Shown piece by piece: positions 1-64,000 of a stretch of 64,000 nucleotides of DNA. The DNA is from Tunicatimonas pelagia (lineage in GTDB: Bacteria; Bacteroidota; Bacteroidia; Cytophagales; Cyclobacteriaceae): assembly GCF_030506325.1 (NCBI RefSeq), contig NZ_CP120684.1, forward strand, positions 1-64,000. The letters are read 5' to 3'. The translations under genes were made by a program, and so were the position numbers. The stretch's first letter is position 1. Every line of letters begins with the position of its first letter. The notes beneath the pieces are model-generated. The model made no database searches and was not told the DNA's origin. It was given only the letters and a program-made list of their open reading frames with translations.

Positions 1-1350
1 ATGCTGTCTTTGCCTTTAGAAAAAGTCTTTTGGAAAAGGTTTTTGAGTTGTTTAATAGTAATTATTGGACTAGCCAATTCTACAATCAATGGTCAGATTC
101 CTAAATATTGGTACTTTGGTCATGGATTAGTAGTCGATGATTTTAATAATGATTTCCACGATGATATTTTAGTCTCAAATTTTAAAGGTTCAATTACATT
201 GTATCTATCAGATTATTCCTCACAAAGCATAAAGTTTATTGAGCAACCAAGTATTAATGTTTCGTGCGATATAGGATCTGAAATGGAAAGCGGTGATTTT
301 AACGGTGATACAAATACTGATTTCATTGCCACAGTCACATCATCACCTAGATATGTCCGTGGAGGCTCCTTTTTGCAATATTTCGGGGATGGAAGAGGTG
401 GCTTCGAGTATATAAACAGGCTATCCCAAGAAGGTATAGGAATTGACGAATTTCTGGACGGGTTTGGTTCTAGTTTAGCAGTGGGGGATATAAATAATGA
501 TGGATACGATGATGTAGTGGTAGGTGCGCCAGGTGAACACCTCCCAAACCAGTTTTTAAGGAATAAACCTTATGGAGCTTTATTCGTTTTTTTTGCCAAA
601 AATGACGCTTTAGATCCCATAGGTTATTTAAAAATGTACGTCGATACAAGGGCACCCTTTCGTCAGAATGTTTATGCAGGATCTCTATTTCCCCGTCCAA
701 TAGCATTAGGCCAATCAAATAAATCGTTTATTGCTGTAAGTGCCATGGATTCACCCGCTCCCTACTATCTTAATGGTCGGCTACGAGACAATACACGAAG
801 ATTCAGAGGCGGGGCTGTTTACACATATTTATACTCAGAAGGTGAGATAGAAGAAAATGGTATCATATTTGAACTTCCAGAATTTTATGAAAATAACACT
901 ACACCAATACCCGCATGCAACGATGGAATCGATAATGATGGTGATGGTCTTACCGATCTAGATGACCCTGGCTGCACATCAACAACCGATACTAATGAAT
1001 TCAATGTAAGCGATCTTTCAGGATTTACAAATTTACTATTGACTAACTGTGATACTGATAGATCGCAATATAAAGTTTGGATTAGAAATATAACTGATAA
1101 TACTGGATGGAATGAAATAGGTGAAATAAACTATCAAGGTAATTCATCTGGTACATGCCCATCTGGTGCATATCAACCATTTAATGTTACACTGGCAGGT
1201 AATCAGAAACTGTATGAAGTAGTCGTCGTTGATTCAAATCTATTAGGTTGTGGAGGACGTAACGATCCCACCTATGCCAGTTGCAGAAAGTGGTCTGTGG
1301 TACTAAGATCGAATCCAAATGGTGGTGTAGCAACTCAATTGCTTTACTAA
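1..1350 (+). CDS. Secreted FG-GAP/VCBS-repeat protein, possibly 5'-partial
   Basis: The frame opens at the first base of the window, so the true start may lie upstream. Residues about 13-27 form a hydrophobic stretch that looks like a signal peptide. Two FG-GAP/VCBS-type calcium loops are visible: DFNGDTNTD near residue 98 and VGDINNDGYDD near residue 161, the second followed by the family hallmark VVGAPGE. Residues 306-325 carry a CNDGIDNDGDG-type aspartate-rich motif ending in DDPGC, common in exported Bacteroidota proteins. The last 110 residues are a cysteine-containing domain I do not recognise, with no obvious T9SS C-terminal signal. By family, such repeats fold as beta-propeller blades on exported proteins. 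Substrate and role are unknown. Confidence 0.7.
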   Translation: MLSLPLEKVFWKRFLSCLIVIIGLANSTINGQIPKYWYFGHGLVVDDFNNDFHDDILVSNFKGSITLYLSDYSSQSIKFIEQPSINVSCDIGSEMESGDFNGDTNTDFIATVTSSPRYVRGGSFLQYFGDGRGGFEYINRLSQEGIGIDEFLDGFGSSLAVGDINNDGYDDVVVGAPGEHLPNQFLRNKPYGALFVFFAKNDALDPIGYLKMYVDTRAPFRQNVYAGSLFPRPIALGQSNKSFIAVSAMDSPAPYYLNGRLRDNTRRFRGGAVYTYLYSEGEIEENGIIFELPEFYENNTTPIPACNDGIDNDGDGLTDLDDPGCTSTTDTNEFNVSDLSGFTNLLLTNCDTDRSQYKVWIRNITDNTGWNEIGEINYQGNSSGTCPSGAYQPFNVTLAGNQKLYEVVVVDSNLLGCGGRNDPTYASCRKWSVVLRSNPNGGVATQLLY

Positions 1351-1444
1351 TATATATAATTGGTCTTTTTTTTAGTCCTCTCGTTTATAGCTCTAAAAAG
1401 GTAAAGTAATTCTCTGGTATCAGTCTACTGTAAAATCTGTCCGC

Positions 1445-1465
1445 TTATGCTGACGAACCCAATCT
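1445..1465 (+). repeat. 21-bp near-repeat of 45681-45701
   Basis: The sequence TTATGCTGACGAACCCAATCT matches 45681-45701 at 19 of 21 positions. Each copy lies 50-95 bp downstream of a large exported-protein gene (ends at 1350 and 45629). With two mismatches allowed, about one such pair is expected by chance in 64 kb, so the position is the only suggestive part. Confidence 0.3.
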
Positions 1466-1477
1466 CCTGATACTTCA

Positions 1478-2164
1478 TCAATGTTTCACTCTTCGCCAAC
1501 CAGCCTGCTGTGCTTCTTCTTCACTACAGAACCAGCGCTCTCCCTTAGTTTCGTCGATACTCGTCTTGTTGTACCACGGGCTTGTTGGAGTGTGATAGAT
1601 TTTTTCACCGGACCGGCTGATGTTTCCTTTGATCTTACAATCGGCCGATGTTTCGGGAGCTCGGCTCATCGATATTTTCTGGCCCGGCTGGCTTTTGGTT
1701 ATTTCTGATTGCCTACCCCTACTCGACCGATAGCTCCAAGGCTCTTCAAACTGGTACTGCCAAATACCTCGTTTCTCGGTTTGAGCCAATTGCTCGGTAG
1801 TTACGTAGTCGCTACTGTACCTTCGGTAAGCCAGGGCGTATCCTTGTGCCACCATCCATTCGTTGATATTGATTCCATCTACAAAGCAGGTGGCAATCTG
1901 CCGGCCGTACTTATCAACTTCTGAAGACTGGCATTGGACGGTACGGCCGGCAATGAAACGATCAAGTGCTAGGGCCGCTTGCTGTCCGCAGCGGATCTGC
2001 TTACTCGATACATCGGTACACCACTGGCCAATTTCAGGAGCATCGATCCCCAGTAAGCGTACGCGTACCCCATGAATCTCAATGGTATCTCCATCTACGA
2101 CTGTAGGAATGCCGATGAGCGTTCCAGCGAGCAGGTTCCACCAGAGAATAAAAGAAATAACCAT
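1478..2164 (-). CDS. Secreted thermonuclease (SNase) with C-terminal sunset-like domain
   Basis: Staphylococcal-nuclease-family protein expected to cleave DNA or RNA phosphodiester bonds with calcium. From the ATG at 2164 (228 aa) it opens with a hydrophobic segment (MVISFILWW), indicating export or anchoring. The SNase core is clear: VDGDTIEIHG, then RLLGIDAPE with the first catalytic Arg and Glu, and DKYGRQIA with the second Arg. The last 50 residues (IYHTPTSPWY, then GERWFCSEEEAQQAGWRR) match a small domain often attached to plasmid-borne SNases. An in-frame ATG at 2239 would add 25 residues with a less convincing leader. The next gene is on the same strand about 100 bp away. A role in degrading extracellular DNA or in conjugation is inference. 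Confidence 0.85.
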   Translation of the reverse strand: MVISFILWWNLLAGTLIGIPTVVDGDTIEIHGVRVRLLGIDAPEIGQWCTDVSSKQIRCGQQAALALDRFIAGRTVQCQSSEVDKYGRQIATCFVDGININEWMVAQGYALAYRRYSSDYVTTEQLAQTEKRGIWQYQFEEPWSYRSSRGRQSEITKSQPGQKISMSRAPETSADCKIKGNISRSGEKIYHTPTSPWYNKTSIDETKGERWFCSEEEAQQAGWRRVKH

Positions 2165-2267
2165 TGGCCAAAGTTCGCCTGAAGGTAGACAGCAAAAAAA
2201 TGAAAAAACGTAGCAGGTTTGTCCCGTAAGTTTTTCCAACTAATTCAATGCCATAAAATACTAGGGT

Positions 2268-3179
2268 TTAAGTGTTAGTGTTCAGAATCCTCCATCTTGA
2301 CATACCCCAAGCTAATAGGAGTCCGGATATCATATCCCATATACCCCACCATCCGGCAAGAAAAGCCATTCCGCCCCTTCCATCGAAAAAATTAAAAATA
2401 AGAATCAGGGCTAATCCGGAATTTTGTATTCCAGTATCCAAACTAATTGTACGTCGGTCTTTGTAGTTTAACCCCAATCCGGTTGCTACTGCATAACCCA
2501 GTGAGTAGGCAGCAGCATTGTGAATAAGAACGATCATGAATAGCAAATGAATGTAGCGATAGAAGTTATCAAAATTGTTACCCAGGGCTACAACAATAAA
2601 CACCAAAAATATGATGACAGAGATTACTCGAATCGGCTTCAGGATGGCTTTCGTTATGCCGGGTCGCCAGCTGGCCCACGTCATTCCTAAGAGCAATGGG
2701 ATCAAAACAATGAATACCAGCGTAGTGAGAATTTGAAATACCGGAATTTCCACTGCTTGCAGCGTAGTTTGGCCGCGCAGATATACTCCTGACCAAAGTG
2801 AAAAATTCAGGGGTAAGGTAATAAATGAAACTAGTGTCGTGAGAGCCGTCAGGCTTACTGAAAGTGCGCCGTTCCCTCCTGCCAGGACAGATAATAGGTT
2901 AGATAATGTGCCACTTGGGCACGAGGCGACTAATATCATGCCTAGAGCGATGCTCTGGGTAGGCTGAATTAGCAGTACAATCAGATAGGTAACCAGAGGT
3001 AGCAATACGACCTGGGCAAGCAGGCCTACGGTGATCGCCCTGGGGCGGGTGAGTAACCGTTTAAAATCTGCTACAGTAAGCTCAAGAGCGATACCGAACA
3101 TAATAACTGCCAGGCAGAAGTTGAGCACCCACAGGTTTTCCTGGCTGAAATGAAGCGTTTGTTGATCGAGGTTTTCCAT
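2268..3179 (-). CDS. Bile acid:sodium symporter (BASS) family permease
   Basis: Polytopic inner-membrane protein of about 300 aa with 8-10 hydrophobic segments. The N-terminal MFGIALELTVADFKRLL and internal LVASCPSGTLSNLLS segments match the SBF/BASS family, which couples sodium entry to uptake of organic anions. The substrate cannot be read from sequence and bile acids are unlikely in this setting. The start was set at the ATG at 3179; an upstream TTG at 3218 is in frame, but an AAGGAGG motif lies inside that extension, arguing for the downstream start. It lies beside the hybrid histidine kinase, so sensing and transport may be linked, but that is only inference. Confidence 0.8.
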   Translation of the reverse strand: MENLDQQTLHFSQENLWVLNFCLAVIMFGIALELTVADFKRLLTRPRAITVGLLAQVVLLPLVTYLIVLLIQPTQSIALGMILVASCPSGTLSNLLSVLAGGNGALSVSLTALTTLVSFITLPLNFSLWSGVYLRGQTTLQAVEIPVFQILTTLVFIVLIPLLLGMTWASWRPGITKAILKPIRVISVIIFLVFIVVALGNNFDNFYRYIHLLFMIVLIHNAAAYSLGYAVATGLGLNYKDRRTISLDTGIQNSGLALILIFNFFDGRGGMAFLAGWWGIWDMISGLLLAWGMSRWRILNTNT

Positions 3180-3250
3180 AGAGGGCGCAAATAACCGAAA
3201 TTTGCCCTCCTTAGACAACCTACACGAGCGATCCTTTTTCTACCGCTTGA

Positions 3251-5542
3251 TCAGTTGCGGGCCTCTTCGTACAGTTTTTTGATAACGTCCCCTCTCCGGT
3301 TGACCCCTATTTTCGTAAAAATATTTCGTACATGGGTCATTACGGTTTTATCGGAGATATTCATTTGGTCAGCAATTTCTTTATTGGTAAATCCTTCCTT
3401 AAGAAGTTCTACCACTTCAACTTCTTTATTCGATAGATCGTATTTTTTGTAAGTAACCGTTAAGTCTACCGAATGGCTCATTACGCCATTCGTGGTTTGC
3501 CCATTATCATCAGACGGATTAAAATGCGATTGCCCATTGCTATGATTGAGGCGAAATCCCGACTGTATTTGTCCGATCAGTGCTCGGTTTAGGTTACGTG
3601 AGTTCTCAATAACTGATCGTACTTTTTGCAACAATATCGGTAGCTTAAAAGGCTTCTCAATAAACCCTAATGCCCCTAGCTTGAGACTGATCATTTCATT
3701 AGCACCTCGCGATTTCGCGGTTAAATAGAGCAATGGAATATGGCTGTAATTTGGATTACGCTTGATAATTTCGCCAAATTTAAACCCGTCAACATTGTCC
3801 ATCATAACATCCGAGATGATGAGATCCAAATGGTCAATCATTTTGAGTTTCTGTAAAGCTTCTCTGCCGTCCAGTGCGGCGTACACATTGTACTCCTCCG
3901 ATAGCTTATCGGTTAGGTACCGAAGCATGGATACGTGATCCTCCACCACTAGTATTGATGGACGTTGGGTATCGCCTACTACATCCTGAACCGGTGCCAC
4001 ATCCGGTAGTATTTTTGATTGCCCAACTCTTGGCGAAGCAATATCCACTATCTGATCAGCATCTTCATTTACGGGAAGACTAATTTTTACGATGAGCCCC
4101 CTAACGGTATTGCTGCTTAGCTCAATCGTACCGGATAGACTTTCTACTATTTTATTGACGATTGAAAGGCCCATACCAATTCCTTCACTACCTCGCTTCT
4201 TTTGGCTTGCCTGAAAGTAAGGGCGTAGTACTTTTGCCCGAAGGTGCTTGGGTATTCCTCTTCCGGAATCGGATACTTTAAATACAGCCCTACCTTCTTC
4301 TGTATATAGCATCACCGAGATTCTTCCCCCAGCGCTGGTATACTTGATCGCATTCTCTACGATATTATTGACGATGCGTACTAAAGCATCCGGGTCTGCT
4401 TGCACTAGAACTGACTCTTCCAGATCGTCTAACAGCTGAATCTTCTTATTTGCTGCTAGGGGTTTGAAAAGTGATAGCCCGTTAGTAAGTATACCGCTAA
4501 AATTAGCCGTTTGCTCATGATCGTAAATATTTACTCCTTTATCCAGTCGTTCGATATCAAAGTAGTTTACAATATCCGTGATTAGTTTTTCTACATTATA
4601 GCGTATGACCGATAGCTCTTCATTTACCCCGTACTTTGCAATGTAGTCCGACAGATAGTTATGAATCAGCGTAAGCGGTGTTTTCGTCTCATGCGCTAAG
4701 TTGACAAAATTATTCCGTTGCTGAGTAATGGCTAATTTTAGTGCTTCAGTACGCTCTTCAATGACCTTTTCTCGATTCTTAATCGTGTTGGAAAGCAGTG
4801 CGTTGGTTTCCTCTAAGCTACTGATGAGCTCCTTGTTCTTTCTTTCCGATACTAGTAATCGCTGGTATTCATTTTGGGCATCCCGAACCAATGATTGTAT
4901 ATACACTGCGGTCATGAACATCAAGCCGAGGTTGGTAGACACGTGCTCGATCACGTTGTTCATATTGAAAAATATAATAAAAGGCAGCAGTACCCAGCAT
5001 GAGATAGCACTGATCACTGAAAATAAGTAGATTCGGTAATCCCGCCGCTGTGAAGGCTCTGTCTGGTCGTATTTATGGACTAGGAAGCGGATAACTCTGT
5101 ACACAAAATACAATCCGTACAGCGTTGGTATGGGGAGTAATATCATCTGACTAAACCTGATATCTCCGGTGGCAAATAATACTACATCAAAAACTAAAAA
5201 TGGAACGAAGAGAAAATACCAAACCCCTCGGGTTGACAGCCACCGAAGATGCGCTAGGTTGAATGTCTCATAGATATAATAGATGAAATACATACTCATG
5301 GCAATCGCGGAGATATGACCAATAGTATACTGTATTTCCAATGGAATAGAGGAGTCATAATTGGGTACCAGTCCACCAGTAATGTTGTAGACAATGAGCA
5401 TGAACAGCAGTATCAAGTACAATCGCCTTGATTTGTCACTGGGACGCTCTAGGTAATAAAGGAACTGGAACAAAAACGCAACTATCTCAACAACGATGAT
5501 CGCTAGTACGATAGGATCAATAAGGCTTTCTGACTGCTGCAT
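3251..5542 (-). CDS. Hybrid histidine kinase with receiver and LuxR-type DNA-binding output
   Basis: A one-protein two-component system of 763 aa. Residues 1-220 hold about seven hydrophobic segments, a membrane sensor of unknown ligand. A coiled linker leads to a HisKA domain with the phospho-acceptor in LAHETKTPLTLIHNY (His about 284). The HATPase domain shows DSGRGIPK and GIGMGLSIV. A receiver domain follows (SILVVEDH, acceptor Asp in DLIISDVMM near residue 578, Lys in IEKPF). The C-terminus is a LuxR/NarL helix-turn-helix (LSNKEVEVVELLKEGFTNKEIADQM, split here by reading only its start and end as key parts). Kinase, receiver and DNA-binding output in one chain suggest a membrane-tethered transcription factor. 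Neighbouring permease and acetyltransferase genes are candidate targets. Confidence 0.88.
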   Translation of the reverse strand: MQQSESLIDPIVLAIIVVEIVAFLFQFLYYLERPSDKSRRLYLILLFMLIVYNITGGLVPNYDSSIPLEIQYTIGHISAIAMSMYFIYYIYETFNLAHLRWLSTRGVWYFLFVPFLVFDVVLFATGDIRFSQMILLPIPTLYGLYFVYRVIRFLVHKYDQTEPSQRRDYRIYLFSVISAISCWVLLPFIIFFNMNNVIEHVSTNLGLMFMTAVYIQSLVRDAQNEYQRLLVSERKNKELISSLEETNALLSNTIKNREKVIEERTEALKLAITQQRNNFVNLAHETKTPLTLIHNYLSDYIAKYGVNEELSVIRYNVEKLITDIVNYFDIERLDKGVNIYDHEQTANFSGILTNGLSLFKPLAANKKIQLLDDLEESVLVQADPDALVRIVNNIVENAIKYTSAGGRISVMLYTEEGRAVFKVSDSGRGIPKHLRAKVLRPYFQASQKKRGSEGIGMGLSIVNKIVESLSGTIELSSNTVRGLIVKISLPVNEDADQIVDIASPRVGQSKILPDVAPVQDVVGDTQRPSILVVEDHVSMLRYLTDKLSEEYNVYAALDGREALQKLKMIDHLDLIISDVMMDNVDGFKFGEIIKRNPNYSHIPLLYLTAKSRGANEMISLKLGALGFIEKPFKLPILLQKVRSVIENSRNLNRALIGQIQSGFRLNHSNGQSHFNPSDDNGQTTNGVMSHSVDLTVTYKKYDLSNKEVEVVELLKEGFTNKEIADQMNISDKTVMTHVRNIFTKIGVNRRGDVIKKLYEEARN

Positions 5543-5563
5543 AATGGTATATGGTGTGATGAA

Positions 5564-6757
5564 TTAGGTAATAATCGGAGCCCGCTCGAAGGATGCATTC
5601 TCATCAAAGAGCTTTCGGTAGGTCGCCATCGTGCGCGCCTTCTTGCAGCCTAAGGCTTCCATGACCCTTATCATTTTCGGATTAAAGTCCCCAACCCAAC
5701 TAACAATATAGTTATCGTACTTGTAGTTGTCAGTAGAGGCAACCCGGTTGAGGATATCTTCAAAGAACAATCCTTCTAACCCTCTTCGCTGGAATTCCGG
5801 TTTGACGCCAAAAGTGACCCCAAAAACAGTACTGGGAGGAGATACTTGCTTGTAGTAAAGAAATTTAAGTTTACCCCACCAATTCATATTGTCTCCTACC
5901 TTTTTGTAAATCTCATTCACATTAGGTAGCGCGATCATAAATGCAGCGGGTTTACCCCGGTAGAAGACAAACATCAGCACGTCCGGATCTACAATCGGCT
6001 TGATGCGTTCCAGGGTCGTAAACACCTGCGCTTCCGTAATTGGTTTGAAGTTATCTAGTACGCTAAAGGCATCGTTGTATATTTCCATGAAGTAGTTGGC
6101 GTACTGTCGGGCTTTTTTCTTTTCATAGTGCCTGATTTCCACTTCCCCTTGCTGATGCAGACGCTGCGTATGACGTTGGTATATGGGGGGCAATGGGTCG
6201 TGAAACGAGCGGTTGAATATGAGCTGCTTGAAGTAAATCTTGAAACCATATTCTTCAAAGAAATTCACGTAGTACGCTGGGTTATACCCCTGGTTTGCGT
6301 AAGGGCTTAGCTCAAAGTTTTCTATGATCAGTCCCCAAAATTTATCCCGCTCTCCAAAATTTATGGGTCCGTCCATGGCTTCCATTCCCCGCTCTGCTAG
6401 CCAATCTTTACAACGATCAAATAGCGTGAATGCAGCCTCACGATCTTCAATGCACTCAAAAAACCCCATTCCTCCAGTTGGCTGCTGAAACGTCTGTGCA
6501 TTACGGTGATTGATAAAAGCCGCAACGCGGCCGATACACTCTCCAGAAGCATTCTTTAAAATCCATCGTTCAATTTCCCCATGGGCAAAAAAGGGGTTCT
6601 TATTAGGATCAAATACTTGTTCTATTTCCTGACGGACGTAGGGAATCCAGTAGGGATCATCTTGATAAATAGTGAAAGGAAGTAGTCTAAACTGCTCAAT
6701 TTGTTCCGAACTTCGGACTGCCTCAAGTGTCAGGCTACTGGTTATAGTGGTACTCAT
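5564..6757 (-). CDS. GNAT-superfamily acetyltransferase-like protein
   Basis: About 397 aa from the ATG at 6757, a cleaner start than the in-frame ATG at 6820 because the extra 21 residues show no conservation-like pattern. The text resembles a Bacteroidota family of N-acetyltransferase-like proteins: an early acidic substrate segment (YQDDPYWIPYVRQE), a central MDGPINFGERDKFWG segment, and a C-terminal acyl-CoA-like core (FGVTFGVKPEFQRRGLEGLF) in which the RRGLEG stretch resembles the GNAT pyrophosphate-binding loop. No signal or membrane segment, so cytoplasmic. The substrate is unknown. Confidence 0.6.
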   Translation of the reverse strand: MSTTITSSLTLEAVRSSEQIEQFRLLPFTIYQDDPYWIPYVRQEIEQVFDPNKNPFFAHGEIERWILKNASGECIGRVAAFINHRNAQTFQQPTGGMGFFECIEDREAAFTLFDRCKDWLAERGMEAMDGPINFGERDKFWGLIIENFELSPYANQGYNPAYYVNFFEEYGFKIYFKQLIFNRSFHDPLPPIYQRHTQRLHQQGEVEIRHYEKKKARQYANYFMEIYNDAFSVLDNFKPITEAQVFTTLERIKPIVDPDVLMFVFYRGKPAAFMIALPNVNEIYKKVGDNMNWWGKLKFLYYKQVSPPSTVFGVTFGVKPEFQRRGLEGLFFEDILNRVASTDNYKYDNYIVSWVGDFNPKMIRVMEALGCKKARTMATYRKLFDENASFERAPIIT

Positions 6758-6954
6758 GGACACAACGGTTAGGGTATAGTTAATTGGTAAATAGCCGAAT
6801 AGTCGTTGACCGTTTAGCAATCGGAATCACTAAATAGTTGATAACATTCAAATTGAATACGTCTTGCTGATGTGGTAAGCGCAGTAGTCGGCGGCTGGAA
6901 AATAGGTAGGGTTTGCATAGTATTGTTACTGTTGATCTATTAACAGGTAAGTAG

Positions 6955-6970
6955 GCAAATAGTCCTATGA
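6955..6970 (+). repeat. 16-bp direct repeat, copy 1
   Basis: GCAAATAGTCCTATGA is identical to 7441-7456, 486 bp away. The two copies flank the XRE gene and its downstream palindrome. A degenerate relative (CCGAATAGTCGTTGAC) lies near 6791. Function unknown. Confidence 0.5.
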
Positions 6971-7114
6971 CCTTTATTACATAAGCTATCACTTTTAAGA
7001 TACCTTAAATGTACATCATTATTGGTCTGCTTGGTTTCATCTGGCCTAAAATATGTAATTATTTTTATACTAATATCATTTGAGAGGCGAATATTACTTA
7101 ATTATAAGGACGGA

Positions 7115-7134
7115 AATACTTAGCATTAAGTATT
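7115..7134. promoter_or_regulatory. 20-bp palindrome, putative operator (shared with 31218-31237)
   Basis: AATACTTAGCATTAAGTATT has perfect 8-bp arms around a 4-bp centre. The same arms with centre GGAT occur at 31218-31237. The site is 51 bp downstream of the XRE stop codon. A regulator binding site is inferred from symmetry and recurrence; the nearby XRE protein is the obvious candidate binder. Confidence 0.5.
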
Positions 7135-7185
7135 GACTCTACTAGCGTAGTCAACTAGCTTCGTTGTAATTCTATGTTGAGGCAG

Positions 7186-7404
7186 TCAATCAGTGAACAG
7201 GTCATCCAGGCTAATCTGCAATAGTTGGCAGATACGGTAGGCTACCAGCAGGCTCGGGTTGCTTTTACCACGTTCGATGCGGGAGTAATGGGTAATGTCG
7301 ATCTCAACGCGTTCGGCAACATCAGACTGGGTATAATTGAGGTTTAGCCTTGCCTGCCTGATCCGACTCCCGACCATCTCATTTAGCTTTTCCTGGTTTT
7401 CCAT
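7186..7404 (-). CDS. Small XRE-family transcriptional regulator
   Basis: A 72-aa single-domain helix-turn-helix protein from the ATG at 7404 (an ATG at 7434 adds ten residues of no clear value). The Cro/C1 pattern is clear: IRQARLNLNYTQSDVAERV for the first helices, then ITHYSRIERGKSNPSL, where the recognition helix and conserved IERG lie. The protein is nearly all DNA-binding domain, so it probably acts as a dimeric repressor. A palindrome at 7115-7134 lies just downstream of its gene and a second copy lies upstream of the gene at 31300. The divergent gene begins about 95 bp away. Confidence 0.85.
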   Translation of the reverse strand: MENQEKLNEMVGSRIRQARLNLNYTQSDVAERVEIDITHYSRIERGKSNPSLLVAYRICQLLQISLDDLFTD

Positions 7405-7440
7405 AGCACAAGAAAACAGGAAAGCATGGGCCATAGAACA

Positions 7441-7456
7441 GCAAATAGTCCTATGA
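7441..7456 (+). repeat. 16-bp direct repeat, copy 2
   Basis: Identical to 6955-6970. It lies in the divergent region between the XRE gene and the gene at 7498, where it could be part of a promoter or operator. Confidence 0.5.
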
Positions 7457-7497
7457 TTTTTAGTATTTTTTATTTAACTATGAAGATGATATTGGTT

Positions 7498-7887
7498 ATG
7501 ACAAACGAAGAAGTACGCCAACTTTCCCAGTTAATGATTAGCTATTTTGGGCTTAAACCAGATCATAGGATTTCAGCACCGACTCTCCCACCCTTCTACA
7601 CTATCGTAATTCAACGTTTCCTATACCACGAGCATAACTTGTCGTACGATCTGGATAGTAATAATTATAAGCCCCGTCCCCCCGCTACCCCGTATTCTTC
7701 AACAAATACAAGTACTGAGCTTTCAGCTGCGTTAACGCAGCTTTGCGAGCACTATTGGAAGAGTTATCGGGTGGTTCACGGAAGTGATGCGGAGCCACCG
7801 CAGTATTTAGTGGATGTGGTGGATTTCATTGAAAGAAAATACTTCCTGCTGTTTTCTTACGAAACCGGATCGTTCAGACCCGATTGA
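7498..7887 (+). CDS. Uncharacterised protein, 129 aa
   Basis: I do not recognise this protein. The start was placed at the ATG at 7498 (MTNEEVRQLSQLM), since the in-frame upstream sequence runs through the divergent promoter region and the repeat at 7441. It has no signal peptide or membrane span, a proline-rich middle (KPRPPATPY) and a helical C-terminal half. It is divergent from the XRE gene and is followed 22 bp later by another small gene on the same strand, so the two may be co-transcribed. Confidence 0.55.
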   Translation: MTNEEVRQLSQLMISYFGLKPDHRISAPTLPPFYTIVIQRFLYHEHNLSYDLDSNNYKPRPPATPYSSTNTSTELSAALTQLCEHYWKSYRVVHGSDAEPPQYLVDVVDFIERKYFLLFSYETGSFRPD

Positions 7888-7909
7888 TTGTACCTTAACC
7901 CCTATTCCT

Positions 7910-8101
7910 ATGAATGAAAGCAACCCACTTACAGAATCGCAAACACAGTTTATTATGGATGTTGAGATAACGATGCGGGAGGTAGACACTCGCAATATTA
8001 CCATGCATGAAGGATACCGACGCTTGATTCAGACTTTCAAATCCCACATTACTGCCGATGGTAGCGATCAACCAGAAAGTACGAAGGAAGAACCGTCCTA
8101 G
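7910..8101 (+). CDS. Uncharacterised small protein, 63 aa
   Basis: Unrecognised acidic helical protein starting MNESNPLTESQTQF. The upstream in-frame extension overlaps the preceding gene and was rejected. It follows the gene at 7498 by 22 bp, suggesting one transcript. Confidence 0.5.
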   Translation: MNESNPLTESQTQFIMDVEITMREVDTRNITMHEGYRRLIQTFKSHITADGSDQPESTKEEPS

Positions 8102-8244
8102 CGGATCTTACTAATAAGACGCGAATATAATCTCCGGCTCCAAGGCAATGAGAGTAAAAGTCAAGCTTTCGATGCAAGCTCTAGGCGGTAATCGCTAACA
8201 AATTTGCCATATTTTTCGTATATTGAGCTATAAAACTAAAGATT

Positions 8245-8475
8245 ATGTCCGAGCTCCAAGGAAACACATTGATTGTCGAAGGGGTGATGCCCCCAGCTAA
8301 GTTCCAGAGAATTTTCGACCTGATGGACGAGCTACACGAAGGTAAAATCACCCTAGAGCAGTACCGGCAGATTCCTAAAGAAGACCGCCGGGCGGCCCGC
8401 GCCTGGAGGGTACAGCAGGCCAATCAAGGTCTGGCTGAACGTTATCCTGACTGGGAGGTAAAAACCCATCAATGA
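8245..8475 (+). CDS. Uncharacterised small protein, 76 aa, coupled to the phosphoribosyltransferase-like gene
   Basis: Not recognised. The sequence is charged and helical (FDLMDELHEGKITLEQYRQI), with no signal or membrane segment. Its stop codon overlaps the next start by four bases (ATGA at 8472-8475), so translation is probably coupled and the two products may act together. Its size and position resemble the small partner in two-gene modules, but no antitoxin family is visible. Confidence 0.6.
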   Translation: MSELQGNTLIVEGVMPPAKFQRIFDLMDELHEGKITLEQYRQIPKEDRRAARAWRVQQANQGLAERYPDWEVKTHQ

Positions 8476-9476
8476 GCCTTACCAAGGGTCACTTTGCCGT
8501 TGATCCTGCGCTTAATGTCCCTTTCTCGGGTGGCTCGGGATCCCAACTCGATCGTGATCGGCTCCGTCTTCTGAAACTGGAACTCAAACACAATCCAAAA
8601 GCAAGGTACATCAAACAAGCCGTAAAGGAATTTGTACCTGGTATGCAGAAGTCGCTAGAACGAATTCCCACCGGAAGCACCATCATTGTAACCCCTTCCA
8701 CCTCGGGATACAATACGATTCCTGCTGATCTTGCAAAAGCCCTTCAAAAGAGTCGTGCTGATCTGGAATTCGTCAACCTCAAACAAGATATTATAGAGAC
8801 TGATCATGATTTTCAGTCGAAAGTGAAAGGCAATTATGGGAACCTGGCCCATGATCCCCGACAGTTTATTTTTAACGAGGCAAAGATCAAAGGAATAGCC
8901 CAGAATAAGCCCTCGGCGTTTATCCTAGACGATTCCGTTTCTACGGGAGAGACGTCCTTTGTACTCCAACGCCAGCTATCTAAACGGGGCTTGTATGCGC
9001 AAGGAATGGTTGCCGCAGTTTCTCGAGGGCAGTATCATACCTATCCTTCAGACATGCTGCGTATATACAACAAACTCACCGAAAACTATCCCTCTGACTA
9101 TCACCCTTCGCAGATCCGACAAGATATATACACCCAGTTCGCAGGATTTCCCCGGAAGAAAGCGGCTGATTTTGAACGCGCTATAACTTCCGGGAATGCT
9201 TCCTATCGAGCTGAAGCCATTCAGTACCTCAGAAATTCCTCTGAGCACTATCGGTCTGAACGACTCGATCCTCAAAGCGTGTTAGAAAGAACACCCCCAG
9301 AACGTACCCCTTGGGTAAAGCAACCTACCCGCTCAACCAAGGATCTACGAAATCAAATTTCTATTAACTACCCCAATCTTAGTGATGAAGATGCTGACCG
9401 CTACAGCAAAATGATGCAACAGCAATCAGGAAAAGGCGGTAGTCAGGGAAAGGGGTTTGGAGCTGAGCTGGAGTAG
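8472..9476 (+). CDS. Phosphoribosyltransferase-like protein
   Basis: A 334-aa protein whose middle resembles a type I phosphoribosyltransferase: a beta strand and loop (STIIVTPSTSGYN) and then the PRPP-binding motif AFILDDSVSTGETS near residues 158-171, with the two acidic residues and TGxT-type turn of the family. By family it would bind PRPP or a related sugar phosphate. The C-terminal 120 residues are polar, end in a glycine-rich tail and match nothing I know. There is no export signal. It is translationally coupled to the 76-aa protein. A nucleotide-metabolism or toxin-like role would be speculation. Confidence 0.6.
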   Translation: MSLTKGHFAVDPALNVPFSGGSGSQLDRDRLRLLKLELKHNPKARYIKQAVKEFVPGMQKSLERIPTGSTIIVTPSTSGYNTIPADLAKALQKSRADLEFVNLKQDIIETDHDFQSKVKGNYGNLAHDPRQFIFNEAKIKGIAQNKPSAFILDDSVSTGETSFVLQRQLSKRGLYAQGMVAAVSRGQYHTYPSDMLRIYNKLTENYPSDYHPSQIRQDIYTQFAGFPRKKAADFERAITSGNASYRAEAIQYLRNSSEHYRSERLDPQSVLERTPPERTPWVKQPTRSTKDLRNQISINYPNLSDEDADRYSKMMQQQSGKGGSQGKGFGAELE

Positions 9477-9483
9477 GCAGAAC

Positions 9484-9774
9484 TTAATTCCGTTCCGAAG
9501 GCTCTACTACTCGTTGGAAGCGCTCACAAAGGGTAATGTATTCATCATATTCATCCCTCGTGGTAGGAAAAGTTATACACTCCCCTACCTGCTGAACAGA
9601 TGTAGCCTCCACCCGGTACACAACAGGAGAACTCGCCCCTTCCGGTAAATACTCAATCCGAACCATCTCTACTGCTGTGAAATCCCGGTACCATGAGATT
9701 ATTGGCTGAACGATAAGCATACCCAATGCTAGAACCAAATAAGGAATCAAAGAGGTTGGTTTATTCTTCAACAT
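9484..9774 (-). CDS. Small membrane-anchored protein in the mobilisation operon
   Basis: A 96-aa protein with one N-terminal membrane span (LIPYLVLALGMLIVQPII) and a periplasmic-type soluble tail of about 65 residues containing two cysteines. Family unknown. It lies four bases downstream of the next upstream gene in the same operon as the coupling protein and relaxase, so a role in transfer is plausible. Confidence 0.6.
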   Translation of the reverse strand: MLKNKPTSLIPYLVLALGMLIVQPIISWYRDFTAVEMVRIEYLPEGASSPVVYRVEATSVQQVGECITFPTTRDEYDEYITLCERFQRVVEPSERN

Positions 9775-9778
9775 ATAA

Positions 9779-10252
9779 CTAATGAGCTAGTTCTTTGGCA
9801 TAAAGTTCCTCTCTGAGCGTCTTGCTGTGCTGATCGTAGAGCATGATGAGCAAGTCATCCGGAAGTCCATCTCCTCGCAGACATGAGTAGGTAACGTACT
9901 GATATCGGTCCGCCTTATGCTCCAGGGCTAGATAATGAGCTTCATCAAATAGGTATACATCCTTGCAGGGAAACCTCCCTACGTTGTAAGCATACAGTGC
10001 CTGACCATCAACAACCACAGCGTAAGTATCCTGAACCGCGTTTAAGTGCGTTGTCGCTAAAACATATCCCTCGATTCGGTGAAAGTAGATGGATACCATT
10101 CTTTTATTCTCCCAGATGACTTCAGCTAGAGAATGGTCTTTCAAAAATGGGAGGTTGTTGTTCTTAATTTCCGAAATAAGGTCAACAGCTTCCCTAGGCC
10201 GATTCGGATGACTGTGCTTCGCTTCCATAAATGTTAGGATAGTTGGTAACAA
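9779..10252 (-). CDS. Uncharacterised protein downstream of the coupling protein, 157 aa
   Basis: No recognised domain. The sequence is soluble, with a beta-rich middle (VVVDGQALYAYNV) and a helical end. The frame overlaps the 3' end of the coupling protein gene by 59 bp; an in-frame ATG at 10228 would reduce the overlap to 35 bp. The operon position suggests an accessory transfer or entry-exclusion role, but nothing in the sequence shows this. Confidence 0.6.
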   Translation of the reverse strand: MLPTILTFMEAKHSHPNRPREAVDLISEIKNNNLPFLKDHSLAEVIWENKRMVSIYFHRIEGYVLATTHLNAVQDTYAVVVDGQALYAYNVGRFPCKDVYLFDEAHYLALEHKADRYQYVTYSCLRGDGLPDDLLIMLYDQHSKTLREELYAKELAH

Positions 10253-12140
10253 TAGTTTCTACCTCCTTTTTGACTTTATTAAAATGTTCTTGGAGGATAA
10301 TATTGGTATCTTCGATCGGGTTTCCGTTGGACTTGTGAACAAACTGTACAAATGGTTTAATTGTGTGCAACCGTTTAAAACGATGCCGCTTGAAACGAAC
10401 CCAAAAGTAGGGCTGTGCTTCGTCAGTTGTTCTACCAACGAACTCCCCTTTTTTGAGTGTCTGAACCTCTTCCTGGCGAATGATGGGTCTCTCTTGAATT
10501 GAGAACCCATGTCCAATGTTTTGTCCCCCACTCTTATAATTTTTGCCCTCATTTTTTGAGATTATCTCCCGATCTTCTTTGCCAATCATAGCACTGACCA
10601 TACGAGCGGTATCGGGGTGATTAATACGACCAAAAAAGATGTTATTCATATTGGCTATGATCGTCTGCGCTTTTTGGTGTCCGTATTTTTCTACCAACAT
10701 TGCGGTATCCTGGGCAATCAAATTAAGGGCAATTTTATTGCTACGCGCAACTGCTCCTAAATGATCGAGATCATCGAGGTACATCGTCGTTGCTTCATCA
10801 AGCTCTAGAAAAGAGGGATGTTTACCCGCCACGTTCATTTGCTGAAGAGCGGCCGTGAATATACACGAGATGATAGGAGCTAACGATTTACGTATCTGGG
10901 GACTCATTCCCACGGATAGCAGTTTGGGGTTTTCCGGGTCATTGATATTCAGGTCAAAATCATTACCGGTAAGAATCCAACATAGTGCAGGAGTGTTTAA
11001 ACGTACAATCTCATTTTGCAGTGAAGAAACCTGCCCCCCCAATTGCCGATCCGCATTGGCATCCAAAGAAGTAAGAATGCTTCGGATATAATCACCGGCG
11101 ATAGGATCAACGAGTAGCATGGAAAAAACATGCTTAAAGTCCTGGTATAGTATCGTGTTGATTATGTGAGGGAGAGTGCACTGTTCAGGATGACGAACTT
11201 TATAGAACCAAATCAAAGCTGTAAACCAGTTAATAGCACTCTGGGTAAAGAACTTCCCGTTGGCTCCTTTAATGGCGCTGTGGTCAAGGTTATGATAAAT
11301 ACTGGTCGCCATCTCTTCAGCATAATTGATGCTTTTAACCTGATCCGGCCGTATCGGATTGAACCGGTGGCATCGATCTGGTCGCTCGAAATCCACAATG
11401 TAGAGTGGCATAGGAGCGGATTCCTTTTTAAATGGTTTTTGCCACCTTCGTCGCTTCTCCTTATTGATTAGTATTGTGTTTAACTCATTCGTAAGGGTAG
11501 GGAATTTATAGTCGTAAAGAATGCCACAGAATCCATTTTCTACATACTGATGCATGTAAGGCCTCACTACTGATTCAGTCTTCCCCGATCCCGAACCTGC
11601 AATAACCATGGTATGCCGGTAGGGTTCTGTAACGTTGATATAGCCCTTCCCTTTAGTGGGTAAATTGATTGACTCTTTCGTCTTTACTTTTCTTCTTTTC
11701 ACAAAACCCTGGCCCCGTTGGTGTTTCTCAGGGTGTAGAAACGTACACAACATTAACAGCGTAATGGTAGCAACAAATAGGAATGGATAGCCATACTCAA
11801 AAGGAAATGGAGTTGATTCAAAGTATATAAATAGCACCCCGCAGACCAAAGCACCCAAAAAGGCAACCCCCTGTATCCTCGGAGCTATGTAAAAGGGCTG
11901 ATGGCCCGGTTTCCTGTACTTGGGTATTTGATTAGCTACGCGAAGCAGCAAGATCCACAGAATAATGAACGATATTCTTAGCGGTAAGAGCAGTTGCTCA
12001 AGCCATTGGATCGGCTCAATCAACCAATCCACAATGCCCCCCTGGTGAATAACGAGCAAATAATAATCAGCACCTAGCAAGGCCAATACTATGACCGTGG
12101 TAAAGAATAATATATTGAGTAGTTCTCGTTGATAGTACAT
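10194..12140 (-). CDS. Type IV coupling protein, TraG/VirD4 family
   Basis: The ATPase that hands the relaxase-DNA complex to the type IV secretion channel at the inner membrane. The 648-aa protein has about four N-terminal membrane segments (within residues 8-135). The Walker A motif is VIAGSGSGKTES (181-188 core), followed by the family's DYKFPTLTNEL. The Walker B region is FLELDEATTMYLDDL near residue 440. A further conserved segment, NLIAQDTAMLVEKYG, is typical of VirD4. It sits 3 bp downstream of the relaxase gene in a mobA-mobB-traG order typical of Bacteroidota plasmids. Its length is in the usual range for the family. Confidence 0.93.
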   Translation of the reverse strand: MYYQRELLNILFFTTVIVLALLGADYYLLVIHQGGIVDWLIEPIQWLEQLLLPLRISFIILWILLLRVANQIPKYRKPGHQPFYIAPRIQGVAFLGALVCGVLFIYFESTPFPFEYGYPFLFVATITLLMLCTFLHPEKHQRGQGFVKRRKVKTKESINLPTKGKGYINVTEPYRHTMVIAGSGSGKTESVVRPYMHQYVENGFCGILYDYKFPTLTNELNTILINKEKRRRWQKPFKKESAPMPLYIVDFERPDRCHRFNPIRPDQVKSINYAEEMATSIYHNLDHSAIKGANGKFFTQSAINWFTALIWFYKVRHPEQCTLPHIINTILYQDFKHVFSMLLVDPIAGDYIRSILTSLDANADRQLGGQVSSLQNEIVRLNTPALCWILTGNDFDLNINDPENPKLLSVGMSPQIRKSLAPIISCIFTAALQQMNVAGKHPSFLELDEATTMYLDDLDHLGAVARSNKIALNLIAQDTAMLVEKYGHQKAQTIIANMNNIFFGRINHPDTARMVSAMIGKEDREIISKNEGKNYKSGGQNIGHGFSIQERPIIRQEEVQTLKKGEFVGRTTDEAQPYFWVRFKRHRFKRLHTIKPFVQFVHKSNGNPIEDTNIILQEHFNKVKKEVETIVTNYPNIYGSEAQSSESA

Positions 12141-12143
12141 ACG

Positions 12144-13403
12144 CTAAGAAAGTTCAGTACGATCGCTGCCTTGGCCACGCTCGTGATATTTTTTCAGTCT
12201 TTTTCGCTCTTCATCGAGTAATAACGTTTCCTTGATCAGGCCAGGGCCAGTACTTACACCCCCAATTTTGCTAAGCAGCTTTTTAGCTCCTGAGGTTGTT
12301 CCCAGTTGGGAGCTTGATAGGAATTTTGTCTGGTACCCTATGTTCTTATCAGAAAGGTATTGCTGGTCTAATGTACGAAAATATTCTGATGCTTTTTGGT
12401 CTCTTCCTCGTTCTGCATAGAAGTAAGGATCATGGGTAAAATCTCCTTGAGCGAAGCGATACTTCAGTTTAGTCAGGTTCACAAAGAAGGCCCTACTGTA
12501 GTTGCACTTTTCCCCAATGTCCTGTAGTCGTTGTGGGTCAATTTTCTCATTACCGGTATGGAGGTTAATATGTTCCACTGCTTTGGCTATTTTCTCTCTA
12601 AAATACGAATGATCTCGTTCACTACGCTCCTTATAAAAACCAGGTTCAATAGTATCCCTACTGTAACCAAACATACTTTGGAAGTGCCGAGCACTGCGTT
12701 CTTGAAAACCCCTTATGTGAAACCTCGCTTTCTTAGTTCTGGGATTAAGCATGTATCGCTGATCGCGATCTCTTCTACTTACTATGATATGCACATGCTT
12801 ATTAAGACCTGGCTTCTTATCCCCCACGCTGAAGACAGTCTGATCGAGTTTACCTAACTCACGTTTGACAGCTCGTTGAAATATTCGTTCTATTTCTTTC
12901 CGGTCATTCTGATCTTCGCTGTCATGCAACTGCCCTACCCGCACCTGTTCGGCTTTGCTTAAGAAACTTAAATTATTCAAGTCAATGTTTTTCACATCTC
13001 GATCTTCATGAATGGTAGCATACCATACCAAGTCATTGGATGACAGTTTCTTTCCATCTTTTAACCGAAAGGTCTCAGCATAGTTGTTCATCACCTGGCG
13101 TACATATTTCCTTAGTGCTGCGTCGTCATTTTGTATATGAGCGAGTTCATTTTCGCTTGGACTAACCACAATACTTAAGAACTTCTCCTGGTCAGTGCGA
13201 ACCCCTTTCGTATTTCCGTTAATGGCATCGCGCACTTCCTTCGCAGAAATTTTATCATTTTGCTGATTGAAAAAAATGTCAGTATCCTCGCTTTCTTCCT
13301 CTTTAGACTCGTGTTGAAGATACTCAACAAGCATGACTACTGAACCAGTATTGTCGTAAACTTTACGACCGTCCCTAGAAGGATTGATGATTTTGATGTG
13401 CAT
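12144..13403 (-). CDS. mobB: Relaxase, MobB-like
   Basis: Expected to nick DNA at oriT and lead the strand into the recipient. The 419-aa protein resembles the Bacteroidota MobB-type relaxases: an N-terminal region with FLSIVVSPSENELAHI, an IHEDRD segment (His132), and the metal-binding HxH in NKHVHIIVSRRDRDQ (His203 and His205). The C-terminal half is charged and helical. A catalytic Tyr cannot be assigned with confidence. The start codon is one base after the mobA stop, so the two are translationally coupled. The gene symbol rests on family resemblance and position. Confidence 0.85.
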   Translation of the reverse strand: MHIKIINPSRDGRKVYDNTGSVVMLVEYLQHESKEEESEDTDIFFNQQNDKISAKEVRDAINGNTKGVRTDQEKFLSIVVSPSENELAHIQNDDAALRKYVRQVMNNYAETFRLKDGKKLSSNDLVWYATIHEDRDVKNIDLNNLSFLSKAEQVRVGQLHDSEDQNDRKEIERIFQRAVKRELGKLDQTVFSVGDKKPGLNKHVHIIVSRRDRDQRYMLNPRTKKARFHIRGFQERSARHFQSMFGYSRDTIEPGFYKERSERDHSYFREKIAKAVEHINLHTGNEKIDPQRLQDIGEKCNYSRAFFVNLTKLKYRFAQGDFTHDPYFYAERGRDQKASEYFRTLDQQYLSDKNIGYQTKFLSSSQLGTTSGAKKLLSKIGGVSTGPGLIKETLLLDEERKRLKKYHERGQGSDRTELS

Positions 13404-13404
13404 A

Positions 13405-13800
13405 TTACGCCTTTGCCTCTTTGATTTTCTGCTCTACGTAAGTACTTATTTCCCGCATACGCTCTTCTCGTTGGTTGGGTTCTACCGCGACTTCTAATAG
13501 CAAAATTAGCAATGCATCCTGATACAAACGGTTGCGAATGACCTCCTCGGTCAAGTCTGAAAGTAAGGTTTGCTCCTGATGAACGATGTAACTTATGATC
13601 CTATCCGTGCTTTTTTTCATGACCTGGAGCAGGTCAAACGACTGTCCTGGACTGTATTCTAATGGATTTATACCCCGGTTCGCAAAGAACCCCATACTCG
13701 CCTCAGCGTATTTCTTCAATGTCATCCGATGATTTTTTGCCTCTGCGCCATACTTTGCGTGCAGGGCACTATTTATCTGTAGCGGTTTTCGCTTTGTCAT
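13405..13800 (-). CDS. mobA: Mobilisation accessory protein, MobA-like
   Basis: A 131-aa protein beginning with a basic segment (MTKRKPLQINSALHAKYG) and followed by helices, the pattern of the small oriT-binding mobilisation proteins that partner MobB in Bacteroidota. The INSALHAKYGAEAK stretch may form a ribbon-helix-helix-type strand and helix. By analogy it binds oriT and recruits the relaxase. It is first in the mobA-mobB-coupling protein operon, and the non-coding region directly upstream is where oriT would be expected. Confidence 0.75.
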   Translation of the reverse strand: MTKRKPLQINSALHAKYGAEAKNHRMTLKKYAEASMGFFANRGINPLEYSPGQSFDLLQVMKKSTDRIISYIVHQEQTLLSDLTEEVIRNRLYQDALLILLLEVAVEPNQREERMREISTYVEQKIKEAKA

Positions 13801-14216
13801 ACGTAAAATTTTACTAAATATAATTGATAATCAGTAATTTGCAATGAATAGTATACAAAATATCAGCTGAAAAACTATGTTTTTCATTCTAAAGTATTCA
13901 ATAACAACTATTTACATAGTAATTGAGTTGTTTTGTAATCTTTACTTCTTGCTGATACTTCGTATCACATTATACACACACCCTCATAGCCACCCTCTAC
14001 GCTCTTTCTTTTTCTGACCGCATCAGACGCTTATGTTGCTTACCTCCCAATCTGCAGTTCAGACCGCCTTATTTAAGGCTCTGTACTGTCCGATGGCTAT
14101 TGATGGGGTATATATCCATATTTGACTTGCATCGCTTAAAACGCCTTAAAATGGACAATTCCTAAAGTAAGCTCTTAAAACAGTTCTTTGGTCTAAAAAT
14201 GATTGCGCTCCATAGA
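13801..14216. other. Non-coding region with candidate oriT
   Basis: This 416-bp gene-free region separates the divergent mobA and parA modules. It holds an inverted repeat GCCTTA-TT-TAAGGC at 14066-14079 and a CTGA...TCAG pair near 14016-14028. In related plasmids oriT lies next to mobA, so this is the best place for it. No nic site can be named from sequence alone. Confidence 0.4.
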
Positions 14217-14295
14217 TTAATGGGTTAATGGGTTAATGGGTTAATGGGTTAATGGGTTAATGGGTTAATGGGTTAATGGGTTAATGGGTTAATGG
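14217..14295 (+). repeat. Tandem octamer array (TTAATGGG), centromere candidate
   Basis: Nine perfect copies of TTAATGGG and a tenth truncated copy run without interruption. The array lies about 210 bp upstream of parA. ParA systems with a ribbon-helix-helix partner often use short tandem repeats as the partition site and autoregulatory operator (the omega heptads of pSM19035 are the known example), so a parS/operator role is likely but inferred. Confidence 0.7.
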
Positions 14296-14311
14296 TATAC
14301 TATATCTATGA

Positions 14312-14349
14312 TTTCATGGTTTCATGGTTTCATGGTTTCATGGTTTCAT
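14312..14349 (+). repeat. Second tandem octamer array (TTTCATGG)
   Basis: Four perfect copies of TTTCATGG plus six bases of a fifth, 16 bp after the first array and in the same orientation. The unit shares the period of eight and the ATGG core with the first array but is otherwise different. The AT-rich stretch to 14507 contains scattered relatives (TTCATGATT, GATTAATG). Confidence 0.7.
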
Positions 14350-14507
14350 TAATTTATAGAAAATTATTTTAACAGTTTATTGAATTCATGGATTAACGTA
14401 TCTATAATTACATAAATTAATATATTACTGGTTTAGTACATTCATGATTATATTATTTAATGAATTAATGCTTATAATATTCTAATAATCAATTAACTCA
14501 TAGATTA

Positions 14508-15254
14508 ATGAAAGTATTATCAATATCTAACAAGAAGGGGGGGGCTGGCAAAACCGTGGTCTCAGCATTATTGGCAGTAACTCTCTCTAGGGACTACAAT
14601 AAAAAAGTACTAATGCTCGATGTTGATGAGCAGCAGACACTTACCGATGTGCGAAGACAAGATCAAGATTATTGTGCAGAATTCCCGTATGAACTAATCG
14701 CTAAACCATTTAGAGTATTAGTAGAAACAGCTAATGGAGTTGAGATAAAAAAAGATAGCAACGGAGATGAGGTTAATCCAGCAGCGGACTTCATAGAGGA
14801 TTTGAAGGAAAACCCACAGTACGATGTGGTACTGGTAGATATGCCGGGAAGAACAGATGATGAAAATATACTTGACGTAATCACAGTATTGGATGGAATA
14901 CTGGTACCTATTGTAACTGATCAAAATGACAAACTATCCTCAGCTAAATTCTTAGAGAGCGTCCATAAGATTAAAGAATATTATAAACAGCAGGGAGTGG
15001 ATTTCACTACTTATGGATTTCAAAATATGCTTGACGGTAGGAGAGAAGAACAGGAGTTAGAACAATTCTGTAGATCGATCAACCTCAATTTATTTGATAC
15101 TGGTCTAAGGGATATGGTAATCTATAGCCGATACAATACGTACGATAGTTATCTAGCGAAAGGAAGTAAAATAATGGGCGATTATGTACCCCGTACAATA
15201 AAGGATGAGCTGAAGAGCTTCACTGAGGAATTTATTGAGAAATTTAACATTTGA
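14508..15254 (+). CDS. parA: ParA-family partition ATPase
   Basis: A 248-aa ATPase that segregates plasmid copies by forming gradients on the nucleoid. The deviant Walker A is KKGGAGKTV at residues 7-15, followed by LMLDVDEQQTLTD (A' region) and VVLVDMPGRTDDE (Walker B). There is no N-terminal helix-turn-helix, so this is the short ParA class, which uses a separate DNA-binding partner. The tandem octamers upstream are the likely centromere. The partner gene starts four bases after its stop. Confidence 0.92.
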   Translation: MKVLSISNKKGGAGKTVVSALLAVTLSRDYNKKVLMLDVDEQQTLTDVRRQDQDYCAEFPYELIAKPFRVLVETANGVEIKKDSNGDEVNPAADFIEDLKENPQYDVVLVDMPGRTDDENILDVITVLDGILVPIVTDQNDKLSSAKFLESVHKIKEYYKQQGVDFTTYGFQNMLDGRREEQELEQFCRSINLNLFDTGLRDMVIYSRYNTYDSYLAKGSKIMGDYVPRTIKDELKSFTEEFIEKFNI

Positions 15255-15258
15255 TATC

Positions 15259-15753
15259 ATGGCCAAAAAATCAGTCGTAGCAGATTTACCTAGCGCAAGC
15301 CGCGGTAGAAAAAAATTAACCAGAAATATTCTCTCAGAAAGCTTTAAGGAATCCTATCCGGAAGAAACAGAAGCTGCCAAAGCTATCGCTGATGCAGACC
15401 AAAAGAAAGAATCTGATGTAGAAAATAGTAACTCTACAGTAAGTGTTGACGAAGATAAAAATACACAGCCTACCGATATCAAAACAAATGATGAGAAAAA
15501 GTCCTCCGAAAAAGCACCAGTTGCTAAGAGAAAGGGAACTCGGAAGAAAGCCAAAGTAGAAGAGGCCGGTACAGTTGAAATGGAGCAGCCAATAAAAGAG
15601 TTTACAACTCTTAACTGTTTGAAGCCCACTCATGCTAGAATAGCAATTGTTTCAGCTCTACTTAGGGAACCCGTCTATAAGATTCTTGAAGAAGCCTTAA
15701 ACGACTATGTAACCAAGCAAAAAAAGTCAGGAAAAATAACGCTGGATATATAG
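15259..15753 (+). CDS. ParB-like partner with C-terminal ribbon-helix-helix-type domain
   Basis: A 164-aa protein from the ATG at 15259 (an upstream TTG overlapping parA was rejected). The N-terminal two-thirds are low-complexity and highly charged, with basic clusters (SRGRKK, AKRKGTRKKAK) around an acidic, serine-rich stretch. The last 55 residues (ARIAIVSALLREPVYKILEE and LNDYV) look like a ribbon-helix-helix dimerisation and DNA-binding domain. It directly follows parA, so it is the probable centromere-binding protein. The charged N-terminus could contact ParA, as in other small partner proteins. Confidence 0.75.
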   Translation: MAKKSVVADLPSASRGRKKLTRNILSESFKESYPEETEAAKAIADADQKKESDVENSNSTVSVDEDKNTQPTDIKTNDEKKSSEKAPVAKRKGTRKKAKVEEAGTVEMEQPIKEFTTLNCLKPTHARIAIVSALLREPVYKILEEALNDYVTKQKKSGKITLDI

Positions 15754-15796
15754 CAGAAGAATGATAGCCTTTCACAAAAAGGAGAAAAGGTAACAG

Positions 15797-16000
15797 TTAC
15801 TGTGAGTACTTATGTATCAATGAGCCACAAGCGGGACAATAAGACCAGCTTGAACGAAGAGAATGTTGGCATATATGACAGTGGGTAGGAGGGATAACAC
15901 GAAGATTTTCAACTTTGAGCTCTTGCTCTACGTATGCGGTATCAACAACAAGTTCAACATCAATTTCTTCAATGGGTAGTAAATTCGCTAAAGTATTCAT
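15797..16000 (-). CDS. Small zinc-ribbon protein
   Basis: A 67-aa protein ending in a CxxC-x10-CxxC zinc ribbon (CHICQHSLRSSWSYCPACG). The N-terminal half is acidic (EEIDVELVVDTAYVEQELKV). It is alone on the minus strand between the partition genes and the Toprim gene. Nucleic-acid or protein binding is possible; no function can be assigned. Confidence 0.6.
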   Translation of the reverse strand: MNTLANLLPIEEIDVELVVDTAYVEQELKVENLRVIPPTHCHICQHSLRSSWSYCPACGSLIHKYSQ

Positions 16001-16078
16001 GTCTATAAAATTTTATTGAAGTAAATAGTAACATGTAGTATGCTATGTGGTAGGAATTGAAAATTCTGAAGACCTGTT

Positions 16079-17794
16079 CTAAAGCCCTTGTTCTTTTTGG
16101 TTGCCATATGATTTACCTTTATCGAGTTGATTTCCTTTAACTACGTTCTCTGCCTCGACAAACTTCTGTACATCATTTTCCTGTAGATGAGGATATTTTT
16201 TGTAATAGCTTAATTGCTGATTAATTCGTTGACTATCTGGGTGTTGCGAATTAGAAACTACTAATCCATCGAGTTTATGATTGTATTGCTCTTTCAGTGA
16301 GCGATACCGGCTATCAGACATGTCATTAGTATTGGCGGAAGATTGACGAGCTTCTGGTTTCATTTCAGTAGCCCGTTGAAGGTGGGTATCAACGTCTTGT
16401 ATTGCTTCTTGCCCCGATTTAATTTTATTCAAAGTTTCAGACATCTGATGATCTTTAGAAGGTTGATGGGAACCGAGTGATAAGCGCTTTACGTCATTGT
16501 CTACACTTACAGCAACTTGCTTAGACTTGGATGATTGCTCGGCAACGAATGCTTCGTCAATATCCGTCCCAATAGCTTTACCAAATTTCCGATCGCGGTT
16601 GACATAGGCAACCTCTGCTAGTGAAAATTCAACTGATTTACCATCAACCTGACGAGTTACGTAGTAACGGTTAAGATTTGGGTTATTGGAAAGTTCAGGA
16701 TATTTCGTTTTGTCACGATCTCGTACAATTTCATTTACTGAATCAGGTGCAGGGATTTTATCTTTCAAAGATGCCTGTTCAGGATGCTGATAAGTAGGAT
16801 CGTTCAATCTAGAATGGAACAATCGCTGGGCAAATAGATCTGCATTCCAATCTTTGAAACTGGACTTGTCAGTGTGAATTGGGACATTGGTGCTTTGTAA
16901 AGCTTCCTTGTAGAGCTGGTCATAACGTCGGCCTGCTACATCATCGTCATTAGCCAAGGTAACTGACCGCGCTCCAGAAGCCAATACAAAATGATTCGCG
17001 ATTTCTAATTGTTTGTTCGAGGGATTACCAGCTGGGCTTAAGTATACTAGATTATCGTTGGTTTCTTTCCCATGAAGTTGGTAATGACTCATCGCATCTA
17101 CCGGATCCTCGGTAATAACAATTCTATCAACTGGTGTATCGGGTCGGGTAGGGGAGGATACCCAAAGTCCATCCCGGTTACCTAAAAAACGTACCTTATG
17201 CGGACTCTTCATGGCCACGCCGGCGACCTTTCCAGTATCGTCCTTTAGAGGAAACGCCACAAAACGAGCATCCGGCGCGTCATTTAGCTTGATTTCATTA
17301 TGGAATGCAGTATGATTCCGAATATCATGACCTAGCAACTTGTTTTCAAGAAACGGTTCATTAGCCCCACTTTCCCCTTCAACAATCTTAGCGACAATGA
17401 ACATTTGACGCCGTTTCTTGGCCTCATCATCCTGGCTAGACTGTTTTTCCCTTTTAGTTGATTCTGGGGCCGACTCATTCCTCGACACATCGCCCAGATA
17501 CATTTTTAAGGCTTGACGAGCCCCATCAAGATCTGTTCGCTGCCGACTCATGACAAAATCTACCACCGTGCCCTTATCGTTGGGATCGTATAGGCTTACG
17601 TAATAACTAGGATTTCTATATTCTTTGTTAATTGGAACATATACTTTATCACCTGTAGTCGGGTGTGAGTAGGCCCTATGCTTCCTAGAGTCCCGATCCT
17701 TATCGACTTCATATCCTTGATGTGTAAGGTATTCAGTGATGTCAATACGTTGTCTATAGTCCTTTAACTCGTCCTTAAGCCTATTATCGTTCAT
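16079..17794 (-). CDS. Toprim-domain plasmid protein (DUF3991/Toprim type)
   Basis: A 571-aa cytoplasmic protein. Residues 1-110 resemble the N-terminal domain of plasmid DUF3991 proteins (YRQRIDITEYLTHQGYEVD, then GTVVDFVMSRQ). A Toprim fold follows: VITEDPVDAMSHYQL carries the catalytic Glu and LANDDDVAGRRYD the DxD-type acidic pair. The C-terminal 200 residues are polar, with an EFSLAEVAYVNRDRKFGKA segment. Toprim proteins cut, join or prime DNA; a role in priming the transferred or replicating strand fits the plasmid setting but is inferred. It is divergent from the transfer operon. Confidence 0.8.
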   Translation of the reverse strand: MNDNRLKDELKDYRQRIDITEYLTHQGYEVDKDRDSRKHRAYSHPTTGDKVYVPINKEYRNPSYYVSLYDPNDKGTVVDFVMSRQRTDLDGARQALKMYLGDVSRNESAPESTKREKQSSQDDEAKKRRQMFIVAKIVEGESGANEPFLENKLLGHDIRNHTAFHNEIKLNDAPDARFVAFPLKDDTGKVAGVAMKSPHKVRFLGNRDGLWVSSPTRPDTPVDRIVITEDPVDAMSHYQLHGKETNDNLVYLSPAGNPSNKQLEIANHFVLASGARSVTLANDDDVAGRRYDQLYKEALQSTNVPIHTDKSSFKDWNADLFAQRLFHSRLNDPTYQHPEQASLKDKIPAPDSVNEIVRDRDKTKYPELSNNPNLNRYYVTRQVDGKSVEFSLAEVAYVNRDRKFGKAIGTDIDEAFVAEQSSKSKQVAVSVDNDVKRLSLGSHQPSKDHQMSETLNKIKSGQEAIQDVDTHLQRATEMKPEARQSSANTNDMSDSRYRSLKEQYNHKLDGLVVSNSQHPDSQRINQQLSYYKKYPHLQENDVQKFVEAENVVKGNQLDKGKSYGNQKEQGL

Positions 17795-17854
17795 AGCGCT
17801 TGTATTTTTTGAAAGATGAATACATCAACTTTTGAGATTTTTTTTGAGTAACGT

Positions 17855-18127
17855 TTGGAAGCTAAAAAAAAAAATCAGTATGTTTACAAAGCAATTATAA
17901 AACTATTTATTGTGTTTTGGAAATCAAAAGGCAAGAAACTTAAAAATTACCAGGGAATACGAAATATCCAGTACCGATGTACGGATGAAGATATCGGGGT
18001 CAAGAAAATTCCCATTCGAAAGCAGCGACAAAGGGCCTTCCGAAAAATATTTCAAGAGCAAGCCAAATCAAATATGCAAGAGCGGCTAGAAAACTTTTCT
18101 CAATTTCAATCACAATTAAAACAGTAA
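17855..18127 (+). CDS. Small basic protein at the head of the transfer operon
   Basis: Up to 90 aa from a TTG at 17855, very lysine-rich at the N-terminus and helical at the end (AFRKIFQEQAKSNMQERLEN). No family is recognised. There is no alternative early ATG in frame, so the start is weak. It ends four bases before the pilin gene, which supports expression with the transfer operon. Confidence 0.45.
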   Translation: MEAKKKNQYVYKAIIKLFIVFWKSKGKKLKNYQGIRNIQYRCTDEDIGVKKIPIRKQRQRAFRKIFQEQAKSNMQERLENFSQFQSQLKQ

Positions 18128-18131
18128 TCTT

Positions 18132-18590
18132 ATGGAACAAAAACCATTGATTCAGTCCGGTTCTTTGATACAAAGAACCAATCCAGCAAACCAACCTAAA
18201 GTATCGCTATGCGGAAGAACCTTTCGCATGCTCGGCGGTATGAGGTGCGGATTCAGAGCCTTGATGGCGATGATATTGCTGGGAGTAGCATCCGTGCAAT
18301 CGGCTCATGCCGAAATCGTGGATCAGTTCAATACCCTCGGGGAAGACGTTGAGGCTTGGGCGAATATTCTTATTCCAACGGTCATCGTCTTTGCTTTCAT
18401 TGCGGTCATCTTTTATGTGGTCACTAGCAGTCCAAGATGGAGAGGTGCACTTGCTGTATTTGTCGTAGCACTAGTACTTTGGGGGGGATTAGACGAGATT
18501 GTGACCTGGGCGCACAAGATCGGCGGTGGTGATGGAACTGTCAATATCGTTGGCAACAACGGTGGTTCTGGTGGCGGAGCCGGCGGATGA
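18132..18590 (+). CDS. traE: VirB2/TraE-like pilin subunit
   Basis: A 152-aa protein with an internal signal-like segment (LMAMILLGVASVQSAHA, with a probable cut after AHA near residue 57) and two hydrophobic helices (ILIPTVIVFAFIAVIFYVV and GALAVFVVALVLWGGL) separated by a short basic loop, the classic VirB2 pilin layout. The mature part ends in a glycine-rich tail (GNNGGSGGGAGG). By family it forms the conjugative pilus. The long N-terminal leader before the signal segment is unusual, so a start at the Met near residue 33 or 37 is possible. Next gene overlaps by four bases. Confidence 0.75.
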   Translation: MEQKPLIQSGSLIQRTNPANQPKVSLCGRTFRMLGGMRCGFRALMAMILLGVASVQSAHAEIVDQFNTLGEDVEAWANILIPTVIVFAFIAVIFYVVTSSPRWRGALAVFVVALVLWGGLDEIVTWAHKIGGGDGTVNIVGNNGGSGGGAGG

Positions 18591-18910
18591 TGGATAGTTT
18601 TAAAAAATTGGACGAGCCACCCGGAGTCTTAGGAATTTCCTTTGAAGATTGGAAATTGCTTCTTCTGGTGGCTTGTACCGCCATTATGATGTCCAATTTT
18701 GCTGGTAAGCTCATTGACTTGCCATCCTGGACATTCTGGGCGATACTGTTCCTTGCTCTCCTAGCCTTTTACTTATTACGAAGAAGCAACAAAAGTAACA
18801 CACCCTACTATATACAGAGTAGACTAGCCTGGAGAATCACGAAGAAAAACCTTATAGTAACTCACACAAAATTACATCACTATGATCAACCTGATGAGGA
18901 AGCTTCGTAA
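18587..18910 (+). CDS. traF: VirB3/TraF-like membrane protein
   Basis: A 107-aa protein with two membrane segments (LLLVACTAIMMSNFAGKLI and FWAILFLALLAFYLLRRSN), the usual VirB3 hairpin. Its start overlaps the pilin stop and its end overlaps the VirB4 start by 29 bp. VirB3 proteins dock next to the VirB4 ATPase and help place the pilin. The assignment rests on size, topology and position between the VirB2- and VirB4-like genes. Confidence 0.75.
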   Translation: MMDSFKKLDEPPGVLGISFEDWKLLLLVACTAIMMSNFAGKLIDLPSWTFWAILFLALLAFYLLRRSNKSNTPYYIQSRLAWRITKKNLIVTHTKLHHYDQPDEEAS

Positions 18911-21332
18911 ACAAGAACGGAGTCTAACTGATGCTTTCCCAGTGATAGCCATAGAAAATGATAAAGTTGTATTTCGAGATGGCCGGATCAGTATAGGTTT
19001 TGAAATTCATGGTGCCGAAATGGAAACTTGGTCTCCCGCTGATTACGGATCATTCAATAACCAGCTGGTACAGCAGTTAGGGAACTTCCCTGATGAAACC
19101 ACTATCCAAAAGACAGATATATTTTATCATAAAGATTTTGTCGGAGATACTGATAGCAGAGAATTCTTTGAAATGAAGTTAAATAAGCACTTCTCTGACC
19201 ATATAGTGCTTCATCATCGCAGCTATCTTTTTCTTACATTCCCTACCGAGGGCAGTCAGTGGCGGTCCGCAGTACATCCGTTAAACACGCTTATGGTCGC
19301 TACCAAAAGCATGATGGGTACGAACATTTTCCGGAATATTGAACGTTCTCTAGGATCTACTGAAGGGCTGGGTACCGAGTTTATGCGTGGTATTGATGGT
19401 AAGGGTGGAGTAACGCTAAGACGACTGTTGGGTAATGATTTACTCAAGTTGTATAACGACTATTTTACCCTTGATTTCAACGATGATCCGGAAGGGTACT
19501 CATGTGCTATTACGGCGAACCGTGATGGTGTGCAAGTAGGAGAAAAGCGATTGAATATCGTGACAATGCAAAACCGGGGAGCATTTATTGATGATGCCGT
19601 AGTGAATAGTCACGGAGTTACCTCAGCGTATACGTATATGTTGGGCAATTATCTTCAAATACCGCATATTACTACCACGACGTTGCGATTGGATAACACC
19701 GAAAAAGGATTAAAGAAACTGGATAATAATAACTTTTTCAACAAGACAGTAGGTAGGCTAAAAACCCAGGACAATGATATTAGTGGTGAAACCATTGAAG
19801 CTTTTACAGCGATGGTTCGTCGAGAAAATCAACGTCTTGCTTCTGTATCGGTAAATTTAATGATCTATGATGCCGATCCTCACATACGCCAAAAATATTT
19901 AGAAGATGCAAAGCGAGAGATCAGGGGAATCGCTGGCTCTCAATGTATCGTTGAAGCCTCCGATACCCTGGCCCTTTATTTTGCCAATGCCCCCGGAAAC
20001 GCCTTCAATAATTATCGCTGGATGTTGATGAGTGATATGATGGGGAGTAAGTACTTTAATTTCACTACAAACACGCGTAGTGCTCAAAAAGGTGATCTGA
20101 TATGTGACCGCTTTGGTAATCCTATCCGCGTAAACTTTTTCAATACGAAGTTGAGTAATCAAAATGCCATCATCGTAGGGGAGACCGGTGGCGGTAAGAG
20201 CTATACCAACGGCTTCTTTATGATTCAACGAAAAGAGCGAAAAGCACGGCAAGTGATTATTGACAAGGGGGGGACGTATCGCAATATGATGCAGATGCTC
20301 AATGGGGATACCTTCGAGCAGACGTATTTTGAGTATGATCCGGCCAAACCCATGTCTTTTGCTCCCTTTCGGGCGAACAAGACTACCGAAGGCATTTATG
20401 AGGTAGATCATCACAAGATTAAGATGATTATGGGACTACTCGTAACGATATGGAAAGGGGCTAAAAATATAGACGCTATTGAAGAAGTAGAAAAGAGTAT
20501 CCTTCTGGATATTATTGAGCGTTATTACAAACACGCGGGTGAGCATGATATTACTGCTAGTTTTAGTACGTTCTATGAGTACTGTCAAAGCCTATTGCAA
20601 GCTGAGGAGAATAATACAAACGTAGCGAATTGGTTTAAGTACTTTGACATGCAGGCTTTTCTTCTAGTGACAAGAAAGTACTACGATGGGAACTTAAAAG
20701 ACTTGCTCAATGCGGAGGTTCACCAGGACCTAAGCAGTCATGATCTTATTTGTTTCGATCTGGCCAATGTTCAGGACGACGAGATGATTTATCCAGTGGT
20801 CACTCAACTCATTATTCAACTGGTACTGGACCAGCTAAAAGATTTTCCTGATGATGAAAAATTCATTTATATAGATGAGGCCTGGTCTATGCTAGAAGGT
20901 ACGCTGGGAGATTTTATGCAAGGAATGTACCGAACAATCCGTAAATTGAATGGATCAATTTGGATCATAACCCAGAACATCGATGATATCATCAAATCAC
21001 GACATGCTCGGGCGATCTTGGCCAATGCTGCAACGAAGGTTGTACTAAGACACACTGACAATAGCTTAGCCCACGACGTGGCCGATGCCTTAGGCTTTAC
21101 CGATCACGGGCGAGACCTATTATTCTCGCTTCGTGACGGTGGATACTTTCGGGACATCTGCATAAAGATGGGTGAACAAACACGCGTATACGCTTTGGAA
21201 TCCCCCCCTCATCAGGACGCTGTACTTTCCTCGAAACCTGAAGAGCGAAACGAGTTTGTCCGCTTACTTAAAAAGTACGGAAGTCAAGCTCTAGCCCTGG
21301 AAGAATTTGTTGAGAAAAAACTATCAGCCTAA
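18882..21332 (+). CDS. traG: VirB4/TraG conjugation ATPase
   Basis: The 816-aa motor of the mating-pair-formation apparatus, working at the inner-membrane base to build the pilus and drive substrate entry. The N-terminal half resembles the CagE/TrbE/VirB family. The Walker A is VGETGGGKSYTNGFF (about residues 432-446) and the Walker B is KFIYIDEAWSML (about 658-669), followed by IWIITQNIDDIIKS, typical of Bacteroidota TraG. Length and motif order are normal. The start overlaps traF and the stop overlaps the VirB6 start by one base. Confidence 0.93.
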   Translation: MINLMRKLRKQERSLTDAFPVIAIENDKVVFRDGRISIGFEIHGAEMETWSPADYGSFNNQLVQQLGNFPDETTIQKTDIFYHKDFVGDTDSREFFEMKLNKHFSDHIVLHHRSYLFLTFPTEGSQWRSAVHPLNTLMVATKSMMGTNIFRNIERSLGSTEGLGTEFMRGIDGKGGVTLRRLLGNDLLKLYNDYFTLDFNDDPEGYSCAITANRDGVQVGEKRLNIVTMQNRGAFIDDAVVNSHGVTSAYTYMLGNYLQIPHITTTTLRLDNTEKGLKKLDNNNFFNKTVGRLKTQDNDISGETIEAFTAMVRRENQRLASVSVNLMIYDADPHIRQKYLEDAKREIRGIAGSQCIVEASDTLALYFANAPGNAFNNYRWMLMSDMMGSKYFNFTTNTRSAQKGDLICDRFGNPIRVNFFNTKLSNQNAIIVGETGGGKSYTNGFFMIQRKERKARQVIIDKGGTYRNMMQMLNGDTFEQTYFEYDPAKPMSFAPFRANKTTEGIYEVDHHKIKMIMGLLVTIWKGAKNIDAIEEVEKSILLDIIERYYKHAGEHDITASFSTFYEYCQSLLQAEENNTNVANWFKYFDMQAFLLVTRKYYDGNLKDLLNAEVHQDLSSHDLICFDLANVQDDEMIYPVVTQLIIQLVLDQLKDFPDDEKFIYIDEAWSMLEGTLGDFMQGMYRTIRKLNGSIWIITQNIDDIIKSRHARAILANAATKVVLRHTDNSLAHDVADALGFTDHGRDLLFSLRDGGYFRDICIKMGEQTRVYALESPPHQDAVLSSKPEERNEFVRLLKKYGSQALALEEFVEKKLSA

Positions 21333-22576
21333 TGGAAGTATTCGAAGGATGGAACCTAGGAATTCTAGTTGGAGACCTGATTGGAATCTTCATTAAGGTT
21401 GCCCTGGGTATATTCGCTATATCATTTCTAATTAAGTTTGTCTACGAGTTATATCGAGGCCTGCTCGTAGATGGATTTCGTCTAGGTATCACCAATTTCA
21501 TACAAATTTTGGTGATTGCTGTAGCCATTGGTTCCTATGATGAGTTGTGGCCTAAAATTGGGGATGCATTCTATTTAATGTCTGAAGAAATCCGGGGAGA
21601 ATCAGAGACGGCATTCCGTAATACGGCGGCCTGGGAAGCCATTAACGAAAAAGTGGGTATCCCGGAAGGAGAAAGCAGAAGCACCTTAGAGCTTATCCGT
21701 GACTGGGGAGGAACGCTATGGGGAACGGCAACTGGCTGGCTTCAAAATCTCTGGAGTTTGGCCTTTTCCTTGAGTATGCAGCCGTTGGCTTGGATGCTTC
21801 GGGGGTTGATGGTTGCCTTTAAAAATATCGTGTACGCCTTCATGCTGATCGTGGGACCAATTCCACTGGTATTAAGCTTGATCCCCGGTCTGGGGGGATT
21901 GGCTACCCACTGGGTTAAAAATTTTATAGTCGTCAGCTTCTGGAATGTTACCATTGCCATTTTGGACGTCGTTTTGAAAGGGCTCAATGTAGCCTTGATT
22001 GCTGATATGTTTAATGGGGATGAAGAACTGTCTATTGCCATGTTAACCATGCTTACAGCTGTCATGTATCTGATGGTTCCATATTTAACATCCCTCGTGA
22101 TCGGTCAAACGGTCGTGGCCATGGCCGGACAAAAAATGATTATGCAACCTTTGACTACGGCGGCCATACTAGGTCGCTTAGCGGCTGGAATACCCTCGGT
22201 GCCTTCGGGAGCATCAGGTGCGAAGCCTGCGGCGGCGATGACCACGAACGCGCCTAGTAATGGTGCTGCCCAAAAATCCGGATTGATTACTATGGGTAGT
22301 ACGAATGCTAAACCGGTGCGGACAGCTTATACTTCATCACCATCGCGTTCCGGTCAAACCGCCAGCCCGGAAAAGGAATATTTTGCTACCGCAACTCCAG
22401 TGCAGTCTAGCAGTGGTAATTTGAACCCCGGAAGTACTCCAACCCGACAAAGTAACTATCGTCGGGAGCCTCGCTACATTACCAGCACCCCGGCACTACC
22501 ACCGGCGTCAAGTTCAGAAACGCTTAGTTCAGATCAAAAAGCTAAGTACCAATTAGGACCTAAAAAAGAGAAATAA
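21332..22576 (+). CDS. traJ: VirB6/TraJ-like polytopic protein
   Basis: A 414-aa inner-membrane protein with about seven hydrophobic segments between residues 15 and 275 (for example LVGDLIGIFIKVALGIFAI and AFMLIVGPIPLVLSLIPGLG). A proline-, serine- and threonine-rich soluble tail of about 120 residues follows. The GPIPLVLSLIPGLG segment is characteristic of Bacteroidota TraJ. VirB6 proteins form part of the inner-membrane channel. The long low-complexity tail is longer than I expect for the core family. Confidence 0.85.
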   Translation: MEVFEGWNLGILVGDLIGIFIKVALGIFAISFLIKFVYELYRGLLVDGFRLGITNFIQILVIAVAIGSYDELWPKIGDAFYLMSEEIRGESETAFRNTAAWEAINEKVGIPEGESRSTLELIRDWGGTLWGTATGWLQNLWSLAFSLSMQPLAWMLRGLMVAFKNIVYAFMLIVGPIPLVLSLIPGLGGLATHWVKNFIVVSFWNVTIAILDVVLKGLNVALIADMFNGDEELSIAMLTMLTAVMYLMVPYLTSLVIGQTVVAMAGQKMIMQPLTTAAILGRLAAGIPSVPSGASGAKPAAAMTTNAPSNGAAQKSGLITMGSTNAKPVRTAYTSSPSRSGQTASPEKEYFATATPVQSSSGNLNPGSTPTRQSNYRREPRYITSTPALPPASSSETLSSDQKAKYQLGPKKEK

Positions 22577-23203
22577 ATGGAAACAATTAAAGACTACAGC
22601 CGGGCATTCCAGGCTATGCGATTCGTCGCCGTATTTAGTGTATTTAGCTTCGTAGCTAGCACCGTGTTTTACTATTTTCAGTATCGGAACATTGTAGACC
22701 AACATAAAGAAATAATTTATGTTTCTACCCCCAATGGCACATTTCAGGCTACCCAAGCCTCGCAGCGGGAAGTACATCCAGTGGAAATAAACAAGCACTC
22801 TGAACAGTTTATCAAAACAATGTTCTCCCATGATGCCGAAACGTATGAAGAGCGTATCAGCAAGGCCATGAACTTGATTAATAAAAAAGATGGTGTGCTC
22901 ATTGTAGCGCAATTTGAGGGTGAACCAGGTAAAAAGAAGGGAGTCCGAGATGGCTACATTCGCTGGGGATCACGGACAGAGGTAACCATTGATTCAATTA
23001 AGACGGTTTCTCAAGGGATTATGCCCCAAGTGAGAGCTTACTTTAAACAGCAGCATTTCATCGGATCCGAGCTAAAGAGTGAATTGTCAGTAGCCTTAGA
23101 GTATCAGGTCGTGGATACCTATCGCTCAGAGAACAATCCCTACGGATTGCAGATAACCAACCTAGATTTCATCTTGCACCCAGAAGCGGTAGCAGCTAAA
23201 TAA
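22577..23203 (+). CDS. traK: VirB8/TraK-like assembly protein
   Basis: A 208-aa bitopic protein: short cytoplasmic start, one membrane span (FVAVFSVFSFVASTVFYYF) and a periplasmic domain. The opening (YSRAFQAMRFVAVFSV) and the layout match Bacteroidota TraK, which occupies the VirB8 position and nucleates the channel. The start follows directly on the traJ stop. Confidence 0.85.
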   Translation: METIKDYSRAFQAMRFVAVFSVFSFVASTVFYYFQYRNIVDQHKEIIYVSTPNGTFQATQASQREVHPVEINKHSEQFIKTMFSHDAETYEERISKAMNLINKKDGVLIVAQFEGEPGKKKGVRDGYIRWGSRTEVTIDSIKTVSQGIMPQVRAYFKQQHFIGSELKSELSVALEYQVVDTYRSENNPYGLQITNLDFILHPEAVAAK

Positions 23204-23209
23204 ATAATC

Positions 23210-24061
23210 ATGAAATTATTATTCAATATCGCCTTAGTAATGATGGTTATCAGTGTGTCAAAGAACGCAATGGCAACCGATACCATTTATGTTAATAGTG
23301 ACCAGCATGCCTACCTGGTATTCGATGAAGAAGTTTCCCTACTAGATTTAGGAGGAGAACGTGAATATGGTATGGAAATTCCTGAAAATGTAGTTTTAGT
23401 GCGAGGGTTTGCAGCTCGCGCTGAGAAAAATGCAGTGTATCTTACAGCCCGATCCGACACAGCTACGGAAACAAGCATTTTTGTACAGGCAGGCAAAAAA
23501 GCGTATGTGGGGGTGGTGTGTTTCCGGGACGTGACTACGAAACTGCTATACGATCAACGGGACAGAACGCTCAATAAAGCAGCATCCTACGATCGGGAGA
23601 ACTACGTACCCGAAGTGGATATTTCATTAATTGAAGAGCGGTTGTATCAGTTAGATCAACAGAAACGAGAAATTTTAGATGTTGGGGTATCTAATAACAA
23701 AGTGGATTGGTCACTCACGAACTTGCGCGTAGATAATTCAGCCATTTACCTTAAGCTTCGTTTGGAAAATCAATCTGCTTTAGTGTATCGGATTGAAAGC
23801 ATCAGTGTAGAAAATGCCGAATTTTACCGAAAACGGTTGCTCAGCAAGAAGAAAGTAAATAAGGTACCCGTGGAACCATTGGTAGAAGGTAGTATTGTAG
23901 ATGTCCGGCCGTACGATCAACACGATTACTACTTAGCGATTCCTGTCTATGCGGTTGGTGATCAGGGAGCGGTAATGGTGACCATTCGGGAGACCTCAGG
24001 TATCCGCTCCCTGCAACTTGAAATTCCGCCTCAGCTAATGGCTAACGCAAACCTTTTTTAG
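23210..24061 (+). CDS. traN: VirB9/TraN-like outer-complex protein
   Basis: A 283-aa exported protein with a signal peptide (FNIALVMMVISVSKNAMA). The text (SDQHAYLVFDEEVSLLDLG, VVLVRGFAARAEKNAVYLTA) matches the TraN/DUF4138 family of Bacteroidota conjugative elements, the VirB9 equivalent in the outer-membrane core. It precedes traM here, whereas CTnDOT-type elements place traM first. Confidence 0.88.
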   Translation: MKLLFNIALVMMVISVSKNAMATDTIYVNSDQHAYLVFDEEVSLLDLGGEREYGMEIPENVVLVRGFAARAEKNAVYLTARSDTATETSIFVQAGKKAYVGVVCFRDVTTKLLYDQRDRTLNKAASYDRENYVPEVDISLIEERLYQLDQQKREILDVGVSNNKVDWSLTNLRVDNSAIYLKLRLENQSALVYRIESISVENAEFYRKRLLSKKKVNKVPVEPLVEGSIVDVRPYDQHDYYLAIPVYAVGDQGAVMVTIRETSGIRSLQLEIPPQLMANANLF

Positions 24062-24062
24062 C

Positions 24063-25061
24063 ATGGATAGGGTAGAGCAAGTCGAACATCCGGAGCGATT
24101 TCAACAGGGTAAACCCCCTCTATGGAAGCGCGCCCAAACCTTTGTGGTAAATAATATATTTTGGATTCCAATTGTCGGGATCGTTGTAGGTGTGGTTGGC
24201 TTCTACATGCTGTACGGTTATTATAGTGGGAAGACGGTGCGATTGAATGTTGATCTGGGAGACTATGTTGAGCCCCGACAGGAAAAGCCAGGGAAAGAAA
24301 TAAGTAAATTTGAAGAAGCTCTTAACGCAATTAAGCGAAAGAACAATGTCAAAAGCAGGGATCGCTACGAAAAAGCGGTGAACGGTCGGGATATCATATC
24401 AACTGATTATGGGCACCTTACTTATTTTGACGATGGAAATGAAGAAGAGGAAGAAGTTCTGATAGACACCGCAACAGTTGATACGACTGCCGCCCCGGTA
24501 AAAGTTGTCAAAGTGTATATACCTGCTGCTTCTCCGCCTCCCGTAGACACTACCTCCGTTGATACCGTTGAGGCTATCCCTCAAATTCGAAATCCGTTCG
24601 CATCTGTGAGGTTAGCTAGTAGCCATGAGGTACGATATATTCCAGCCTTTATCTACGGCGATCAGACCATTGGACGTAACTCTCGGGTTAAACTGCAATT
24701 GGGCGAAACGCTTAGTCTAGATAATCACAAAATTAATAAAGGAACTATCTTTTTTGGCCGGGCAAGATTGACTAACGATGCTATTTACGTATCGGTCAAT
24801 CGGATTGGGCGTTATGATGTTTCCTACGATGTCTATGATAATGACTACAGTCACGGCATTCTGTTGGAAAACCCTAAAAACGGTGATACTGAGCAGGCCC
24901 TTACCCAGTCAGCGTATCGATCTTCTAACCGGGGAGTAGCTGACATTCCCTATGACATTGCTCGAGATGTAGCGCGAGCTATTGTAATTAATAAGCGCAG
25001 AAGACAACGTGAAGTTCGTCTCAGTGACGGTGATCCCGTGTTCTTGGCAAAAAATCAGTAA
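24063..25061 (+). CDS. traM: VirB10/TraM-like core-complex protein
   Basis: A 332-aa protein with a cytoplasmic start, one membrane span (IFWIPIVGIVVGVVGFYML, about residues 35-54), a charged and proline-rich periplasmic linker, and a C-terminal beta domain (AFIYGDQTIGRNSRVKLQLG, TIFFGRARL) matching conjugative TraM. VirB10 proteins bridge both membranes and gate the channel. The acidic run EEEEEV and the TxTVDTTAAPVK linker are low-complexity. Confidence 0.88.
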   Translation: MDRVEQVEHPERFQQGKPPLWKRAQTFVVNNIFWIPIVGIVVGVVGFYMLYGYYSGKTVRLNVDLGDYVEPRQEKPGKEISKFEEALNAIKRKNNVKSRDRYEKAVNGRDIISTDYGHLTYFDDGNEEEEEVLIDTATVDTTAAPVKVVKVYIPAASPPPVDTTSVDTVEAIPQIRNPFASVRLASSHEVRYIPAFIYGDQTIGRNSRVKLQLGETLSLDNHKINKGTIFFGRARLTNDAIYVSVNRIGRYDVSYDVYDNDYSHGILLENPKNGDTEQALTQSAYRSSNRGVADIPYDIARDVARAIVINKRRRQREVRLSDGDPVFLAKNQ

Positions 25062-25082
25062 TTTGACAAGAAAAACGATGTT

Positions 25083-25673
25083 ATGAAAAAGCTGATTTAC
25101 CTTTCATGTTTGCTACTACTCGTAGGTTGTGGAGATGATGATGAACCAACCCCTGCTCCAATGGATAATGTTGCACCTGATAACCCAGATGATAGAGAAT
25201 TATTTATTGAAGCTAATATCAATTCTCGTGTATGGATTAGAGATGAATTTCTCTTCAGTGATAGTGCTTTTTTTCCCTATGATACAATTCCGTTTATTGA
25301 TCTGATAGAGCATCAATCCGACTGCCGACAGGATGATCGTTACGGATTGAGCCTTCTAAATGGAAACCTAGTTGTGAGCATTGATGATCACCAGATAAGC
25401 TGCAATGAATTTGAACCGTCAGGCCTGAACCAAGCCATCATATACGATCTGAATGACTCACTCACTCAGGGAATGGCTGATTTTCAAAATATTGATGCCA
25501 TCAATAAATTTCTTGACGTTGGTGAACCACGTAGTGGCAACACAAGTCGTGGCCGCTATATTATGGATTGGACGATCTCACATCTCACGAAAGATAGTAT
25601 AGTTATTAATGGATCTTTTCCTGATGCAACTCTTGGTGTACCATCATATAGACTAAAGTTTGTACCTATTTAA
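25083..25673 (+). CDS. Exported lipoprotein in the transfer operon
   Basis: A 196-aa protein with a clear lipobox (SCLLLLVGCGDDDE) and an aspartate-rich linker. An acidic residue stretch after the cysteine favours surface display in many Bacteroidota. No domain recognised. It sits between the VirB10-like and VirB5-like genes, in the place where a VirB7-like or surface-exclusion lipoprotein might be found; that is inference from position. Confidence 0.65.
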   Translation: MKKLIYLSCLLLLVGCGDDDEPTPAPMDNVAPDNPDDRELFIEANINSRVWIRDEFLFSDSAFFPYDTIPFIDLIEHQSDCRQDDRYGLSLLNGNLVVSIDDHQISCNEFEPSGLNQAIIYDLNDSLTQGMADFQNIDAINKFLDVGEPRSGNTSRGRYIMDWTISHLTKDSIVINGSFPDATLGVPSYRLKFVPI

Positions 25674-25679
25674 ACAGCT

Positions 25680-26531
25680 ATGAAAAAGGCTATCGTTATT
25701 ACAATATTTGTTCTCTCATATTATATAGCTTCCGCTCAATTCATCGTCTTGGATCCCGGTGATATCGCAGCAACGATAGTTAATGGAGGGATATTGAAAA
25801 AGACCAATGAAGTCATTAAGGAGGCAAATGAAATAGCTTCTGACATTAAAGAAACCGTTAGCAATATCCGTGAACTTCAGCAGACAATTGATGATGCTTT
25901 AAGTATCGTGAAATCTATTATCAAGAACGACGACTTAGGCATTAGTAACATTCAATTTGAGTTAGAGGCAGCAGCCAGTATTTCAGGGAATTTCGGGGAT
26001 TTTGTCAATGGTATTGTTGAAGGAGATCATCCGATGATTGTAGGTTATGGGAATGCAAATGTTTCTATAGGAGCTGAAATGCTTCAGCATGTTTTTGAAT
26101 ATGGTATTGACGATAAGCTTCCGAATGGTCTCAATAATCTTTATGCTACTTCGGCTGACCAAAGCTTTAATAAAGAAGTGTATGCTTATGGGGCTGCCAA
26201 GAAGAAAATTCAGATCGCATTGACTTACAATAAGCTCGCCGAGGTAATGTTGGTTAAGGCTGATAAGCTAAACTCTTTACTGAAGAAGGGAATAGGTCCT
26301 GGTATTGGTAAAGATGAGGTTCTAAAAATGACAGAGGGTGAGCGCATTCAACTATTAGAAACATCGGCCTCGTACGTTCGAAAGGCATTAGAGTTACGCA
26401 TGCTATGCGATCAGATCATACAGAAAGAAGTCGAGCGAATATCTCCGGTCCGTGATCAGGTAATGAATATGTATGATACTTACATGCGCACTCGGAGGCT
26501 GTTCGCAACCAAAGAAGATGATGACGGATAA
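25680..26531 (+). CDS. VirB5/TraI-like exported protein, paralogue 1
   Basis: A 283-aa exported protein with a signal peptide (VITIFVLSYYIASAQF). The mature part is helical and coiled-coil-like (IKEANEIASDIKETVSNIRE). The C-terminal 110 residues carry the pattern IALTYNKLAE...LKMTEGERIQLLETS, shared with the two following genes and resembling the MTDAERI segment of Bacteroidota TraI (VirB5 position). VirB5 proteins cap the pilus. The three copies in a row are unusual. Confidence 0.7.
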   Translation: MKKAIVITIFVLSYYIASAQFIVLDPGDIAATIVNGGILKKTNEVIKEANEIASDIKETVSNIRELQQTIDDALSIVKSIIKNDDLGISNIQFELEAAASISGNFGDFVNGIVEGDHPMIVGYGNANVSIGAEMLQHVFEYGIDDKLPNGLNNLYATSADQSFNKEVYAYGAAKKKIQIALTYNKLAEVMLVKADKLNSLLKKGIGPGIGKDEVLKMTEGERIQLLETSASYVRKALELRMLCDQIIQKEVERISPVRDQVMNMYDTYMRTRRLFATKEDDDG

Positions 26532-26556
26532 TTCGTCCACCTAATTAATCAGACTT

Positions 26557-27804
26557 ATGCGCCTACTTTTTATAATGCTGTGTATCAGCTGGACTTCTAT
26601 AGCATTGGCTCAAGATAGTCCGGATGATCCTTTTGATTGGCTACCCGAAATGGAGGATCCCGATTTCGATAGTGATGATCCACTGTCCGGACACGAGTGG
26701 GCCAACTGGGGGGAAAACGATTGGAAAGATCAGTTCGAGCAGTACGAAGATTACTACGAGGAAGATAATGCAAAGGGTATCCGGCAACAAGCCTATGAGA
26801 TGGCGGAAGAGGAAGGAATGAATATTCCTCAGCGACACGGCCCCTTTACCTATGATCCCGAAACTGGAGAAGTCGTATTAGAGTCGGAAAAACAATACAT
26901 GAAAAGGTTGAACACCTATTTAGATGGACTCGAAGATGAACTCACCGATGTTGCTAAGGATGCTGCACTAGAAGCACTGTATCTTGCACTTGAGCCAGTT
27001 CTTAAGGCGCTCAAAGAAAAGAACTCCGCTATTTTGGATGCTGTGATTCCACCATTCCCTGGTGTACCTGTATGGGACCCAGTGGAAGAAAATCAAAAGG
27101 AAAAGAAAGAAGGAGGACGAAATTTTAAATACTGGGTAAAGCTGGCCGCCGAGAATATCATGCAGAACCTCTTTAAAAAAAATGCTGAGGGCAAGTGGGA
27201 ACTTCAGCGAGAAAATGTACGACTATTGAAAGAAGTTGGTATTATTCGTTTTCTAAAGATGTCTGTTTTAGATTGGGAGTTAGCCCATGCTCTTGAACTG
27301 GAGATACCTGATGAGTTACTGCGGTATGCCGAGGGGATACAAGACATCTATCAGTCTGGGAAATCCACGTTTGAAGCAGGCAAACAACTTTATCAAGAGG
27401 TATCTACCCTAGATACTGAACTACCTCTACCCCGGTCATTTGGCCAGCTAAAAGAAATAGCCACTCATACTGTCATCAATCAGTTCACACTACATGAGAT
27501 GGTTAAAAAACGGCAAAAGGTGCTAGCATTGACGTATAAGCAACTGGCTGATCGATATCAAGAATATGGGCAAGACTTGAACGAAAAGCTTCAGCAGGAT
27601 GAGGCACTACGTATGACTGATGGTGAACGAATGAAGGCCCATCAAATTGCTCAAAACTACCTTCAGCAAAGCGTTGAGCTCAAAGCGCATGCTGAGCAGC
27701 TGATGGAACTCCACGCAATGCCCCATGATCCCATGCATAAAAAGGAGGTTGTTGAACTATACCGAACCTATCGTCAGGTTGAACAACAATTCGCTCATGA
27801 ATAG
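26557..27804 (+). CDS. VirB5/TraI-like exported protein, paralogue 2, with long acidic insert
   Basis: A 415-aa protein with a signal peptide (LLFIMLCISWTSIALAQ). The next 100 residues are rich in Asp, Glu and Trp (DPFDWLPEMEDPDFDSDDP), which its neighbours lack. The C-terminal 120 residues carry the shared pattern VLALTYKQLADRYQ...LRMTDGERMKAHQIA. This marks it as a paralogue of the genes on either side with an added N-terminal domain. It lies 25 bp after paralogue 1 and overlaps paralogue 3 by 8 bp. A minor-pilin or adhesin role is inferred from the family. Confidence 0.65.
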   Translation: MRLLFIMLCISWTSIALAQDSPDDPFDWLPEMEDPDFDSDDPLSGHEWANWGENDWKDQFEQYEDYYEEDNAKGIRQQAYEMAEEEGMNIPQRHGPFTYDPETGEVVLESEKQYMKRLNTYLDGLEDELTDVAKDAALEALYLALEPVLKALKEKNSAILDAVIPPFPGVPVWDPVEENQKEKKEGGRNFKYWVKLAAENIMQNLFKKNAEGKWELQRENVRLLKEVGIIRFLKMSVLDWELAHALELEIPDELLRYAEGIQDIYQSGKSTFEAGKQLYQEVSTLDTELPLPRSFGQLKEIATHTVINQFTLHEMVKKRQKVLALTYKQLADRYQEYGQDLNEKLQQDEALRMTDGERMKAHQIAQNYLQQSVELKAHAEQLMELHAMPHDPMHKKEVVELYRTYRQVEQQFAHE

Positions 27805-28621
27805 CAAGATGATTTCATCTATCACCGGTTTAAGGATTGTAAGTTACCTCTGCATAGCCCTTTTATTATCAGCAGGTAAATGCATGGTTGTTAAAGATAA
27901 GAAAAACCGGAAAGAGGAGATCAACAATGCGGCATCTTCCCTGGGTGAAAACATCATGTGGGAAAAAATTCGGAAGACCAAAGAAGTTATCGATGAAACT
28001 TACGATAAAATCCATGCTCTTCAGGATAGCTTGGACCAGATCAAGCAGATGGTCCATACTATTCGTAATCTAGGGATGGCCAATATTGAGGATGAGCTAC
28101 TCTTCGTTCACGACATTAAGACTGATATTGATGCTTACGTGGCTGGTGTTCCTGGAAATGGATCTGAAGCAGTGCTACGCCAGCTCTATAAAAGTGATCA
28201 TGTAGCCCAGGCAGCGACCGCTTTCACCAACACAATATACTTTGCTGATGCTCTTCCCAGCACCGTAGAAGCGTTGGATCAGCATGTAATTGATGTTAAC
28301 GACCTTCGTATGGAATACAGCGAATTTGCCGACAAACGGGCGATGCAGACGGCTAGTATGTACCGTCGATGGGGGGAACTGTATCGCAACAAAGGGGAAG
28401 AACTTCATCATTGGGTCATGACAGATAATGCGTACGCAGTCACTGACTACGAACGCATCAAGCTTCAACAAATAGCGCAGCAATACACCGTATTAAGTTA
28501 CCGCTTCGTGGAGAAAAGTGATAGTATTTTGCTGGCTATCTCAAATTACCAAGGCGCGGTGAAGATGGCGCAAAAAAACCGCTTATTCCACTATCTCCGC
28601 TCCAAAGAATTATTTAATTAA
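27797..28621 (+). CDS. VirB5/TraI-like exported protein, paralogue 3
   Basis: 274 aa from the ATG at 27797, which overlaps the preceding stop by eight bases; a longer frame from 27725 lies inside the previous gene and was rejected. A hydrophobic leader (IVSYLCIALLLSAGKC) ends in a possible lipobox cysteine, so it may be a lipoprotein, unlike the other two copies. The helical body contains AVTDYERIKLQQIAQQY, the variant of the shared motif. Confidence 0.65.
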   Translation: MNSKMISSITGLRIVSYLCIALLLSAGKCMVVKDKKNRKEEINNAASSLGENIMWEKIRKTKEVIDETYDKIHALQDSLDQIKQMVHTIRNLGMANIEDELLFVHDIKTDIDAYVAGVPGNGSEAVLRQLYKSDHVAQAATAFTNTIYFADALPSTVEALDQHVIDVNDLRMEYSEFADKRAMQTASMYRRWGELYRNKGEELHHWVMTDNAYAVTDYERIKLQQIAQQYTVLSYRFVEKSDSILLAISNYQGAVKMAQKNRLFHYLRSKELFN

Positions 28622-28634
28622 CTATTGATTACTT

Positions 28635-29261
28635 ATGATTATGCACCTCAAAACCGGACTCTTGCTGGCAGTATTATATCTTGTTAACTCTTTTCCTACC
28701 CTGGCACAACTTCACTATCAAGGCCACCACGGTATACAGGCCGAATATGGACTTCAATCACAGTTTAGTGATCTCTATGGAATAGGATACCAGTTCTTTT
28801 TTAACAACCGGTTACAGCTGGAATTTATGGGCGGGTACGAGCGAGGGAGTTATCAGAGGGACGAAGCTGTTTCACAGTATGATGCCACTGTAGTATATAA
28901 CGTAGAAAATGTATATCTGCACGAAACACTCAACTATAGTTTTTTGCGAGCATTCAAACGAATGTATTTTAATATTGGACTCGGCTTGACGCAAACGTAT
29001 CAGCAGGGTAGCACTTCCACGTACACCTTCTCGACGGACTCAGTACGATTGGCCGAACTTGACAACCCTGCGGAGTTTGACCCTAATTCGGTTGAGATGA
29101 ATGGTAGAATTCGGTTTGGTGGGCATGCGAATGCTTTGCTAGAATTTTACGTAAGTAGATATTTCACATTATTAGCTCGTCATCGTCTTGTATATCTGAT
29201 AAGCAGTCAATATGAACCGTGGGATCAGCAAACAAGTGTTGGCCTGCGCGTTAATTTTTGA
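28635..29261 (+). CDS. TraO-like outer-membrane beta-barrel
   Basis: A 208-aa protein with a signal peptide (LLAVLYLVNSFPTLAQ). The rest alternates polar and aromatic or hydrophobic residues in short strands with glycines (LQLEFMGGYERGSY, YFNIGLGLTQTY) and ends in a terminal strand closing with Phe (TSVGLRVNF), the usual outer-membrane barrel signature. Size and operon position fit TraO of Bacteroidota conjugative elements. It is the last gene that clearly belongs to the transfer apparatus. Confidence 0.65.
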   Translation: MIMHLKTGLLLAVLYLVNSFPTLAQLHYQGHHGIQAEYGLQSQFSDLYGIGYQFFFNNRLQLEFMGGYERGSYQRDEAVSQYDATVVYNVENVYLHETLNYSFLRAFKRMYFNIGLGLTQTYQQGSTSTYTFSTDSVRLAELDNPAEFDPNSVEMNGRIRFGGHANALLEFYVSRYFTLLARHRLVYLISSQYEPWDQQTSVGLRVNF

Positions 29262-29308
29262 TTTTTCAGCTAGTTGATAAGCAATAGTATTATTTAAATT
29301 TCAAGAAA

Positions 29309-29593
29309 ATGTATAAGCTTTGGCCGAAACAGTATGCTGGGATGATGGAAGAATACGCCCAAATCTATGAGAACTTGATAAAGGAAGCTCCCACGCCTTC
29401 TAGCCGTAGCATGGCCCTACATTTTCAGAAGTTGTTTGATCATTATGATTTATCGCTACTTACCAAAGAACAGCAGCAGGAGAGCCTGTCGCTACTGACA
29501 AAAATTAGGTATGAGCTTGGCATTATTGCACCTGATGAAGAAGAAAACCAGTCTAAGGCTGTGCCTACCGGCGAGGCCATAGCAAAACAGTAA
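29309..29593 (+). CDS. Uncharacterised small helical protein, 94 aa
   Basis: No recognised family. A soluble helical protein starting MYKLWPKQYAGMMEEYAQIY, with a tyrosine- and glutamate-rich first half. It is followed nine bases later by the PH-domain gene, so they probably form one transcript. Confidence 0.5.
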   Translation: MYKLWPKQYAGMMEEYAQIYENLIKEAPTPSSRSMALHFQKLFDHYDLSLLTKEQQQESLSLLTKIRYELGIIAPDEEENQSKAVPTGEAIAKQ

Positions 29594-29602
29594 TTACCTA
29601 GT

Positions 29603-30010
29603 ATGGAAAAGCCGACAATCATTTGGAAATATAAACCGCATCAGGGCACTAATATTGGCATATTTCTTTCTTCCTTCACCTTAGTGACTCTTCCTTGGGT
29701 AATTTGGTCCTACCTAAAAACCCGTTCTACTGAATACCGAATTGAAGGGGGAAAACTCTACGCCCGAACCGGTATATGGCCAAATAAAGAACTAGAAATT
29801 TACTTGTTTCGGATTAAGTCCCTTCAGATAAAACGTTCTTTTGCGAACGTACTCGGATTGCATACCCTAACGGTACTCACTGAAAATGACCTAGTTCCGG
29901 AAATTAGAATTGAGGGGATAGTTAACCTAAAAGAAACAGAAAATATTATATTGCATCAAATTGATCTTCAAAAAAGGTCTCGGGATACCACACCCGCTGA
30001 TGATCCATAA
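29603..30010 (+). CDS. Membrane protein with bacterial PH-like domain
   Basis: A 135-aa protein. A hydrophobic segment (GIFLSSFTLVTLPWVIWSYL) is followed by the bPH-type pattern TEYRIEGGKLYARTGIW...LEIYLFRIKSLQIKRSF...GLHTLTVLT of the YdbS/YdbT family. Such domains form membrane-associated beta sandwiches of poorly known function. It lies between transfer genes and the origin; any role in plasmid biology is unknown. Confidence 0.7.
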   Translation: MEKPTIIWKYKPHQGTNIGIFLSSFTLVTLPWVIWSYLKTRSTEYRIEGGKLYARTGIWPNKELEIYLFRIKSLQIKRSFANVLGLHTLTVLTENDLVPEIRIEGIVNLKETENIILHQIDLQKRSRDTTPADDP

Positions 30011-30024
30011 AAAATAATTAGGTA

Positions 30025-31038
30025 GTGAATTCAGGTAGTAAAAACGAGCTGTGTGACTTGTTTGAAAGGTTCTATCAAAAATACCATCATGCATACGTTC
30101 CAAACTACCCTGAATTCAAACGACTTTACACCTTAGTTACCCAGGCCCGCAAGCACCCTCATCGGCTTAGTGAGTTTGAAAAACATTGCTTGGATCGTCG
30201 GAATTTTGACTGGAAAGCCGGCAATCGCTTCAGCCGGTGGATGTTCAATTATTCTGCCCTAAAACAATTTTTTGAAGAGCACGGTCACTCTGATCTCCCT
30301 GAAGATTATCCCATCAACCAAAGGTTGGGCAGTTGGGCCTACCGTCAGCGAGGTCAAAAAGATAAGCTCAGTCCCCAGCAGGTGGCCATGCTAGATGATT
30401 TAAATTTTACCTGGATAGATTCTGTAGATGGGCCTCGGAGCCCGAACCTACAGCGGCGTTGGGAAGGCATGTACAAGCGGTTGAGCCAATATAAAGCAGA
30501 ACACGGCCATGTGTTAGTTCCGAGTACGTATTCAGATACTCAGCTCGCTCAGTGGGTTTTCCGTCAACGGAAATTTGCTGATCGTCTCAGCAGTGAACAG
30601 GTTGATCGTCTTGAATCTTTGGGCTTTGTTTTTGACATGCAATTGCAAAAAGACTTGACGTGGGAGTATAACTACCAGCAACTTACTCAATTTTACCACG
30701 AACACGGACACAGTCGTGTTCCACAAACTTATCCTAACAGGCGTCTGGCTGATTGGGTCCGAAGCCAAAGAGCGCAAAGAGTTAAACTCACGAAGGATAA
30801 ATTGGATAAGCTTAGCAAAGTTGACTTTGCTTTTAACAGCAATCTTAAAAGCTTAAGGGACCAACAGTGGATGGATAACTTTAGGCAAGTGGAAGCTTTC
30901 TACAAGGAGCACGGCAATCTTAGCATTACTCATGATAAAAGGCTATATCGGTGGATTTACAAACAGAAAGCTAAACGCCCAAAAGAGGAATACCGGCGTG
31001 TGCTTCTCCGTCAACTGGATATTCACCATGAGGGCTAA
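30025..31038 (+). CDS. Stand-alone helicase-associated (HA) repeat protein
   Basis: A 337-aa protein from a GTG start, built of four HA-type repeats. Each is about 65 residues with the pattern (W/F)xxxYxxLxxFxxEHGHxxLPxxYPxxxxLxxWVxxQR. Examples are FFEEHGHSDLPEDYPINQ, YKAEHGHVLVPSTYSDTQ, FYHEHGHSRVPQTYPNRR and the weaker FYKEHGNLSITHDKR. HA domains normally sit at the C-terminus of superfamily 2 helicases and probably bind nucleic acid. Here there is no helicase part and no room for one upstream. A DNA-binding role near the origin is inferred. Confidence 0.8.
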   Translation: MNSGSKNELCDLFERFYQKYHHAYVPNYPEFKRLYTLVTQARKHPHRLSEFEKHCLDRRNFDWKAGNRFSRWMFNYSALKQFFEEHGHSDLPEDYPINQRLGSWAYRQRGQKDKLSPQQVAMLDDLNFTWIDSVDGPRSPNLQRRWEGMYKRLSQYKAEHGHVLVPSTYSDTQLAQWVFRQRKFADRLSSEQVDRLESLGFVFDMQLQKDLTWEYNYQQLTQFYHEHGHSRVPQTYPNRRLADWVRSQRAQRVKLTKDKLDKLSKVDFAFNSNLKSLRDQQWMDNFRQVEAFYKEHGNLSITHDKRLYRWIYKQKAKRPKEEYRRVLLRQLDIHHEG

Positions 31039-31217
31039 TAGAAAGGAAGAGGGGAGTGGTACGCTTAGTCAGATCGTTACTATATCCCTAGTCAAATTGA
31101 ACTGTTGAACAAATAACTACGAAAGTACAACAGACTGGGAATGAGTAAGTAGTAATATTTGCTCGTCAACAGCGAAATCAAGGATTTGTTCGGGAAATAC
31201 TTAATAATGCGTAGTAA

Positions 31218-31237
31218 AATACTTAGGATTAAGTATT
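31218..31237. promoter_or_regulatory. 20-bp palindrome, putative operator (same as 7115-7134)
   Basis: AATACTTAGGATTAAGTATT shares both 8-bp arms with the site at 7115-7134. A half-site with the same flank (GGAAATACTTA) lies at 31193-31203. The full site is 63 bp upstream of the ATG at 31300, a fitting distance for a promoter operator. Confidence 0.55.
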
Positions 31238-31299
31238 GTCAGCAGTTACTAAAATCGCGAGTTTTCCTAAAATATCTACCCTACGCAACCACGATCACT

Positions 31300-31572
31300 A
31301 TGATCACCCAACTCACTTATCAAGGTCAAACGTCAGCCCCTTCCTTCGAGGACTGGGTGAGCGTTGAGAGCTATCTACTCAAATGGATCAGTAAACCAAT
31401 CTGCTTGACATTTTACTTTGAGTCAATTACTGAGCAGCTCACCTACTTCCAAGATTTAACCCGCTTTTGCAAATCTGTAATTTTAGCCCAACAAGGCAGA
31501 CAAGTAGCGGCTTGGGAAATTCATGTGTTTAGTTTCGATCACCAAGAACATAGGATCGATCTGGCCGCCTAG
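31300..31572 (+). CDS. Uncharacterised small protein, 90 aa
   Basis: Starts MITQLTYQGQTSAPSFEDWV. No family recognised and no signal or membrane span. A longer in-frame reading from 31159 would run across the palindrome at 31218, so the ATG at 31300 is preferred. Its stop is 28 bp before the first iteron, which places it next to the origin. Regulation through the palindrome is inferred. Confidence 0.5.
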   Translation: MITQLTYQGQTSAPSFEDWVSVESYLLKWISKPICLTFYFESITEQLTYFQDLTRFCKSVILAQQGRQVAAWEIHVFSFDHQEHRIDLAA

Positions 31573-31599
31573 TGAAAAACATCTTATTGATTTGGAAAA

Positions 31600-32230
31600 C
31601 CCTAGTAAATCATGGCGCGGAAAATTATTTCTATTTCATTCAATATCAAAAAAATTTCGAAATACATGGATGCATATAAAAAAAACAACTAGCTAACAGC
31701 CAATATAGGCGACATAACTACTTGATTATGAGCTACTTATTTACGCAAAACCCTAATCGATTATGGCATTCACCCTAGTCGATCATGGCATTCGCCCTAG
31801 TCGATTATGCTAAAGAGTAGTTTTACACCCTAATCGATTATGGCTTAACCCTAGTCGATTATGCTGCATGGCTCTAAAACCCTAGTAAATTATGACAAGT
31901 TTATAAAAGGCTGATTAGTAATACTTTATGAGAGCAGATAGTAATGAAATTGAGTGGAATAGAACTAGAATTAGCTAAAAACCCTAGTAAAACATGAAGT
32001 TTTATATAGCTGAATATCAGTTAATTAGATGTTAAAACCCTAGTAAATTATGACATATTTTTTGCAGCATGGCTTTTTTGACCTTTTTAGTACCTGGTTT
32101 ACCCTGTTTATTAAGAATGTTTAATTGAATAATAATAAATACCAAAAAAAGTAACGCAATTGATTGAATGTTAATAATCGCTAAGCCTGGGGTGAGGAGG
32201 GTTTCCAAGTTAAACCCTAGTAAATCATGG
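31600..32230 (+). repeat. Iteron array of the replication origin (ten 16-bp repeats)
   Basis: Ten direct repeats of a 16-mer start at 31600, 31751, 31773, 31795, 31828, 31849, 31880, 31982, 32038 and 32215. Two subtypes are present: CCCTAGTAAATYATGR in the outer copies (1, 7-10, copy 8 with one change) and CCCTARTCGATYATGS in the inner five (2-6). Inner spacings are 21-22 or 31-33 bp, so copies lie on one helix face. An AT-rich stretch follows and the rep gene begins 52 bp after the last copy. A degenerate copy lies near 31086. This is the origin and the copy-number control site by analogy to Rep_3 plasmids. Confidence 0.88.
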
Positions 32231-32282
32231 TGTAATTGTTAGTGATATTTGCATATCGATCTCTTAAAATTAAAATTGTCCT

Positions 32283-33485
32283 ATGGCATACCCTGAAACC
32301 GTCAATCGCAAACTGATATCTGAAGAGTTTTCCATTTTCAAGCCAGCTTTGATAGCGCACTCAGATGTCGAAATGGATCTTAAGTCTCTGAAGCTTTTCC
32401 ATGAAGTACTAGGTTTTAACCACCGGACCGAACCGGATCGGTACGAATACTTCATTGACTACAATTTAATTTCAAAGACCCGAGACGCTCGTAACATCCA
32501 GAAGATTATTTCTCAGGAGGTAGAGCGGATCGCTAGCCGCATGCAAGGGTTCGTTTTTAGAGTGGATAAGAAGAAAATGCATGAGATTACCGGAGAGCGG
32601 AATGTTGCTTCGGTTTCACCTTTTGATCGTATTGTCTACCAAGGTAGCCAGGTAAAAATTGTTCTGGGAAGAACTTTTAAAAAACTTCTGGTGCGCTACC
32701 AACAGTTCTATCTTGGTGACGCCCGTACTGTCCGAAGATTAAATCACAAAGCGTCTATCCATATGTACTGGCTGATTATTAGTCACAGTTGGAAGGGGCA
32801 TAGTTTTGAAGTAACCTTAGAAGAGCTAAAAAGGCTGCTTGGCTGTCCTGGTGCTTACGAGAATCGATGGGATAATTTCCGGAAATTCATTCTCGATCCT
32901 ATCCAGAAGGAATTTAAGAACACCTGGGCCAAGTTTGAGTATACTACAAAACGAAAAGGCCGGAGAATCAATTCTCTTACATTTACTTTTGAGAGTGATG
33001 CGCAAGTGATCCGAAATATCATCAATGAGTCCCCGTATAAGTTTGAGCATCAGTTGCACTTATACCAAATGAAACATAATGCTGTCATCCACATCCGCGA
33101 CCAGGTACGGAAAGGGGTGTACACTGAGCAGGACGTGGAGAACGTTATTTTACACGCTCAGTCAGAGAAGAAAATCAAGAGCAAAGCAGGGTTCATAATA
33201 AAGGCACTTAAGGATGGTTGGTACGAACGAATGGCGATTCAAACGGAGCTACAAATCCCGGTTACGACGGTAGTTAAACCTACTCCAACCCCAAAAAACG
33301 GGTACTGGGGGGAAATACAAGCTTACTGGAATTTCAGTGATGAGCAGATAAATGAGTTACGTCAAGTCTACAATGAGAATACACTAAAAAAGGCTCACTA
33401 CCAAAAATCAACCTTTTTCACTGAGGAGACTAACACGGAAATTGTTTTTGATTCATTTATGGAAAGTGTATCTAGGTACAGCTAA
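32283..33485 (+). CDS. Plasmid replication initiator, Rep_3 (RepB) family
   Basis: A 400-aa protein with two winged-helix parts. The first (RNIQKIISQEVERIASRM through RIVYQGSQVKIVLGRTF) and second (ASIHMYWLIISHSW, then YENRWDNFRKFILDPIQKEF) match the Rep_3 initiators. The C-terminal 130 residues are helical and variable. By family it binds the iterons as a monomer to open the origin and, as a dimer, represses its own gene. The ten iterons immediately upstream strongly support this. Confidence 0.92.
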   Translation: MAYPETVNRKLISEEFSIFKPALIAHSDVEMDLKSLKLFHEVLGFNHRTEPDRYEYFIDYNLISKTRDARNIQKIISQEVERIASRMQGFVFRVDKKKMHEITGERNVASVSPFDRIVYQGSQVKIVLGRTFKKLLVRYQQFYLGDARTVRRLNHKASIHMYWLIISHSWKGHSFEVTLEELKRLLGCPGAYENRWDNFRKFILDPIQKEFKNTWAKFEYTTKRKGRRINSLTFTFESDAQVIRNIINESPYKFEHQLHLYQMKHNAVIHIRDQVRKGVYTEQDVENVILHAQSEKKIKSKAGFIIKALKDGWYERMAIQTELQIPVTTVVKPTPTPKNGYWGEIQAYWNFSDEQINELRQVYNENTLKKAHYQKSTFFTEETNTEIVFDSFMESVSRYS

Positions 33486-33517
33486 TTTGTAATGAAAGGA
33501 TTTAAACAAATACTGCC

Positions 33518-33682
33518 ATGCTCAGCAAAAATTTTTTCAATAAGGAGAAAAAAAATGAACTGAGTAATCTTCAGGTTTGGTCATTAATACTAGGGGGATG
33601 GGCCGTATACGTGGGCTTATCCTTACTGATTAGTCAGTTAGGGATTCCGGGTTTAGATTTTAGCTTTCCTCTTGGGTTCTGA
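33518..33682 (+). CDS. Small single-span membrane protein, 54 aa
   Basis: Starts MLSKNFFNKEKKNELSNLQ and carries one membrane span (VWSLILGGWAVYVGLSLLI). It lies 32 bp after rep on the same strand. An even shorter frame follows at 33684. Too short for family assignment; called because of the clear span and position. Confidence 0.4.
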   Translation: MLSKNFFNKEKKNELSNLQVWSLILGGWAVYVGLSLLISQLGIPGLDFSFPLGF

Positions 33683-33875
33683 ATGATAATATTAAATATT
33701 GGTACTGGTTGTCTTTTCTATTTCATGGCATTGGTTGGGGTAAGGAATGACCTATAATCTCAGTAAAAGGAAATAATCAAGACAAGGTGTCGAACTTGCT
33801 AGCGCTTTGGAATAGTACCCTTAAACTCAGGTGAATAGTTTCAAGGTAGCACAAGTGATTATCACGAAGAAATCT

Positions 33876-34106
33876 TTACCATACCGTATCCAACTCAGAA
33901 GAATTAGCCCAGGCGATCGGCTGCCATTCCCGAAAAGCCTGCTGACAAACCTCACTGTACCAGTACACATGAACGGCGTATCCATTATTACATTTCACAA
34001 CCACTTGCTCATCTCTGGGAATAGCTTCCCTTTCTATCGGGGTAAACAACCACGGCATTGCTTCCAATTTTGTGATGATGGCCGCGTGAATTTCTTTAGT
34101 GCTCAT
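33876..34106 (-). CDS. Uncharacterised small protein, 76 aa
   Basis: Starts MSTKEIHAAIITKLEAMPWL, with no recognised domain, signal or membrane span. It is the last gene of a long, tightly packed minus-strand block (33.9-38.2 kb). It lies 35 bp after the DUF6166-like gene. Confidence 0.55.
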   Translation of the reverse strand: MSTKEIHAAIITKLEAMPWLFTPIEREAIPRDEQVVVKCNNGYAVHVYWYSEVCQQAFREWQPIAWANSSELDTVW

Positions 34107-34141
34107 TTTTTCTTGATTGATTTAGCTGAAGATCTTACTTC

Positions 34142-34798
34142 TTAAATGCTGGCTTCAGCACTACTAAACGTTTCCTCAAACCACCCCTCCCGTACGTCAC
34201 GGTAGAGCTGAGCGATATTTCTAAATTGATACACTGGGGATCGGTGCTCTATGAACGTTAGATAGTCCTGCTGTTCATCAAAAGAAAAGCCTCCTAGCTC
34301 TTTTTGATTGGCCAAAAGGAGGCTAACCCCTCGCTGTCCGTGGCTTCCTTCATACTCTTGATAAATATAACCCACGCCCCCCTCTGGGTTAAATCGCCTG
34401 TCTACTGCTACCAGATCACCTACGCGAAATGAATGCTCAACTGAGGTTATTGGATCAGGTTCATTATCAACGAGTTTTGCTGGTACAGAAAAGGTAGTCG
34501 TGAATTCACCCTCAGGTAGTGGGGCAATAAACTGTTGTTTAAAGGTTTGAAATAATTGGATCGCCATATCCTTTCCATAGAGTTCTAGGCAAATCGCTAG
34601 GGCGAGCTGAGCGGGACCACTGCCCCCATAACCATGGGCAAATCCAGAAGGAGACTTATCTAACACCTGTAGGCTCTTTTCAAGCGAGAGGCGTCGGTGG
34701 TTAAGATAGTAAAACCGTTCATTATTCCAGTCCTGTAAAAATTCTATATCTTGAGAGTTCCTTTTTTGACACTGGAGGCTAATTGTAAATTCTTCCAT
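34142..34798 (-). CDS. DUF6166-like plasmid protein
   Basis: 218 aa. The segment GFAHGYGGSGPAQLALAICL matches the glycine-rich core typical of DUF6166 proteins, found on plasmids and phages. The C-terminal half contains a VGDLVAVDRRF stretch. Function is not known for the family; no catalytic motif is visible. It belongs to the minus-strand accessory block. Confidence 0.65.
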   Translation of the reverse strand: MEEFTISLQCQKRNSQDIEFLQDWNNERFYYLNHRRLSLEKSLQVLDKSPSGFAHGYGGSGPAQLALAICLELYGKDMAIQLFQTFKQQFIAPLPEGEFTTTFSVPAKLVDNEPDPITSVEHSFRVGDLVAVDRRFNPEGGVGYIYQEYEGSHGQRGVSLLLANQKELGGFSFDEQQDYLTFIEHRSPVYQFRNIAQLYRDVREGWFEETFSSAEASI

Positions 34799-34834
34799 GC
34801 TTCGTTCTTTTTTGCCTAAATGATAGGTTTGATG

Positions 34835-35278
34835 CTAACTCGTCGTACTTAAGACGGCATCAATTTTTAATAAAAATGTCCTTAGATCACCCCGGGATAT
34901 ATTGGGTATCTTCTGCTCTCGCCACTGGTCAAATCGGTTTCTATAGAGTACTTGAAAGAAAAACCATGAAACAAACCCTAATGATACAGCCAGTAATACC
35001 ATTGCACCCGGGCCGGAACTGATGGATGAAAGATATAAGCAGCCAAGCGATAATAGAAGTGGGGGTAACCAACTGAGTAACGCTTGCTGCATAATGATTC
35101 TTCGCTTGATCCCTGTTCGTAATTGGTGCCAATCCTGATAAAGTAAGTCATCGAGCACATTTATTTTCTCTACAAGAATATCCTGTATGGCTCCCTCCAC
35201 CTGCTGAAAGGTAGGCGAGGCCTGTTCAGGCACCAACTGATCAATCAAAGACGATAAAGTTAGTTGTGTTTTGACCAT
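34835..35278 (-). CDS. Membrane protein, 147 aa
   Basis: Two adjacent hydrophobic segments (ALLSWLPPLLLSLGCLYLSS and AMVLLAVSLGFVSWFFFQVL) in a protein with helical soluble ends. No family recognised. It lies in the minus-strand accessory block with gaps of 36 bp on both sides. Confidence 0.55.
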   Translation of the reverse strand: MVKTQLTLSSLIDQLVPEQASPTFQQVEGAIQDILVEKINVLDDLLYQDWHQLRTGIKRRIIMQQALLSWLPPLLLSLGCLYLSSISSGPGAMVLLAVSLGFVSWFFFQVLYRNRFDQWREQKIPNISRGDLRTFLLKIDAVLSTTS

Positions 35279-35314
35279 GATTTTTACTAGTTAATTTAAA
35301 AATACCGATAAATT

Positions 35315-36354
35315 TCAGTCCGTACAACCCCCGGAATTACACATGCTTTGTCCGGTAAAATCCAGACTTTCCGTGTAGGGCAATTCCTTAATTTGTTGTA
35401 GAGAATAATCAAAGCGAAGGGTAGCATTGTATCGATTCTCCATCATCATCCAAAATTTACCTTTTCGCGGTCGCTCCCTAAACTGCTTTTGTAATTGGTG
35501 GACAGGACGATGAAATCGGATCGCCGAGCGACAAAACTCACAATTATTGAATTCTGGAAATCGGACTGGTTTGTTTTTCCAATAGTCAATCACCTCCGCT
35601 TGGGTTATAGTAATCACGGGAAAGTGTCCGATCCGCCAGTGGTGAGTCCGCCATTTTTTTTCTCCGGCGTGCCGACCTTCCGTATGAATGCCATCCGGAT
35701 ATTTAAAAGTTTCTTTGAAAGTTAGCACCCGCTCTATGTCATCTAACCGATATCCAATATTCATCCGGATCAGGGGAGTGTCAGTTTGCCAAAAGGTAGT
35801 GCTGGCATTATATAGGTACGCTTCGTAGCGATCCACGTCCGGATGATCCCGGTACCAGCGATACCCATGCTTCAGAAACTCGTAGATGGGTTTGATCTTC
35901 ATTTCAGTAGCCGACGTGGCGCGGTACAAAAGCGAGCTCGAGCGTTCGGAAGAAACTTCCGCCTATCAATGATCTTATCCAGGGAGTCGCCACAGACCAT
36001 GAAAATTTCTTTCCCTAGGTATTGTTCCAGTTCCATGACCGAACGAATAGTTTCATCGCTCTCTAAGGTAGCATAGACTAAATCAGTATCCAGCTTATTC
36101 CAAACGTAGCGGCGAATGGCTTCATCATGAAAATGAAACTCAAGGTAGTCCGTTTGTACCAAGGCGAAGATGTTCATATCAGCTGTAGTATTCGTAGCGG
36201 CCATCATCGCGGATGTTCGCCCTCAGGAAATGCTATTAATAGTGAACAAATTATCCGCCTGTTTCCCCCGCAATAGTTTACGTTGGATGTCGCTAACTTT
36301 GTCCGACTGCTTTGAAGCTTTTGGTGGGGTTAGTATGAGCGTGGACTGTTCCAT
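35315..36354 (-). pseudogene. Broken PAPS-reductase-like (PP-loop) gene
   Basis: Three frames join into one protein of the PAPS-reductase/PP-loop ATPase kind. The first part starts at 36354 (MEQSTLILTPPKASKQSDKV) and ends at a TGA (36223-36225), exactly where the PP-loop glycine should be: it reads INSIS-stop-GRTSAMMA, against the usual SxSGGRTSAMM. The same frame continues from 36222 through ALVQTDYLEFHFHDE and ends LPNARARFCT, a hallmark just before the C-terminal domain. A frame change between about 35908 and 35940 then leads into EMKIKPIYEFLKHG, a Cys pair (NNCEFCRS) and a closing CNSGGCTD. The family activates sulfate or other groups with ATP. Both lesions would abolish function unless sequencing errors explain them. 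Confidence 0.75.
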
Positions 36355-36360
36355 AAGCTG

Positions 36361-36837
36361 CTAGTGAATAAGACGGGACCAACGATTCTTTAATTCGGTG
36401 GAGCGGTGTTTTCGCCTGCCGCTCCACCGGGTACCACCTACCTTTTCGGCCTCCAGGGCGAACCCCGCTGCTTTCAAGGTAGTCCCTCGCTCTGATACCA
36501 AAGTATACGTTATTATCTGGCTGTAACCATAGCATTGAGCGTACTGGCAACAGGCTCCGTAAAGTTTACTACATACGTTGCGCTTACCATCTTCTTTTGG
36601 GGATAAACTACACAGACGATTTACCTCTATCGTACTACCGTTATCAAGATGCCGGGCTACTGGTCTTCCACAAATCGCCACGCCTACCAGTGATTCATTC
36701 CAGAAACAACCTAGTGAAAATTTATGCCCGACGACGGGTCCGCAGTGCCGGTGATGACTGGAAACGTATGCGTTTGCCACAGACAGAATGACAGGTTCCA
36801 CGAACAACTGATTTGGCCGTTGATAAAACAGATGCAT
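36361..36837 (-). CDS. XF1762-family GNAT-like protein
   Basis: 158 aa. The sequence NAYVSSHHRHCGPVVGHKFS, then LVGVAICGRPVARHLDNG, EVNRLCS and ITYTLVSERGTTLKAAGF follows the XF1762 pattern, a GNAT-like family seen on plasmids and phages. Its substrate is unknown. The gene ends six bases before the decayed PP-loop gene starts, so the two were probably co-expressed. Confidence 0.8.
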   Translation of the reverse strand: MHLFYQRPNQLFVEPVILSVANAYVSSHHRHCGPVVGHKFSLGCFWNESLVGVAICGRPVARHLDNGSTIEVNRLCSLSPKEDGKRNVCSKLYGACCQYAQCYGYSQIITYTLVSERGTTLKAAGFALEAEKVGGTRWSGRRKHRSTELKNRWSRLIH

Positions 36838-36869
36838 TTGCTATTTGAATAGTGATTGATGCCCGGTCG

Positions 36870-37145
36870 CTAAGGATGGGCGAAGGGATTGTCTTCTTCG
36901 TATTGATATTGAGTAATCGAACTCATCTCCTGTAGGGGGATACACTTTTCAATACGCTCACCCATCCAGTAGGTGTAGACATACATATTTCGTTGAGTAA
37001 CTACATCAACAGTGGCTATCATGTCTCGTAGGTAGCCTACTCCTTTATAAATAAAGAGGCTGTCACTGTCCTTAGTCGCCTCGATTTTAAAGCACTGGCC
37101 TTTGTGGCAAAAACAGGCTCCTCCTTTTATATCCCGCTGTTTCAT
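36870..37145 (-). CDS. Uncharacterised small protein, 91 aa
   Basis: Starts MKQRDIKGGACFCHKGQCFK, with three cysteines and a histidine near the N-terminus that could bind a metal. No family recognised. Its start overlaps the upstream gene's stop by four bases (37142-37145). Confidence 0.55.
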   Translation of the reverse strand: MKQRDIKGGACFCHKGQCFKIEATKDSDSLFIYKGVGYLRDMIATVDVVTQRNMYVYTYWMGERIEKCIPLQEMSSITQYQYEEDNPFAHP

Positions 37146-37720
37146 ACCGAAGCTTTTTGTATGCTGGTGGCTAGCGTTTGACGATCAAAGGCACCAAACT
37201 TATACAAAGGGAATTGGTAGCCATTTCGCTTAAAGGCTTTCCAATGATGCGTACCCAGATGTTCTCCCCAAACGCTGTTACTTGTTCTTCCATCGTAGAT
37301 ATTCTGGTATTCGCTCAGCTGGCGAAGTACTTCAGCAATGACCGAAGACGGTAAGGGTATGTGATCTATACGAATAGACAAGTGTACCGGTGAGTCACTG
37401 ATCAGCCGAGCAATCTTATTGGACTTCCATTTCCTTTCGTATTTACCCATTCCAGAATCCAACCGGGGCGATTTTAGTAGGGTAGGATAGGGGCGGGGAA
37501 ATTCTTCTTTGTAAGGGGAATAACGGTAGTGTAACTGGCTATGTAGCTGGTGAAGCCGTTCACAAAACTTAGTGCAATCCTCTTGGGCATGAGAACCGGC
37601 AAACACACGATTTCCTTGCAGTGATCGCTTTCGAAGCGTTTTCGCTTTATACTGATCGTCTATGTATAAATGATAGTGTAGAATAATCATACTAAAGAAT
37701 TGTTTGACTATGGTTTGCAT
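37142..37720 (-). CDS. Uncharacterised basic protein, 192 aa
   Basis: A basic protein rich in His, Tyr and Arg with no recognised domain. The segment HSQLHYRYSPYKEEFPRPYP is distinctive. The frame overlaps the upstream gene by 29 bp; a start at the Met near residue 11 (37690) would remove the overlap. Part of the closely packed minus-strand block. Confidence 0.55.
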   Translation of the reverse strand: MQTIVKQFFSMIILHYHLYIDDQYKAKTLRKRSLQGNRVFAGSHAQEDCTKFCERLHQLHSQLHYRYSPYKEEFPRPYPTLLKSPRLDSGMGKYERKWKSNKIARLISDSPVHLSIRIDHIPLPSSVIAEVLRQLSEYQNIYDGRTSNSVWGEHLGTHHWKAFKRNGYQFPLYKFGAFDRQTLATSIQKASV

Positions 37721-37946
37721 TATGCCTATCCCGAAGGAGTATGAGGCACTCTACTTGATGGTTAGAAAGTTGGTCGAAGTCTTCGGCTGTCAGCTCTCTT
37801 AGTTCCTCCGCTGTATAAACTGCGTTGGGAATAATACCGCAATCGCGGAAACCTCGACAACGGTAGCCTCCTCCTGGCCACTCGCCTTCCACAATACCAG
37901 GAAATGACCATTGATCAGTTTGGTGGAGAACAATTTTACCGACCAT
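37692..37946 (-). CDS. Uncharacterised small protein, 84 aa
   Basis: Starts MVGKIVLHQTDQWSFPGIVE and has a helical end. No family recognised. Its start overlaps the previous gene's end by 11 bp, consistent with coupled translation in the block. Confidence 0.5.
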   Translation of the reverse strand: MVGKIVLHQTDQWSFPGIVEGEWPGGGYRCRGFRDCGIIPNAVYTAEELRELTAEDFDQLSNHQVECLILLRDRHNANHSQTIL

Positions 37947-38220
37947 TGTACCGACTATTTTTAGAAGCAGAAATTTCTTGGTTTTCTTCCAAGATGGGGT
38001 ATTCGCGCACTAGCTCCTGGTAGATGGCTTCGCCTTCCTTCACCTTGTTATCAGCGATGATTTGTTTTACCCACCGCCGCCCTTCAGTTTCCATTAATAA
38101 GGAACTGCTTACCGGAAATGGTATTCGCATCGATAAATCAATGAGGTGAACGTGATTAGGATGGTAGCCCAAACGCTGGGCGATAACGATACGAACAGCG
38201 TAGGTTTGTGCGTTGTTCAT
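37936..38220 (-). CDS. Uncharacterised protein at the head of the accessory block, 94 aa
   Basis: Starts MNNAQTYAVRIVIAQRLGYH. The family is not recognised. It is the first gene of a run of overlapping minus-strand genes reaching to 33.9 kb, separated from the DUF932 gene upstream by a likely terminator. Confidence 0.5.
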   Translation of the reverse strand: MNNAQTYAVRIVIAQRLGYHPNHVHLIDLSMRIPFPVSSSLLMETEGRRWVKQIIADNKVKEGEAIYQELVREYPILEENQEISASKNSRYNGR

Positions 38221-38314
38221 TGAATAACGGTTTAGAGTACGTCAATATGTTCAAAGTGATTCGCTATCGGCAAATTTGAAGTTGCCGATTAACTTGAATT
38301 GTTTGGAAGAGAAG

Positions 38315-38352
38315 AAATAACCTCCAACCTTACTTATGGAAGGAGGCTATTT
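38315..38352 (-). terminator. Hairpin terminator downstream of the DUF932 gene
   Basis: Eleven-base arms (AAATAGCCTCC and GGAGGTTATTT on the minus strand, one mismatch) enclose a loop that can pair further (CCTT with AAGG). A T- and C-rich run follows on the minus strand. It lies 21 bp after the DUF932 stop and isolates that gene from the block that follows. Confidence 0.55.
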
Positions 38353-38372
38353 GCGTCAAACCACTAAACAAC

Positions 38373-39563
38373 CTACAATCCTAGCCCGTATTGGGGTGAG
38401 GCTACTATTTTGGTGTTTCCTGCTGGTAGGCGATTATCCCACTTAGGAACCTGAACGAGTACCTGATCGGCAAGACTTTCTAAATCATTTCGTTTATCGG
38501 GGTCACCTATTTGGTGTGCGTGATAGGTTATAGCCTGAGCGACACCGAATGCAGTATTCTGATTACTCAGGGTGAAATAATCCAGTATACTTTCCGTGTC
38601 GTTTTCGGTCACGCTAAAGTGTCGGGTTACATTCTCTATACACGCAATTGGGTGCTTGACTTGGTAGTTGCCTAGTTCGGTAATTTCGCTCAGCCATTTG
38701 CTTAAATACTCTTCGCTGGCAAAGTGCCTTACGTAGTCGCTTACCTGGCTTTGGATGAGATTTAGCGCATGTTTATACGTGTCTTCGCTCCAATCAATCG
38801 CTCCTTCATCCAGTTTGGTACCTAGGTGGTTTTTTCCCCACACATCTTTCTCACGGATCATTCCATTTTTACAAACCAATACTTGGGCACGGGGAGCAAT
38901 CTCGTAGCGCCCCATTCCTACCTCGCTATTTCGCAACGTAAAACCTGCCATCACTCCATCTCCAACCTCTAGTGTTTTGGGGTTTTTGTACCCCTTCAGT
39001 AGTCCGTTTGCTCCTACTACTACATCCGGTGCTACAAAGCGAACATACATTTTGGTTTCAGTAATATCCGCCGTCTCTACCACAACGGCTAATTTCTCGC
39101 GCTGAATAGCTCTTAGTACAGACATGAGCAAATGGATGTTATCAATACACTTGAACCGGCGTGACAACAGCGCACGGCCGGTAGCTACCGGCTGTCCAGC
39201 GTCACTATCATCATCACGATAGGTTCTAAGCAAGTAGGGTTGTTCACTTTTGGTTAGCCACCCATTTACATTGTCATCCAACAAGTTCGGATGTTCTGCT
39301 CGCATCCGGTCGTAGTATCGTTTAGGGATTCCTAGTTTGTCGCTGATCTGCCGGTGCGCTACCGAATTAGGTCGAATGGTTACTTGATCCGGGATGCATT
39401 GATCGGTAGCATAATGACGAACGTAGTCGGAAGCATTTATGTGCAAATCACTCGCTGACATCTGTAGTAGCGATGGGGGAACAACCAAATCGACACGGCG
39501 TCGATCTAGCTCTTGTAGTTTATCCATTAATTGCTCGAGGGATAGATTTCGGAATACAGACAT
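38373..39563 (-). CDS. DUF932 family plasmid protein
   Basis: 396 aa. The pattern matches the DUF932/phage-plasmid TIGR03299-like family: an N-terminal HRQISDKLGIPKRYYDRM region, a middle RALLSRRFKCIDNIHLLMSV region and a VLVCKNGMIREKDVWGKN segment in which the CxNG(M) core is conserved. Function is not established for the family, which is common on phages and plasmids. The promoter region, shared with the divergent gene at 39761, holds two identical 18-bp palindromes. A second DUF932 gene with its own palindromes lies at 48887-49735. Confidence 0.85.
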   Translation of the reverse strand: MSVFRNLSLEQLMDKLQELDRRRVDLVVPPSLLQMSASDLHINASDYVRHYATDQCIPDQVTIRPNSVAHRQISDKLGIPKRYYDRMRAEHPNLLDDNVNGWLTKSEQPYLLRTYRDDDSDAGQPVATGRALLSRRFKCIDNIHLLMSVLRAIQREKLAVVVETADITETKMYVRFVAPDVVVGANGLLKGYKNPKTLEVGDGVMAGFTLRNSEVGMGRYEIAPRAQVLVCKNGMIREKDVWGKNHLGTKLDEGAIDWSEDTYKHALNLIQSQVSDYVRHFASEEYLSKWLSEITELGNYQVKHPIACIENVTRHFSVTENDTESILDYFTLSNQNTAFGVAQAITYHAHQIGDPDKRNDLESLADQVLVQVPKWDNRLPAGNTKIVASPQYGLGL

Positions 39564-39670
39564 AATTGCTGGGTTTAAGTGGTGATAAATTAAAGGGGAA
39601 AAGTAACTAGGAGTGCTCTGCCTTATGGTATTGACTTTCCCGCGTTACTGCTTTTGATATAATCAAAGTT

Positions 39671-39719
39671 AGTAATCTTTTGATTACTAAACAAGGTTTT
39701 GAGTAATCTTTTGATTACT
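39671..39719. promoter_or_regulatory. Two 18-bp palindromes in the divergent promoter region
   Basis: AGTAATCTTTTGATTACT occurs at 39671-39688 and 39702-39719, 31 bp apart start to start (three helical turns), with 7-bp arms around TTTT. A third identical copy is at 39954-39971. They lie between the minus-strand DUF932 gene and the plus-strand small gene, so one regulator could control both. Confidence 0.7.
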
Positions 39720-39760
39720 TTTTTATTTAGAGCAGATTCCCGATATTTACCAAAAAAAAT

Positions 39761-39955
39761 ATGAACTCACCTGAGTGGCTTAATTCAAAATTTATTAATA
39801 AAGCGGCGGTAGCACGGGCTGTACTGGGTGAAAATCCCCAGTCAAAGAATGATTTTTACAATAAAATGGCGAATCGCGGAGGAAAAAAATTCTCTAAGGA
39901 ACAGCTAAATAAAATTGACGAAGTAAGAAAAAAAATAATAGAAGAGCTTTTATAG
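39761..39955 (+). CDS. Small putative DNA-binding autoregulator, 64 aa
   Basis: Starts MNSPEWLNSKFINKAAVARA. The body is helical and basic (FYNKMANRGGKKFSKEQLNK, ending in an alternating charged helix) and resembles a minimal helix-turn-helix protein of the kind used as plasmid repressors, though no family can be named firmly. Two copies of an 18-bp palindrome lie 42-90 bp upstream and a third begins inside the stop codon, so autoregulation is the simplest reading. Confidence 0.6.
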   Translation: MNSPEWLNSKFINKAAVARAVLGENPQSKNDFYNKMANRGGKKFSKEQLNKIDEVRKKIIEELL

Positions 39956-39971
39956 TAATCTTTTGATTACT
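39954..39971. promoter_or_regulatory. Third copy of the 18-bp palindrome
   Basis: An identical AGTAATCTTTTGATTACT copy that starts at the second base of the TAG stop codon at 39953-39955 and is 59 bp before the next gene. It could act as an operator for that gene or as a roadblock. Confidence 0.65.
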
Positions 39972-40029
39972 ATATTAGTAATGAAGATAGCGATGTACGT
40001 TATCGTTTTTACCCTTCTTTACTTCGACT

Positions 40030-40347
40030 ATGAATTCACTTGAGATTGACTTTCAACAGCGGATCGACCGTTTTGCATTAGTTTATGCTGCGCTTAGAGA
40101 AGCCATGAAATACGCCTGGGATTCTCGGGAAGATGGCATTGATAATCCGTATCATAAGGCCAAAGCACTGCGGAGCTTTTACTGTGAGTTACCTGCCCAG
40201 CATATGGGGGCTTTTGAGTTTTTTTATAAGTACTCTCATTTCTCAGAAAGAACGATGTTGCTTACCGCGCATGACGTGCTTGATTTAGATTTTACTCAGT
40301 TTAATGAAAAGCATCGAGTCATTAAAACGTTGGAGTATATTGGCTAG
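40030..40347 (+). CDS. Uncharacterised protein, 105 aa
   Basis: Starts MNSLEIDFQQRIDRFALVYA. A helical soluble protein, with no recognised domain. It follows the small autoregulator and the third palindrome, so it may belong to the same regulon. Confidence 0.5.
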   Translation: MNSLEIDFQQRIDRFALVYAALREAMKYAWDSREDGIDNPYHKAKALRSFYCELPAQHMGAFEFFYKYSHFSERTMLLTAHDVLDLDFTQFNEKHRVIKTLEYIG

Positions 40348-40950
40348 CTAGTCCCTCTTCGGGTTGCCCATCGTAGGGCAGCTTACCTTTTCTCCTTATT
40401 GTCTCTCTGTGTTTAAGTTATTTCAGGGGTAGGTTTACACTTTAGCTATGCACGCTATCAATCATACGCTACATAGCTCACTGCTACTGGGATGGAAAAG
40501 GGCGGGTGTTACCCCAATTATGGTAAGTTATTCTGTAAATTGAAGTCAAACCCTCGTTGATCCTGGAACCGGTCCGATTTACGGATCAATGAAGTTGAGT
40601 TCACCTGGAATAGAGAACAGGGGACTTTTCATACTCCGGTATGGGAAAGGCTTAACCTTGATGTTCTTTCGCTAGTACACTTAAATATTCAATCAATACG
40701 CCTTTTTGGCTAGGCAAAGCGGACTTTGCTATCTGAGTAGTCAAGATAGATACTAGTGATAGAGGAGCAGTATGGTTGGTGATTATGCTTGATATGTTAT
40801 AGTGAGTGCACAATTTGTTGCAATGAAAAGGTTTATCACTACCAATACAAACTAATGAATATTTATATAATTATGCATATATAAAAATGATCATATTTGC
40901 TGAATTATAATATTGTTTATACATTGTTGGGGCAACATAGTAATACAAGG
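40348..40950. other. Gene-free stretch of about 600 bp
   Basis: No convincing gene. There is a small GCAAAG-CGGA-CTTTGC hairpin near 40711-40727 and a GGGT-GTT-ACCC hairpin near 40502. The last 100 bp are very AT-rich, which fits a promoter for the downstream export locus. Nothing else is visible. Confidence 0.5.
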
Positions 40951-42501
40951 ATGCAATCTAAGACTTTAAGTCGCGCGTTTCTTTTGCTTTTACTTAAATC
41001 GAGTATACTTTTCGCTGCTCCATCTGTTTCATTGAGTTCAGCTATTAAAGAATCAATAACTATTGGCGAGAATGATACTTTGTTAGTTCAAGAACCTATA
41101 TCAAGATGGAGTAAACTTAGAATGAAAGATGGTTCAGTGATTTTACTAACAGGTATCTCTTCTTGGAATGTCGAAATTGATCGTGCAGAAATAGGTATAG
41201 GATGTCAAATTTTTGGAGTTGGGGAGCCTGGTGAAAATAGAACTCGAGCTCTAGATGGATCACAAGGGCCAGAATGTGGAAATGGCGTTCCTGGTCATAA
41301 TGGTGAGCATGGTGGCAACGGTGGAGATGGGGTTAACATAAAGATGGTTTTAAATATTGTTCAGATAGGTAGCTTGAATATTGATGTGAGTGGAGGAGAC
41401 GGCGGTGATGGTGGAGACGGTGGACATGGCGGACCCGGTGGGAATGCAGATGTTTCGAAGAATTGCAGAGGTGGCTTAGGTGGTGAAGGTGGGAATGGCG
41501 GAAACGGTGGGAGAGGTGGAAAAGGCGGCAATGTCGAGATATACTATTCAGCTGCTGGAGAGGGTAGTAATGATCCAAATTTTGGCGATAATGGTATTAA
41601 GAACTCAATAAACATAGAGAATAAAGCTGGGGAAATTGGAATACCTGGTCGTGCAGGGGCTGGTGGACCAGGTGGTAAGCCTGCTAGAAATAAAATCGGC
41701 TTTGCGTACATTAGTAAAGGTGGTGGAAGCGGTGGCTCTAGAGGCGACACTGGCATGGTACCCACGAGTAATATTGATGGTGAAACAAAAGTGATTCGGG
41801 TTGGTGACTTTGATTGTTTGGCTGATCAGGTAGGAAAAAGTAGAGCAATTCTGATTGGAAATTCTACGAATGACTCAACTGCAAAATTTAGGGAGCAAAT
41901 TATTGAACTATACAATGTACTTAAAAGTAAGAACTATCAATTTAGTACTATTGATACTATTTTCGACATATCTACTAATGATTTTCATCGATTAGTAGAG
42001 GATATACAGAAAGAAGCAGAGACTGAAGACAGTTATTTTATCTACATTACAGGTCATGGGTACAAAAGTGATGATTTTGTGGGTATAAAATCACCTATTG
42101 GTAAAATCTATCTAGATGAACTATATTTTATCTTCAATAAACTGAAAGTTGATAAAATATTGTTATGCCTTAACGTTTGTCATGCGGGTAAGATTTTTGA
42201 TAATCCTTTTCTTACCAGCAGTACCCCACAATTCTCTAACGCTAAGCAACCGATTGAAGTCTGTAATCATAGGGCCTATACCGTGATCACTAGTGGGTAT
42301 GATGACGCAATGGTACCTGTAAAAGACTTTACTGATCAGTTTATATTAAATCTGAGAAGGATGAAAGAATTTACCTTTACCTCGGAACAACTTTTCTCTT
42401 CTATGATTAGAGATTGGGGAAATAGCGATCAATATCCGATGCTTGGAAAAAATTACGATTACAGTTTAGGTGATTTCATATTCTTTAAATCTAGCCAATA
42501 A
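40951..42501 (+). CDS. Exported caspase-like (C14) protein with collagen-like glycine-rich region
   Basis: 516 aa from the ATG at 40951; an in-frame ATG at 40897 adds a leader that hides the signal peptide (SRAFLLLLLKSSILFAAPS). Residues about 100-270 are a glycine-rich, collagen-like region with GGDGGDGGHGGPGG runs. The C-terminal 220 residues are a caspase-like fold: the catalytic His in YITGHGYKS (His369) and the Cys in LLCLNVCHAGKIF (Cys410), with preceding DSYF strand. By family it would be a cysteine peptidase, perhaps cutting after Arg, Lys or Asp. Exported caspase-like proteins with this glycine architecture are not something I can name. Two exported proteins follow. Confidence 0.75.
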   Translation: MQSKTLSRAFLLLLLKSSILFAAPSVSLSSAIKESITIGENDTLLVQEPISRWSKLRMKDGSVILLTGISSWNVEIDRAEIGIGCQIFGVGEPGENRTRALDGSQGPECGNGVPGHNGEHGGNGGDGVNIKMVLNIVQIGSLNIDVSGGDGGDGGDGGHGGPGGNADVSKNCRGGLGGEGGNGGNGGRGGKGGNVEIYYSAAGEGSNDPNFGDNGIKNSINIENKAGEIGIPGRAGAGGPGGKPARNKIGFAYISKGGGSGGSRGDTGMVPTSNIDGETKVIRVGDFDCLADQVGKSRAILIGNSTNDSTAKFREQIIELYNVLKSKNYQFSTIDTIFDISTNDFHRLVEDIQKEAETEDSYFIYITGHGYKSDDFVGIKSPIGKIYLDELYFIFNKLKVDKILLCLNVCHAGKIFDNPFLTSSTPQFSNAKQPIEVCNHRAYTVITSGYDDAMVPVKDFTDQFILNLRRMKEFTFTSEQLFSSMIRDWGNSDQYPMLGKNYDYSLGDFIFFKSSQ

Positions 42502-42505
42502 GTCA

Positions 42506-43090
42506 ATGTTTAGAAATATCTTCTTAATTTTTTTCTTATCTATCTTGGTAACACCCTGTTATTCTCAAGATACTTCGGAGATTGATCTTAGTAAAATTAA
42601 GAAATTTACTAAGAGATTTAATAAGCGTAAATTTCTTGAGAGTATTGAGAAAAAGCGAGAAACTGTAGAGTCTGTTGTTAGAAGGTTGCAAAGACTTCCA
42701 GAAGATTATGATTTCTCAGTTTTTGAATCTGATTCTAGTATGATTGCTAATTACCAGTCTGTAAAGGAAGCATTCAATTCTACTCTAGATACAATGGCGA
42801 CGGACATAAATTCTGTCAAAACAATTTTCGGATTTACATTTTTTGATGCAAGTAAAAAATATGAAGATCAGTTAAGCGATGCCGAAAAGAAAGCGAACAA
42901 CTTTATTGAGCAAGGGGAGGAGGAATTAAAAGGTAAAGTAGCTGGTGGTTTACTAGATTTGATTAAATGGGTTGTGGAGATATGGCCTTTGATAAAAAAC
43001 CTTAATGATACCTATTTGGAACATGTTAAACCAATTATGGTAGAAAGAATTGAGCAGGAAAAGTTTAAGAACTGGGCTGAGATAATATAA
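42506..43090 (+). CDS. Exported helical protein next to the caspase-like gene
   Basis: 194 aa from the ATG at 42506, four bases after the caspase-like stop. It has a hydrophobic leader (FRNIFLIFFLSILVTPCYSQ, possibly a lipobox) and a lysine- and glutamate-rich helical body. No domain is recognised. The tight spacing suggests co-expression with the caspase-like protein, making it a candidate substrate, inhibitor or partner. Confidence 0.6.
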   Translation: MFRNIFLIFFLSILVTPCYSQDTSEIDLSKIKKFTKRFNKRKFLESIEKKRETVESVVRRLQRLPEDYDFSVFESDSSMIANYQSVKEAFNSTLDTMATDINSVKTIFGFTFFDASKKYEDQLSDAEKKANNFIEQGEEELKGKVAGGLLDLIKWVVEIWPLIKNLNDTYLEHVKPIMVERIEQEKFKNWAEII

Positions 43091-43625
43091 AGAAGCAGTA
43101 GCTGAAAGTTACATAAGGACGATATGTAAATGAACATATGGTGTAGATCTATTTCAGGGAATGACTTAATGTTTTGTAACTAAAATTATGTTAAATAAAT
43201 TGAGCTTGAACTCATGTTCATGAAATTTTTTAGTGTTTGTTAGTTACATATTCCGATTCCATCTTACTAAAGGGAAGTATGATGTTTCAATAGCATAAGA
43301 ATAGAGTTGGGCTTTAAGTTCTCTACTTGAAAATCCTTATAAAACTCGTCTGGGTGCCAGCCACCGCTTATGCAGAGACACTTAAATTCCTGATTCCAAA
43401 TAAAATTTCTTATTCTGTAACATTTTTGACATTGCATTTTTAGGTTGGCTCGCTTAAATTCAACAAACCCTAAAATACAATGGTAAAAGAATTTACCGTC
43501 CTTGATTACACTTATCTTCCTTGGCTACACTAATCTCTATAGTGGAAGCGAAATTTCAATTATGCACCACCTACCTTATCAGTCACTCAATTATCAAACG
43601 CCAGTAGTATATGCCTTGTCAAATA
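43091..43625. other. Gene-free stretch of about 530 bp
   Basis: No convincing gene on either strand. The sequence is AT-rich. A short CCGCTTATGC at 43363-43372 recalls the start of the near-repeat at 1441-1450, but ten bases carry no weight. Confidence 0.4.
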
Positions 43626-45629
43626 ATGAAATTATATTTTACGAATGTTGTCTTTTCGTTTTGTCTTTCATTAGTAGTTTCTGTTACCGCTTGTAAAGTA
43701 TTGAAAACGACAGAGAATTCGAGAGTAAATTCAGAAAACTCGAATTATATCCACAAGATTGAACCGATTGAACAATCCATCCTGAACGTTTTGGACAGTG
43801 AGCTGAATCAGTTAACCCTCTTACATATTCAAGATAATTCTAGTTTTTTGGCCAAATCAATTCAGCTAATTGATTACCTAAATAAAATTCCCGTTTACCA
43901 GTTAGACCCTTTTGTTGAACTGATCCAGTCAAAGATTGAAATTTATGGAGTTAATCCATACAGGTCAGTTTTATACGATTTAGTAATCAGATACAATAGG
44001 ATAAAAACGGTTCAATCAAAAAATATCATTGAAAACCTAGCAAGCCAATATTACAAATATCCTGTAGAAATAGATTCTGTTTCTGAGATTGTCCTTAAGG
44101 ACACGGATTTCATTGGTGTTTACGATAAAAATATTAGCGTGCTATCAGGAGAACTAATTTTTAGTCCTGTAGCCGAGCATTTCGATAATTTGAACATTTC
44201 TGAAAGTACAGATTTATTGGGATTGATTGAAAAAGCTTTTGATTTATCTCCATGTTCCTCACAAAGAGATGATTTTGATATCAATTCTAATCCTGATCGG
44301 AGTCCCTTAAGTATAAGGGAAGTAGTGAATACTTCCGCTAAGAACAAAATGAATAGTGAGGAATATTCACAAAGAGAATCCGCTTTATGCAAGATTATAG
44401 AAAATCTAAATGCAGGTTTTGGACGCGGTGGAACATGCCTTTTAGCAGCTTTATCAAAATATAACAACACGAACAATGACTTACATAAAGCAGTACGTGA
44501 ATTGGAGGATTCGTTTTCTTGTATCTTGGCAAATAACACCGGCCAAAATACCTACCCAAGTGAGCTTGAGAAAAAATCCGATATTCAATGGAAAGTAGAT
44601 TTGAAAAAAAATGGAGGGGTAAGTATAAGCGGAACATTTGATGAATGTGATTTTTATTGTAGCGACTCTGAAATATTATATGACGGGGAAGGTACTCCTG
44701 TTGGGGAGATAAGCACTACAACATACGGGGACTACTATCCGGGTACAAGCATACGCCACGTATACGAAAAAACAAACAATAGGACAGGTGAGAGCACAGA
44801 GGTTATCCTTCATGAGAATGGCGATTTTTATTATAGGGAAACATATGCAGATGGTTCGAAATACGTAGAGGTGAGAAAAATAAACGAAAAAACTGGTGCT
44901 GTCAAGCACTATCAAGGTCAATTTGATTCCACTGGCAGGCTTACGTATGCACGAGAAAAAGTCGGTAAGAACAAATATAAAGTATATGCAATCGTAGAGG
45001 TCGATGGAGAGGAGGAAACCTGGTCATGGTACGAAGATGAGGAAGGTAATCCCATTCCGGCTCCTCAGACGTCAGATGCAGATGAAAATAACCCGGCAGA
45101 AAACGATAACATACCTGAGGAATCTCCGAGGCCAGATCCATTTTCCTCGTCAGAAAATTGCCGCCCGTCAAGTTTGCCGAATGATGAGCCCTTTGGTAGG
45201 TTTCGCGATTTCACAATGCCCACTCCCGATTATTCGGGCGAGGATAGAGGTTACAGTGAATTACTGAATGATATTAATGAGTGCCTCGCCCCTAGTGATG
45301 CAATTACAAATCAAGCTAGTTGCGACTTATTAATTAGATGCCCTTATGATAATTGTGATTGCGCATTGACAGGTTCGCTAACTGACCTGGACAATAGTTT
45401 CTATAGTAATTGCGATGAATTAATAAGATGTCCGGAAGGATCTTTTTTAAATTCTGAATGCAATTGTGTAGAATATGGCTTGGTGGGTGGATTTGAACTG
45501 AGAAGAGATAACTTATCTATTCCTGCTATTGAGAAGTTCAGTGTAAATGGCCAAAATCAATTTAATTTTAGCTTTATTCAAAATCGCTTTGAGTCAATTC
45601 AAGATAGTTTACTAATTAGAGTGGAATAA
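43626..45629 (+). CDS. Large exported lipoprotein with hairpin-like repeats and Cys-rich tail
   Basis: 667 aa from the ATG at 43626 (an ATG at 43611 adds five residues). The leader ends in a lipobox (SLVVSVTACKVLK). Residues about 340-470 contain short tyrosine- and glycine-rich strand repeats (YRETYADGSKYVEV, KHYQGQFDSTGRLTYA), similar to toxin-type or MORN-like hairpin repeats. An acidic, proline-rich linker and a cysteine-rich tail with repeated (L)IRCP motifs follow. No family recognised. It is separated from the caspase-like pair by about 500 bp but has the same exported, low-GC character. Confidence 0.6.
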   Translation: MKLYFTNVVFSFCLSLVVSVTACKVLKTTENSRVNSENSNYIHKIEPIEQSILNVLDSELNQLTLLHIQDNSSFLAKSIQLIDYLNKIPVYQLDPFVELIQSKIEIYGVNPYRSVLYDLVIRYNRIKTVQSKNIIENLASQYYKYPVEIDSVSEIVLKDTDFIGVYDKNISVLSGELIFSPVAEHFDNLNISESTDLLGLIEKAFDLSPCSSQRDDFDINSNPDRSPLSIREVVNTSAKNKMNSEEYSQRESALCKIIENLNAGFGRGGTCLLAALSKYNNTNNDLHKAVRELEDSFSCILANNTGQNTYPSELEKKSDIQWKVDLKKNGGVSISGTFDECDFYCSDSEILYDGEGTPVGEISTTTYGDYYPGTSIRHVYEKTNNRTGESTEVILHENGDFYYRETYADGSKYVEVRKINEKTGAVKHYQGQFDSTGRLTYAREKVGKNKYKVYAIVEVDGEEETWSWYEDEEGNPIPAPQTSDADENNPAENDNIPEESPRPDPFSSSENCRPSSLPNDEPFGRFRDFTMPTPDYSGEDRGYSELLNDINECLAPSDAITNQASCDLLIRCPYDNCDCALTGSLTDLDNSFYSNCDELIRCPEGSFLNSECNCVEYGLVGGFELRRDNLSIPAIEKFSVNGQNQFNFSFIQNRFESIQDSLLIRVE

Positions 45630-46149
45630 AAGTTTCATCGTAATTAAGGCTTCGTCCATTACGAAAAGCATAACGCCCATTTATGCTGACGGAACCAATC
45701 TTTAAACCTAATACAACTCCAATCATGTTGGGATTAAATAACAAAAGTTTTTTAGCCCAATGGCGGATTTTACTCGATTGCTTGCCATACCTCTAATTGA
45801 ACATAACCGAAGTTTCGATAGAAACTTTTCCCCAAACGACCCCTATATATTGAATTACGTTCAGTTCCACAAGCTAAGCTTTCCTAGTTTTATTGGTGGT
45901 CCAGCTATTTTAGGAAAGGATGAAGCGCCTACTCGTGTTGCGCAAGCATACGGCACATTATAAACAGAATCACTTCAGAGCGTTGGTGTTAATTTTTACC
46001 TTTATCAAAATAACTAGCGATAACATTTACTTATCAATAGTTATTTTTCGCTGAATACTTGTTCTTCGCCTCGAGCTTTCGTAGCTTATGAACACTTGAA
46101 TTACGGGTCTCTCAATGACCGATCAGCCAACCACGATACTTATACTTAT
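45630..46149. other. Intergenic region with near-repeat and inverted repeat
   Basis: The region holds the near-repeat at 45681-45701, which forms one arm of an inverted repeat AGCATAA-CGCCCAT-TTATGCT at 45667-45687. A 67-residue frame at 45760-45963 has no recognised domain and I cannot support it as a gene. Such inverted repeats can be recombination sites, and a tyrosine recombinase gene follows; no link is shown. Confidence 0.4.
45681..45701 (+). repeat. 21-bp near-repeat of 1445-1465
   Basis: TTATGCTGACGGAACCAATCT matches the copy at 1445-1465 at 19 of 21 positions. It lies 52 bp after the lipoprotein stop and forms part of an inverted repeat (45667-45687). Confidence 0.3.
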
Positions 46150-46491
46150 ATGGATACTACGTTCTTTCTCCAAAACTTTGCCTGGTCAGGTAGCATTGAG
46201 CCTCACCAGCTAGATCGCCTTTCAGCGTTGCGCGAATCGCTACTGGCTGACGGACGGATCGGTCGACTAGCTGCTACCGAGGATTATCGGCTTGAACCTA
46301 CTAACGCGGATCTTGATTTGTTACGGTCCGCCCAGCAGCGCTTGTTCTTTCGATTTCCATCCTTGAATTTTAAGCAGTCTTTACTATTAGTGAAGACTGT
46401 GCGAAACTATAATATTGAGGTTACGTGTGAGGATGCAATTCCCGAGGAATTTAAACGGAACCTGAAAGTAGCTCAAGGATTTTTTCATTAA
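46150..46491 (+). CDS. Small protein upstream of the recombinase, 113 aa
   Basis: The start was placed at the ATG at 46150 (MDTTFFLQNFAWSGSIEPHQ); an earlier ATG at 46096 is also in frame. Helical, soluble, unrecognised. It contains SLNFKQSLLLVKTVRNYNIE. It is the first of three same-strand genes leading to the tyrosine recombinase. Confidence 0.5.
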   Translation: MDTTFFLQNFAWSGSIEPHQLDRLSALRESLLADGRIGRLAATEDYRLEPTNADLDLLRSAQQRLFFRFPSLNFKQSLLLVKTVRNYNIEVTCEDAIPEEFKRNLKVAQGFFH

Positions 46492-46561
46492 TCAAAATTT
46501 ACCATTCAACAGGATAAGTAGATAGAGGCTTTATTATGCCCCATGTAACAACAGTGAGCTC

Positions 46562-46978
46562 ATGAAACACCCTAGTCCTGAAGCCCGAAAAAATCAAGCC
46601 GAATTCTTGAGAAACTGCCCACCCGAGCAGCGAGCCTTCTTTGAGCAAAATTTCCGTGTGGGCAATGCTGCCTATCTATATCATCAGCAGGCTCTCATTC
46701 TGGAAGAGCCAACTGAAGAGGACTTCCAACATTGGTTAGAAGGGCTGCCCGAGAATATCCGGCGCAATAAAGAGGCTGAGGGTTTTGAAAAATGCCGAAC
46801 CCACGTTCCTTTCACCCGGCACGTGATGGAAAGAAGGGATATCGGGATGGATGATTGGATGAAGAGGAACCTTTCGGATGAAGATTATAATTTCTGGCAG
46901 CAGAGCGGCCAAGGCAATGTGCCTGTTCCAATTTCCGATGAAAAGAAAGGTGCTACATCGAGTAATGAACCGAAGTAA
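46562..46978 (+). CDS. Small protein coupled to the recombinase, 138 aa
   Basis: A charged helical protein, for example PPEQRAFFEQNFRVGNAAYL. No recognised domain, signal or membrane span. Its stop is two bases before the GTG start of the recombinase gene, so translation is probably coupled and a partner role (a directionality or accessory factor) is plausible by position only. Confidence 0.6.
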   Translation: MKHPSPEARKNQAEFLRNCPPEQRAFFEQNFRVGNAAYLYHQQALILEEPTEEDFQHWLEGLPENIRRNKEAEGFEKCRTHVPFTRHVMERRDIGMDDWMKRNLSDEDYNFWQQSGQGNVPVPISDEKKGATSSNEPK

Positions 46979-46980
46979 CC

Positions 46981-47973
46981 GTGAGTTCAACCGGCAAGAA
47001 TAACGTACCTGATATCCCTGTCCGAATTTCTAAACCTTCTCCGGCAGTAACGGCCACGGCCGCGCGCTTTCTGCGAATTGGCATTGAAAAATCAGGGAAT
47101 ACCGTTCGTGCATACCAAGGGGATCTGAATTGTTACACACGCTGGTGCGAGAATCAGAGAGTTCCCCCTTTTCCAGCCACCGCCGACCAGGTAGTAAACT
47201 ACATTAGTGATCTGGCGGATCGATATAAGGTGGCCACTCTCCAACGTCGGCTAGCTATGCTTTCGTCATTCCATGAACTTCAGGGAATGGAAAGCCCGAC
47301 GTCTAGCAAACTGGTTCGAACGGCCATGGACGGGATAAAGCGCTCATTAGGTATCAAGCAGCATCAGGCCCCGGCGTTCACCCTGGAAACTTTCCAGAAA
47401 GTGCTGCTGTCTTTGGACGAGAGCGTGAACAGTCAGCTCAGAGATAAAGTTGTGCTGCTGCTAGGTTTTACCGGGGCGTTCAGACGCGGTGAATTGGTTG
47501 CTCTGAATGTGGATGACTTGAATTTTGATGAAGAAGGTATTCTCATCGATGTACGGCGTAGTAAAACGGATCAGTTGGCCGCTGGTCAACTGAAGGCAAT
47601 CTTCTATGCTTCCCACCCAGGGCTCTGCCCGGTCCGGACTACCAAACGGTACCTACAACGGATTACTGAATGTGGGGCTATGCCCGATGAGCCGGGAGCC
47701 TCGCCCCTACTGCTCCGGATGCGTCGAGGAGATCGGTTCGGGCTTCAGCGGCTCACCGATCAGACGGTGAACCTGATTGTAGCTAAGCATTTCGGAAACC
47801 ATTTCTCAGCTCATACCCTACGGGCTAGCTTTGTGACTGTATCAAAAAAGAATGGAGCTAGTAATTCGGAGATCATGGCGCAAACCCATCATAAGACCGA
47901 AGCCATGATTCGTAGGTATACTCGTTTTGAGGATGCCCGGAGCCATAATGCTGGGACAAAATTGGGATTGTAG
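46981..47973 (+). CDS. Tyrosine recombinase/integrase
   Basis: A 330-aa site-specific recombinase with a GTG start. The N-terminal SAM-like core-binding domain includes SGNTVRAYQGDLNCYTRWCE. Catalytic residues are visible: Arg in GAFRRGELVAL, Lys in VRRSKTDQLAAG, the HxxR in SAHTLRASFVT, His in QTHHKTEAM and the Tyr nucleophile in IRRYTRFED (Tyr313). Enzymes of this kind resolve plasmid multimers, integrate elements, or act as TnpI resolvases in Tn3-type transposons. Which applies here is not clear; the target site is unknown. Confidence 0.9.
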   Translation: MSSTGKNNVPDIPVRISKPSPAVTATAARFLRIGIEKSGNTVRAYQGDLNCYTRWCENQRVPPFPATADQVVNYISDLADRYKVATLQRRLAMLSSFHELQGMESPTSSKLVRTAMDGIKRSLGIKQHQAPAFTLETFQKVLLSLDESVNSQLRDKVVLLLGFTGAFRRGELVALNVDDLNFDEEGILIDVRRSKTDQLAAGQLKAIFYASHPGLCPVRTTKRYLQRITECGAMPDEPGASPLLLRMRRGDRFGLQRLTDQTVNLIVAKHFGNHFSAHTLRASFVTVSKKNGASNSEIMAQTHHKTEAMIRRYTRFEDARSHNAGTKLGL

Positions 47974-47987
47974 TTTAAGATGAAATA

Positions 47988-48653
47988 ATGATTCAGAAAA
48001 GTAAAATTAAAGCCACAGAAGTAATTGCAATTGTTGTAGCTCTAGCTGGAGTAGTCGTGGGAATCCTCACCTATCTAAATCAAGAGGGGAATAAAAAAGG
48101 TTCAGAAGAAGACCCAATCGTTGTTCGACACTTAGAATCTCGTAAAGATGATCAAAATTTTAAGATTACTAGAAACTCAATAGGTGGTGTTAAAGTGGGG
48201 ATGGAATCCGAAGAAGCGAACGAATTATACAGAGGATATGAATTCAAATCAGATTATCATATGGGCGGCATTTTGACTACAATATCTAAAAACGACACGA
48301 GTATTGTTAACTGGTACGCAGATGATCAGGAAAAGATAACCTGGATATCAACCTACAATACAGATTTTGAGTTATTTAATGGATTGAAAGTCGGTGCGGA
48401 TTTAGGAACCTATTTCTCTGTATATCAAAATGAACAGAGATTATTTTATGATTTTCACGATAATAAGTTTTTTCTTAAACCGTACGATATGAACTCTAAA
48501 CTTAGAGTAACTTGGTTCTACGTTGATGTATTAGATGAAGAATATCTGTTTACCAATGTTAAGGATTATTTTGGCGAACTCTACTATGATGTTAGCAAAC
48601 ATGGTGTCCCTGAAGGATCAATCTCTGGAATATTGATGACCGTGGAAAAATGA
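47988..48653 (+). CDS. Membrane-anchored protein of unknown function, 221 aa
   Basis: One N-terminal membrane span (VIAIVVALAGVVVGILTYL) and a soluble domain of about 190 residues rich in Asp, Tyr and Phe. No family recognised. It starts 14 bp after the recombinase stop and may be read through from it. Confidence 0.6.
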   Translation: MIQKSKIKATEVIAIVVALAGVVVGILTYLNQEGNKKGSEEDPIVVRHLESRKDDQNFKITRNSIGGVKVGMESEEANELYRGYEFKSDYHMGGILTTISKNDTSIVNWYADDQEKITWISTYNTDFELFNGLKVGADLGTYFSVYQNEQRLFYDFHDNKFFLKPYDMNSKLRVTWFYVDVLDEEYLFTNVKDYFGELYYDVSKHGVPEGSISGILMTVEK

Positions 48654-48818
48654 GTCCAAATATTTTTTAATAATTGATTAACATAACTTTAACTATATCA
48701 CAAAAATTCGAGCACAGAAACAGGGCTGCGCTGTACAAATATTAAGTGTCCAATCCGGAAAGGGCAACTAGAAGGAGAAGAAGCTTTTCCAGAACATGAG
48801 ATTTTTATATCTGAAAAT

Positions 48819-48834
48819 ATTTCTAAGTAGAAAT
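48819..48834. promoter_or_regulatory. Palindrome upstream of the second DUF932 gene
   Basis: ATTTCTAAGTAGAAAT has perfect 7-bp arms with a 2-bp centre and lies 52 bp before the DUF932 ATG. Two relatives lie downstream of the gene at 49804-49819 and 49904-49919. Confidence 0.55.
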
Positions 48835-48886
48835 TTGCATAGCTGTAAACAAATTATGATATTGATTAGTAAATCATCCTTTTCTA

Positions 48887-49735
48887 ATGAAAGATACCAC
48901 ACTGCAATATCACTCATCATTGGACGAAATTTGCTTTCCTGTTGACAAGCGGCCGGTGGCTGATTTATTTCCTGACTACGACTTTGCAGACGACCTTACC
49001 CATGCAGTTTATCGCACCGACGAAACAGCTACAAAAATTCTACAATTGTGCCCAGACAGCTACGAGCTGATCCCTAATGAAAAACTTCTCGCCCCCCTGG
49101 TTGAAGGGCTAGATCACCGATTTGGTAGTGAAGGCTATGAGGCATTAATTCGGAGCTACGATGACCGTAGATTTTATCTTTCATTTACGATCAAAGAAGA
49201 GTATTCAATCGCTAAAAAGGACAAACTACGCCCGCGTATTGAAATTCGGAATAGCTATGATGGCTCTATGCGCCAAACGGTTTCACTGTCCTTCTATCGA
49301 TTGATTTGTAGTAATGGTATGATGGGCATGTCGGAAGTGATTGCCAGTAGCACTAAGCACCGTACTGGTGCCCAATTACCAGACTATGAATTAGTGTTTG
49401 ATGAATTAGAGGATATATCCTACCGCGTTGAGCGTTTTAAGCGTATGACTGATCGTAGGGTTACTCCCGATGAGTTGGAAGAGATTACTGAAATTATACG
49501 AAAGCGTAAGCAGTTGAAGTATCCAGCTATCCTCGTTGACCAGGCCCCCATTATCGCGGAGAAAGAAGCAGCACAATTAGGCGTTCCTCTGAATAGCTGG
49601 TTAGTGTACAATGGTTTCAATCACGCGCTTTATCATTCTCGTGGAAAACTATTACCTGATGAGCGCGAACGAATTGATCGTAATGTGCTTAGAACAATGC
49701 AACAACATTGGAAGCTTCCTTCTAACATACAATAG
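48887..49735 (+). CDS. DUF932-type plasmid protein, second copy
   Basis: 282 aa. The segments IRSYDDRRFYLSFTIKEEYS and VSLSFYRLICSNGMMGMSEV, with the conserved CSNGM core, place it in the DUF932 family or a close relative, shorter than the copy at 38373-39563. Function unknown. It is flanked by three palindromes with the arms ATTTCTA/TAGAAAT, one before and two after, paralleling the arrangement around the first DUF932 gene. Confidence 0.75.
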   Translation: MKDTTLQYHSSLDEICFPVDKRPVADLFPDYDFADDLTHAVYRTDETATKILQLCPDSYELIPNEKLLAPLVEGLDHRFGSEGYEALIRSYDDRRFYLSFTIKEEYSIAKKDKLRPRIEIRNSYDGSMRQTVSLSFYRLICSNGMMGMSEVIASSTKHRTGAQLPDYELVFDELEDISYRVERFKRMTDRRVTPDELEEITEIIRKRKQLKYPAILVDQAPIIAEKEAAQLGVPLNSWLVYNGFNHALYHSRGKLLPDERERIDRNVLRTMQQHWKLPSNIQ

Positions 49736-49803
49736 CACCCTATCGGTAAACCCTACAGAATTTCATACGAATTGTTATTTTGAAAATTTTTCTACTTTTT
49801 AAA

Positions 49804-49819
49804 ATTTCTAATTAGAAAT
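49804..49819. promoter_or_regulatory. Palindrome downstream of the second DUF932 gene
   Basis: ATTTCTAATTAGAAAT, extended to a perfect 20-bp palindrome at 49802-49821. It is the most symmetric copy of the set. Confidence 0.5.
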
Positions 49820-49903
49820 TTTTGCAATTGCTATATATCCGTGACTCGCATAAATTGTGTATTCTGTAAAAATTATTAGTTGTCAATTTTTATATTTATA
49901 AAT

Positions 49904-49919
49904 ATTTCCAGTTAGAAAT
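49904..49919. promoter_or_regulatory. Third, imperfect palindrome of the set
   Basis: ATTTCCAGTTAGAAAT has the same arms with one mismatch. It begins 100 bp after the previous copy, close to ten helical turns. Confidence 0.4.
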
Positions 49920-49994
49920 CCTTCTGTTCAGCCATTATATTTTGACCGCCGGATTGTGGTCATACGATTACTTGCCATACCCTGTAATGACTTG

Positions 49995-50134
49995 CTAGTT
50001 GTTGCTACTTTTTAGTAGCTTAACATATCGGCATTGCTGCTGCCAGATAGTCGGGAAATCACGCTGTGCTTCATTCGTGAAACTATCGAATAGACTTAGC
50101 CACTCATTCTGTGCCAGCTCACCCCTGATGCCGT
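49995..50134 (-). pseudogene. 3' end of a gene cut by the Tn3-type insertion
   Basis: On the minus strand a frame runs from the transposon end to a TAG at 49995-49997. It reads GIRGELAQNEWLSLF, then FTNEAQRDFPTIWQQQ, with the look of a real helical protein end. The other end of this gene is not in the window next to the second repeat. The family is not recognised. Confidence 0.5.
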
Positions 50135-50365
50135 ATATAGGTAACTCCCATATTCGTGTGTTTTTTCACGCTAAGGATTTAATGACGATGCAACTGCTAC
50201 GCCCTAATCCGATGCGGATCAATAATGTACTCACCGTAGAGAATAATATTCTCCCATCCAATTGGGCTGATATGTGTGATTAGTTCGTTATTTACTGTCA
50301 AACCGTCTTGCTGTTTAATGTCGATCAGAATACGGTTTATCTCTTTGGCCTGCCAGTAGATAATA
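50135..50365 (-). mobile_element. Tn3-family transposon end, left copy (231-bp direct repeat)
   Basis: Identical over 231 bp to 63763-63993. It contains a Tn3-type terminal inverted repeat at 50140-50175, from GGTAACTCCC to TTTCACGCTAAG; the ACGCTAAG inner end is the conserved Tn3-family box. The last codons of a transposase follow (50197-50364). Homology stops abruptly at 50366. The same 5 bases, ATATA, precede both inverted repeats. Confidence 0.85.
50197..50364 (-). pseudogene. tnpA: Tn3-family transposase (TnpA), C-terminal fragment
   Basis: About 55 codons ending at a TAG (50197-50199). The text, IIYWQAKEINRIL and then ITHISPIGWENIILYGEY, matches the C-terminus of Tn3-family TnpA, where HISPIGWE and LYGEY are conserved. 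Upstream of 50365 the frame meets a stop within a few codons and similarity ends, so this is a truncated remnant. Confidence 0.85.
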
Positions 50366-50532
50366 GGGTTCATCTACATAAAGGGACGGAATTATCGGTA
50401 GAAATAGGCGGGTTTTTGTCACTCTGATAGAACATAGTTAATCGCCCCTCACTAATTATATGAAAAATAGGATTCGGACTGTCAACAGAGTCTATACTTA
50501 ACTAGTGCTCACCCAAGAAGCTATATAAAGGC

Positions 50533-51018
50533 TTATTTTCCTGCGGTAATTAATCGAAATCTTTTAAATGATTTAAGGGGTTTTATCAACTGTACCAATG
50601 AATGGTGAGATTCTATGAGTAATACATTTTGATAGTCGTCCAACATCAATGATAGAATGGGAACATCCACAACTTGATCCATAATCCGGTATATAGCTAA
50701 ATTGGCAAAATGAAGTCTCAAATATCTAACCCACATTTTCTCATCTCGACGGGATAACGGATAACAGCGCTCATCGATTAATAATAAGGTAGTAGGAATT
50801 GCTAAGCATAAATCAGCAATTTGCTTAATCCGCCGATGGGTATCCGGCTGCCCATCGTCTATCAGAAAAATATGCTCAATACGCTCTTCGCCCTCAGGTA
50901 CTACCAGTGCTGGGCAAGCGAGATCATAGGGTAATTTGCTACCTGACTTTTTAATATACTTCTTGTAGTGGGTATTAGCTATAATCAGTAAGCTAGAAGA
51001 CTGAGCTTCCTGCTTCAT
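50533..51018 (-). CDS. Universal-stress-protein-like domain, downstream half of a split gene
   Basis: 161 aa. SSLLIIANTHYKKYIKKSGS followed by CPALVVPEGEERIEHIFLID resembles the middle of tandem Bacteroidota Usp proteins (the PVLVVPEG turn and the start of a second Rossmann-like domain, ending in LLIESHHSLV). It starts with an ATG directly after an in-frame TAA that ends the upstream 79-aa frame. The two together would make a 241-aa protein of about the right size. Usp proteins bind ATP and help survival under respiratory stress, which suits a nos operon. Confidence 0.55.
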   Translation of the reverse strand: MKQEAQSSSLLIIANTHYKKYIKKSGSKLPYDLACPALVVPEGEERIEHIFLIDDGQPDTHRRIKQIADLCLAIPTTLLLIDERCYPLSRRDEKMWVRYLRLHFANLAIYRIMDQVVDVPILSLMLDDYQNVLLIESHHSLVQLIKPLKSFKRFRLITAGK

Positions 51019-51258
51019 TTACTGGAAGCAGAAATTGGTACTACCATTTTGCGCTAGAGAAAAGTCATTGGCCAAATTGACAGATGGGAGGTGATGGTCG
51101 CTGAAATAAGCATCGAGAGGCGTAGATGGTAATCCCATCAAGTCTTCTACAGAAGAGCTACACACTAACTGATGCTGACCAGTACCAAAATAAAAAGTTG
51201 TAAGTGCTTCTACGGTTCCCGTCCGGTCCCGGCACCATACTATTCTTTTCCTGCTCAT
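51019..51258 (-). CDS. Usp-like N-terminal part, upstream half of a split gene
   Basis: 79 aa starting MSRKRIVWCRDRTGTVEALT, compatible with the first strand and helix of a Usp domain but poorly conserved. It is in the same frame as the following gene, separated only by one TAA (51019-51021). It could be a nonsense-mutated gene or two adjacent genes. Confidence 0.4.
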   Translation of the reverse strand: MSRKRIVWCRDRTGTVEALTTFYFGTGQHQLVCSSSVEDLMGLPSTPLDAYFSDHHLPSVNLANDFSLAQNGSTNFCFQ

Positions 51259-51337
51259 CGGTTAAAAAATTTGCTCTCGTTAAAAGTGGGAGTTTGAGCA
51301 TTCAAAAAAAATGATAAAAGTCAGGTTACCCCTTTTG

Positions 51338-52051
51338 TTAGTAGAGGTTCGCTATACGAACTAGTCCGGCAGGGTCTTCAATACGTATCTTTCGTCCCTG
51401 GGTGGAGATCAATTGGTCGCTTTTAAACTCATTTAGCAGGCGAATGAGTGTTTCGGTCGCTGTACCTATAATATTTGCCAGATCGTCTCGAGTGAGATTA
51501 ATTTCAATGCTACCGTTATCATGGGTATCCAAGCCGTAGGTGTCTTTAAGCTCGAGCAATGTAATTGCTAGGCGTTCTCGCACTGAACGTTGTGCCTGGT
51601 TCGTAATGTTCTCAGTCATCAGCCCGAGTTCTTGGCATACCTGCTTCATAATTTGCTGATTGAGCTGAGAGGATTCTTGCAGGGTCTGTAGAAATGTTGA
51701 TTTGGGAAGAAAGCAGATAGTGCACTCTTCCAGTGTCTCGGCTGAAACTCCGTAGCTCTCTTCTGCCAGCAAGGCTTTGTAGCCTAACAACCCCCCGTTG
51801 CGTGCGATACTGATAATCTGCTCCTTTCCTTCGTAACCCAACTTATAGACTTTTACTTTACCCTGATTAATGCAAAAAACCCCCAAAGGTCGAGTGCCTT
51901 CATGGAATAAGATTTGCCCTTTCTTGTAAACGGTGCACGACTTCCCCTTAGAAATAGCCGTGAGTTGGTGGCTGCATAACGAACTGAACGATGAGGTCCC
52001 CAAGGAGCGACAAGTTTGATAAGCGATAGAAGGACGAAGCGGCTTTCTCAT
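51338..52051 (-). CDS. Crp/Fnr-family transcriptional regulator
   Basis: 237 aa from the ATG at 52051 (MRKPLRPSIAYQTCRSLG); a longer frame to 52177 would overlap nosY and was rejected. The cyclic-nucleotide-binding fold is clear (YKKGQILFHEGTRPLGVFCI, VKVYKLGYEGKEQIISIAR) and the C-terminal helix-turn-helix reads LTRDDLANIIGTATETLIRL. Two or three cysteines near the N-terminus (Cys14, Cys25, Cys38) could hold an Fe-S cluster as in Fnr, but the spacing is not classic. Its position after nosY suggests it controls this island in response to oxygen or NO. Confidence 0.85.
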   Translation of the reverse strand: MRKPLRPSIAYQTCRSLGTSSFSSLCSHQLTAISKGKSCTVYKKGQILFHEGTRPLGVFCINQGKVKVYKLGYEGKEQIISIARNGGLLGYKALLAEESYGVSAETLEECTICFLPKSTFLQTLQESSQLNQQIMKQVCQELGLMTENITNQAQRSVRERLAITLLELKDTYGLDTHDNGSIEINLTRDDLANIIGTATETLIRLLNEFKSDQLISTQGRKIRIEDPAGLVRIANLY

Positions 52052-52064
52052 AACGTAATCACTT

Positions 52065-52832
52065 TCACATATCTTTTTGTAAAAACCGGCGGTGCACCAG
52101 ATAATAAGGAATAGCAATCCAGAGCAATAGCGCTGCCAGTGAGACAATAACCCCTCGGAAGCTGCCAAAAAAATCACGAAATAAGGCTCCTGATAATCCT
52201 AAAAGTGCTGAAGCTTCGGTTTTCATAATGATCGTAATGCGAGCGATGTCTATGGGGTTGAAGAACGATAGCGTGAGTACGCCTGGCTCAATCGGGTACT
52301 CGCCCAAGTGGTACATAAAGAACAGTAGTAACCCATCGTATACGAAGGCAAAGAACGCCCACAGTAACAGGGCTAATCCCATGCCACGGGCTTTGTCAGA
52401 TACAACAGTACTAATGAACAAGGCAATCGCTACAAAAACGAAGATGAGTAGCCCACCACTAAGTATAAGCAACAAACTCTCAGCAGCAGGATAGAATAAT
52501 AGTAGCGGCAAGCCAATACTTAGCAGAAATCCAGCTACAAGAGCTCCGCATAATCCTAGATAAAAGCCCCCGAGGACCGTAGCTCGGGCGATGGGTTGCG
52601 CCAGCAGCAATACGATAAAATCCTGGGAGTTGTAAAAGTAGACCACAGCAAATACTAAGGCAATGAGTGGCAAAGCAAATAACGTTACCTGCATAATAAT
52701 TAATAAAGCCTTTTCTGGCTGACTCTCCAGCATGAAGATACCCCAACCTACCGTGGCCAACAGCAGTACGTACCCCTGAATGAGCCGGTTCCGGAGTAGG
52801 TCACTAATGATGTATTGGCTTACTTTCTGCAT
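52065..52832 (-). CDS. nosY: NosY ABC transporter permease
   Basis: A 255-aa polytopic protein with six hydrophobic segments (for example YVLLLATVGWGIFML and LLLILSGGLLIFVFVAIAL), following nosF by overlap of 29 bp. With NosF it forms the transporter that supplies sulfur or energy for copper-site maturation of NosZ in the periplasm together with NosD. Assignment from topology and gene order is firm. Confidence 0.85.
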   Translation of the reverse strand: MQKVSQYIISDLLRNRLIQGYVLLLATVGWGIFMLESQPEKALLIIMQVTLFALPLIALVFAVVYFYNSQDFIVLLLAQPIARATVLGGFYLGLCGALVAGFLLSIGLPLLLFYPAAESLLLILSGGLLIFVFVAIALFISTVVSDKARGMGLALLLWAFFAFVYDGLLLFFMYHLGEYPIEPGVLTLSFFNPIDIARITIIMKTEASALLGLSGALFRDFFGSFRGVIVSLAALLLWIAIPYYLVHRRFLQKDM

Positions 52833-53547
52833 CGGGTTGTTTTTGGGTTAAGAGCCGGACGATGATTTTATTAAGCTGGGTTTCGGAAGTCTGTTTCCGC
52901 AGGGTCTCCATCGATTCAAAAAACTGCACTTGGCCCTCCATTAAATAAATTATCTGGGTGGCAATGTCGTCCAAATCGTTAAGAATGTGGGAAGTAACCA
53001 GCACTAGCTTTCCGGTCTGCACACTACGGTTGATCTTACTCTTCAGGCACTCATTGGATGGCGGATCCAGGGCGGCGGTAGGTTCATCCAGAATGATGAT
53101 GGGTGGATCAAATAAAAAGGCCAAAGCAGCACTTACCTGTTGCCGCATCCCCCCCGATAGCGAACCCAATGATTTGTGATGTATTTGCTCAATGCCAAAT
53201 TCTTCGTACAGCTCATTATCGTAATTACTTACATCCGCTCGCAACTGCTTGATCATAGTGAATAAATCTGCTACCCGCAGATGCTCAGGAAAGCGGCTTA
53301 ACTGGGGCATATAGCCGATGTCGCTGCGGTACTGATAGCCCGTTTGAGTGTTGTTCCCATTCACGGTAATTGTCCCCTCACCGGGTAGTACTAACCCTAA
53401 AATGGCTTTTATTAACGTGGTTTTACCCGACCCGTTCGGACCGATCATCGCTACGCATTGTCCGGTGCGGAGTTCTATCGATACCGAGCGAAGTACATGC
53501 TGCTGACCGTAGTTTTTACTTAGGTTTTCAATTTTGATCATAAGCAT
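52804..53547 (-). CDS. nosF: NosF ABC transporter ATPase
   Basis: 247 aa with a full set of ABC motifs: Walker A GPNGSGKTTLIKAILGL, signature LSGGMRQQVSAALAF and Walker B IIILDEPTAALDP, followed by the switch His in TSHILNDLDD. It pairs with NosY and works with NosD in assembling the CuZ centre. It overlaps nosD by 20 bp and nosY by 29 bp. Confidence 0.92.
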   Translation of the reverse strand: MLMIKIENLSKNYGQQHVLRSVSIELRTGQCVAMIGPNGSGKTTLIKAILGLVLPGEGTITVNGNNTQTGYQYRSDIGYMPQLSRFPEHLRVADLFTMIKQLRADVSNYDNELYEEFGIEQIHHKSLGSLSGGMRQQVSAALAFLFDPPIIILDEPTAALDPPSNECLKSKINRSVQTGKLVLVTSHILNDLDDIATQIIYLMEGQVQFFESMETLRKQTSETQLNKIIVRLLTQKQPDAESKPIHH

Positions 53548-54781
53548 AGGGCTGCATCTGAGGGTACTGATCAGTCAAGGTTGCCGGGATGATTGTGGGG
53601 AAAATCCGCTCGCTAAACTCCAATAGACTCACAAAGAAGCTATGCAGCATCAGCGTCGCCGCCGGAATCTGGTCGGTAATGCGAGCGAACAGGTTCACTG
53701 GGCGGTAGGGTTCGTCGCCGGAGCCATCTCGGTTTAGGTCGTAGCCCACGTAGCCGCTCCAGTAGTTGCGCTCATAGTGGTTATTGTTGTTTTGGGAGTT
53801 GGTGACTACCTCAAAGGTATTAGCCAGGAAATTATTGGCGAGCACTTCATTGTCCAGACTGTTGCCCTTCATATCCAGAGCGGTACCGTTCAATGAGAAC
53901 TGATTCTTCTTAATGATAATTCGGTTGGCACCTTCGGCCAGAATACCGATAGTATTTCGCACAAAGTAGTTGCCACTGATCTCTCCATCGCTGATTTCTT
54001 TTAGTAGTAAACCGTAGGAAGCCCCGCCCCAGTTATGGGAAAAGTGGTTATGCTGCATGCGTATTTCCCGGGAGAACATCACTGCCACTCCGGCTCCGTT
54101 TTCTCGGAATTCATTTGCTGAATACGCATCGTTGTTGGAAAACATAAAGTGCAAACCGTAGCGCAGGTTTCGGTAACTTTGATTATGGTGAATCTGGCTG
54201 TTATTCACAAACTCCAGATAAATACCATCGCGATGACCACTAAGCGTATTATGGGTAATCTCCAGATAATCGCCCTTCCAAACGTGAATCGCATTACCTG
54301 CCGAGGCTTCATCGTCGGCCTGATCTACAATATAATTATTCACTACCTGATAGTGGGTAGCGTATTCCAGATATACTCCAAAGAAACAGTTGATAATCTC
54401 GTTGTTACGGATACTACCGTAGTGGCCCTGACGTACCTTGATGGCGGCTAGTTCCTTTAAAAAGCTAACCCCTACATTCTGGAGTGTAAACCCTTCAATC
54501 ACCACAGAATCGGCCATCACCACAAATAACTCAACCGCCTGATGCTTCGCATCGAGTTGGGGTTTTCCTTCGCCAATCAGGTGCAGCGGTTTATCAATGA
54601 CGATAGAATGCTGCGCGTAAAGTCCAGGCCGTACCAGAACGGTATCATGAAGATTAGCTTCCCGGATTGCTTCCTGAATGATTTGGAATGACTCGTTTAT
54701 TCCTACCACTAATGTTCGGGCATTAGCTGAAGGGATTAGCCAGGCGCTTAGCATAATTATCAGCACGATGCAGATTCTCAT
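53528..54781 (-). CDS. nosD: NosD periplasmic copper-site assembly protein
   Basis: 417 aa with a signal peptide (CIVLIIMLSAWLIPSANA). The body is a parallel beta-helix of short repeats (for example VEGFTLQNVGVSF, IHHNQSYRNLRYGLHFMFSN, NVFANTGILAEGANRI-like rungs with many Asn). This is the NosD/carbohydrate-binding sugar-hydrolysis fold. It docks with NosFY for CuZ maturation. Gene order nosL-nosD-nosF-nosY is typical of clade II clusters. Confidence 0.92.
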   Translation of the reverse strand: MRICIVLIIMLSAWLIPSANARTLVVGINESFQIIQEAIREANLHDTVLVRPGLYAQHSIVIDKPLHLIGEGKPQLDAKHQAVELFVVMADSVVIEGFTLQNVGVSFLKELAAIKVRQGHYGSIRNNEIINCFFGVYLEYATHYQVVNNYIVDQADDEASAGNAIHVWKGDYLEITHNTLSGHRDGIYLEFVNNSQIHHNQSYRNLRYGLHFMFSNNDAYSANEFRENGAGVAVMFSREIRMQHNHFSHNWGGASYGLLLKEISDGEISGNYFVRNTIGILAEGANRIIIKKNQFSLNGTALDMKGNSLDNEVLANNFLANTFEVVTNSQNNNNHYERNYWSGYVGYDLNRDGSGDEPYRPVNLFARITDQIPAATLMLHSFFVSLLEFSERIFPTIIPATLTDQYPQMQPYAYDQN

Positions 54782-54782
54782 A

Positions 54783-55217
54783 TCACTTCCGATTCTTCAA
54801 TAACAAACGCACTTCGTTCCAGGAAAGTAGCTGGGTATTTGATGGCAAGTCTTGCGTAGTAGGACGGTAGAATGCTGCTAAGTTGGCTCCCATGGGGCTA
54901 CGAAACTCCGGTGAAATAACAAACACCAGCGAATCCATTGGATATAACTGTTTCGGATTGTTATGAGCCACTGCTAGTAGCATTTGATACCGGGTAGATT
55001 CTTCAGCCAATTGATTCACGACACATTCAGTAGCATCGTACTTATAGATTCTCCCTTTGTCGGTAATCAGCTCCGCCCCAAACTTAGGATCGGCTATCGA
55101 CATCTTGCAGTAGTGGCACTGGTCTTTCCCAAAGGCAATAGGTTCTGGTTCAGTCTGACAACTGGCAAGTAGCCCTACTATAATCCCTATCATCCACTTC
55201 TTGAGCAAATCAAACAT
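54783..55217 (-). CDS. nosL: NosL copper chaperone lipoprotein
   Basis: 144 aa with a lipobox (IIVGLLASCQTEPEP) and the metal-binding motif DQCHYCKMSIADPKFGAEL, characteristic of NosL, which delivers Cu(I) to apo-NosZ. Its start overlaps the upstream membrane gene by eight bases and its stop is two bases before nosD. Confidence 0.92.
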   Translation of the reverse strand: MFDLLKKWMIGIIVGLLASCQTEPEPIAFGKDQCHYCKMSIADPKFGAELITDKGRIYKYDATECVVNQLAEESTRYQMLLAVAHNNPKQLYPMDSLVFVISPEFRSPMGANLAAFYRPTTQDLPSNTQLLSWNEVRLLLKNRK

Positions 55218-55836
55218 GCACTTTCTCTTTACGGATACTTACCCAGGTGGCCAGTGCTGCTAGTAAAATAGATAGTGTCATGAAGATCGTACCCATACGC
55301 GGATAAGACTTCACGTAAAAGTTAAGCAAGTCTTTCTCGCCTATTAGCGGGGGCATATAGGTCATGCCGGGTACCTTAATCGGAGCGTTTGGGTCCAGAT
55401 TATGACCGTAGTCGTACATCCAAAGATAAAAATCGTAGACCCCCAAAATGGCAAGCACCACCATGATAACCAACCAAGTGGCGTAACCCCAGGTTTTGTT
55501 CAGCAGCACCGTTCCTACTCCCAAAGCCATCATACCGTAGACGACGTAAGGGAAGTATACAAGTTCGGGAATAGAATCTGGCTCAATGTACTGCATCCCG
55601 ATATAGTGGTTCAGAATATTAATGTTCTGAATGATACTATCAGTGCCATCATCTCCTGAAAAGCGGTCGATCCAAATATTGAGGCGTAAGCCACCGGGAA
55701 ACTGAGCGGCCTCTAGCGTGATCTGCCATAAAGGGAATAAAAATAACCCCCCTAGCAGTATCACCCCCAGTAACATAAGCCACCGAGCGGCACCCCGTTG
55801 AGTAGTAATCCGCTGTGACTGGTTTAGTAAGTTCAT
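55210..55836 (-). CDS. Nos-cluster membrane protein, possibly NosB-like
   Basis: 208 aa from the ATG at 55836 (MNLLNQSQRITTQRGAARWL). A longer frame to 55899 would run through a strong hairpin, so it was rejected. About five membrane segments are visible (WLMLLGVILLGGLFLFPLWQ, VVYGMMALGVGTVLL, and a last one near IFMTLSILLAALATWVSI). Genes for such membrane proteins follow nosZ in clade II clusters and are often called nosB. The function is unclear, perhaps electron transfer or metal supply to NosZ. Confidence 0.7.
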   Translation of the reverse strand: MNLLNQSQRITTQRGAARWLMLLGVILLGGLFLFPLWQITLEAAQFPGGLRLNIWIDRFSGDDGTDSIIQNINILNHYIGMQYIEPDSIPELVYFPYVVYGMMALGVGTVLLNKTWGYATWLVIMVVLAILGVYDFYLWMYDYGHNLDPNAPIKVPGMTYMPPLIGEKDLLNFYVKSYPRMGTIFMTLSILLAALATWVSIRKEKVHV

Positions 55837-55859
55837 AAATTGGGTGTAGAAAATGATGA

Positions 55860-55894
55860 AGAAACCCTTCTTACTTAGATAAAGAAGGGTTTCT
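55860..55894 (-). terminator. Strong hairpin between nosZ and the next gene
   Basis: Perfect 13-bp arms (AGAAACCCTTCTT) with a 9-base loop lie 19 bp after the nosZ stop and 24 bp before the next start. There is no long T-run, so it may be an attenuator or a processing and stability hairpin favouring nosZ over downstream genes. Confidence 0.6.
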
Positions 55895-55912
55895 CTCAAG
55901 AATTAGACGCTA

Positions 55913-57937
55913 TTAATCATCAACCCGCTGGGCAAGTTGCTGTTCAGCTTGTTCTCGCATATTGGTGGCCGTGGTATTTTCATTGTTGAGTCCCCACTTC
56001 AGCGGCACATCCGAATTAGCTGGGGATACCCGTACGTAGCCCGACATCTCTTGGTGTAGCGCCGAGCAGAAATCAGTGCAGTAGAAAGCAAATACTCCTG
56101 GTTTGAAGGGCTTCCACTTTAGGGTGCGAGTCTGTCCGGGCATGACCAACAGCTCCGCATTAGTAGCCCCTTGTACCGCAAAACCGTGCGGTACATCCCA
56201 GTCCTGCTCCAGGTTCGTTATGTGGAAATACACTTCATCGTCCATCTTGATGCCTTCAATGTTATCGGGAGCCAGGTGACTACGAATAGCCGTCATATAT
56301 ACGTGTACCTCTTTACCTTCCCGCTCTACGCGGGCTTGTCCTTCCCCTTTCGCCGCTCGGGGGTGCCCATTATCTTCAATCCGGTAGAACTTCTTTACGT
56401 TAGGCACAATTTTCCCCGCCGAAATAGCCTGAGCGTAGTGTGGCTCGCCTTTGGTAGGGAAATCCAGCACCAGCTTCATTTTTTCGCCGCTAATATCAAA
56501 CAACTGAGCACTGTGGGCTAATTCCGGCCCGGTAGGCAGATAACGGTCTTTGGTGATTTTGTTCATGGCTACCAGGTACTTTCCTTCCGGCTTGCGCGTT
56601 TCCCCTCCCGGAATCACCAGGTGACCGGGTGAATAAAAAGTAGATTGACGATCTAGCACTTCCAGACTTTCTACGTCCCACTTTACTACTTCCGAGGAGA
56701 TAAAGAATGTCGTATAAGCGTTGCCTTTTCCGTCGAACTCAGTGTGCAGTGGACCTAAGCCGGGCTTCTGCAAAATGCCGTGCAAGCCCGACTCGTAGTT
56801 GATGATCGGAATGCCATTGATGTCTCCCGCGAAGTCTTCGCTCTCAATGGCGGCCATCAGCTTGTCAAACGAGTAAATAGACATGTCGGCGGATAGCTTA
56901 CCGTTACCCACAATGAACTCTCCGGTAGGATCTACGTCGCAGCCATGAGGCGACTTAGGCACCGGAATGAAGTATACCATACCGGGACAATCCTGCGGGT
57001 TCAGGATAGTGGTTTCGGTTACTTCAGTAGAATTGACGATGCTGGTGCTCTCGTCCATCAGGTTATGATAAAAGGAAGTTTCCCGAGTTTGGCCTTTTCC
57101 CTGCTCTAGGTATTCTTCCGCTTTTTTCCAGTTCACAATGGCCAGCAGGTCTTTATCCTTCTGAGAAGCATTCACTTCCAGCAGCGTGTGTGCCTGCTCG
57201 GAGTTGTAGGTGGTCAGAAAGCTCCAGCCGTGGGATTTTCCTTTACCGTTTCGAGCTAAATCATAATTATAGCCGGGCATCTCGATTTGAAACGCTAGTT
57301 CCATATGCCCTTCTTCCGGGTCAACCGATACGTAGTTGATCAATCCCTTGAAGTTCTCCTGATAGGTATCAATGCCTACATCTTCTTGAGGAATAGGCAC
57401 GCTAAAACGAGTACCCGAAACCAGATATTCCGAGTTTTCAGTAATAAAGGGTGCGCAGTGCAGTCCGGCTACATCCGGAATTTCCAGAATTTCTACCGTT
57501 TCAAAGGTTGTGAGGTCTACTCGGGCAATACGGGGGGTGTTGTTTCCATTGACAAACAGCCAGCGTCCGTCAAACTCGCCATCGGTTTGCGAGAGTTCAA
57601 TGTGGTGAGAATCGTCCCAGGGTACTTCACCATAAGATGTATTGAACATCGCTTTGGTTTCTTCGCTGTAGCCGTAGCCGTTCTCCGGATACTTAGAAAA
57701 TACCGGAATTTCCTTGAGCAAACGGCCTGAGGGTAACCCGTAGGCCGTCACTTGTCCGCTAAAGCCGCCCGACATAAAGGCGTAGAACTCGTCGTACTCA
57801 CCGGGCGGCACGTAGGCCTGTTGGGCGGCATCGCCCTCTACAATGGTCTGGGTCGTTCGTTGGGAGCAGTCGGTCAGAAAGACAGCTCCCAGTACAAGAA
57901 GGAAAAATAAGGTAAGGAAAATAGTGTTTGTTTTCAT
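55913..57937 (-). CDS. nosZ: Nitrous oxide reductase NosZ, clade II type
   Basis: 674 aa; reduces N2O to N2 in the periplasm. The leader is a Sec-type signal with a lipobox-like cysteine (LVLGAVFLTDCSQRT), not a twin-arginine signal, which with the DDSHHIE motif marks the clade II form. The seven-bladed propeller region includes GLHCAPF, GNGKLSADMSIYSF and HGCDVDPTGEF. The C-terminal cupredoxin domain has the CuA site: FYCTDFCSALHQEMSGY (first Cys near residue 618), with both Cys, His and Met ligands present. It follows a cytochrome c gene by seven bases, the probable electron donor. No nosR is present. Confidence 0.96.
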   Translation of the reverse strand: MKTNTIFLTLFFLLVLGAVFLTDCSQRTTQTIVEGDAAQQAYVPPGEYDEFYAFMSGGFSGQVTAYGLPSGRLLKEIPVFSKYPENGYGYSEETKAMFNTSYGEVPWDDSHHIELSQTDGEFDGRWLFVNGNNTPRIARVDLTTFETVEILEIPDVAGLHCAPFITENSEYLVSGTRFSVPIPQEDVGIDTYQENFKGLINYVSVDPEEGHMELAFQIEMPGYNYDLARNGKGKSHGWSFLTTYNSEQAHTLLEVNASQKDKDLLAIVNWKKAEEYLEQGKGQTRETSFYHNLMDESTSIVNSTEVTETTILNPQDCPGMVYFIPVPKSPHGCDVDPTGEFIVGNGKLSADMSIYSFDKLMAAIESEDFAGDINGIPIINYESGLHGILQKPGLGPLHTEFDGKGNAYTTFFISSEVVKWDVESLEVLDRQSTFYSPGHLVIPGGETRKPEGKYLVAMNKITKDRYLPTGPELAHSAQLFDISGEKMKLVLDFPTKGEPHYAQAISAGKIVPNVKKFYRIEDNGHPRAAKGEGQARVEREGKEVHVYMTAIRSHLAPDNIEGIKMDDEVYFHITNLEQDWDVPHGFAVQGATNAELLVMPGQTRTLKWKPFKPGVFAFYCTDFCSALHQEMSGYVRVSPANSDVPLKWGLNNENTTATNMREQAEQQLAQRVDD

Positions 57938-57944
57938 GGTAGTA

Positions 57945-58445
57945 TTAGATTTGGTTTGCTGCTTGATCTTTTTCGCCTACGGTCTCTACGTCGTTTTTAC
58001 GCATGAACTCCAGCAGAGCGCGAGCATCGCCAATGGAGACTCCCTGGTTAGGCATTCGGGTTAAACATTCTTCTAATAATTTCTGGGCTTGTGGGTCTTC
58101 GGCCAGCATAACATCTACATTGGTGATCATATTCATGATCCACTCGGGGCGACGCTTATTAGTGACACCCGCCCAGCCGGGACCTACTACCCGCTGGTCG
58201 GTGAGCTTATGACAGGCTGAGCATTTCATTTCGTAAATGGCTTTGCCTGTGGTAATCATGCTTTCTTCCAGCGGGTCGGTAAGATTCACTTCTTTCACCT
58301 CTCCAATTCCTTTAGGGTCAGCTTTGGGTGGTTCAGCCTCTTGAGCAGTCGCAGCCGGTGATTGTGAGGCTGTTTCACCCCCCCCTCCGCAGGAAATAAG
58401 AAAGACAAAGGATAACCCGCCCAGGGCGATAAGTAATTGTTTCAT
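57945..58445 (-). CDS. c-type cytochrome of the nos cluster
   Basis: 166 aa from the ATG at 58445 (MKQLLIALGGLSFVFLISCG); an upstream in-frame ATG at 58508 was rejected because the lipobox leader starts here. A lipobox (FLISCGGGG) anchors it. A single class I heme motif CSACHK lies near residue 72 with downstream Met ligands (CLTRMPNQG likely). It is the first gene of the nosZ operon and probably passes electrons to NosZ. Confidence 0.88.
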   Translation of the reverse strand: MKQLLIALGGLSFVFLISCGGGGETASQSPAATAQEAEPPKADPKGIGEVKEVNLTDPLEESMITTGKAIYEMKCSACHKLTDQRVVGPGWAGVTNKRRPEWIMNMITNVDVMLAEDPQAQKLLEECLTRMPNQGVSIGDARALLEFMRKNDVETVGEKDQAANQI

Positions 58446-58480
58446 AAGACTAGATTTTGAAGAATAGATAATTAAAATTG

Positions 58481-58492
58481 TTGAGTGATCAA
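58481..58492. promoter_or_regulatory. TTGA-N4-TCAA palindrome upstream of the nos operon
   Basis: TTGAGTGATCAA lies 36 bp upstream of the cytochrome c start. Fnr-type sites are TTGAT-N4-ATCAA (TTGA-N6-TCAA), so this is two bases short. With a Crp/Fnr gene in the same cluster it is a plausible but weak operator. Confidence 0.3.
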
Positions 58493-58529
58493 TGACATAC
58501 ATTGACATTGGTGTTAAGTATGATTTACA

Positions 58530-59801
58530 TCACGAGCTGTCGAGCAAATTTGACCGGACAAAACCGACTAGAATAACGGTTAACGCAGCTGGAAACAAGG
58601 CAGTCACGCCAAACAGAATCTCGTAGTAGTAGGTTACAAACCCTTGCCGTAGCCATAGCAGCGTACCTTGACCAAATAATACCAGTTCAGATAAAATGAA
58701 CGCTGCCAGAAGCAATAGCCAACCCGCTTGCGCCAGCGTATTCTGGGGTAGTAACCCGCTCTTAAGCAATAGGCTCACTCCGGTCAGGGTAATAGCCCCT
58801 AGTGTGATTAGATGGATAAAACCGATCACATAATTACGAATGGTGTAAGAAATCTCGGCCACAGCCGGTAGCGCCACGGCAGTTTGTACCGTTACTTTCA
58901 GTAGCAGGCAGAGCACTCCAAATAAGAATAGCATGTCCGTCCAGTCGTCGGGGCGTTTGAACGGATTAGCGGCGATAAACACGGGTCGCAAAATCAGATA
59001 AAAAGCCACTACTTGAAGTAACACTCCCAGCGTATTTAGGTAGAAAATAACCGAGAGTGGAGTGCTCCAGGTGACACTCAAGGCATATGTTAATAACAAT
59101 GAGGCCTGTAGTAGCCAGAACCCGGTAGTGGAAACAGCCACAGATTTACCACTCCGTTTAATATGAAATAGCCACAATCCTACGATCGCGTAAGTAAGCC
59201 AACCGTTGAACTGGAAATGTAGAAAAAACTGGATACTAGCAAAGTACAGGGGATGCAGTTTTCCCAGTAGCGCACTTACTGGCCCAATAGCCCAGAGTCC
59301 TAGCGTGGATACCAACAGCCAGTAGATACTCCACCGGACAAAGCGCCTGTGCACTCCAGGAGGCTGAGCGGCTAAGTCTTGTAGAAAATAATAAGCAAAT
59401 GCGTAGGCCGATAGCAGATGAACGGCTGAAAAGGAGATGCTGTAGAGACCATAGCCTTGGTAAAGAAAGAAAACGGCCATTCCAACCGCCGAAATCATAT
59501 TCAACCCCAACAAGTAGCGATACTTGGTCAGCCACCGGGAATGCTGGAGTAGCAAAAACAGTAAAGCACCGCTTACTAGTGGATACGCCCAGCCCAATAA
59601 TGCCACGTGCGAATGGGCGTGTAACAGATGCTTGTATTCCAAAAACGGTACTTCATTGACAAAGTAGTAGCGCATCAGGGTTCCAAATATCGCAGCCAGC
59701 CAGAAAAAGAAGACGGCTGATCCCATCCAGTGGCGTATAAAGCGAGCAGAAAAGCGTGGCTGGGTAGGTGTAGAGCGATATGGTTGGACGGTCTTAATCA
59801 T
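58530..59801 (-). CDS. Heme-copper-oxidase-like/NnrS-like polytopic protein
   Basis: 423 aa with 11-12 membrane segments. Histidines lie in HLLHAHSHVALLGW (residues about 58-71) and in AVHLLSAYAFAYY and FFLHFQFNGW, giving a pattern like heme-ligating His in subunit I of cbb3-type oxidases and NO reductases. NnrS proteins have a similar layout and help against nitrosative stress. I cannot separate these families by reading. The start overlaps the RIC stop by four bases, so the two form one transcript. Confidence 0.65.
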   Translation of the reverse strand: MIKTVQPYRSTPTQPRFSARFIRHWMGSAVFFFWLAAIFGTLMRYYFVNEVPFLEYKHLLHAHSHVALLGWAYPLVSGALLFLLLQHSRWLTKYRYLLGLNMISAVGMAVFFLYQGYGLYSISFSAVHLLSAYAFAYYFLQDLAAQPPGVHRRFVRWSIYWLLVSTLGLWAIGPVSALLGKLHPLYFASIQFFLHFQFNGWLTYAIVGLWLFHIKRSGKSVAVSTTGFWLLQASLLLTYALSVTWSTPLSVIFYLNTLGVLLQVVAFYLILRPVFIAANPFKRPDDWTDMLFLFGVLCLLLKVTVQTAVALPAVAEISYTIRNYVIGFIHLITLGAITLTGVSLLLKSGLLPQNTLAQAGWLLLLAAFILSELVLFGQGTLLWLRQGFVTYYYEILFGVTALFPAALTVILVGFVRSNLLDSS

Positions 59802-60520
59802 TTAAAGGTGAAATCAGCAAAGAGTCGCTGAGCTTGGGGGAAAAGAATATTATTTTCCAGATGAATATGTCGGTGTAGATCAGCCTCAAATTCCTGCAAT
59901 AGTGCGAACGTCACTTGGTAGGTCTGACAACCATCTTCCGGGGGAGTATAATGATTGCTCAACTGGGCAATCTTGCTGAATCGTTCTCCTTCCGTTTGAT
60001 GCTCCGCTTCCATCATCCGGATTGGATTGTCAATTTCTCCAAAGTGCGGCCGGGCTAGTGGGTAGTTTTTTTCTTGTGACTCCACCATCGCCCGGATGTA
60101 AGGGAACAGAATAAGCTCCTCTTTCTTCAAATGCGCTAATAAATGCTCGCTGCCCTCAAAAAATAGGGTCTTTATCTCGTGTAGCTCGGGGTGTTGCTGT
60201 CCATGCCTCTTTACCAACTTTTCCAGGTAGGCTTTTAGGGCGGGTACTGTGGCTCGCAAGTAAGCATGGTGCTCATCCACAATAGTATCAATCAACTGGG
60301 GCAGTCCGAGCAGATGATCCTGATGAGCGTTGGGCAATTGCAGGGCTTCTTCTAATTCGCTTACCAATATTTCAGGAGCCAGTTGCTGGCTTTGGCAAGC
60401 TTCTTCCAAGGTAACTCTCCCTCGGCAACAGAAATCGATACCATACGCAGTGAGCACCTGAGCAGTACGGTAGTTTTTGGCAACGATGTCTCCTACGTTG
60501 GTTTGCAATAGCGATTCCAT
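59798..60520 (-). CDS. RIC/ScdA iron-sulfur cluster repair di-iron protein
   Basis: 240 aa. The N-terminal DUF542/ScdA_N domain has the hallmark AYGIDFCCRG (Cys31, Cys32). It is followed by a hemerythrin-like bundle with His and Glu ligands (VDEHHAYLRA, EGSEHLLAHLKKEE, MEAEHQTEGERF, HRHIHLENNILF). RIC proteins repair Fe-S clusters hurt by NO or peroxide. The gene lies between the Rrf2 regulator and the NnrS-like gene. A 24-bp palindrome resembling NsrR sites sits just before its start. Confidence 0.93.
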   Translation of the reverse strand: MESLLQTNVGDIVAKNYRTAQVLTAYGIDFCCRGRVTLEEACQSQQLAPEILVSELEEALQLPNAHQDHLLGLPQLIDTIVDEHHAYLRATVPALKAYLEKLVKRHGQQHPELHEIKTLFFEGSEHLLAHLKKEELILFPYIRAMVESQEKNYPLARPHFGEIDNPIRMMEAEHQTEGERFSKIAQLSNHYTPPEDGCQTYQVTFALLQEFEADLHRHIHLENNILFPQAQRLFADFTFK

Positions 60521-60525
60521 AATTA

Positions 60526-60549
60526 AAGATTTAAAGACCTTTATATCTT
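60526..60549. promoter_or_regulatory. 24-bp NsrR-like operator before the RIC gene
   Basis: AAGATTTAAA-GACC-TTTATATCTT is an inverted repeat with two mismatched pairs. The half-site AAGATNNA(T/A) resembles the AAGATGCATTT consensus of NsrR. It covers the RIC ribosome-binding region and lies 16 bp after the rrf2-type gene's stop, so it could repress RIC independently. Confidence 0.5.
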
Positions 60550-60564
60550 CAATTGCTTAAAATT

Positions 60565-60993
60565 TTACACTTTTAAATAGTAGTGCCCAAGCAATAAGCC
60601 CTCTTTCACTTCATCAATCGTGGTTGAAATAAGCACTCCCGCCAGGTGATCACGAACCGCCTTAAACTTATCGTGTACGGGGCAGGGGCAGCTCTCCGAG
60701 CACTCAGCTAATCCTAATACGCATTTAGTGAAAATTCCTTCACCATCAATAGCAATGATGATTTCATGCAAGGTAATAGCCCGGTGGTTAGGTAGCTGAA
60801 ATCCGCCGCTAGGGCCTCGTAGTGACCGGATCAACCCTTGGCGAGTTAGTCGCTGCAATACCTTAGCAGTAAATGCTTCCGGACCATCAATTTCTTGTAC
60901 GATCTCGCGGAGTCCAATCCAGCGCCCCTGCTGTTGATCGGTCGCCAGATAGATCATAATTTTTAACGCTATTTCACCAGCTCGGGAAAACAT
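60565..60993 (-). CDS. Rrf2-family regulator, NsrR-like
   Basis: 142 aa. The winged-helix pattern RQGLIRSLRGPSGGFQL is that of Rrf2 proteins. Residues 91-104 contain CVLGLAECSESCPC, with the C-x6-C-x3-C spacing near the three Cys that hold the NO-sensitive [4Fe-4S] cluster of NsrR, plus one extra Cys. Such regulators repress NO-response genes until NO damages their cluster. The gene is 44 bp upstream of the RIC gene, which has an NsrR-like site. Confidence 0.88.
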   Translation of the reverse strand: MFSRAGEIALKIMIYLATDQQQGRWIGLREIVQEIDGPEAFTAKVLQRLTRQGLIRSLRGPSGGFQLPNHRAITLHEIIIAIDGEGIFTKCVLGLAECSESCPCPVHDKFKAVRDHLAGVLISTTIDEVKEGLLLGHYYLKV

Positions 60994-61078
60994 ATCACAT
61001 CAAATTTAGTAGAGGAATAATTAAAGACAAATTAATCCGAAATTATTTTTTTTAGTAAATTACTTCTTTGTACAGTAT

Positions 61079-61699
61079 ATGGAGCTTATACCCGAAGGAT
61101 CTTATTTCGATGATTTAAATAATCAAGGGTTGTCCGATAGAGAAAGGGACTTCTTTGAAATAATCGCACATGTATTTAATACTATTGAATTTACTAATCT
61201 TGAATTGGTGAAGGCTTTGGATTCTAATACGCCGAATGTATCCGAGGTTGCAATGAGCAGAGTATGGAGCTTAATTGACAGCTATTATCGTCTTTATAAG
61301 CTACTTACTAAAGCCCCTAGAATAAAGAAAAAAGCCCCTTTTGTTCAAAAATTCGTTAGAAAACTAGCGGATGTTGAGGCTATACGAAATTTTCATCAGC
61401 ATATAGATAATGAAACAGATACACTTTACAATAACAATCTACCTGTTCTGGGTCATATATCTTGGGCTAAAATTTTAGATGAAGGTAAGCGTATTCAAAT
61501 ACATGTCATGATACCATGCTCATTAAAAGATGATATGTTGACCACGGGTGTAAATCCATTGGGTCTAGTAGCAAGAAATAAGATCGACTTTATAACCTAC
61601 TTTATCAACGATCTGTCAATTAACCTTGCCGATCTTGCATATGCCTCATTTGACTTCATAAGGGAGCTAGAGAAGTTTTTAGCCGAGGGAGATGAGTAA
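61079..61699 (+). CDS. Uncharacterised protein with HEPN-like RNFHQH motif
   Basis: 206 aa, all helical in feel, with no signal or membrane span. The segment EAIRNFHQHIDNETD contains an Rx4H pattern of the kind found in HEPN-fold RNases and RNA-binding proteins, but this short motif alone is weak. It is divergent from the NsrR-like gene. Its place in the NO-response region may be chance. Confidence 0.5.
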   Translation: MELIPEGSYFDDLNNQGLSDRERDFFEIIAHVFNTIEFTNLELVKALDSNTPNVSEVAMSRVWSLIDSYYRLYKLLTKAPRIKKKAPFVQKFVRKLADVEAIRNFHQHIDNETDTLYNNNLPVLGHISWAKILDEGKRIQIHVMIPCSLKDDMLTTGVNPLGLVARNKIDFITYFINDLSINLADLAYASFDFIRELEKFLAEGDE

Positions 61700-62137
61700 A
61701 TGGATTTCGGGATCGTCCTGTAACGCAAGCTTAGTTCACAGAACATAGGCAGTGACCGACTTTTAATAGACAACTACTTAGCCCTTATTTTACCGGGCGT
61801 CTTCCACCTTTTTAACGGGGTGGGCAGGGCCGCCCAGGCAAACTATTCCAAGAAAGATTAAGTCCCTAGATACTCAGGTATTCTTGTCCGGTAGTTGAAA
61901 TAAGCTGATTAAAGTAATATTAAAAGATGATATTTATCATCCTCTGATTAACTTAACAGCCGTAATTTTGAATTATTCTAAATAATGTCCCTCATGAGGC
62001 TATCGACTAACATGTACCAGCCCTAATGCAGTACCACGACTGAAGTGGTTTGAATGTGAAAGGTTCTGTTCAAATGTTTACAAACTAATCCATTCGCTTG
62101 AAAGGGTCATATAACCCGGTAACCGACTTGAAAATCT
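61700..62137. other. Intergenic region upstream of the haemoglobin operon
   Basis: About 440 bp without a gene. A perfect inverted repeat GATGATA-TT-TATCATC is at 61926-61941, about 200 bp before the haemoglobin start. The rest shows nothing that I can name. Confidence 0.5.
61926..61941. promoter_or_regulatory. Palindrome, possible Rrf2/NsrR-type operator
   Basis: GATGATATTTATCATC, extended to AAGATGATATTTATCATCCT, has perfect 7-bp arms and the AAGATG start of the NsrR half-site. It is shorter than the classical 11-1-11 site and rather far from the start codon. Confidence 0.45.
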
Positions 62138-62521
62138 ATGCAAAATAGCAAACAGGACATAAGCACCGAAAAGGATATTGAACTGATGGTGGATTCATTT
62201 TATGCCAAAGTGAACCATGATCAGCTACTATCCTTTGTATTCAATGATTTTTCAAAAGTAGATTGGAACAAGCACCTACCCAAGATGTACCGATTTTGGA
62301 ATACGCTAATTCTTAATAAACAATCGTACAAAGGCAATCCCTTTGCGGCTCACGTGCCTCTGCTGGTAGACAAAACGCATTTTGATCGTTGGGTGCAGCT
62401 TTTTGAAGAAAATATGGATGAGCTTTTTGCAGGTGATGTAGCGGAACAAACCAAATTAAGAGCAAGGTCAATCGCTCATATCTTTCAGAGTAAATTAGAA
62501 CATATAAATCAAGAAAAATGA
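62138..62521 (+). CDS. Group III truncated haemoglobin
   Basis: 127 aa. The sequence has the trHb fold pattern: DIELMVDSFYAKVNHDQLL (B helix region), MYRFWNTLILN, then NPFAAHVPLLVDKTHFDRW, where the proximal His and following Phe lie. Group III proteins (Ctb type) bind oxygen or NO and can detoxify NO. It heads a three-gene run and overlaps the cupin gene by four bases. Confidence 0.88.
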   Translation: MQNSKQDISTEKDIELMVDSFYAKVNHDQLLSFVFNDFSKVDWNKHLPKMYRFWNTLILNKQSYKGNPFAAHVPLLVDKTHFDRWVQLFEENMDELFAGDVAEQTKLRARSIAHIFQSKLEHINQEK

Positions 62522-62859
62522 AAACAGCTAACCTGTATCAAGACATCCGATACGACGAAAGCAAACCTATTGCTTCTGTCTTGTTTGAAACCGATTTTAC
62601 CAAGGAAATCCGAATTGCTATGCAACACGGAACTGTAATGAAAGAACATAAAACTTCTTTTCCCATAGTGGTAGAAGTGCTGGAAGGTAGTATTGATTTT
62701 GGCATGCAGCAACAGACCAAACACTTAGTAAAAGGAGACCTAATTGCGTTGGAAGGCAACGTACCCCACGATTTACAAGCCACTGAAAACAGTATTATTC
62801 GGCTTACTTTGACCAAGTACGACAATGCTAAACGGGTAAAGCAAGTTACTGAGAGCTAA
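62518..62859 (+). CDS. Cupin-domain protein
   Basis: 113 aa. The fold is a single cupin barrel, with metal-type residues in motif 1 (MQHGTVMKEHKTSFPIVVEV, ending VLEGSIDFG) and motif 2 (LVKGDLIALEGNVPHDLQA). Substrate unknown. It is translationally coupled to the haemoglobin gene (ATGA at 62518-62521). Confidence 0.8.
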   Translation: MKTANLYQDIRYDESKPIASVLFETDFTKEIRIAMQHGTVMKEHKTSFPIVVEVLEGSIDFGMQQQTKHLVKGDLIALEGNVPHDLQATENSIIRLTLTKYDNAKRVKQVTES

Positions 62860-62871
62860 ATATTCCAGAAA

Positions 62872-63648
62872 ATGGGAAACAAAACAATTGATACCAAACA
62901 GGGACATTGGATACTGGCTAAGATGGGCAAAAAGGTACTGCGTCCCGGAGGAAAAGAACTTACCCAAAAACTCGTTCAGAACCTGAAAATAAATCCAGAA
63001 GACGACATTGTAGAGTTTGCCCCAGGGCTGGGATTTACGGCTTCCATTGCCCTAGAGTCCAACCCTAAAACCTATACGGGTATTGAACTCAATGAAGAAG
63101 CCGCCAGTATTCTTCGCAAGACCATAAAGGGGAAAAACCGAAAGATAATCATAGGCAATGCGGCAAATTCTACCTTGAGCGACAGTACGTACAACAAAGT
63201 ATATGGCGAGGCGATGCTCACCATGCAAGCTGACCATAGGAAATCGGAGATTATTAAAGAAGCCTATCGAATTCTTAAAACAGAAGGTTTGTACGGTGTA
63301 CACGAACTAGGACTACAGCCTGATGATATTTCGGAAGAAAAGAAAGCGGAAATACAGCGAGCATTGGCCCAAGTAATTAAAGTAAATGCTAGACCGTTGA
63401 CTGTAACCGAATGGCGTAATCTTCTGGAAAAAGAAGGCTTCAACGTTATCAAAACCGAAACCAGTCCCATGCACCTGCTTGAACCCCAAAGGATGATTGA
63501 TGATGAAGGTTTTTTCAGAACAGTAAAAATAGCATTCAATATTCTTACCCATCCTCAGGAAAGGAAACGCATTTTAGCGATGCGGAAAGTATTCAGCAAG
63601 TACCAAAACCATTTAAATGCGATAAGTATAGTTGTTGAAAAGAAATGA
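62872..63648 (+). CDS. Class I SAM-dependent methyltransferase
   Basis: 258 aa. SAM-binding motif I is DDIVEFAPGLGFTASIAL, motif post I is YTGIELNEEAA and a later acidic strand reads YNKVYGEAM. An ArsM or UbiE-like C-methyltransferase fold is likely. Its substrate is unknown. Cupin and methyltransferase after a haemoglobin suggest a small-molecule stress pathway, but this is unproved. Confidence 0.8.
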   Translation: MGNKTIDTKQGHWILAKMGKKVLRPGGKELTQKLVQNLKINPEDDIVEFAPGLGFTASIALESNPKTYTGIELNEEAASILRKTIKGKNRKIIIGNAANSTLSDSTYNKVYGEAMLTMQADHRKSEIIKEAYRILKTEGLYGVHELGLQPDDISEEKKAEIQRALAQVIKVNARPLTVTEWRNLLEKEGFNVIKTETSPMHLLEPQRMIDDEGFFRTVKIAFNILTHPQERKRILAMRKVFSKYQNHLNAISIVVEKK

Positions 63649-63762
63649 TCTGTACCTAATTGACGATCAGTATGTTTGAACAAGGCTCTTCCGCGCAGAG
63701 TCTGGTTTGACTTTTAAAAAACCGAGAGTCCGGTTTGGGTTGTGAACTGCTCTAAAAACTTC

Positions 63763-63993
63763 ATATAGGTAACTCCCATATTCGTGTGTTTTTTCACGCT
63801 AAGGATTTAATGACGATGCAACTGCTACGCCCTAATCCGATGCGGATCAATAATGTACTCACCGTAGAGAATAATATTCTCCCATCCAATTGGGCTGATA
63901 TGTGTGATTAGTTCGTTATTTACTGTCAAACCGTCTTGCTGTTTAATGTCGATCAGAATACGGTTTATCTCTTTGGCCTGCCAGTAGATAATA
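63763..63993 (-). mobile_element. Tn3-family transposon end, right copy (231-bp direct repeat)
   Basis: Identical to 50135-50365. The inverted repeat runs from 63768 to 63803 (from GGTAACTCCC to CACGCTAAG). Unlike the left copy, the transposase frame stays open to the window edge, so a longer or complete transposon probably extends to the right. Confidence 0.85.
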
Positions 63994-64000
63994 CTAGCCA
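63825..64000 (-). CDS. tnpA: Tn3-family transposase TnpA, partial (continues past window end)
   Basis: The last 58 or so codons of a transposase whose 5' end lies beyond the window. The frame continues upstream of the repeat (ASIIYWQAKE) as expected for an intact gene, in contrast to the truncated left copy. Tn3 transposases are DDE enzymes acting by replicative transposition. A TAG lies at 63825-63827. Confidence 0.85.
   Translation of the reverse strand, partial: ASIIYWQAKEINRILIDIKQQDGLTVNNELITHISPIGWENIILYGEYIIDPHRIRA

Follow-up and report, generated by a model that had tools for sequence, protein, structure and literature searches.

A clade II nos cluster between Tn3-type transposon ends on a putative plasmid of Tunicatimonas pelagia

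Introduction

A nos cluster of the kind that is standard in its bacterial family has probably reached a plasmid-like contig of Tunicatimonas pelagia through events of Tn3-family transposons, and is now a passenger in a Tn1721-like arrangement of three repeats. NosZ is the known enzyme for the removal of N2O, a greenhouse gas, and to our knowledge the movement of nos clusters has rarely been seen. The junctions described here can be read to the base, namely a donor-side scar of glutaminase codons, a transposon edge common to congeners, and an intact transposase gene adjoining the cluster, and therefore the question of how nos moves becomes testable in a defined element.

The window analyzed comprises the first 64,000 bases of contig C2 (97,746 bp), one of the four contigs of the genome (G000). 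An earlier reading of the window from its letters (the sequence-only reading) had placed the island on a conjugative plasmid. C2 was examined for a type IV secretion ATPase, a coupling protein, a relaxase, and a replication initiator; it yielded matches to a TraG-type ATPase, a coupling protein (T4CP), and Rep3 (Rep3_C), the sole match of its putative relaxase is DUF5712, and no overlap of the contig ends was found up to 2000 bp. C2, of plasmid-like size and with conjugation genes, is referred to as a putative plasmid. The features are listed in Table 1.

Table 1. Features of the nos island and its transposon ends in C2 coordinates.
Feature	Position	Strand	Remarks
Truncated left TnA end	50138..50365	+	228 bp; IR 50138-50175; tnpA remnant on - strand; outer flank GTATA
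IR-B, terminal repeat of the second Tn3-family element (TnB)	50366..50401	+	36 bp; faces into the nos island
Crp/Fnr-family regulator	51338..52177	-	
NosY, ABC permease	52065..52832	-	ABC2_membrane_2; named by cluster position
NosF, ABC ATPase	52804..53547	-	ABC_tran; named by position
NosD	53528..54781	-	TIGR04247
NosL lipoprotein	54783..55217	-	PF05573, 25.1 bits (cut-off 24)
NosB-like membrane protein	55210..55899	-	named by position; nothing in Pfam, nor in NCBIfam near its cut-off
NosZ, Sec-dependent (clade II) nitrous-oxide reductase	55913..57937	-	TIGR04246, 903 bits (cut-off 625)
c-type cytochrome	57945..58508	-	
423-aa membrane protein	58530..59801	-	no Pfam or NCBIfam match; presumably NnrS-like
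RIC/ScdA iron-sulfur repair di-iron protein	59798..60520	-	
Rrf2-family regulator	60565..60993	-	taken to be NsrR-like
Globin, cupin, methyltransferase genes	62138..63648	+	also found right of nos in G071 and G155 (congeners)
glsA (glutaminase) remnant	63714..63765	-	last 16 codons and stop; cut by TnA end
Second TnA end and start of complete TnA copy	63766..64000	+	IR 63766-63803
TnA tnpA	63825-66734	-	969 aa, intact; runs beyond the window
Third TnA IR	68057-68094	-	unit end = 68094

Structure of the TnA Units

Two identical 231-bp direct repeats on the same strand (50135-50365 and 63763-63993) enclose 13.4 kb including the clade II nos cluster, and are the sole direct-repeat family of at least 25 bp reported in 40000-64000 (repeat search, seed 14). 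Each contains a 38-bp Tn3-type inverted repeat (IR) together with the 3'-terminal ~55 codons of a Tn3 tnpA, as the sequence-only reading had proposed. The genome has a third, inverted copy at C2:67867-68097; the IR is exact in all three copies and can also be aligned with the IRs of relatives. The true transposon edge lies 3 bp inside each 231-bp repeat, and the common ATA is flanking sequence, because glsA in the congener G071 reads CTTCATA followed by CCACG whereas C2 reads CTTCATA followed by TAGG.

Transposons of the Tn3 family encode a TnpA of ~950-1000 aa with a Tn3 DDE domain, have terminal IRs of ~38 bp and a resolution module (tnpR/res), and generate a target duplication of 5 bp (sometimes 6 bp), which can be lost by later rearrangement. 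The element designated TnA agrees with this description in the size and domain of its TnpA and in its IRs. The sequence-only reading had staked its case on a tnpA continuing beyond position 64,000, and the gene is present there and intact. Its product is assigned to the Tn3 family by both Pfam and NCBIfam (NF033527, 733 bits; cut-off 500) and aligns with Tn4430 TnpA (7qd8) over residues 7-962, with SSSDG, YTDTHG, and RELGR at what we take to be the positions of the DDE residues. The third end was also found to the right of the window, while no resolvase was found in TnA and 63766-68094 contains no other ORF of more than 110 aa.

The three ends follow the plan of Tn1721, with two direct IRs around a passenger, a third inverted IR, and a truncated tnpA at the outer end. 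In three-IR transposons of this type the minor unit and the entire unit both transpose. Copies 1 and 3 delimit a large unit of 18 kb (50,138-68,094) with nos as passenger, and copies 2 and 3 a minor unit of 4.3 kb with inverted arms of 1350 bp that are 100% identical. Upstream of tnpA the inverted arm begins after no more than 13 bp of sequence proper to the gene, and expression of tnpA is therefore doubtful.

No 5-bp target duplication was found for any pair of TnA ends, the flanks being GTATA, TCATA, and, on the right, TATAG. The comparison was performed by eye with the repeat start set at GG, AGG, TAGG, or ATAGG, of which TAGG is fixed by the glsA comparison, and the best agreement, between copies 1 and 3, is 4 bp (TATA) at most. 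A 6-bp TATATA duplication for the same copies was considered and rejected, since it needs a start at GG, which glsA contradicts. When the flanks at 50134 and 68098 were joined as an empty site, the joint was spanned only by short ORFs, one of 45 and one of 73 aa, and no recognizable gene was restored. The third end renders the 18-kb unit able in principle to transpose, and to this extent supports the earlier suggestion that the island was carried or copied by a Tn3-family element; since neither a resolvase nor a target duplication was found, the unit is a candidate for movement only.

The nos Island and Its Edges

The enclosed DNA had been described as a nos cluster with NO-response genes. The clade II nos set is indeed full, comprising a Sec-type NosZ with the accessory genes nosL and nosD and the ABC genes, and nosZ is open throughout and is the only copy found in the genome; but the nos and NO genes proper occupy only ~51.3-61.0 kb and are followed by a 206-aa ORF and the globin, cupin, and methyltransferase genes. 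Beyond these lies the glsA scar. In G071 glsA is whole and adjoins nos in a chromosomal context, and the plasmid arrangement is therefore derived from a G071-like one.

The left TnA copy is cut where the sequence-only reading placed the cut, although not at a random base: the remnant stops no more than 1 bp from where IR-B has its outer edge, and the joint between IR-B and tnpA is at TAATA. The left boundary of the island therefore belongs to another Tn3 lineage than TnA. IR-B of C2 has two mismatches to the IR of a TnB copy in the congener G125, whose 3,976-bp contig (L071) encodes a TnpA (DDE_Tnp_Tn3) and a resolvase-domain protein and has IR-B at both contig ends. In the congeners G071 and G155 the nos island likewise has IR-B as its left edge, beside a cut IS110-type gene, and G155 contains at least part of a TnB relative (85% over residues 1-762). 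A left edge at IR-B with flanks that differ between C2 and G071/G155 points to transposase action there at least once. Further copies of IR-B without a detected partner lie beside other genes in G000 contig C1 and G155 contig C356.

No right-hand partner of IR-B was found in G071 C59:165001-359851, where the best site has 13/36 mismatches. The best candidate on C2, 1425-1460 on the minus strand, differs from the IR-B of C2 at 10/36 positions and from those of G125 and G071 at 11, and none of 100 surrogates in each of two sets reached 11 or fewer; it was set aside as a partner, its flank AATCT being unpaired with TAATA. The TnB transposase was not found in G000 or G071, where the query matches only other Tn3 transposases at 27-30%.

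nos in Related Genomes

The nos cluster of C2 is family-standard. Clade II NosZ occurs patchily, in 80 of the 148 genomes sampled in the host's family, and all 20 nos loci surveyed there (G071 left out) were without a Tn3 transposase or a C2-type conjugation gene within 20 kb. G071 has the same island without TnA ends, an outcome that the sequence-only reading had named as one that would refute it; TnA is thus not its creator and flanks or acquired an existing island. The chromosomal context of G071 is indicated by a block left of the island that is collinear with G000 C1 at 68-85%. This site is rearranged, the left and right flanks matching G000 C1 near 6.7 and 1.14 Mb, and hence G000 offers no simple empty site. 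An unrelated Tn3 element lies 5.5 kb right of the G071 island.

Synonymous divergence (dS) between C2 and G071 is 0.02 for the methyltransferase, 0.10 for nosZ, and 0.65 and 0.86 for two genes located at 58-61 kb; these last two values fall inside the span of 0.64-1.63 obtained for five chromosomal genes. The island is therefore a mosaic, and a single recent transfer does not account for all of it. Pieces of the nos region are 99.7-100% identical between G155 and G071, against 70-82% for chromosome pieces and 89% for one more; this could reflect recent exchange or mis-binning, and the case presented here does not rest on G155.

Origin and Mobility of the Island

In the history that we consider probable, the island would have been fused with a TnA copy at TAATA when a TnB-type transposase acted on IR-B, the event being either an insertion or an adjacent deletion; replacement of the right side of the island would be due to a further TnA together with deletion or recombination. 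The TnA transposase could move the 4.3-kb unit, or the 18-kb unit with nos, replicatively, and the island could be lost as a circular 13,628-bp unit if copies 1 and 2 recombined. Since TnA is without a resolvase, cointegrates would depend on a recombinase of the host or of foreign origin. The nos set on C2 might move again. A broader proposal, which we put forward tentatively, is that nos was moved between the chromosomes of congeners and a conjugative plasmid by ends from two unrelated Tn3 lineages, IR-B being nested inside TnA, rendering N2O respiration transposable rather than slowly inherited; if so, clade II N2O reduction travels as Tn3-end cargo in this family of Bacteroidota.

The missing target duplications of TnA and the missing right IR-B would also suit a history in which TnA came late and took no part in the transfer: the island would have arrived by homologous recombination, or with the integration and excision of a conjugative element of larger size, and TnA copies would later have inserted and deleted DNA at its edges without ever moving it. 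G071 has conjugation-type genes ~27-32 kb right of the shared region, and on an unrelated 153.6-kb contig of the same family (G134 C3) nos and a tra module lie ~4 kb apart; this module is collinear with the one on C2, and the contig gave no TnA or TnB transposase match. However, the tra set of G071 is not that of C2 (VirB4 40% identical to C2, versus 62% for G134), and the left edge is at IR-B in C2 and G071/G155 despite different flanks; we regard this history as rather unlikely. Entry of the island as a TnB transposon with IR-B at both ends, nos being the TnB passenger and TnA having only removed the right half, is conceivable but doubtful. It is consistent with the IR-B edge in C2, G071, and G155, with the complete TnB in G125 and the at least partial relative in G155, with the partnerless IR-B copies beside other genes, and with the AT-rich joint TAATA, Tn3 targets tending to be AT-rich; against it, the 159 kb rightward in G071 held no right IR-B. 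Faulty assembly of a repeat-rich plasmid as the source of the identical repeats and inverted arms is very improbable: the perfect identity of the arms and the lack of end overlap would fit, but the genome assembled in four contigs, the flanks of the arms differ from each other and an intact tnpA is joined on, and the left remnant stops at the IR-B edge, a base that an assembler would not pick.

Relation to Known Systems

Tn1721, in the part of the source that describes it, has three 38-bp IRs, two of them direct around tet, and a truncated transposase (PMC5736529). The likeness to Tn1721/Tn1722 extends to the third IR inverted past the minor transposon, the truncated transposase end beyond the passenger, and the major and minor units; as far as that description goes, C2 differs in that the passenger is nos and not tet, all three IRs are identical, the minor unit has 1350-bp inverted arms and is without a resolvase and 5-bp duplications, and the truncated end is cut at the repeat of another Tn3 element. 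In TIME-COMP composites, formed by Tn3-derived miniature elements and portrayed in the relevant section of PMC4133298, DNA is mobilized between two Tn3-type ends that are oriented alike or oppositely, although the composites encode no transposase; the unpaired-looking ends near other genes described here are a likeness. By contrast, a TnA transposase gene is present here, the transposase for IR-B was not found in the genome, and the C2 arrangement is a candidate for mobility.

The sequence-only reading took mobile nosZ on conjugative plasmids of Bacteroidota as not known to be described, which is too strong. The public plasmid of Hymenobacter sp. DG25B (NZ_CP010056) has a similar set of ric, crp, nosZ (Sec), an ORF of membrane-protein size, nosL, nosD, and ABC genes; its NosZ is 64.7% identical to that of C2, it is typed non-mobilizable, and none of the 17 features in the 19.3-kb stretch examined is annotated as a transposase. 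Plasmid nos near mobile elements is likewise in print: plasmid p1 of Sulfitobacter 3SOLIMAR09, alphaproteobacterial unlike C2, has nosZDFYL flanked by transposases and integrases according to an excerpt of PMC13386836, which names neither the element family of these flanks nor a mechanism. For Thermus, an excerpt of PMC10989939 reports no nosZ, and this genus is left out of the comparison. Among the matches listed in open-licence PMC literature on nos with plasmids or transposons (titles and abstract openings), no Tn3-bracketed nos cluster was found. Plasmid-borne nos is therefore already public.

Distribution of TnA

At E 1e-100 or better, TnA was detected in 1 of 295 genomes of the host's family, its own, and in 4 of 395 genomes of a phylum sample, comprising its own, one at 43%, and two at 27-28%. 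Searches of plasmid DNA gave scraps of 2-5% of the query, those of plasmid proteins at least 5000 records, all below 60% and the best at ~31% among the matches listed, and neither the exact 38-bp TnA IR nor the IR-B core was present in the viral contigs searched. A contig collection yielded six loci; four of these are close to full length (49-56%), and the other two are partial (71% and 68%). Two relatives from Chloroflexota MAGs (L065 and L066) form elements of 3.3-3.8 kb, and according to the ORF lists no nos gene lies between the ends of either; L066 has no ORF of at least 150 aa besides tnpA, and one of the Chloroflexota relatives has an ORF that we take to be resolvase-like. Their TnpAs are 55-56% identical to that of TnA, and the IR TGGGTAYCTCCC... 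is present at both ends.

The nos Island and Its Tn3-Type Frame

The nos island of Tunicatimonas pelagia (genome G000) comprises two short open reading frames (ORFs), crp, nosY, nosF, nosD, nosL, a NosB-like gene, nosZ, and a cytochrome c gene, followed by genes for a 423-aa membrane protein, RIC, an Rrf2 regulator, a 206-aa ORF, a globin, a cupin protein, and a methyltransferase. Its Sec-dependent NosZ, the sole copy found in the genome, belongs to clade II (TIGR04246, 903 bits vs. a cut-off of 625), and nosDFYL and the NosB-like gene complete the full cluster that the sequence-only reading had recognized between two 231-bp repeats. The 206-aa ORF has no match in Pfam, NCBIfam, or PADLOC, and its position in the congener G071 is occupied instead by two ORFs that are putatively receptor-like and Fur-like. 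The two leftmost ORFs, which have no match in Pfam, correspond to a single 245-aa ORF in G071, and this gene is therefore split in C2 of T. pelagia.

Coordinates of features in T. pelagia (contigs C1 and C2) and the congener G071
Feature	Contig	Position	Strand	Remark
Degenerate Tn3-type repeat	C2	1425-1460	(-)	26/36 identical to IR-B
IR-B, terminal repeat of TnB	C2	50366-50401		
nos island	C2	50366-63762		13,397 bp
Two leftmost ORFs	C2	50533-51258	(-)	161 and 79 aa
206-aa ORF	C2	61079-61699	(+)	
Left inverted arm of TnA	C2	63763-65112		1350 bp
TnA tnpA	C2	63825-66734	(-)	969 aa
Right inverted arm of TnA	C2	66748-68097		1350 bp
231-bp repeat, copy 3	C2	67867-68097		inverted
Defence-like block	C2	68920-78675		L005:6920-16675
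TnA-like 38-bp end	C1	1128935-1128972		locus L007
TnC	G071 C59	222.2-230.4 kb		

The two 231-bp copies were described as identical and in the same orientation, and a repeat search found them exact and direct at a spacing of 13,628 bp. The window covers positions 1-64,000 of contig C2 (97,746 bp, one of four in the 7.29-Mb genome), and to the right of position 64,000, where the element had been left open, the gene for a Tn3 transposase continues and a search of the genome recovered a third, inverted copy; the observation is hence confirmed and extended, and its interpretation partly supported. The arms of this transposon (TnA) are identical throughout and separated by a 1635-bp spacer, the right arm starting 13 bp upstream of the tnpA start codon, and a second tnpA copy, 5′-truncated and starting at residue 538, reads towards the third end. 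The motifs SSSDG, YTDTHG, and RELGR, in which we take the catalytic residues to lie, are present in TnA TnpA. The protein matches PF01526 and NF033527 (733 bits vs. a cut-off of 500), and Tn4430 TnpA (PDB 7qd8) can be aligned to its residues 7-962.

In Tn1721, three 38-bp repeats are present, two direct around the passenger and a third inverted, the outer end is a truncated transposase gene, and either the entire element or Tn1722 on its own can transpose (PMC5736529). The three 38-bp repeats of TnA are mutually identical, and the two plans are equal in these features. Judging from its anatomy, TnA is likely to work like Tn1721, and could mobilize either 50138-68094, with nos, or 63766-68094. 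Because a resolvase is lacking, cointegrates (replicon fusions) would be left, and these could themselves bring nos to a chromosome. Carriage of the island by a Tn3 element, as earlier proposed, is supported by this three-repeat plan, but the island lies in chromosomal context without TnA in G071. Target duplications are missing at the TnA ends (outer flanks, reading inward, GTATA, TCATA, and CTATA for copies 1, 2, and 3), and movement of 50138-68094 as a unit is therefore not demonstrated.

Four near full-length relatives of TnA TnpA share 49-56% identity with it (three come from Chloroflexota MAGs, the fourth from a Neisseriaceae MAG), and two partial ones share 71 and 68%; in two of the related loci, L065 and L066, both ends bear repeats starting TGGGTAYCTCCC. 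At E 1e-100 or better, TnA was found in T. pelagia alone among 295 genomes of its family (own genome included), and is therefore probably a newcomer to that family. A TnA-like end (84%) lies in a short chromosomal ORF of T. pelagia, with resolvase-like ORFs nearby (1128219 and 1135406) and no TnA transposase there.

A Counterpart in Chromosomal Context and the Origin of the Plasmid Arrangement

G071 encodes on a 359,851-bp contig a NosZ identical to that of C2 in 99.9% of residues, and its nos region matches C2 at 92.8% across 50366-61050 and 96.9% across 62130-63765, with 80 bp more at 80% between these blocks; over the 100 kb compared, no match reaches past the TnA edges. The G071 sequence to the left of nos (165-196.7 kb) follows the same order as G000 C1:6.70-6.735 Mb, with 68-85% identity, which places the site in chromosomal context. 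On the right, a tra-like region (237.5-245 kb) matches G000 C1:1.143-1.151 Mb at 77%; since the flanks match two distant regions, a rearrangement separates this site from the G000 order. Where the shared region ends on the right, G071 has a whole glutaminase gene (PF04960), whereas C2 retains only its last 16 codons and stop, in sequence that agrees with G071 at 99 of 100 bp, before the TnA repeat begins, and a DNA search with the G071 flank as query found no other glsA in G000. As a cut gene cannot give a whole one, the plasmid arrangement appears to descend from a G071-like one.

The left edge points to a second Tn3-family element, TnB. The ~36 bp with which the island opens (IR-B) are found again elsewhere within the genus. 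In the congener G125, a contig of 3,976 bp (L071) has them at either end and encodes a Tn3 transposase of 1031 aa together with a resolvase-domain protein. IR-B starts the island in C2, G071, and the congener G155, whereas the sequence outside differs, belonging to TnA tnpA (TAATA) in C2 and to a cut IS110-type gene (PF01548) in G071 and G155. Because the edge is the same to within one base with two different flanks, we infer that a transposase acted on this end, which would produce such a pattern that is otherwise unlikely. No right-hand partner was found in the sequence searched of C2 and G071, the TnB transposase query retrieved other Tn3 transposases only (27-30%) in G000 and G071, and IR-B copies at G155 C356:398 and G000 C1:6398106 are partnerless within the 5-12 kb read.

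In neither of two sets, each of 100 Markov surrogates, did any sequence come as close to the related repeats as the degenerate repeat near the start of the window does. Furthermore, a third Tn3-family element, TnC, follows the shared nos region of G071 on the right at a distance of 5.5 kb, with a resolvase (PF00239), a transposase in two overlapping pieces (~11 kb right of that region), and ends GGTCTGGCAACTATAC...; G155 also holds part of it.

Divergence between C2 and G071 is uneven. The methyltransferase and cupin genes have dS values of 0.02-0.04, and the genes from nosZ through crp have 0.08-0.31, but values rise to 0.38-0.86 in the stretch that begins with the cytochrome gene and ends with the globin gene. 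Five chromosomal genes on the left side of G071 nos give 0.64-1.63 for comparison, and identity drops sharply near 58.2 kb. Some parts were therefore shared well after the two species diverged and others perhaps not, and the island's history requires more than one recombination event.

Distribution of nos on Mobile Elements

Among 72,556 plasmid records, 144 matched NosZ; the closest is a plasmid of Hymenobacter sp. DG25B, typed as non-mobilizable, whose nos cluster is of clade II. Plasmid-borne nosZ is thus already public for Bacteroidota, and the remark of the sequence-only reading that mobile nosZ on their conjugative plasmids is not known to be described goes too far. A nos cluster with flanking transposases and integrases is described for a Sulfitobacter plasmid (PMC13386836), and no Tn3-bracketed nos cluster was found among the open-licence PMC papers listed.

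NosZ occurs in 80 of 148 sampled family genomes (E 1e-50 or better). Neighbourhoods of 20 kb per side were surveyed in 20 of these, picked non-randomly for long contigs: NosD and the cytochrome accompany all 20 loci and RIC 13, and neither C2-type conjugation proteins (six queries) nor Tn3 transposases (TnA and TnB queries) were detected in any (E 1e-8). The same queries do detect divergent conjugation genes and TnC in G071.

In G134, a three-contig genome from another genus of the family, nosZ lies on a contig of 153,649 bp (C3), and ~4 kb away is a tra module with the same gene order as the C2 module (VirB4 62%, TraN 71%). Between 28 and 120 kb, this contig (L103-L110) also codes for a NorB-type reductase, a flavohaemoglobin-type protein, a molybdopterin oxidoreductase, and what we take to be oxidase-like ORFs, with no match to a Tn3 transposase. 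Its size and genes suggest a plasmid, possibly a respiratory conjugative element; if so, C2-related conjugative elements carry nos at least twice in the family, once without TnA.

Right of TnA, outside the window, C2 holds a defence-like block. ShosT is matched there at 143 bits and ShosA at 240 bits, a UvrD-type helicase and a type II/III methyltransferase are also encoded, and a type III restriction enzyme is matched weakly.
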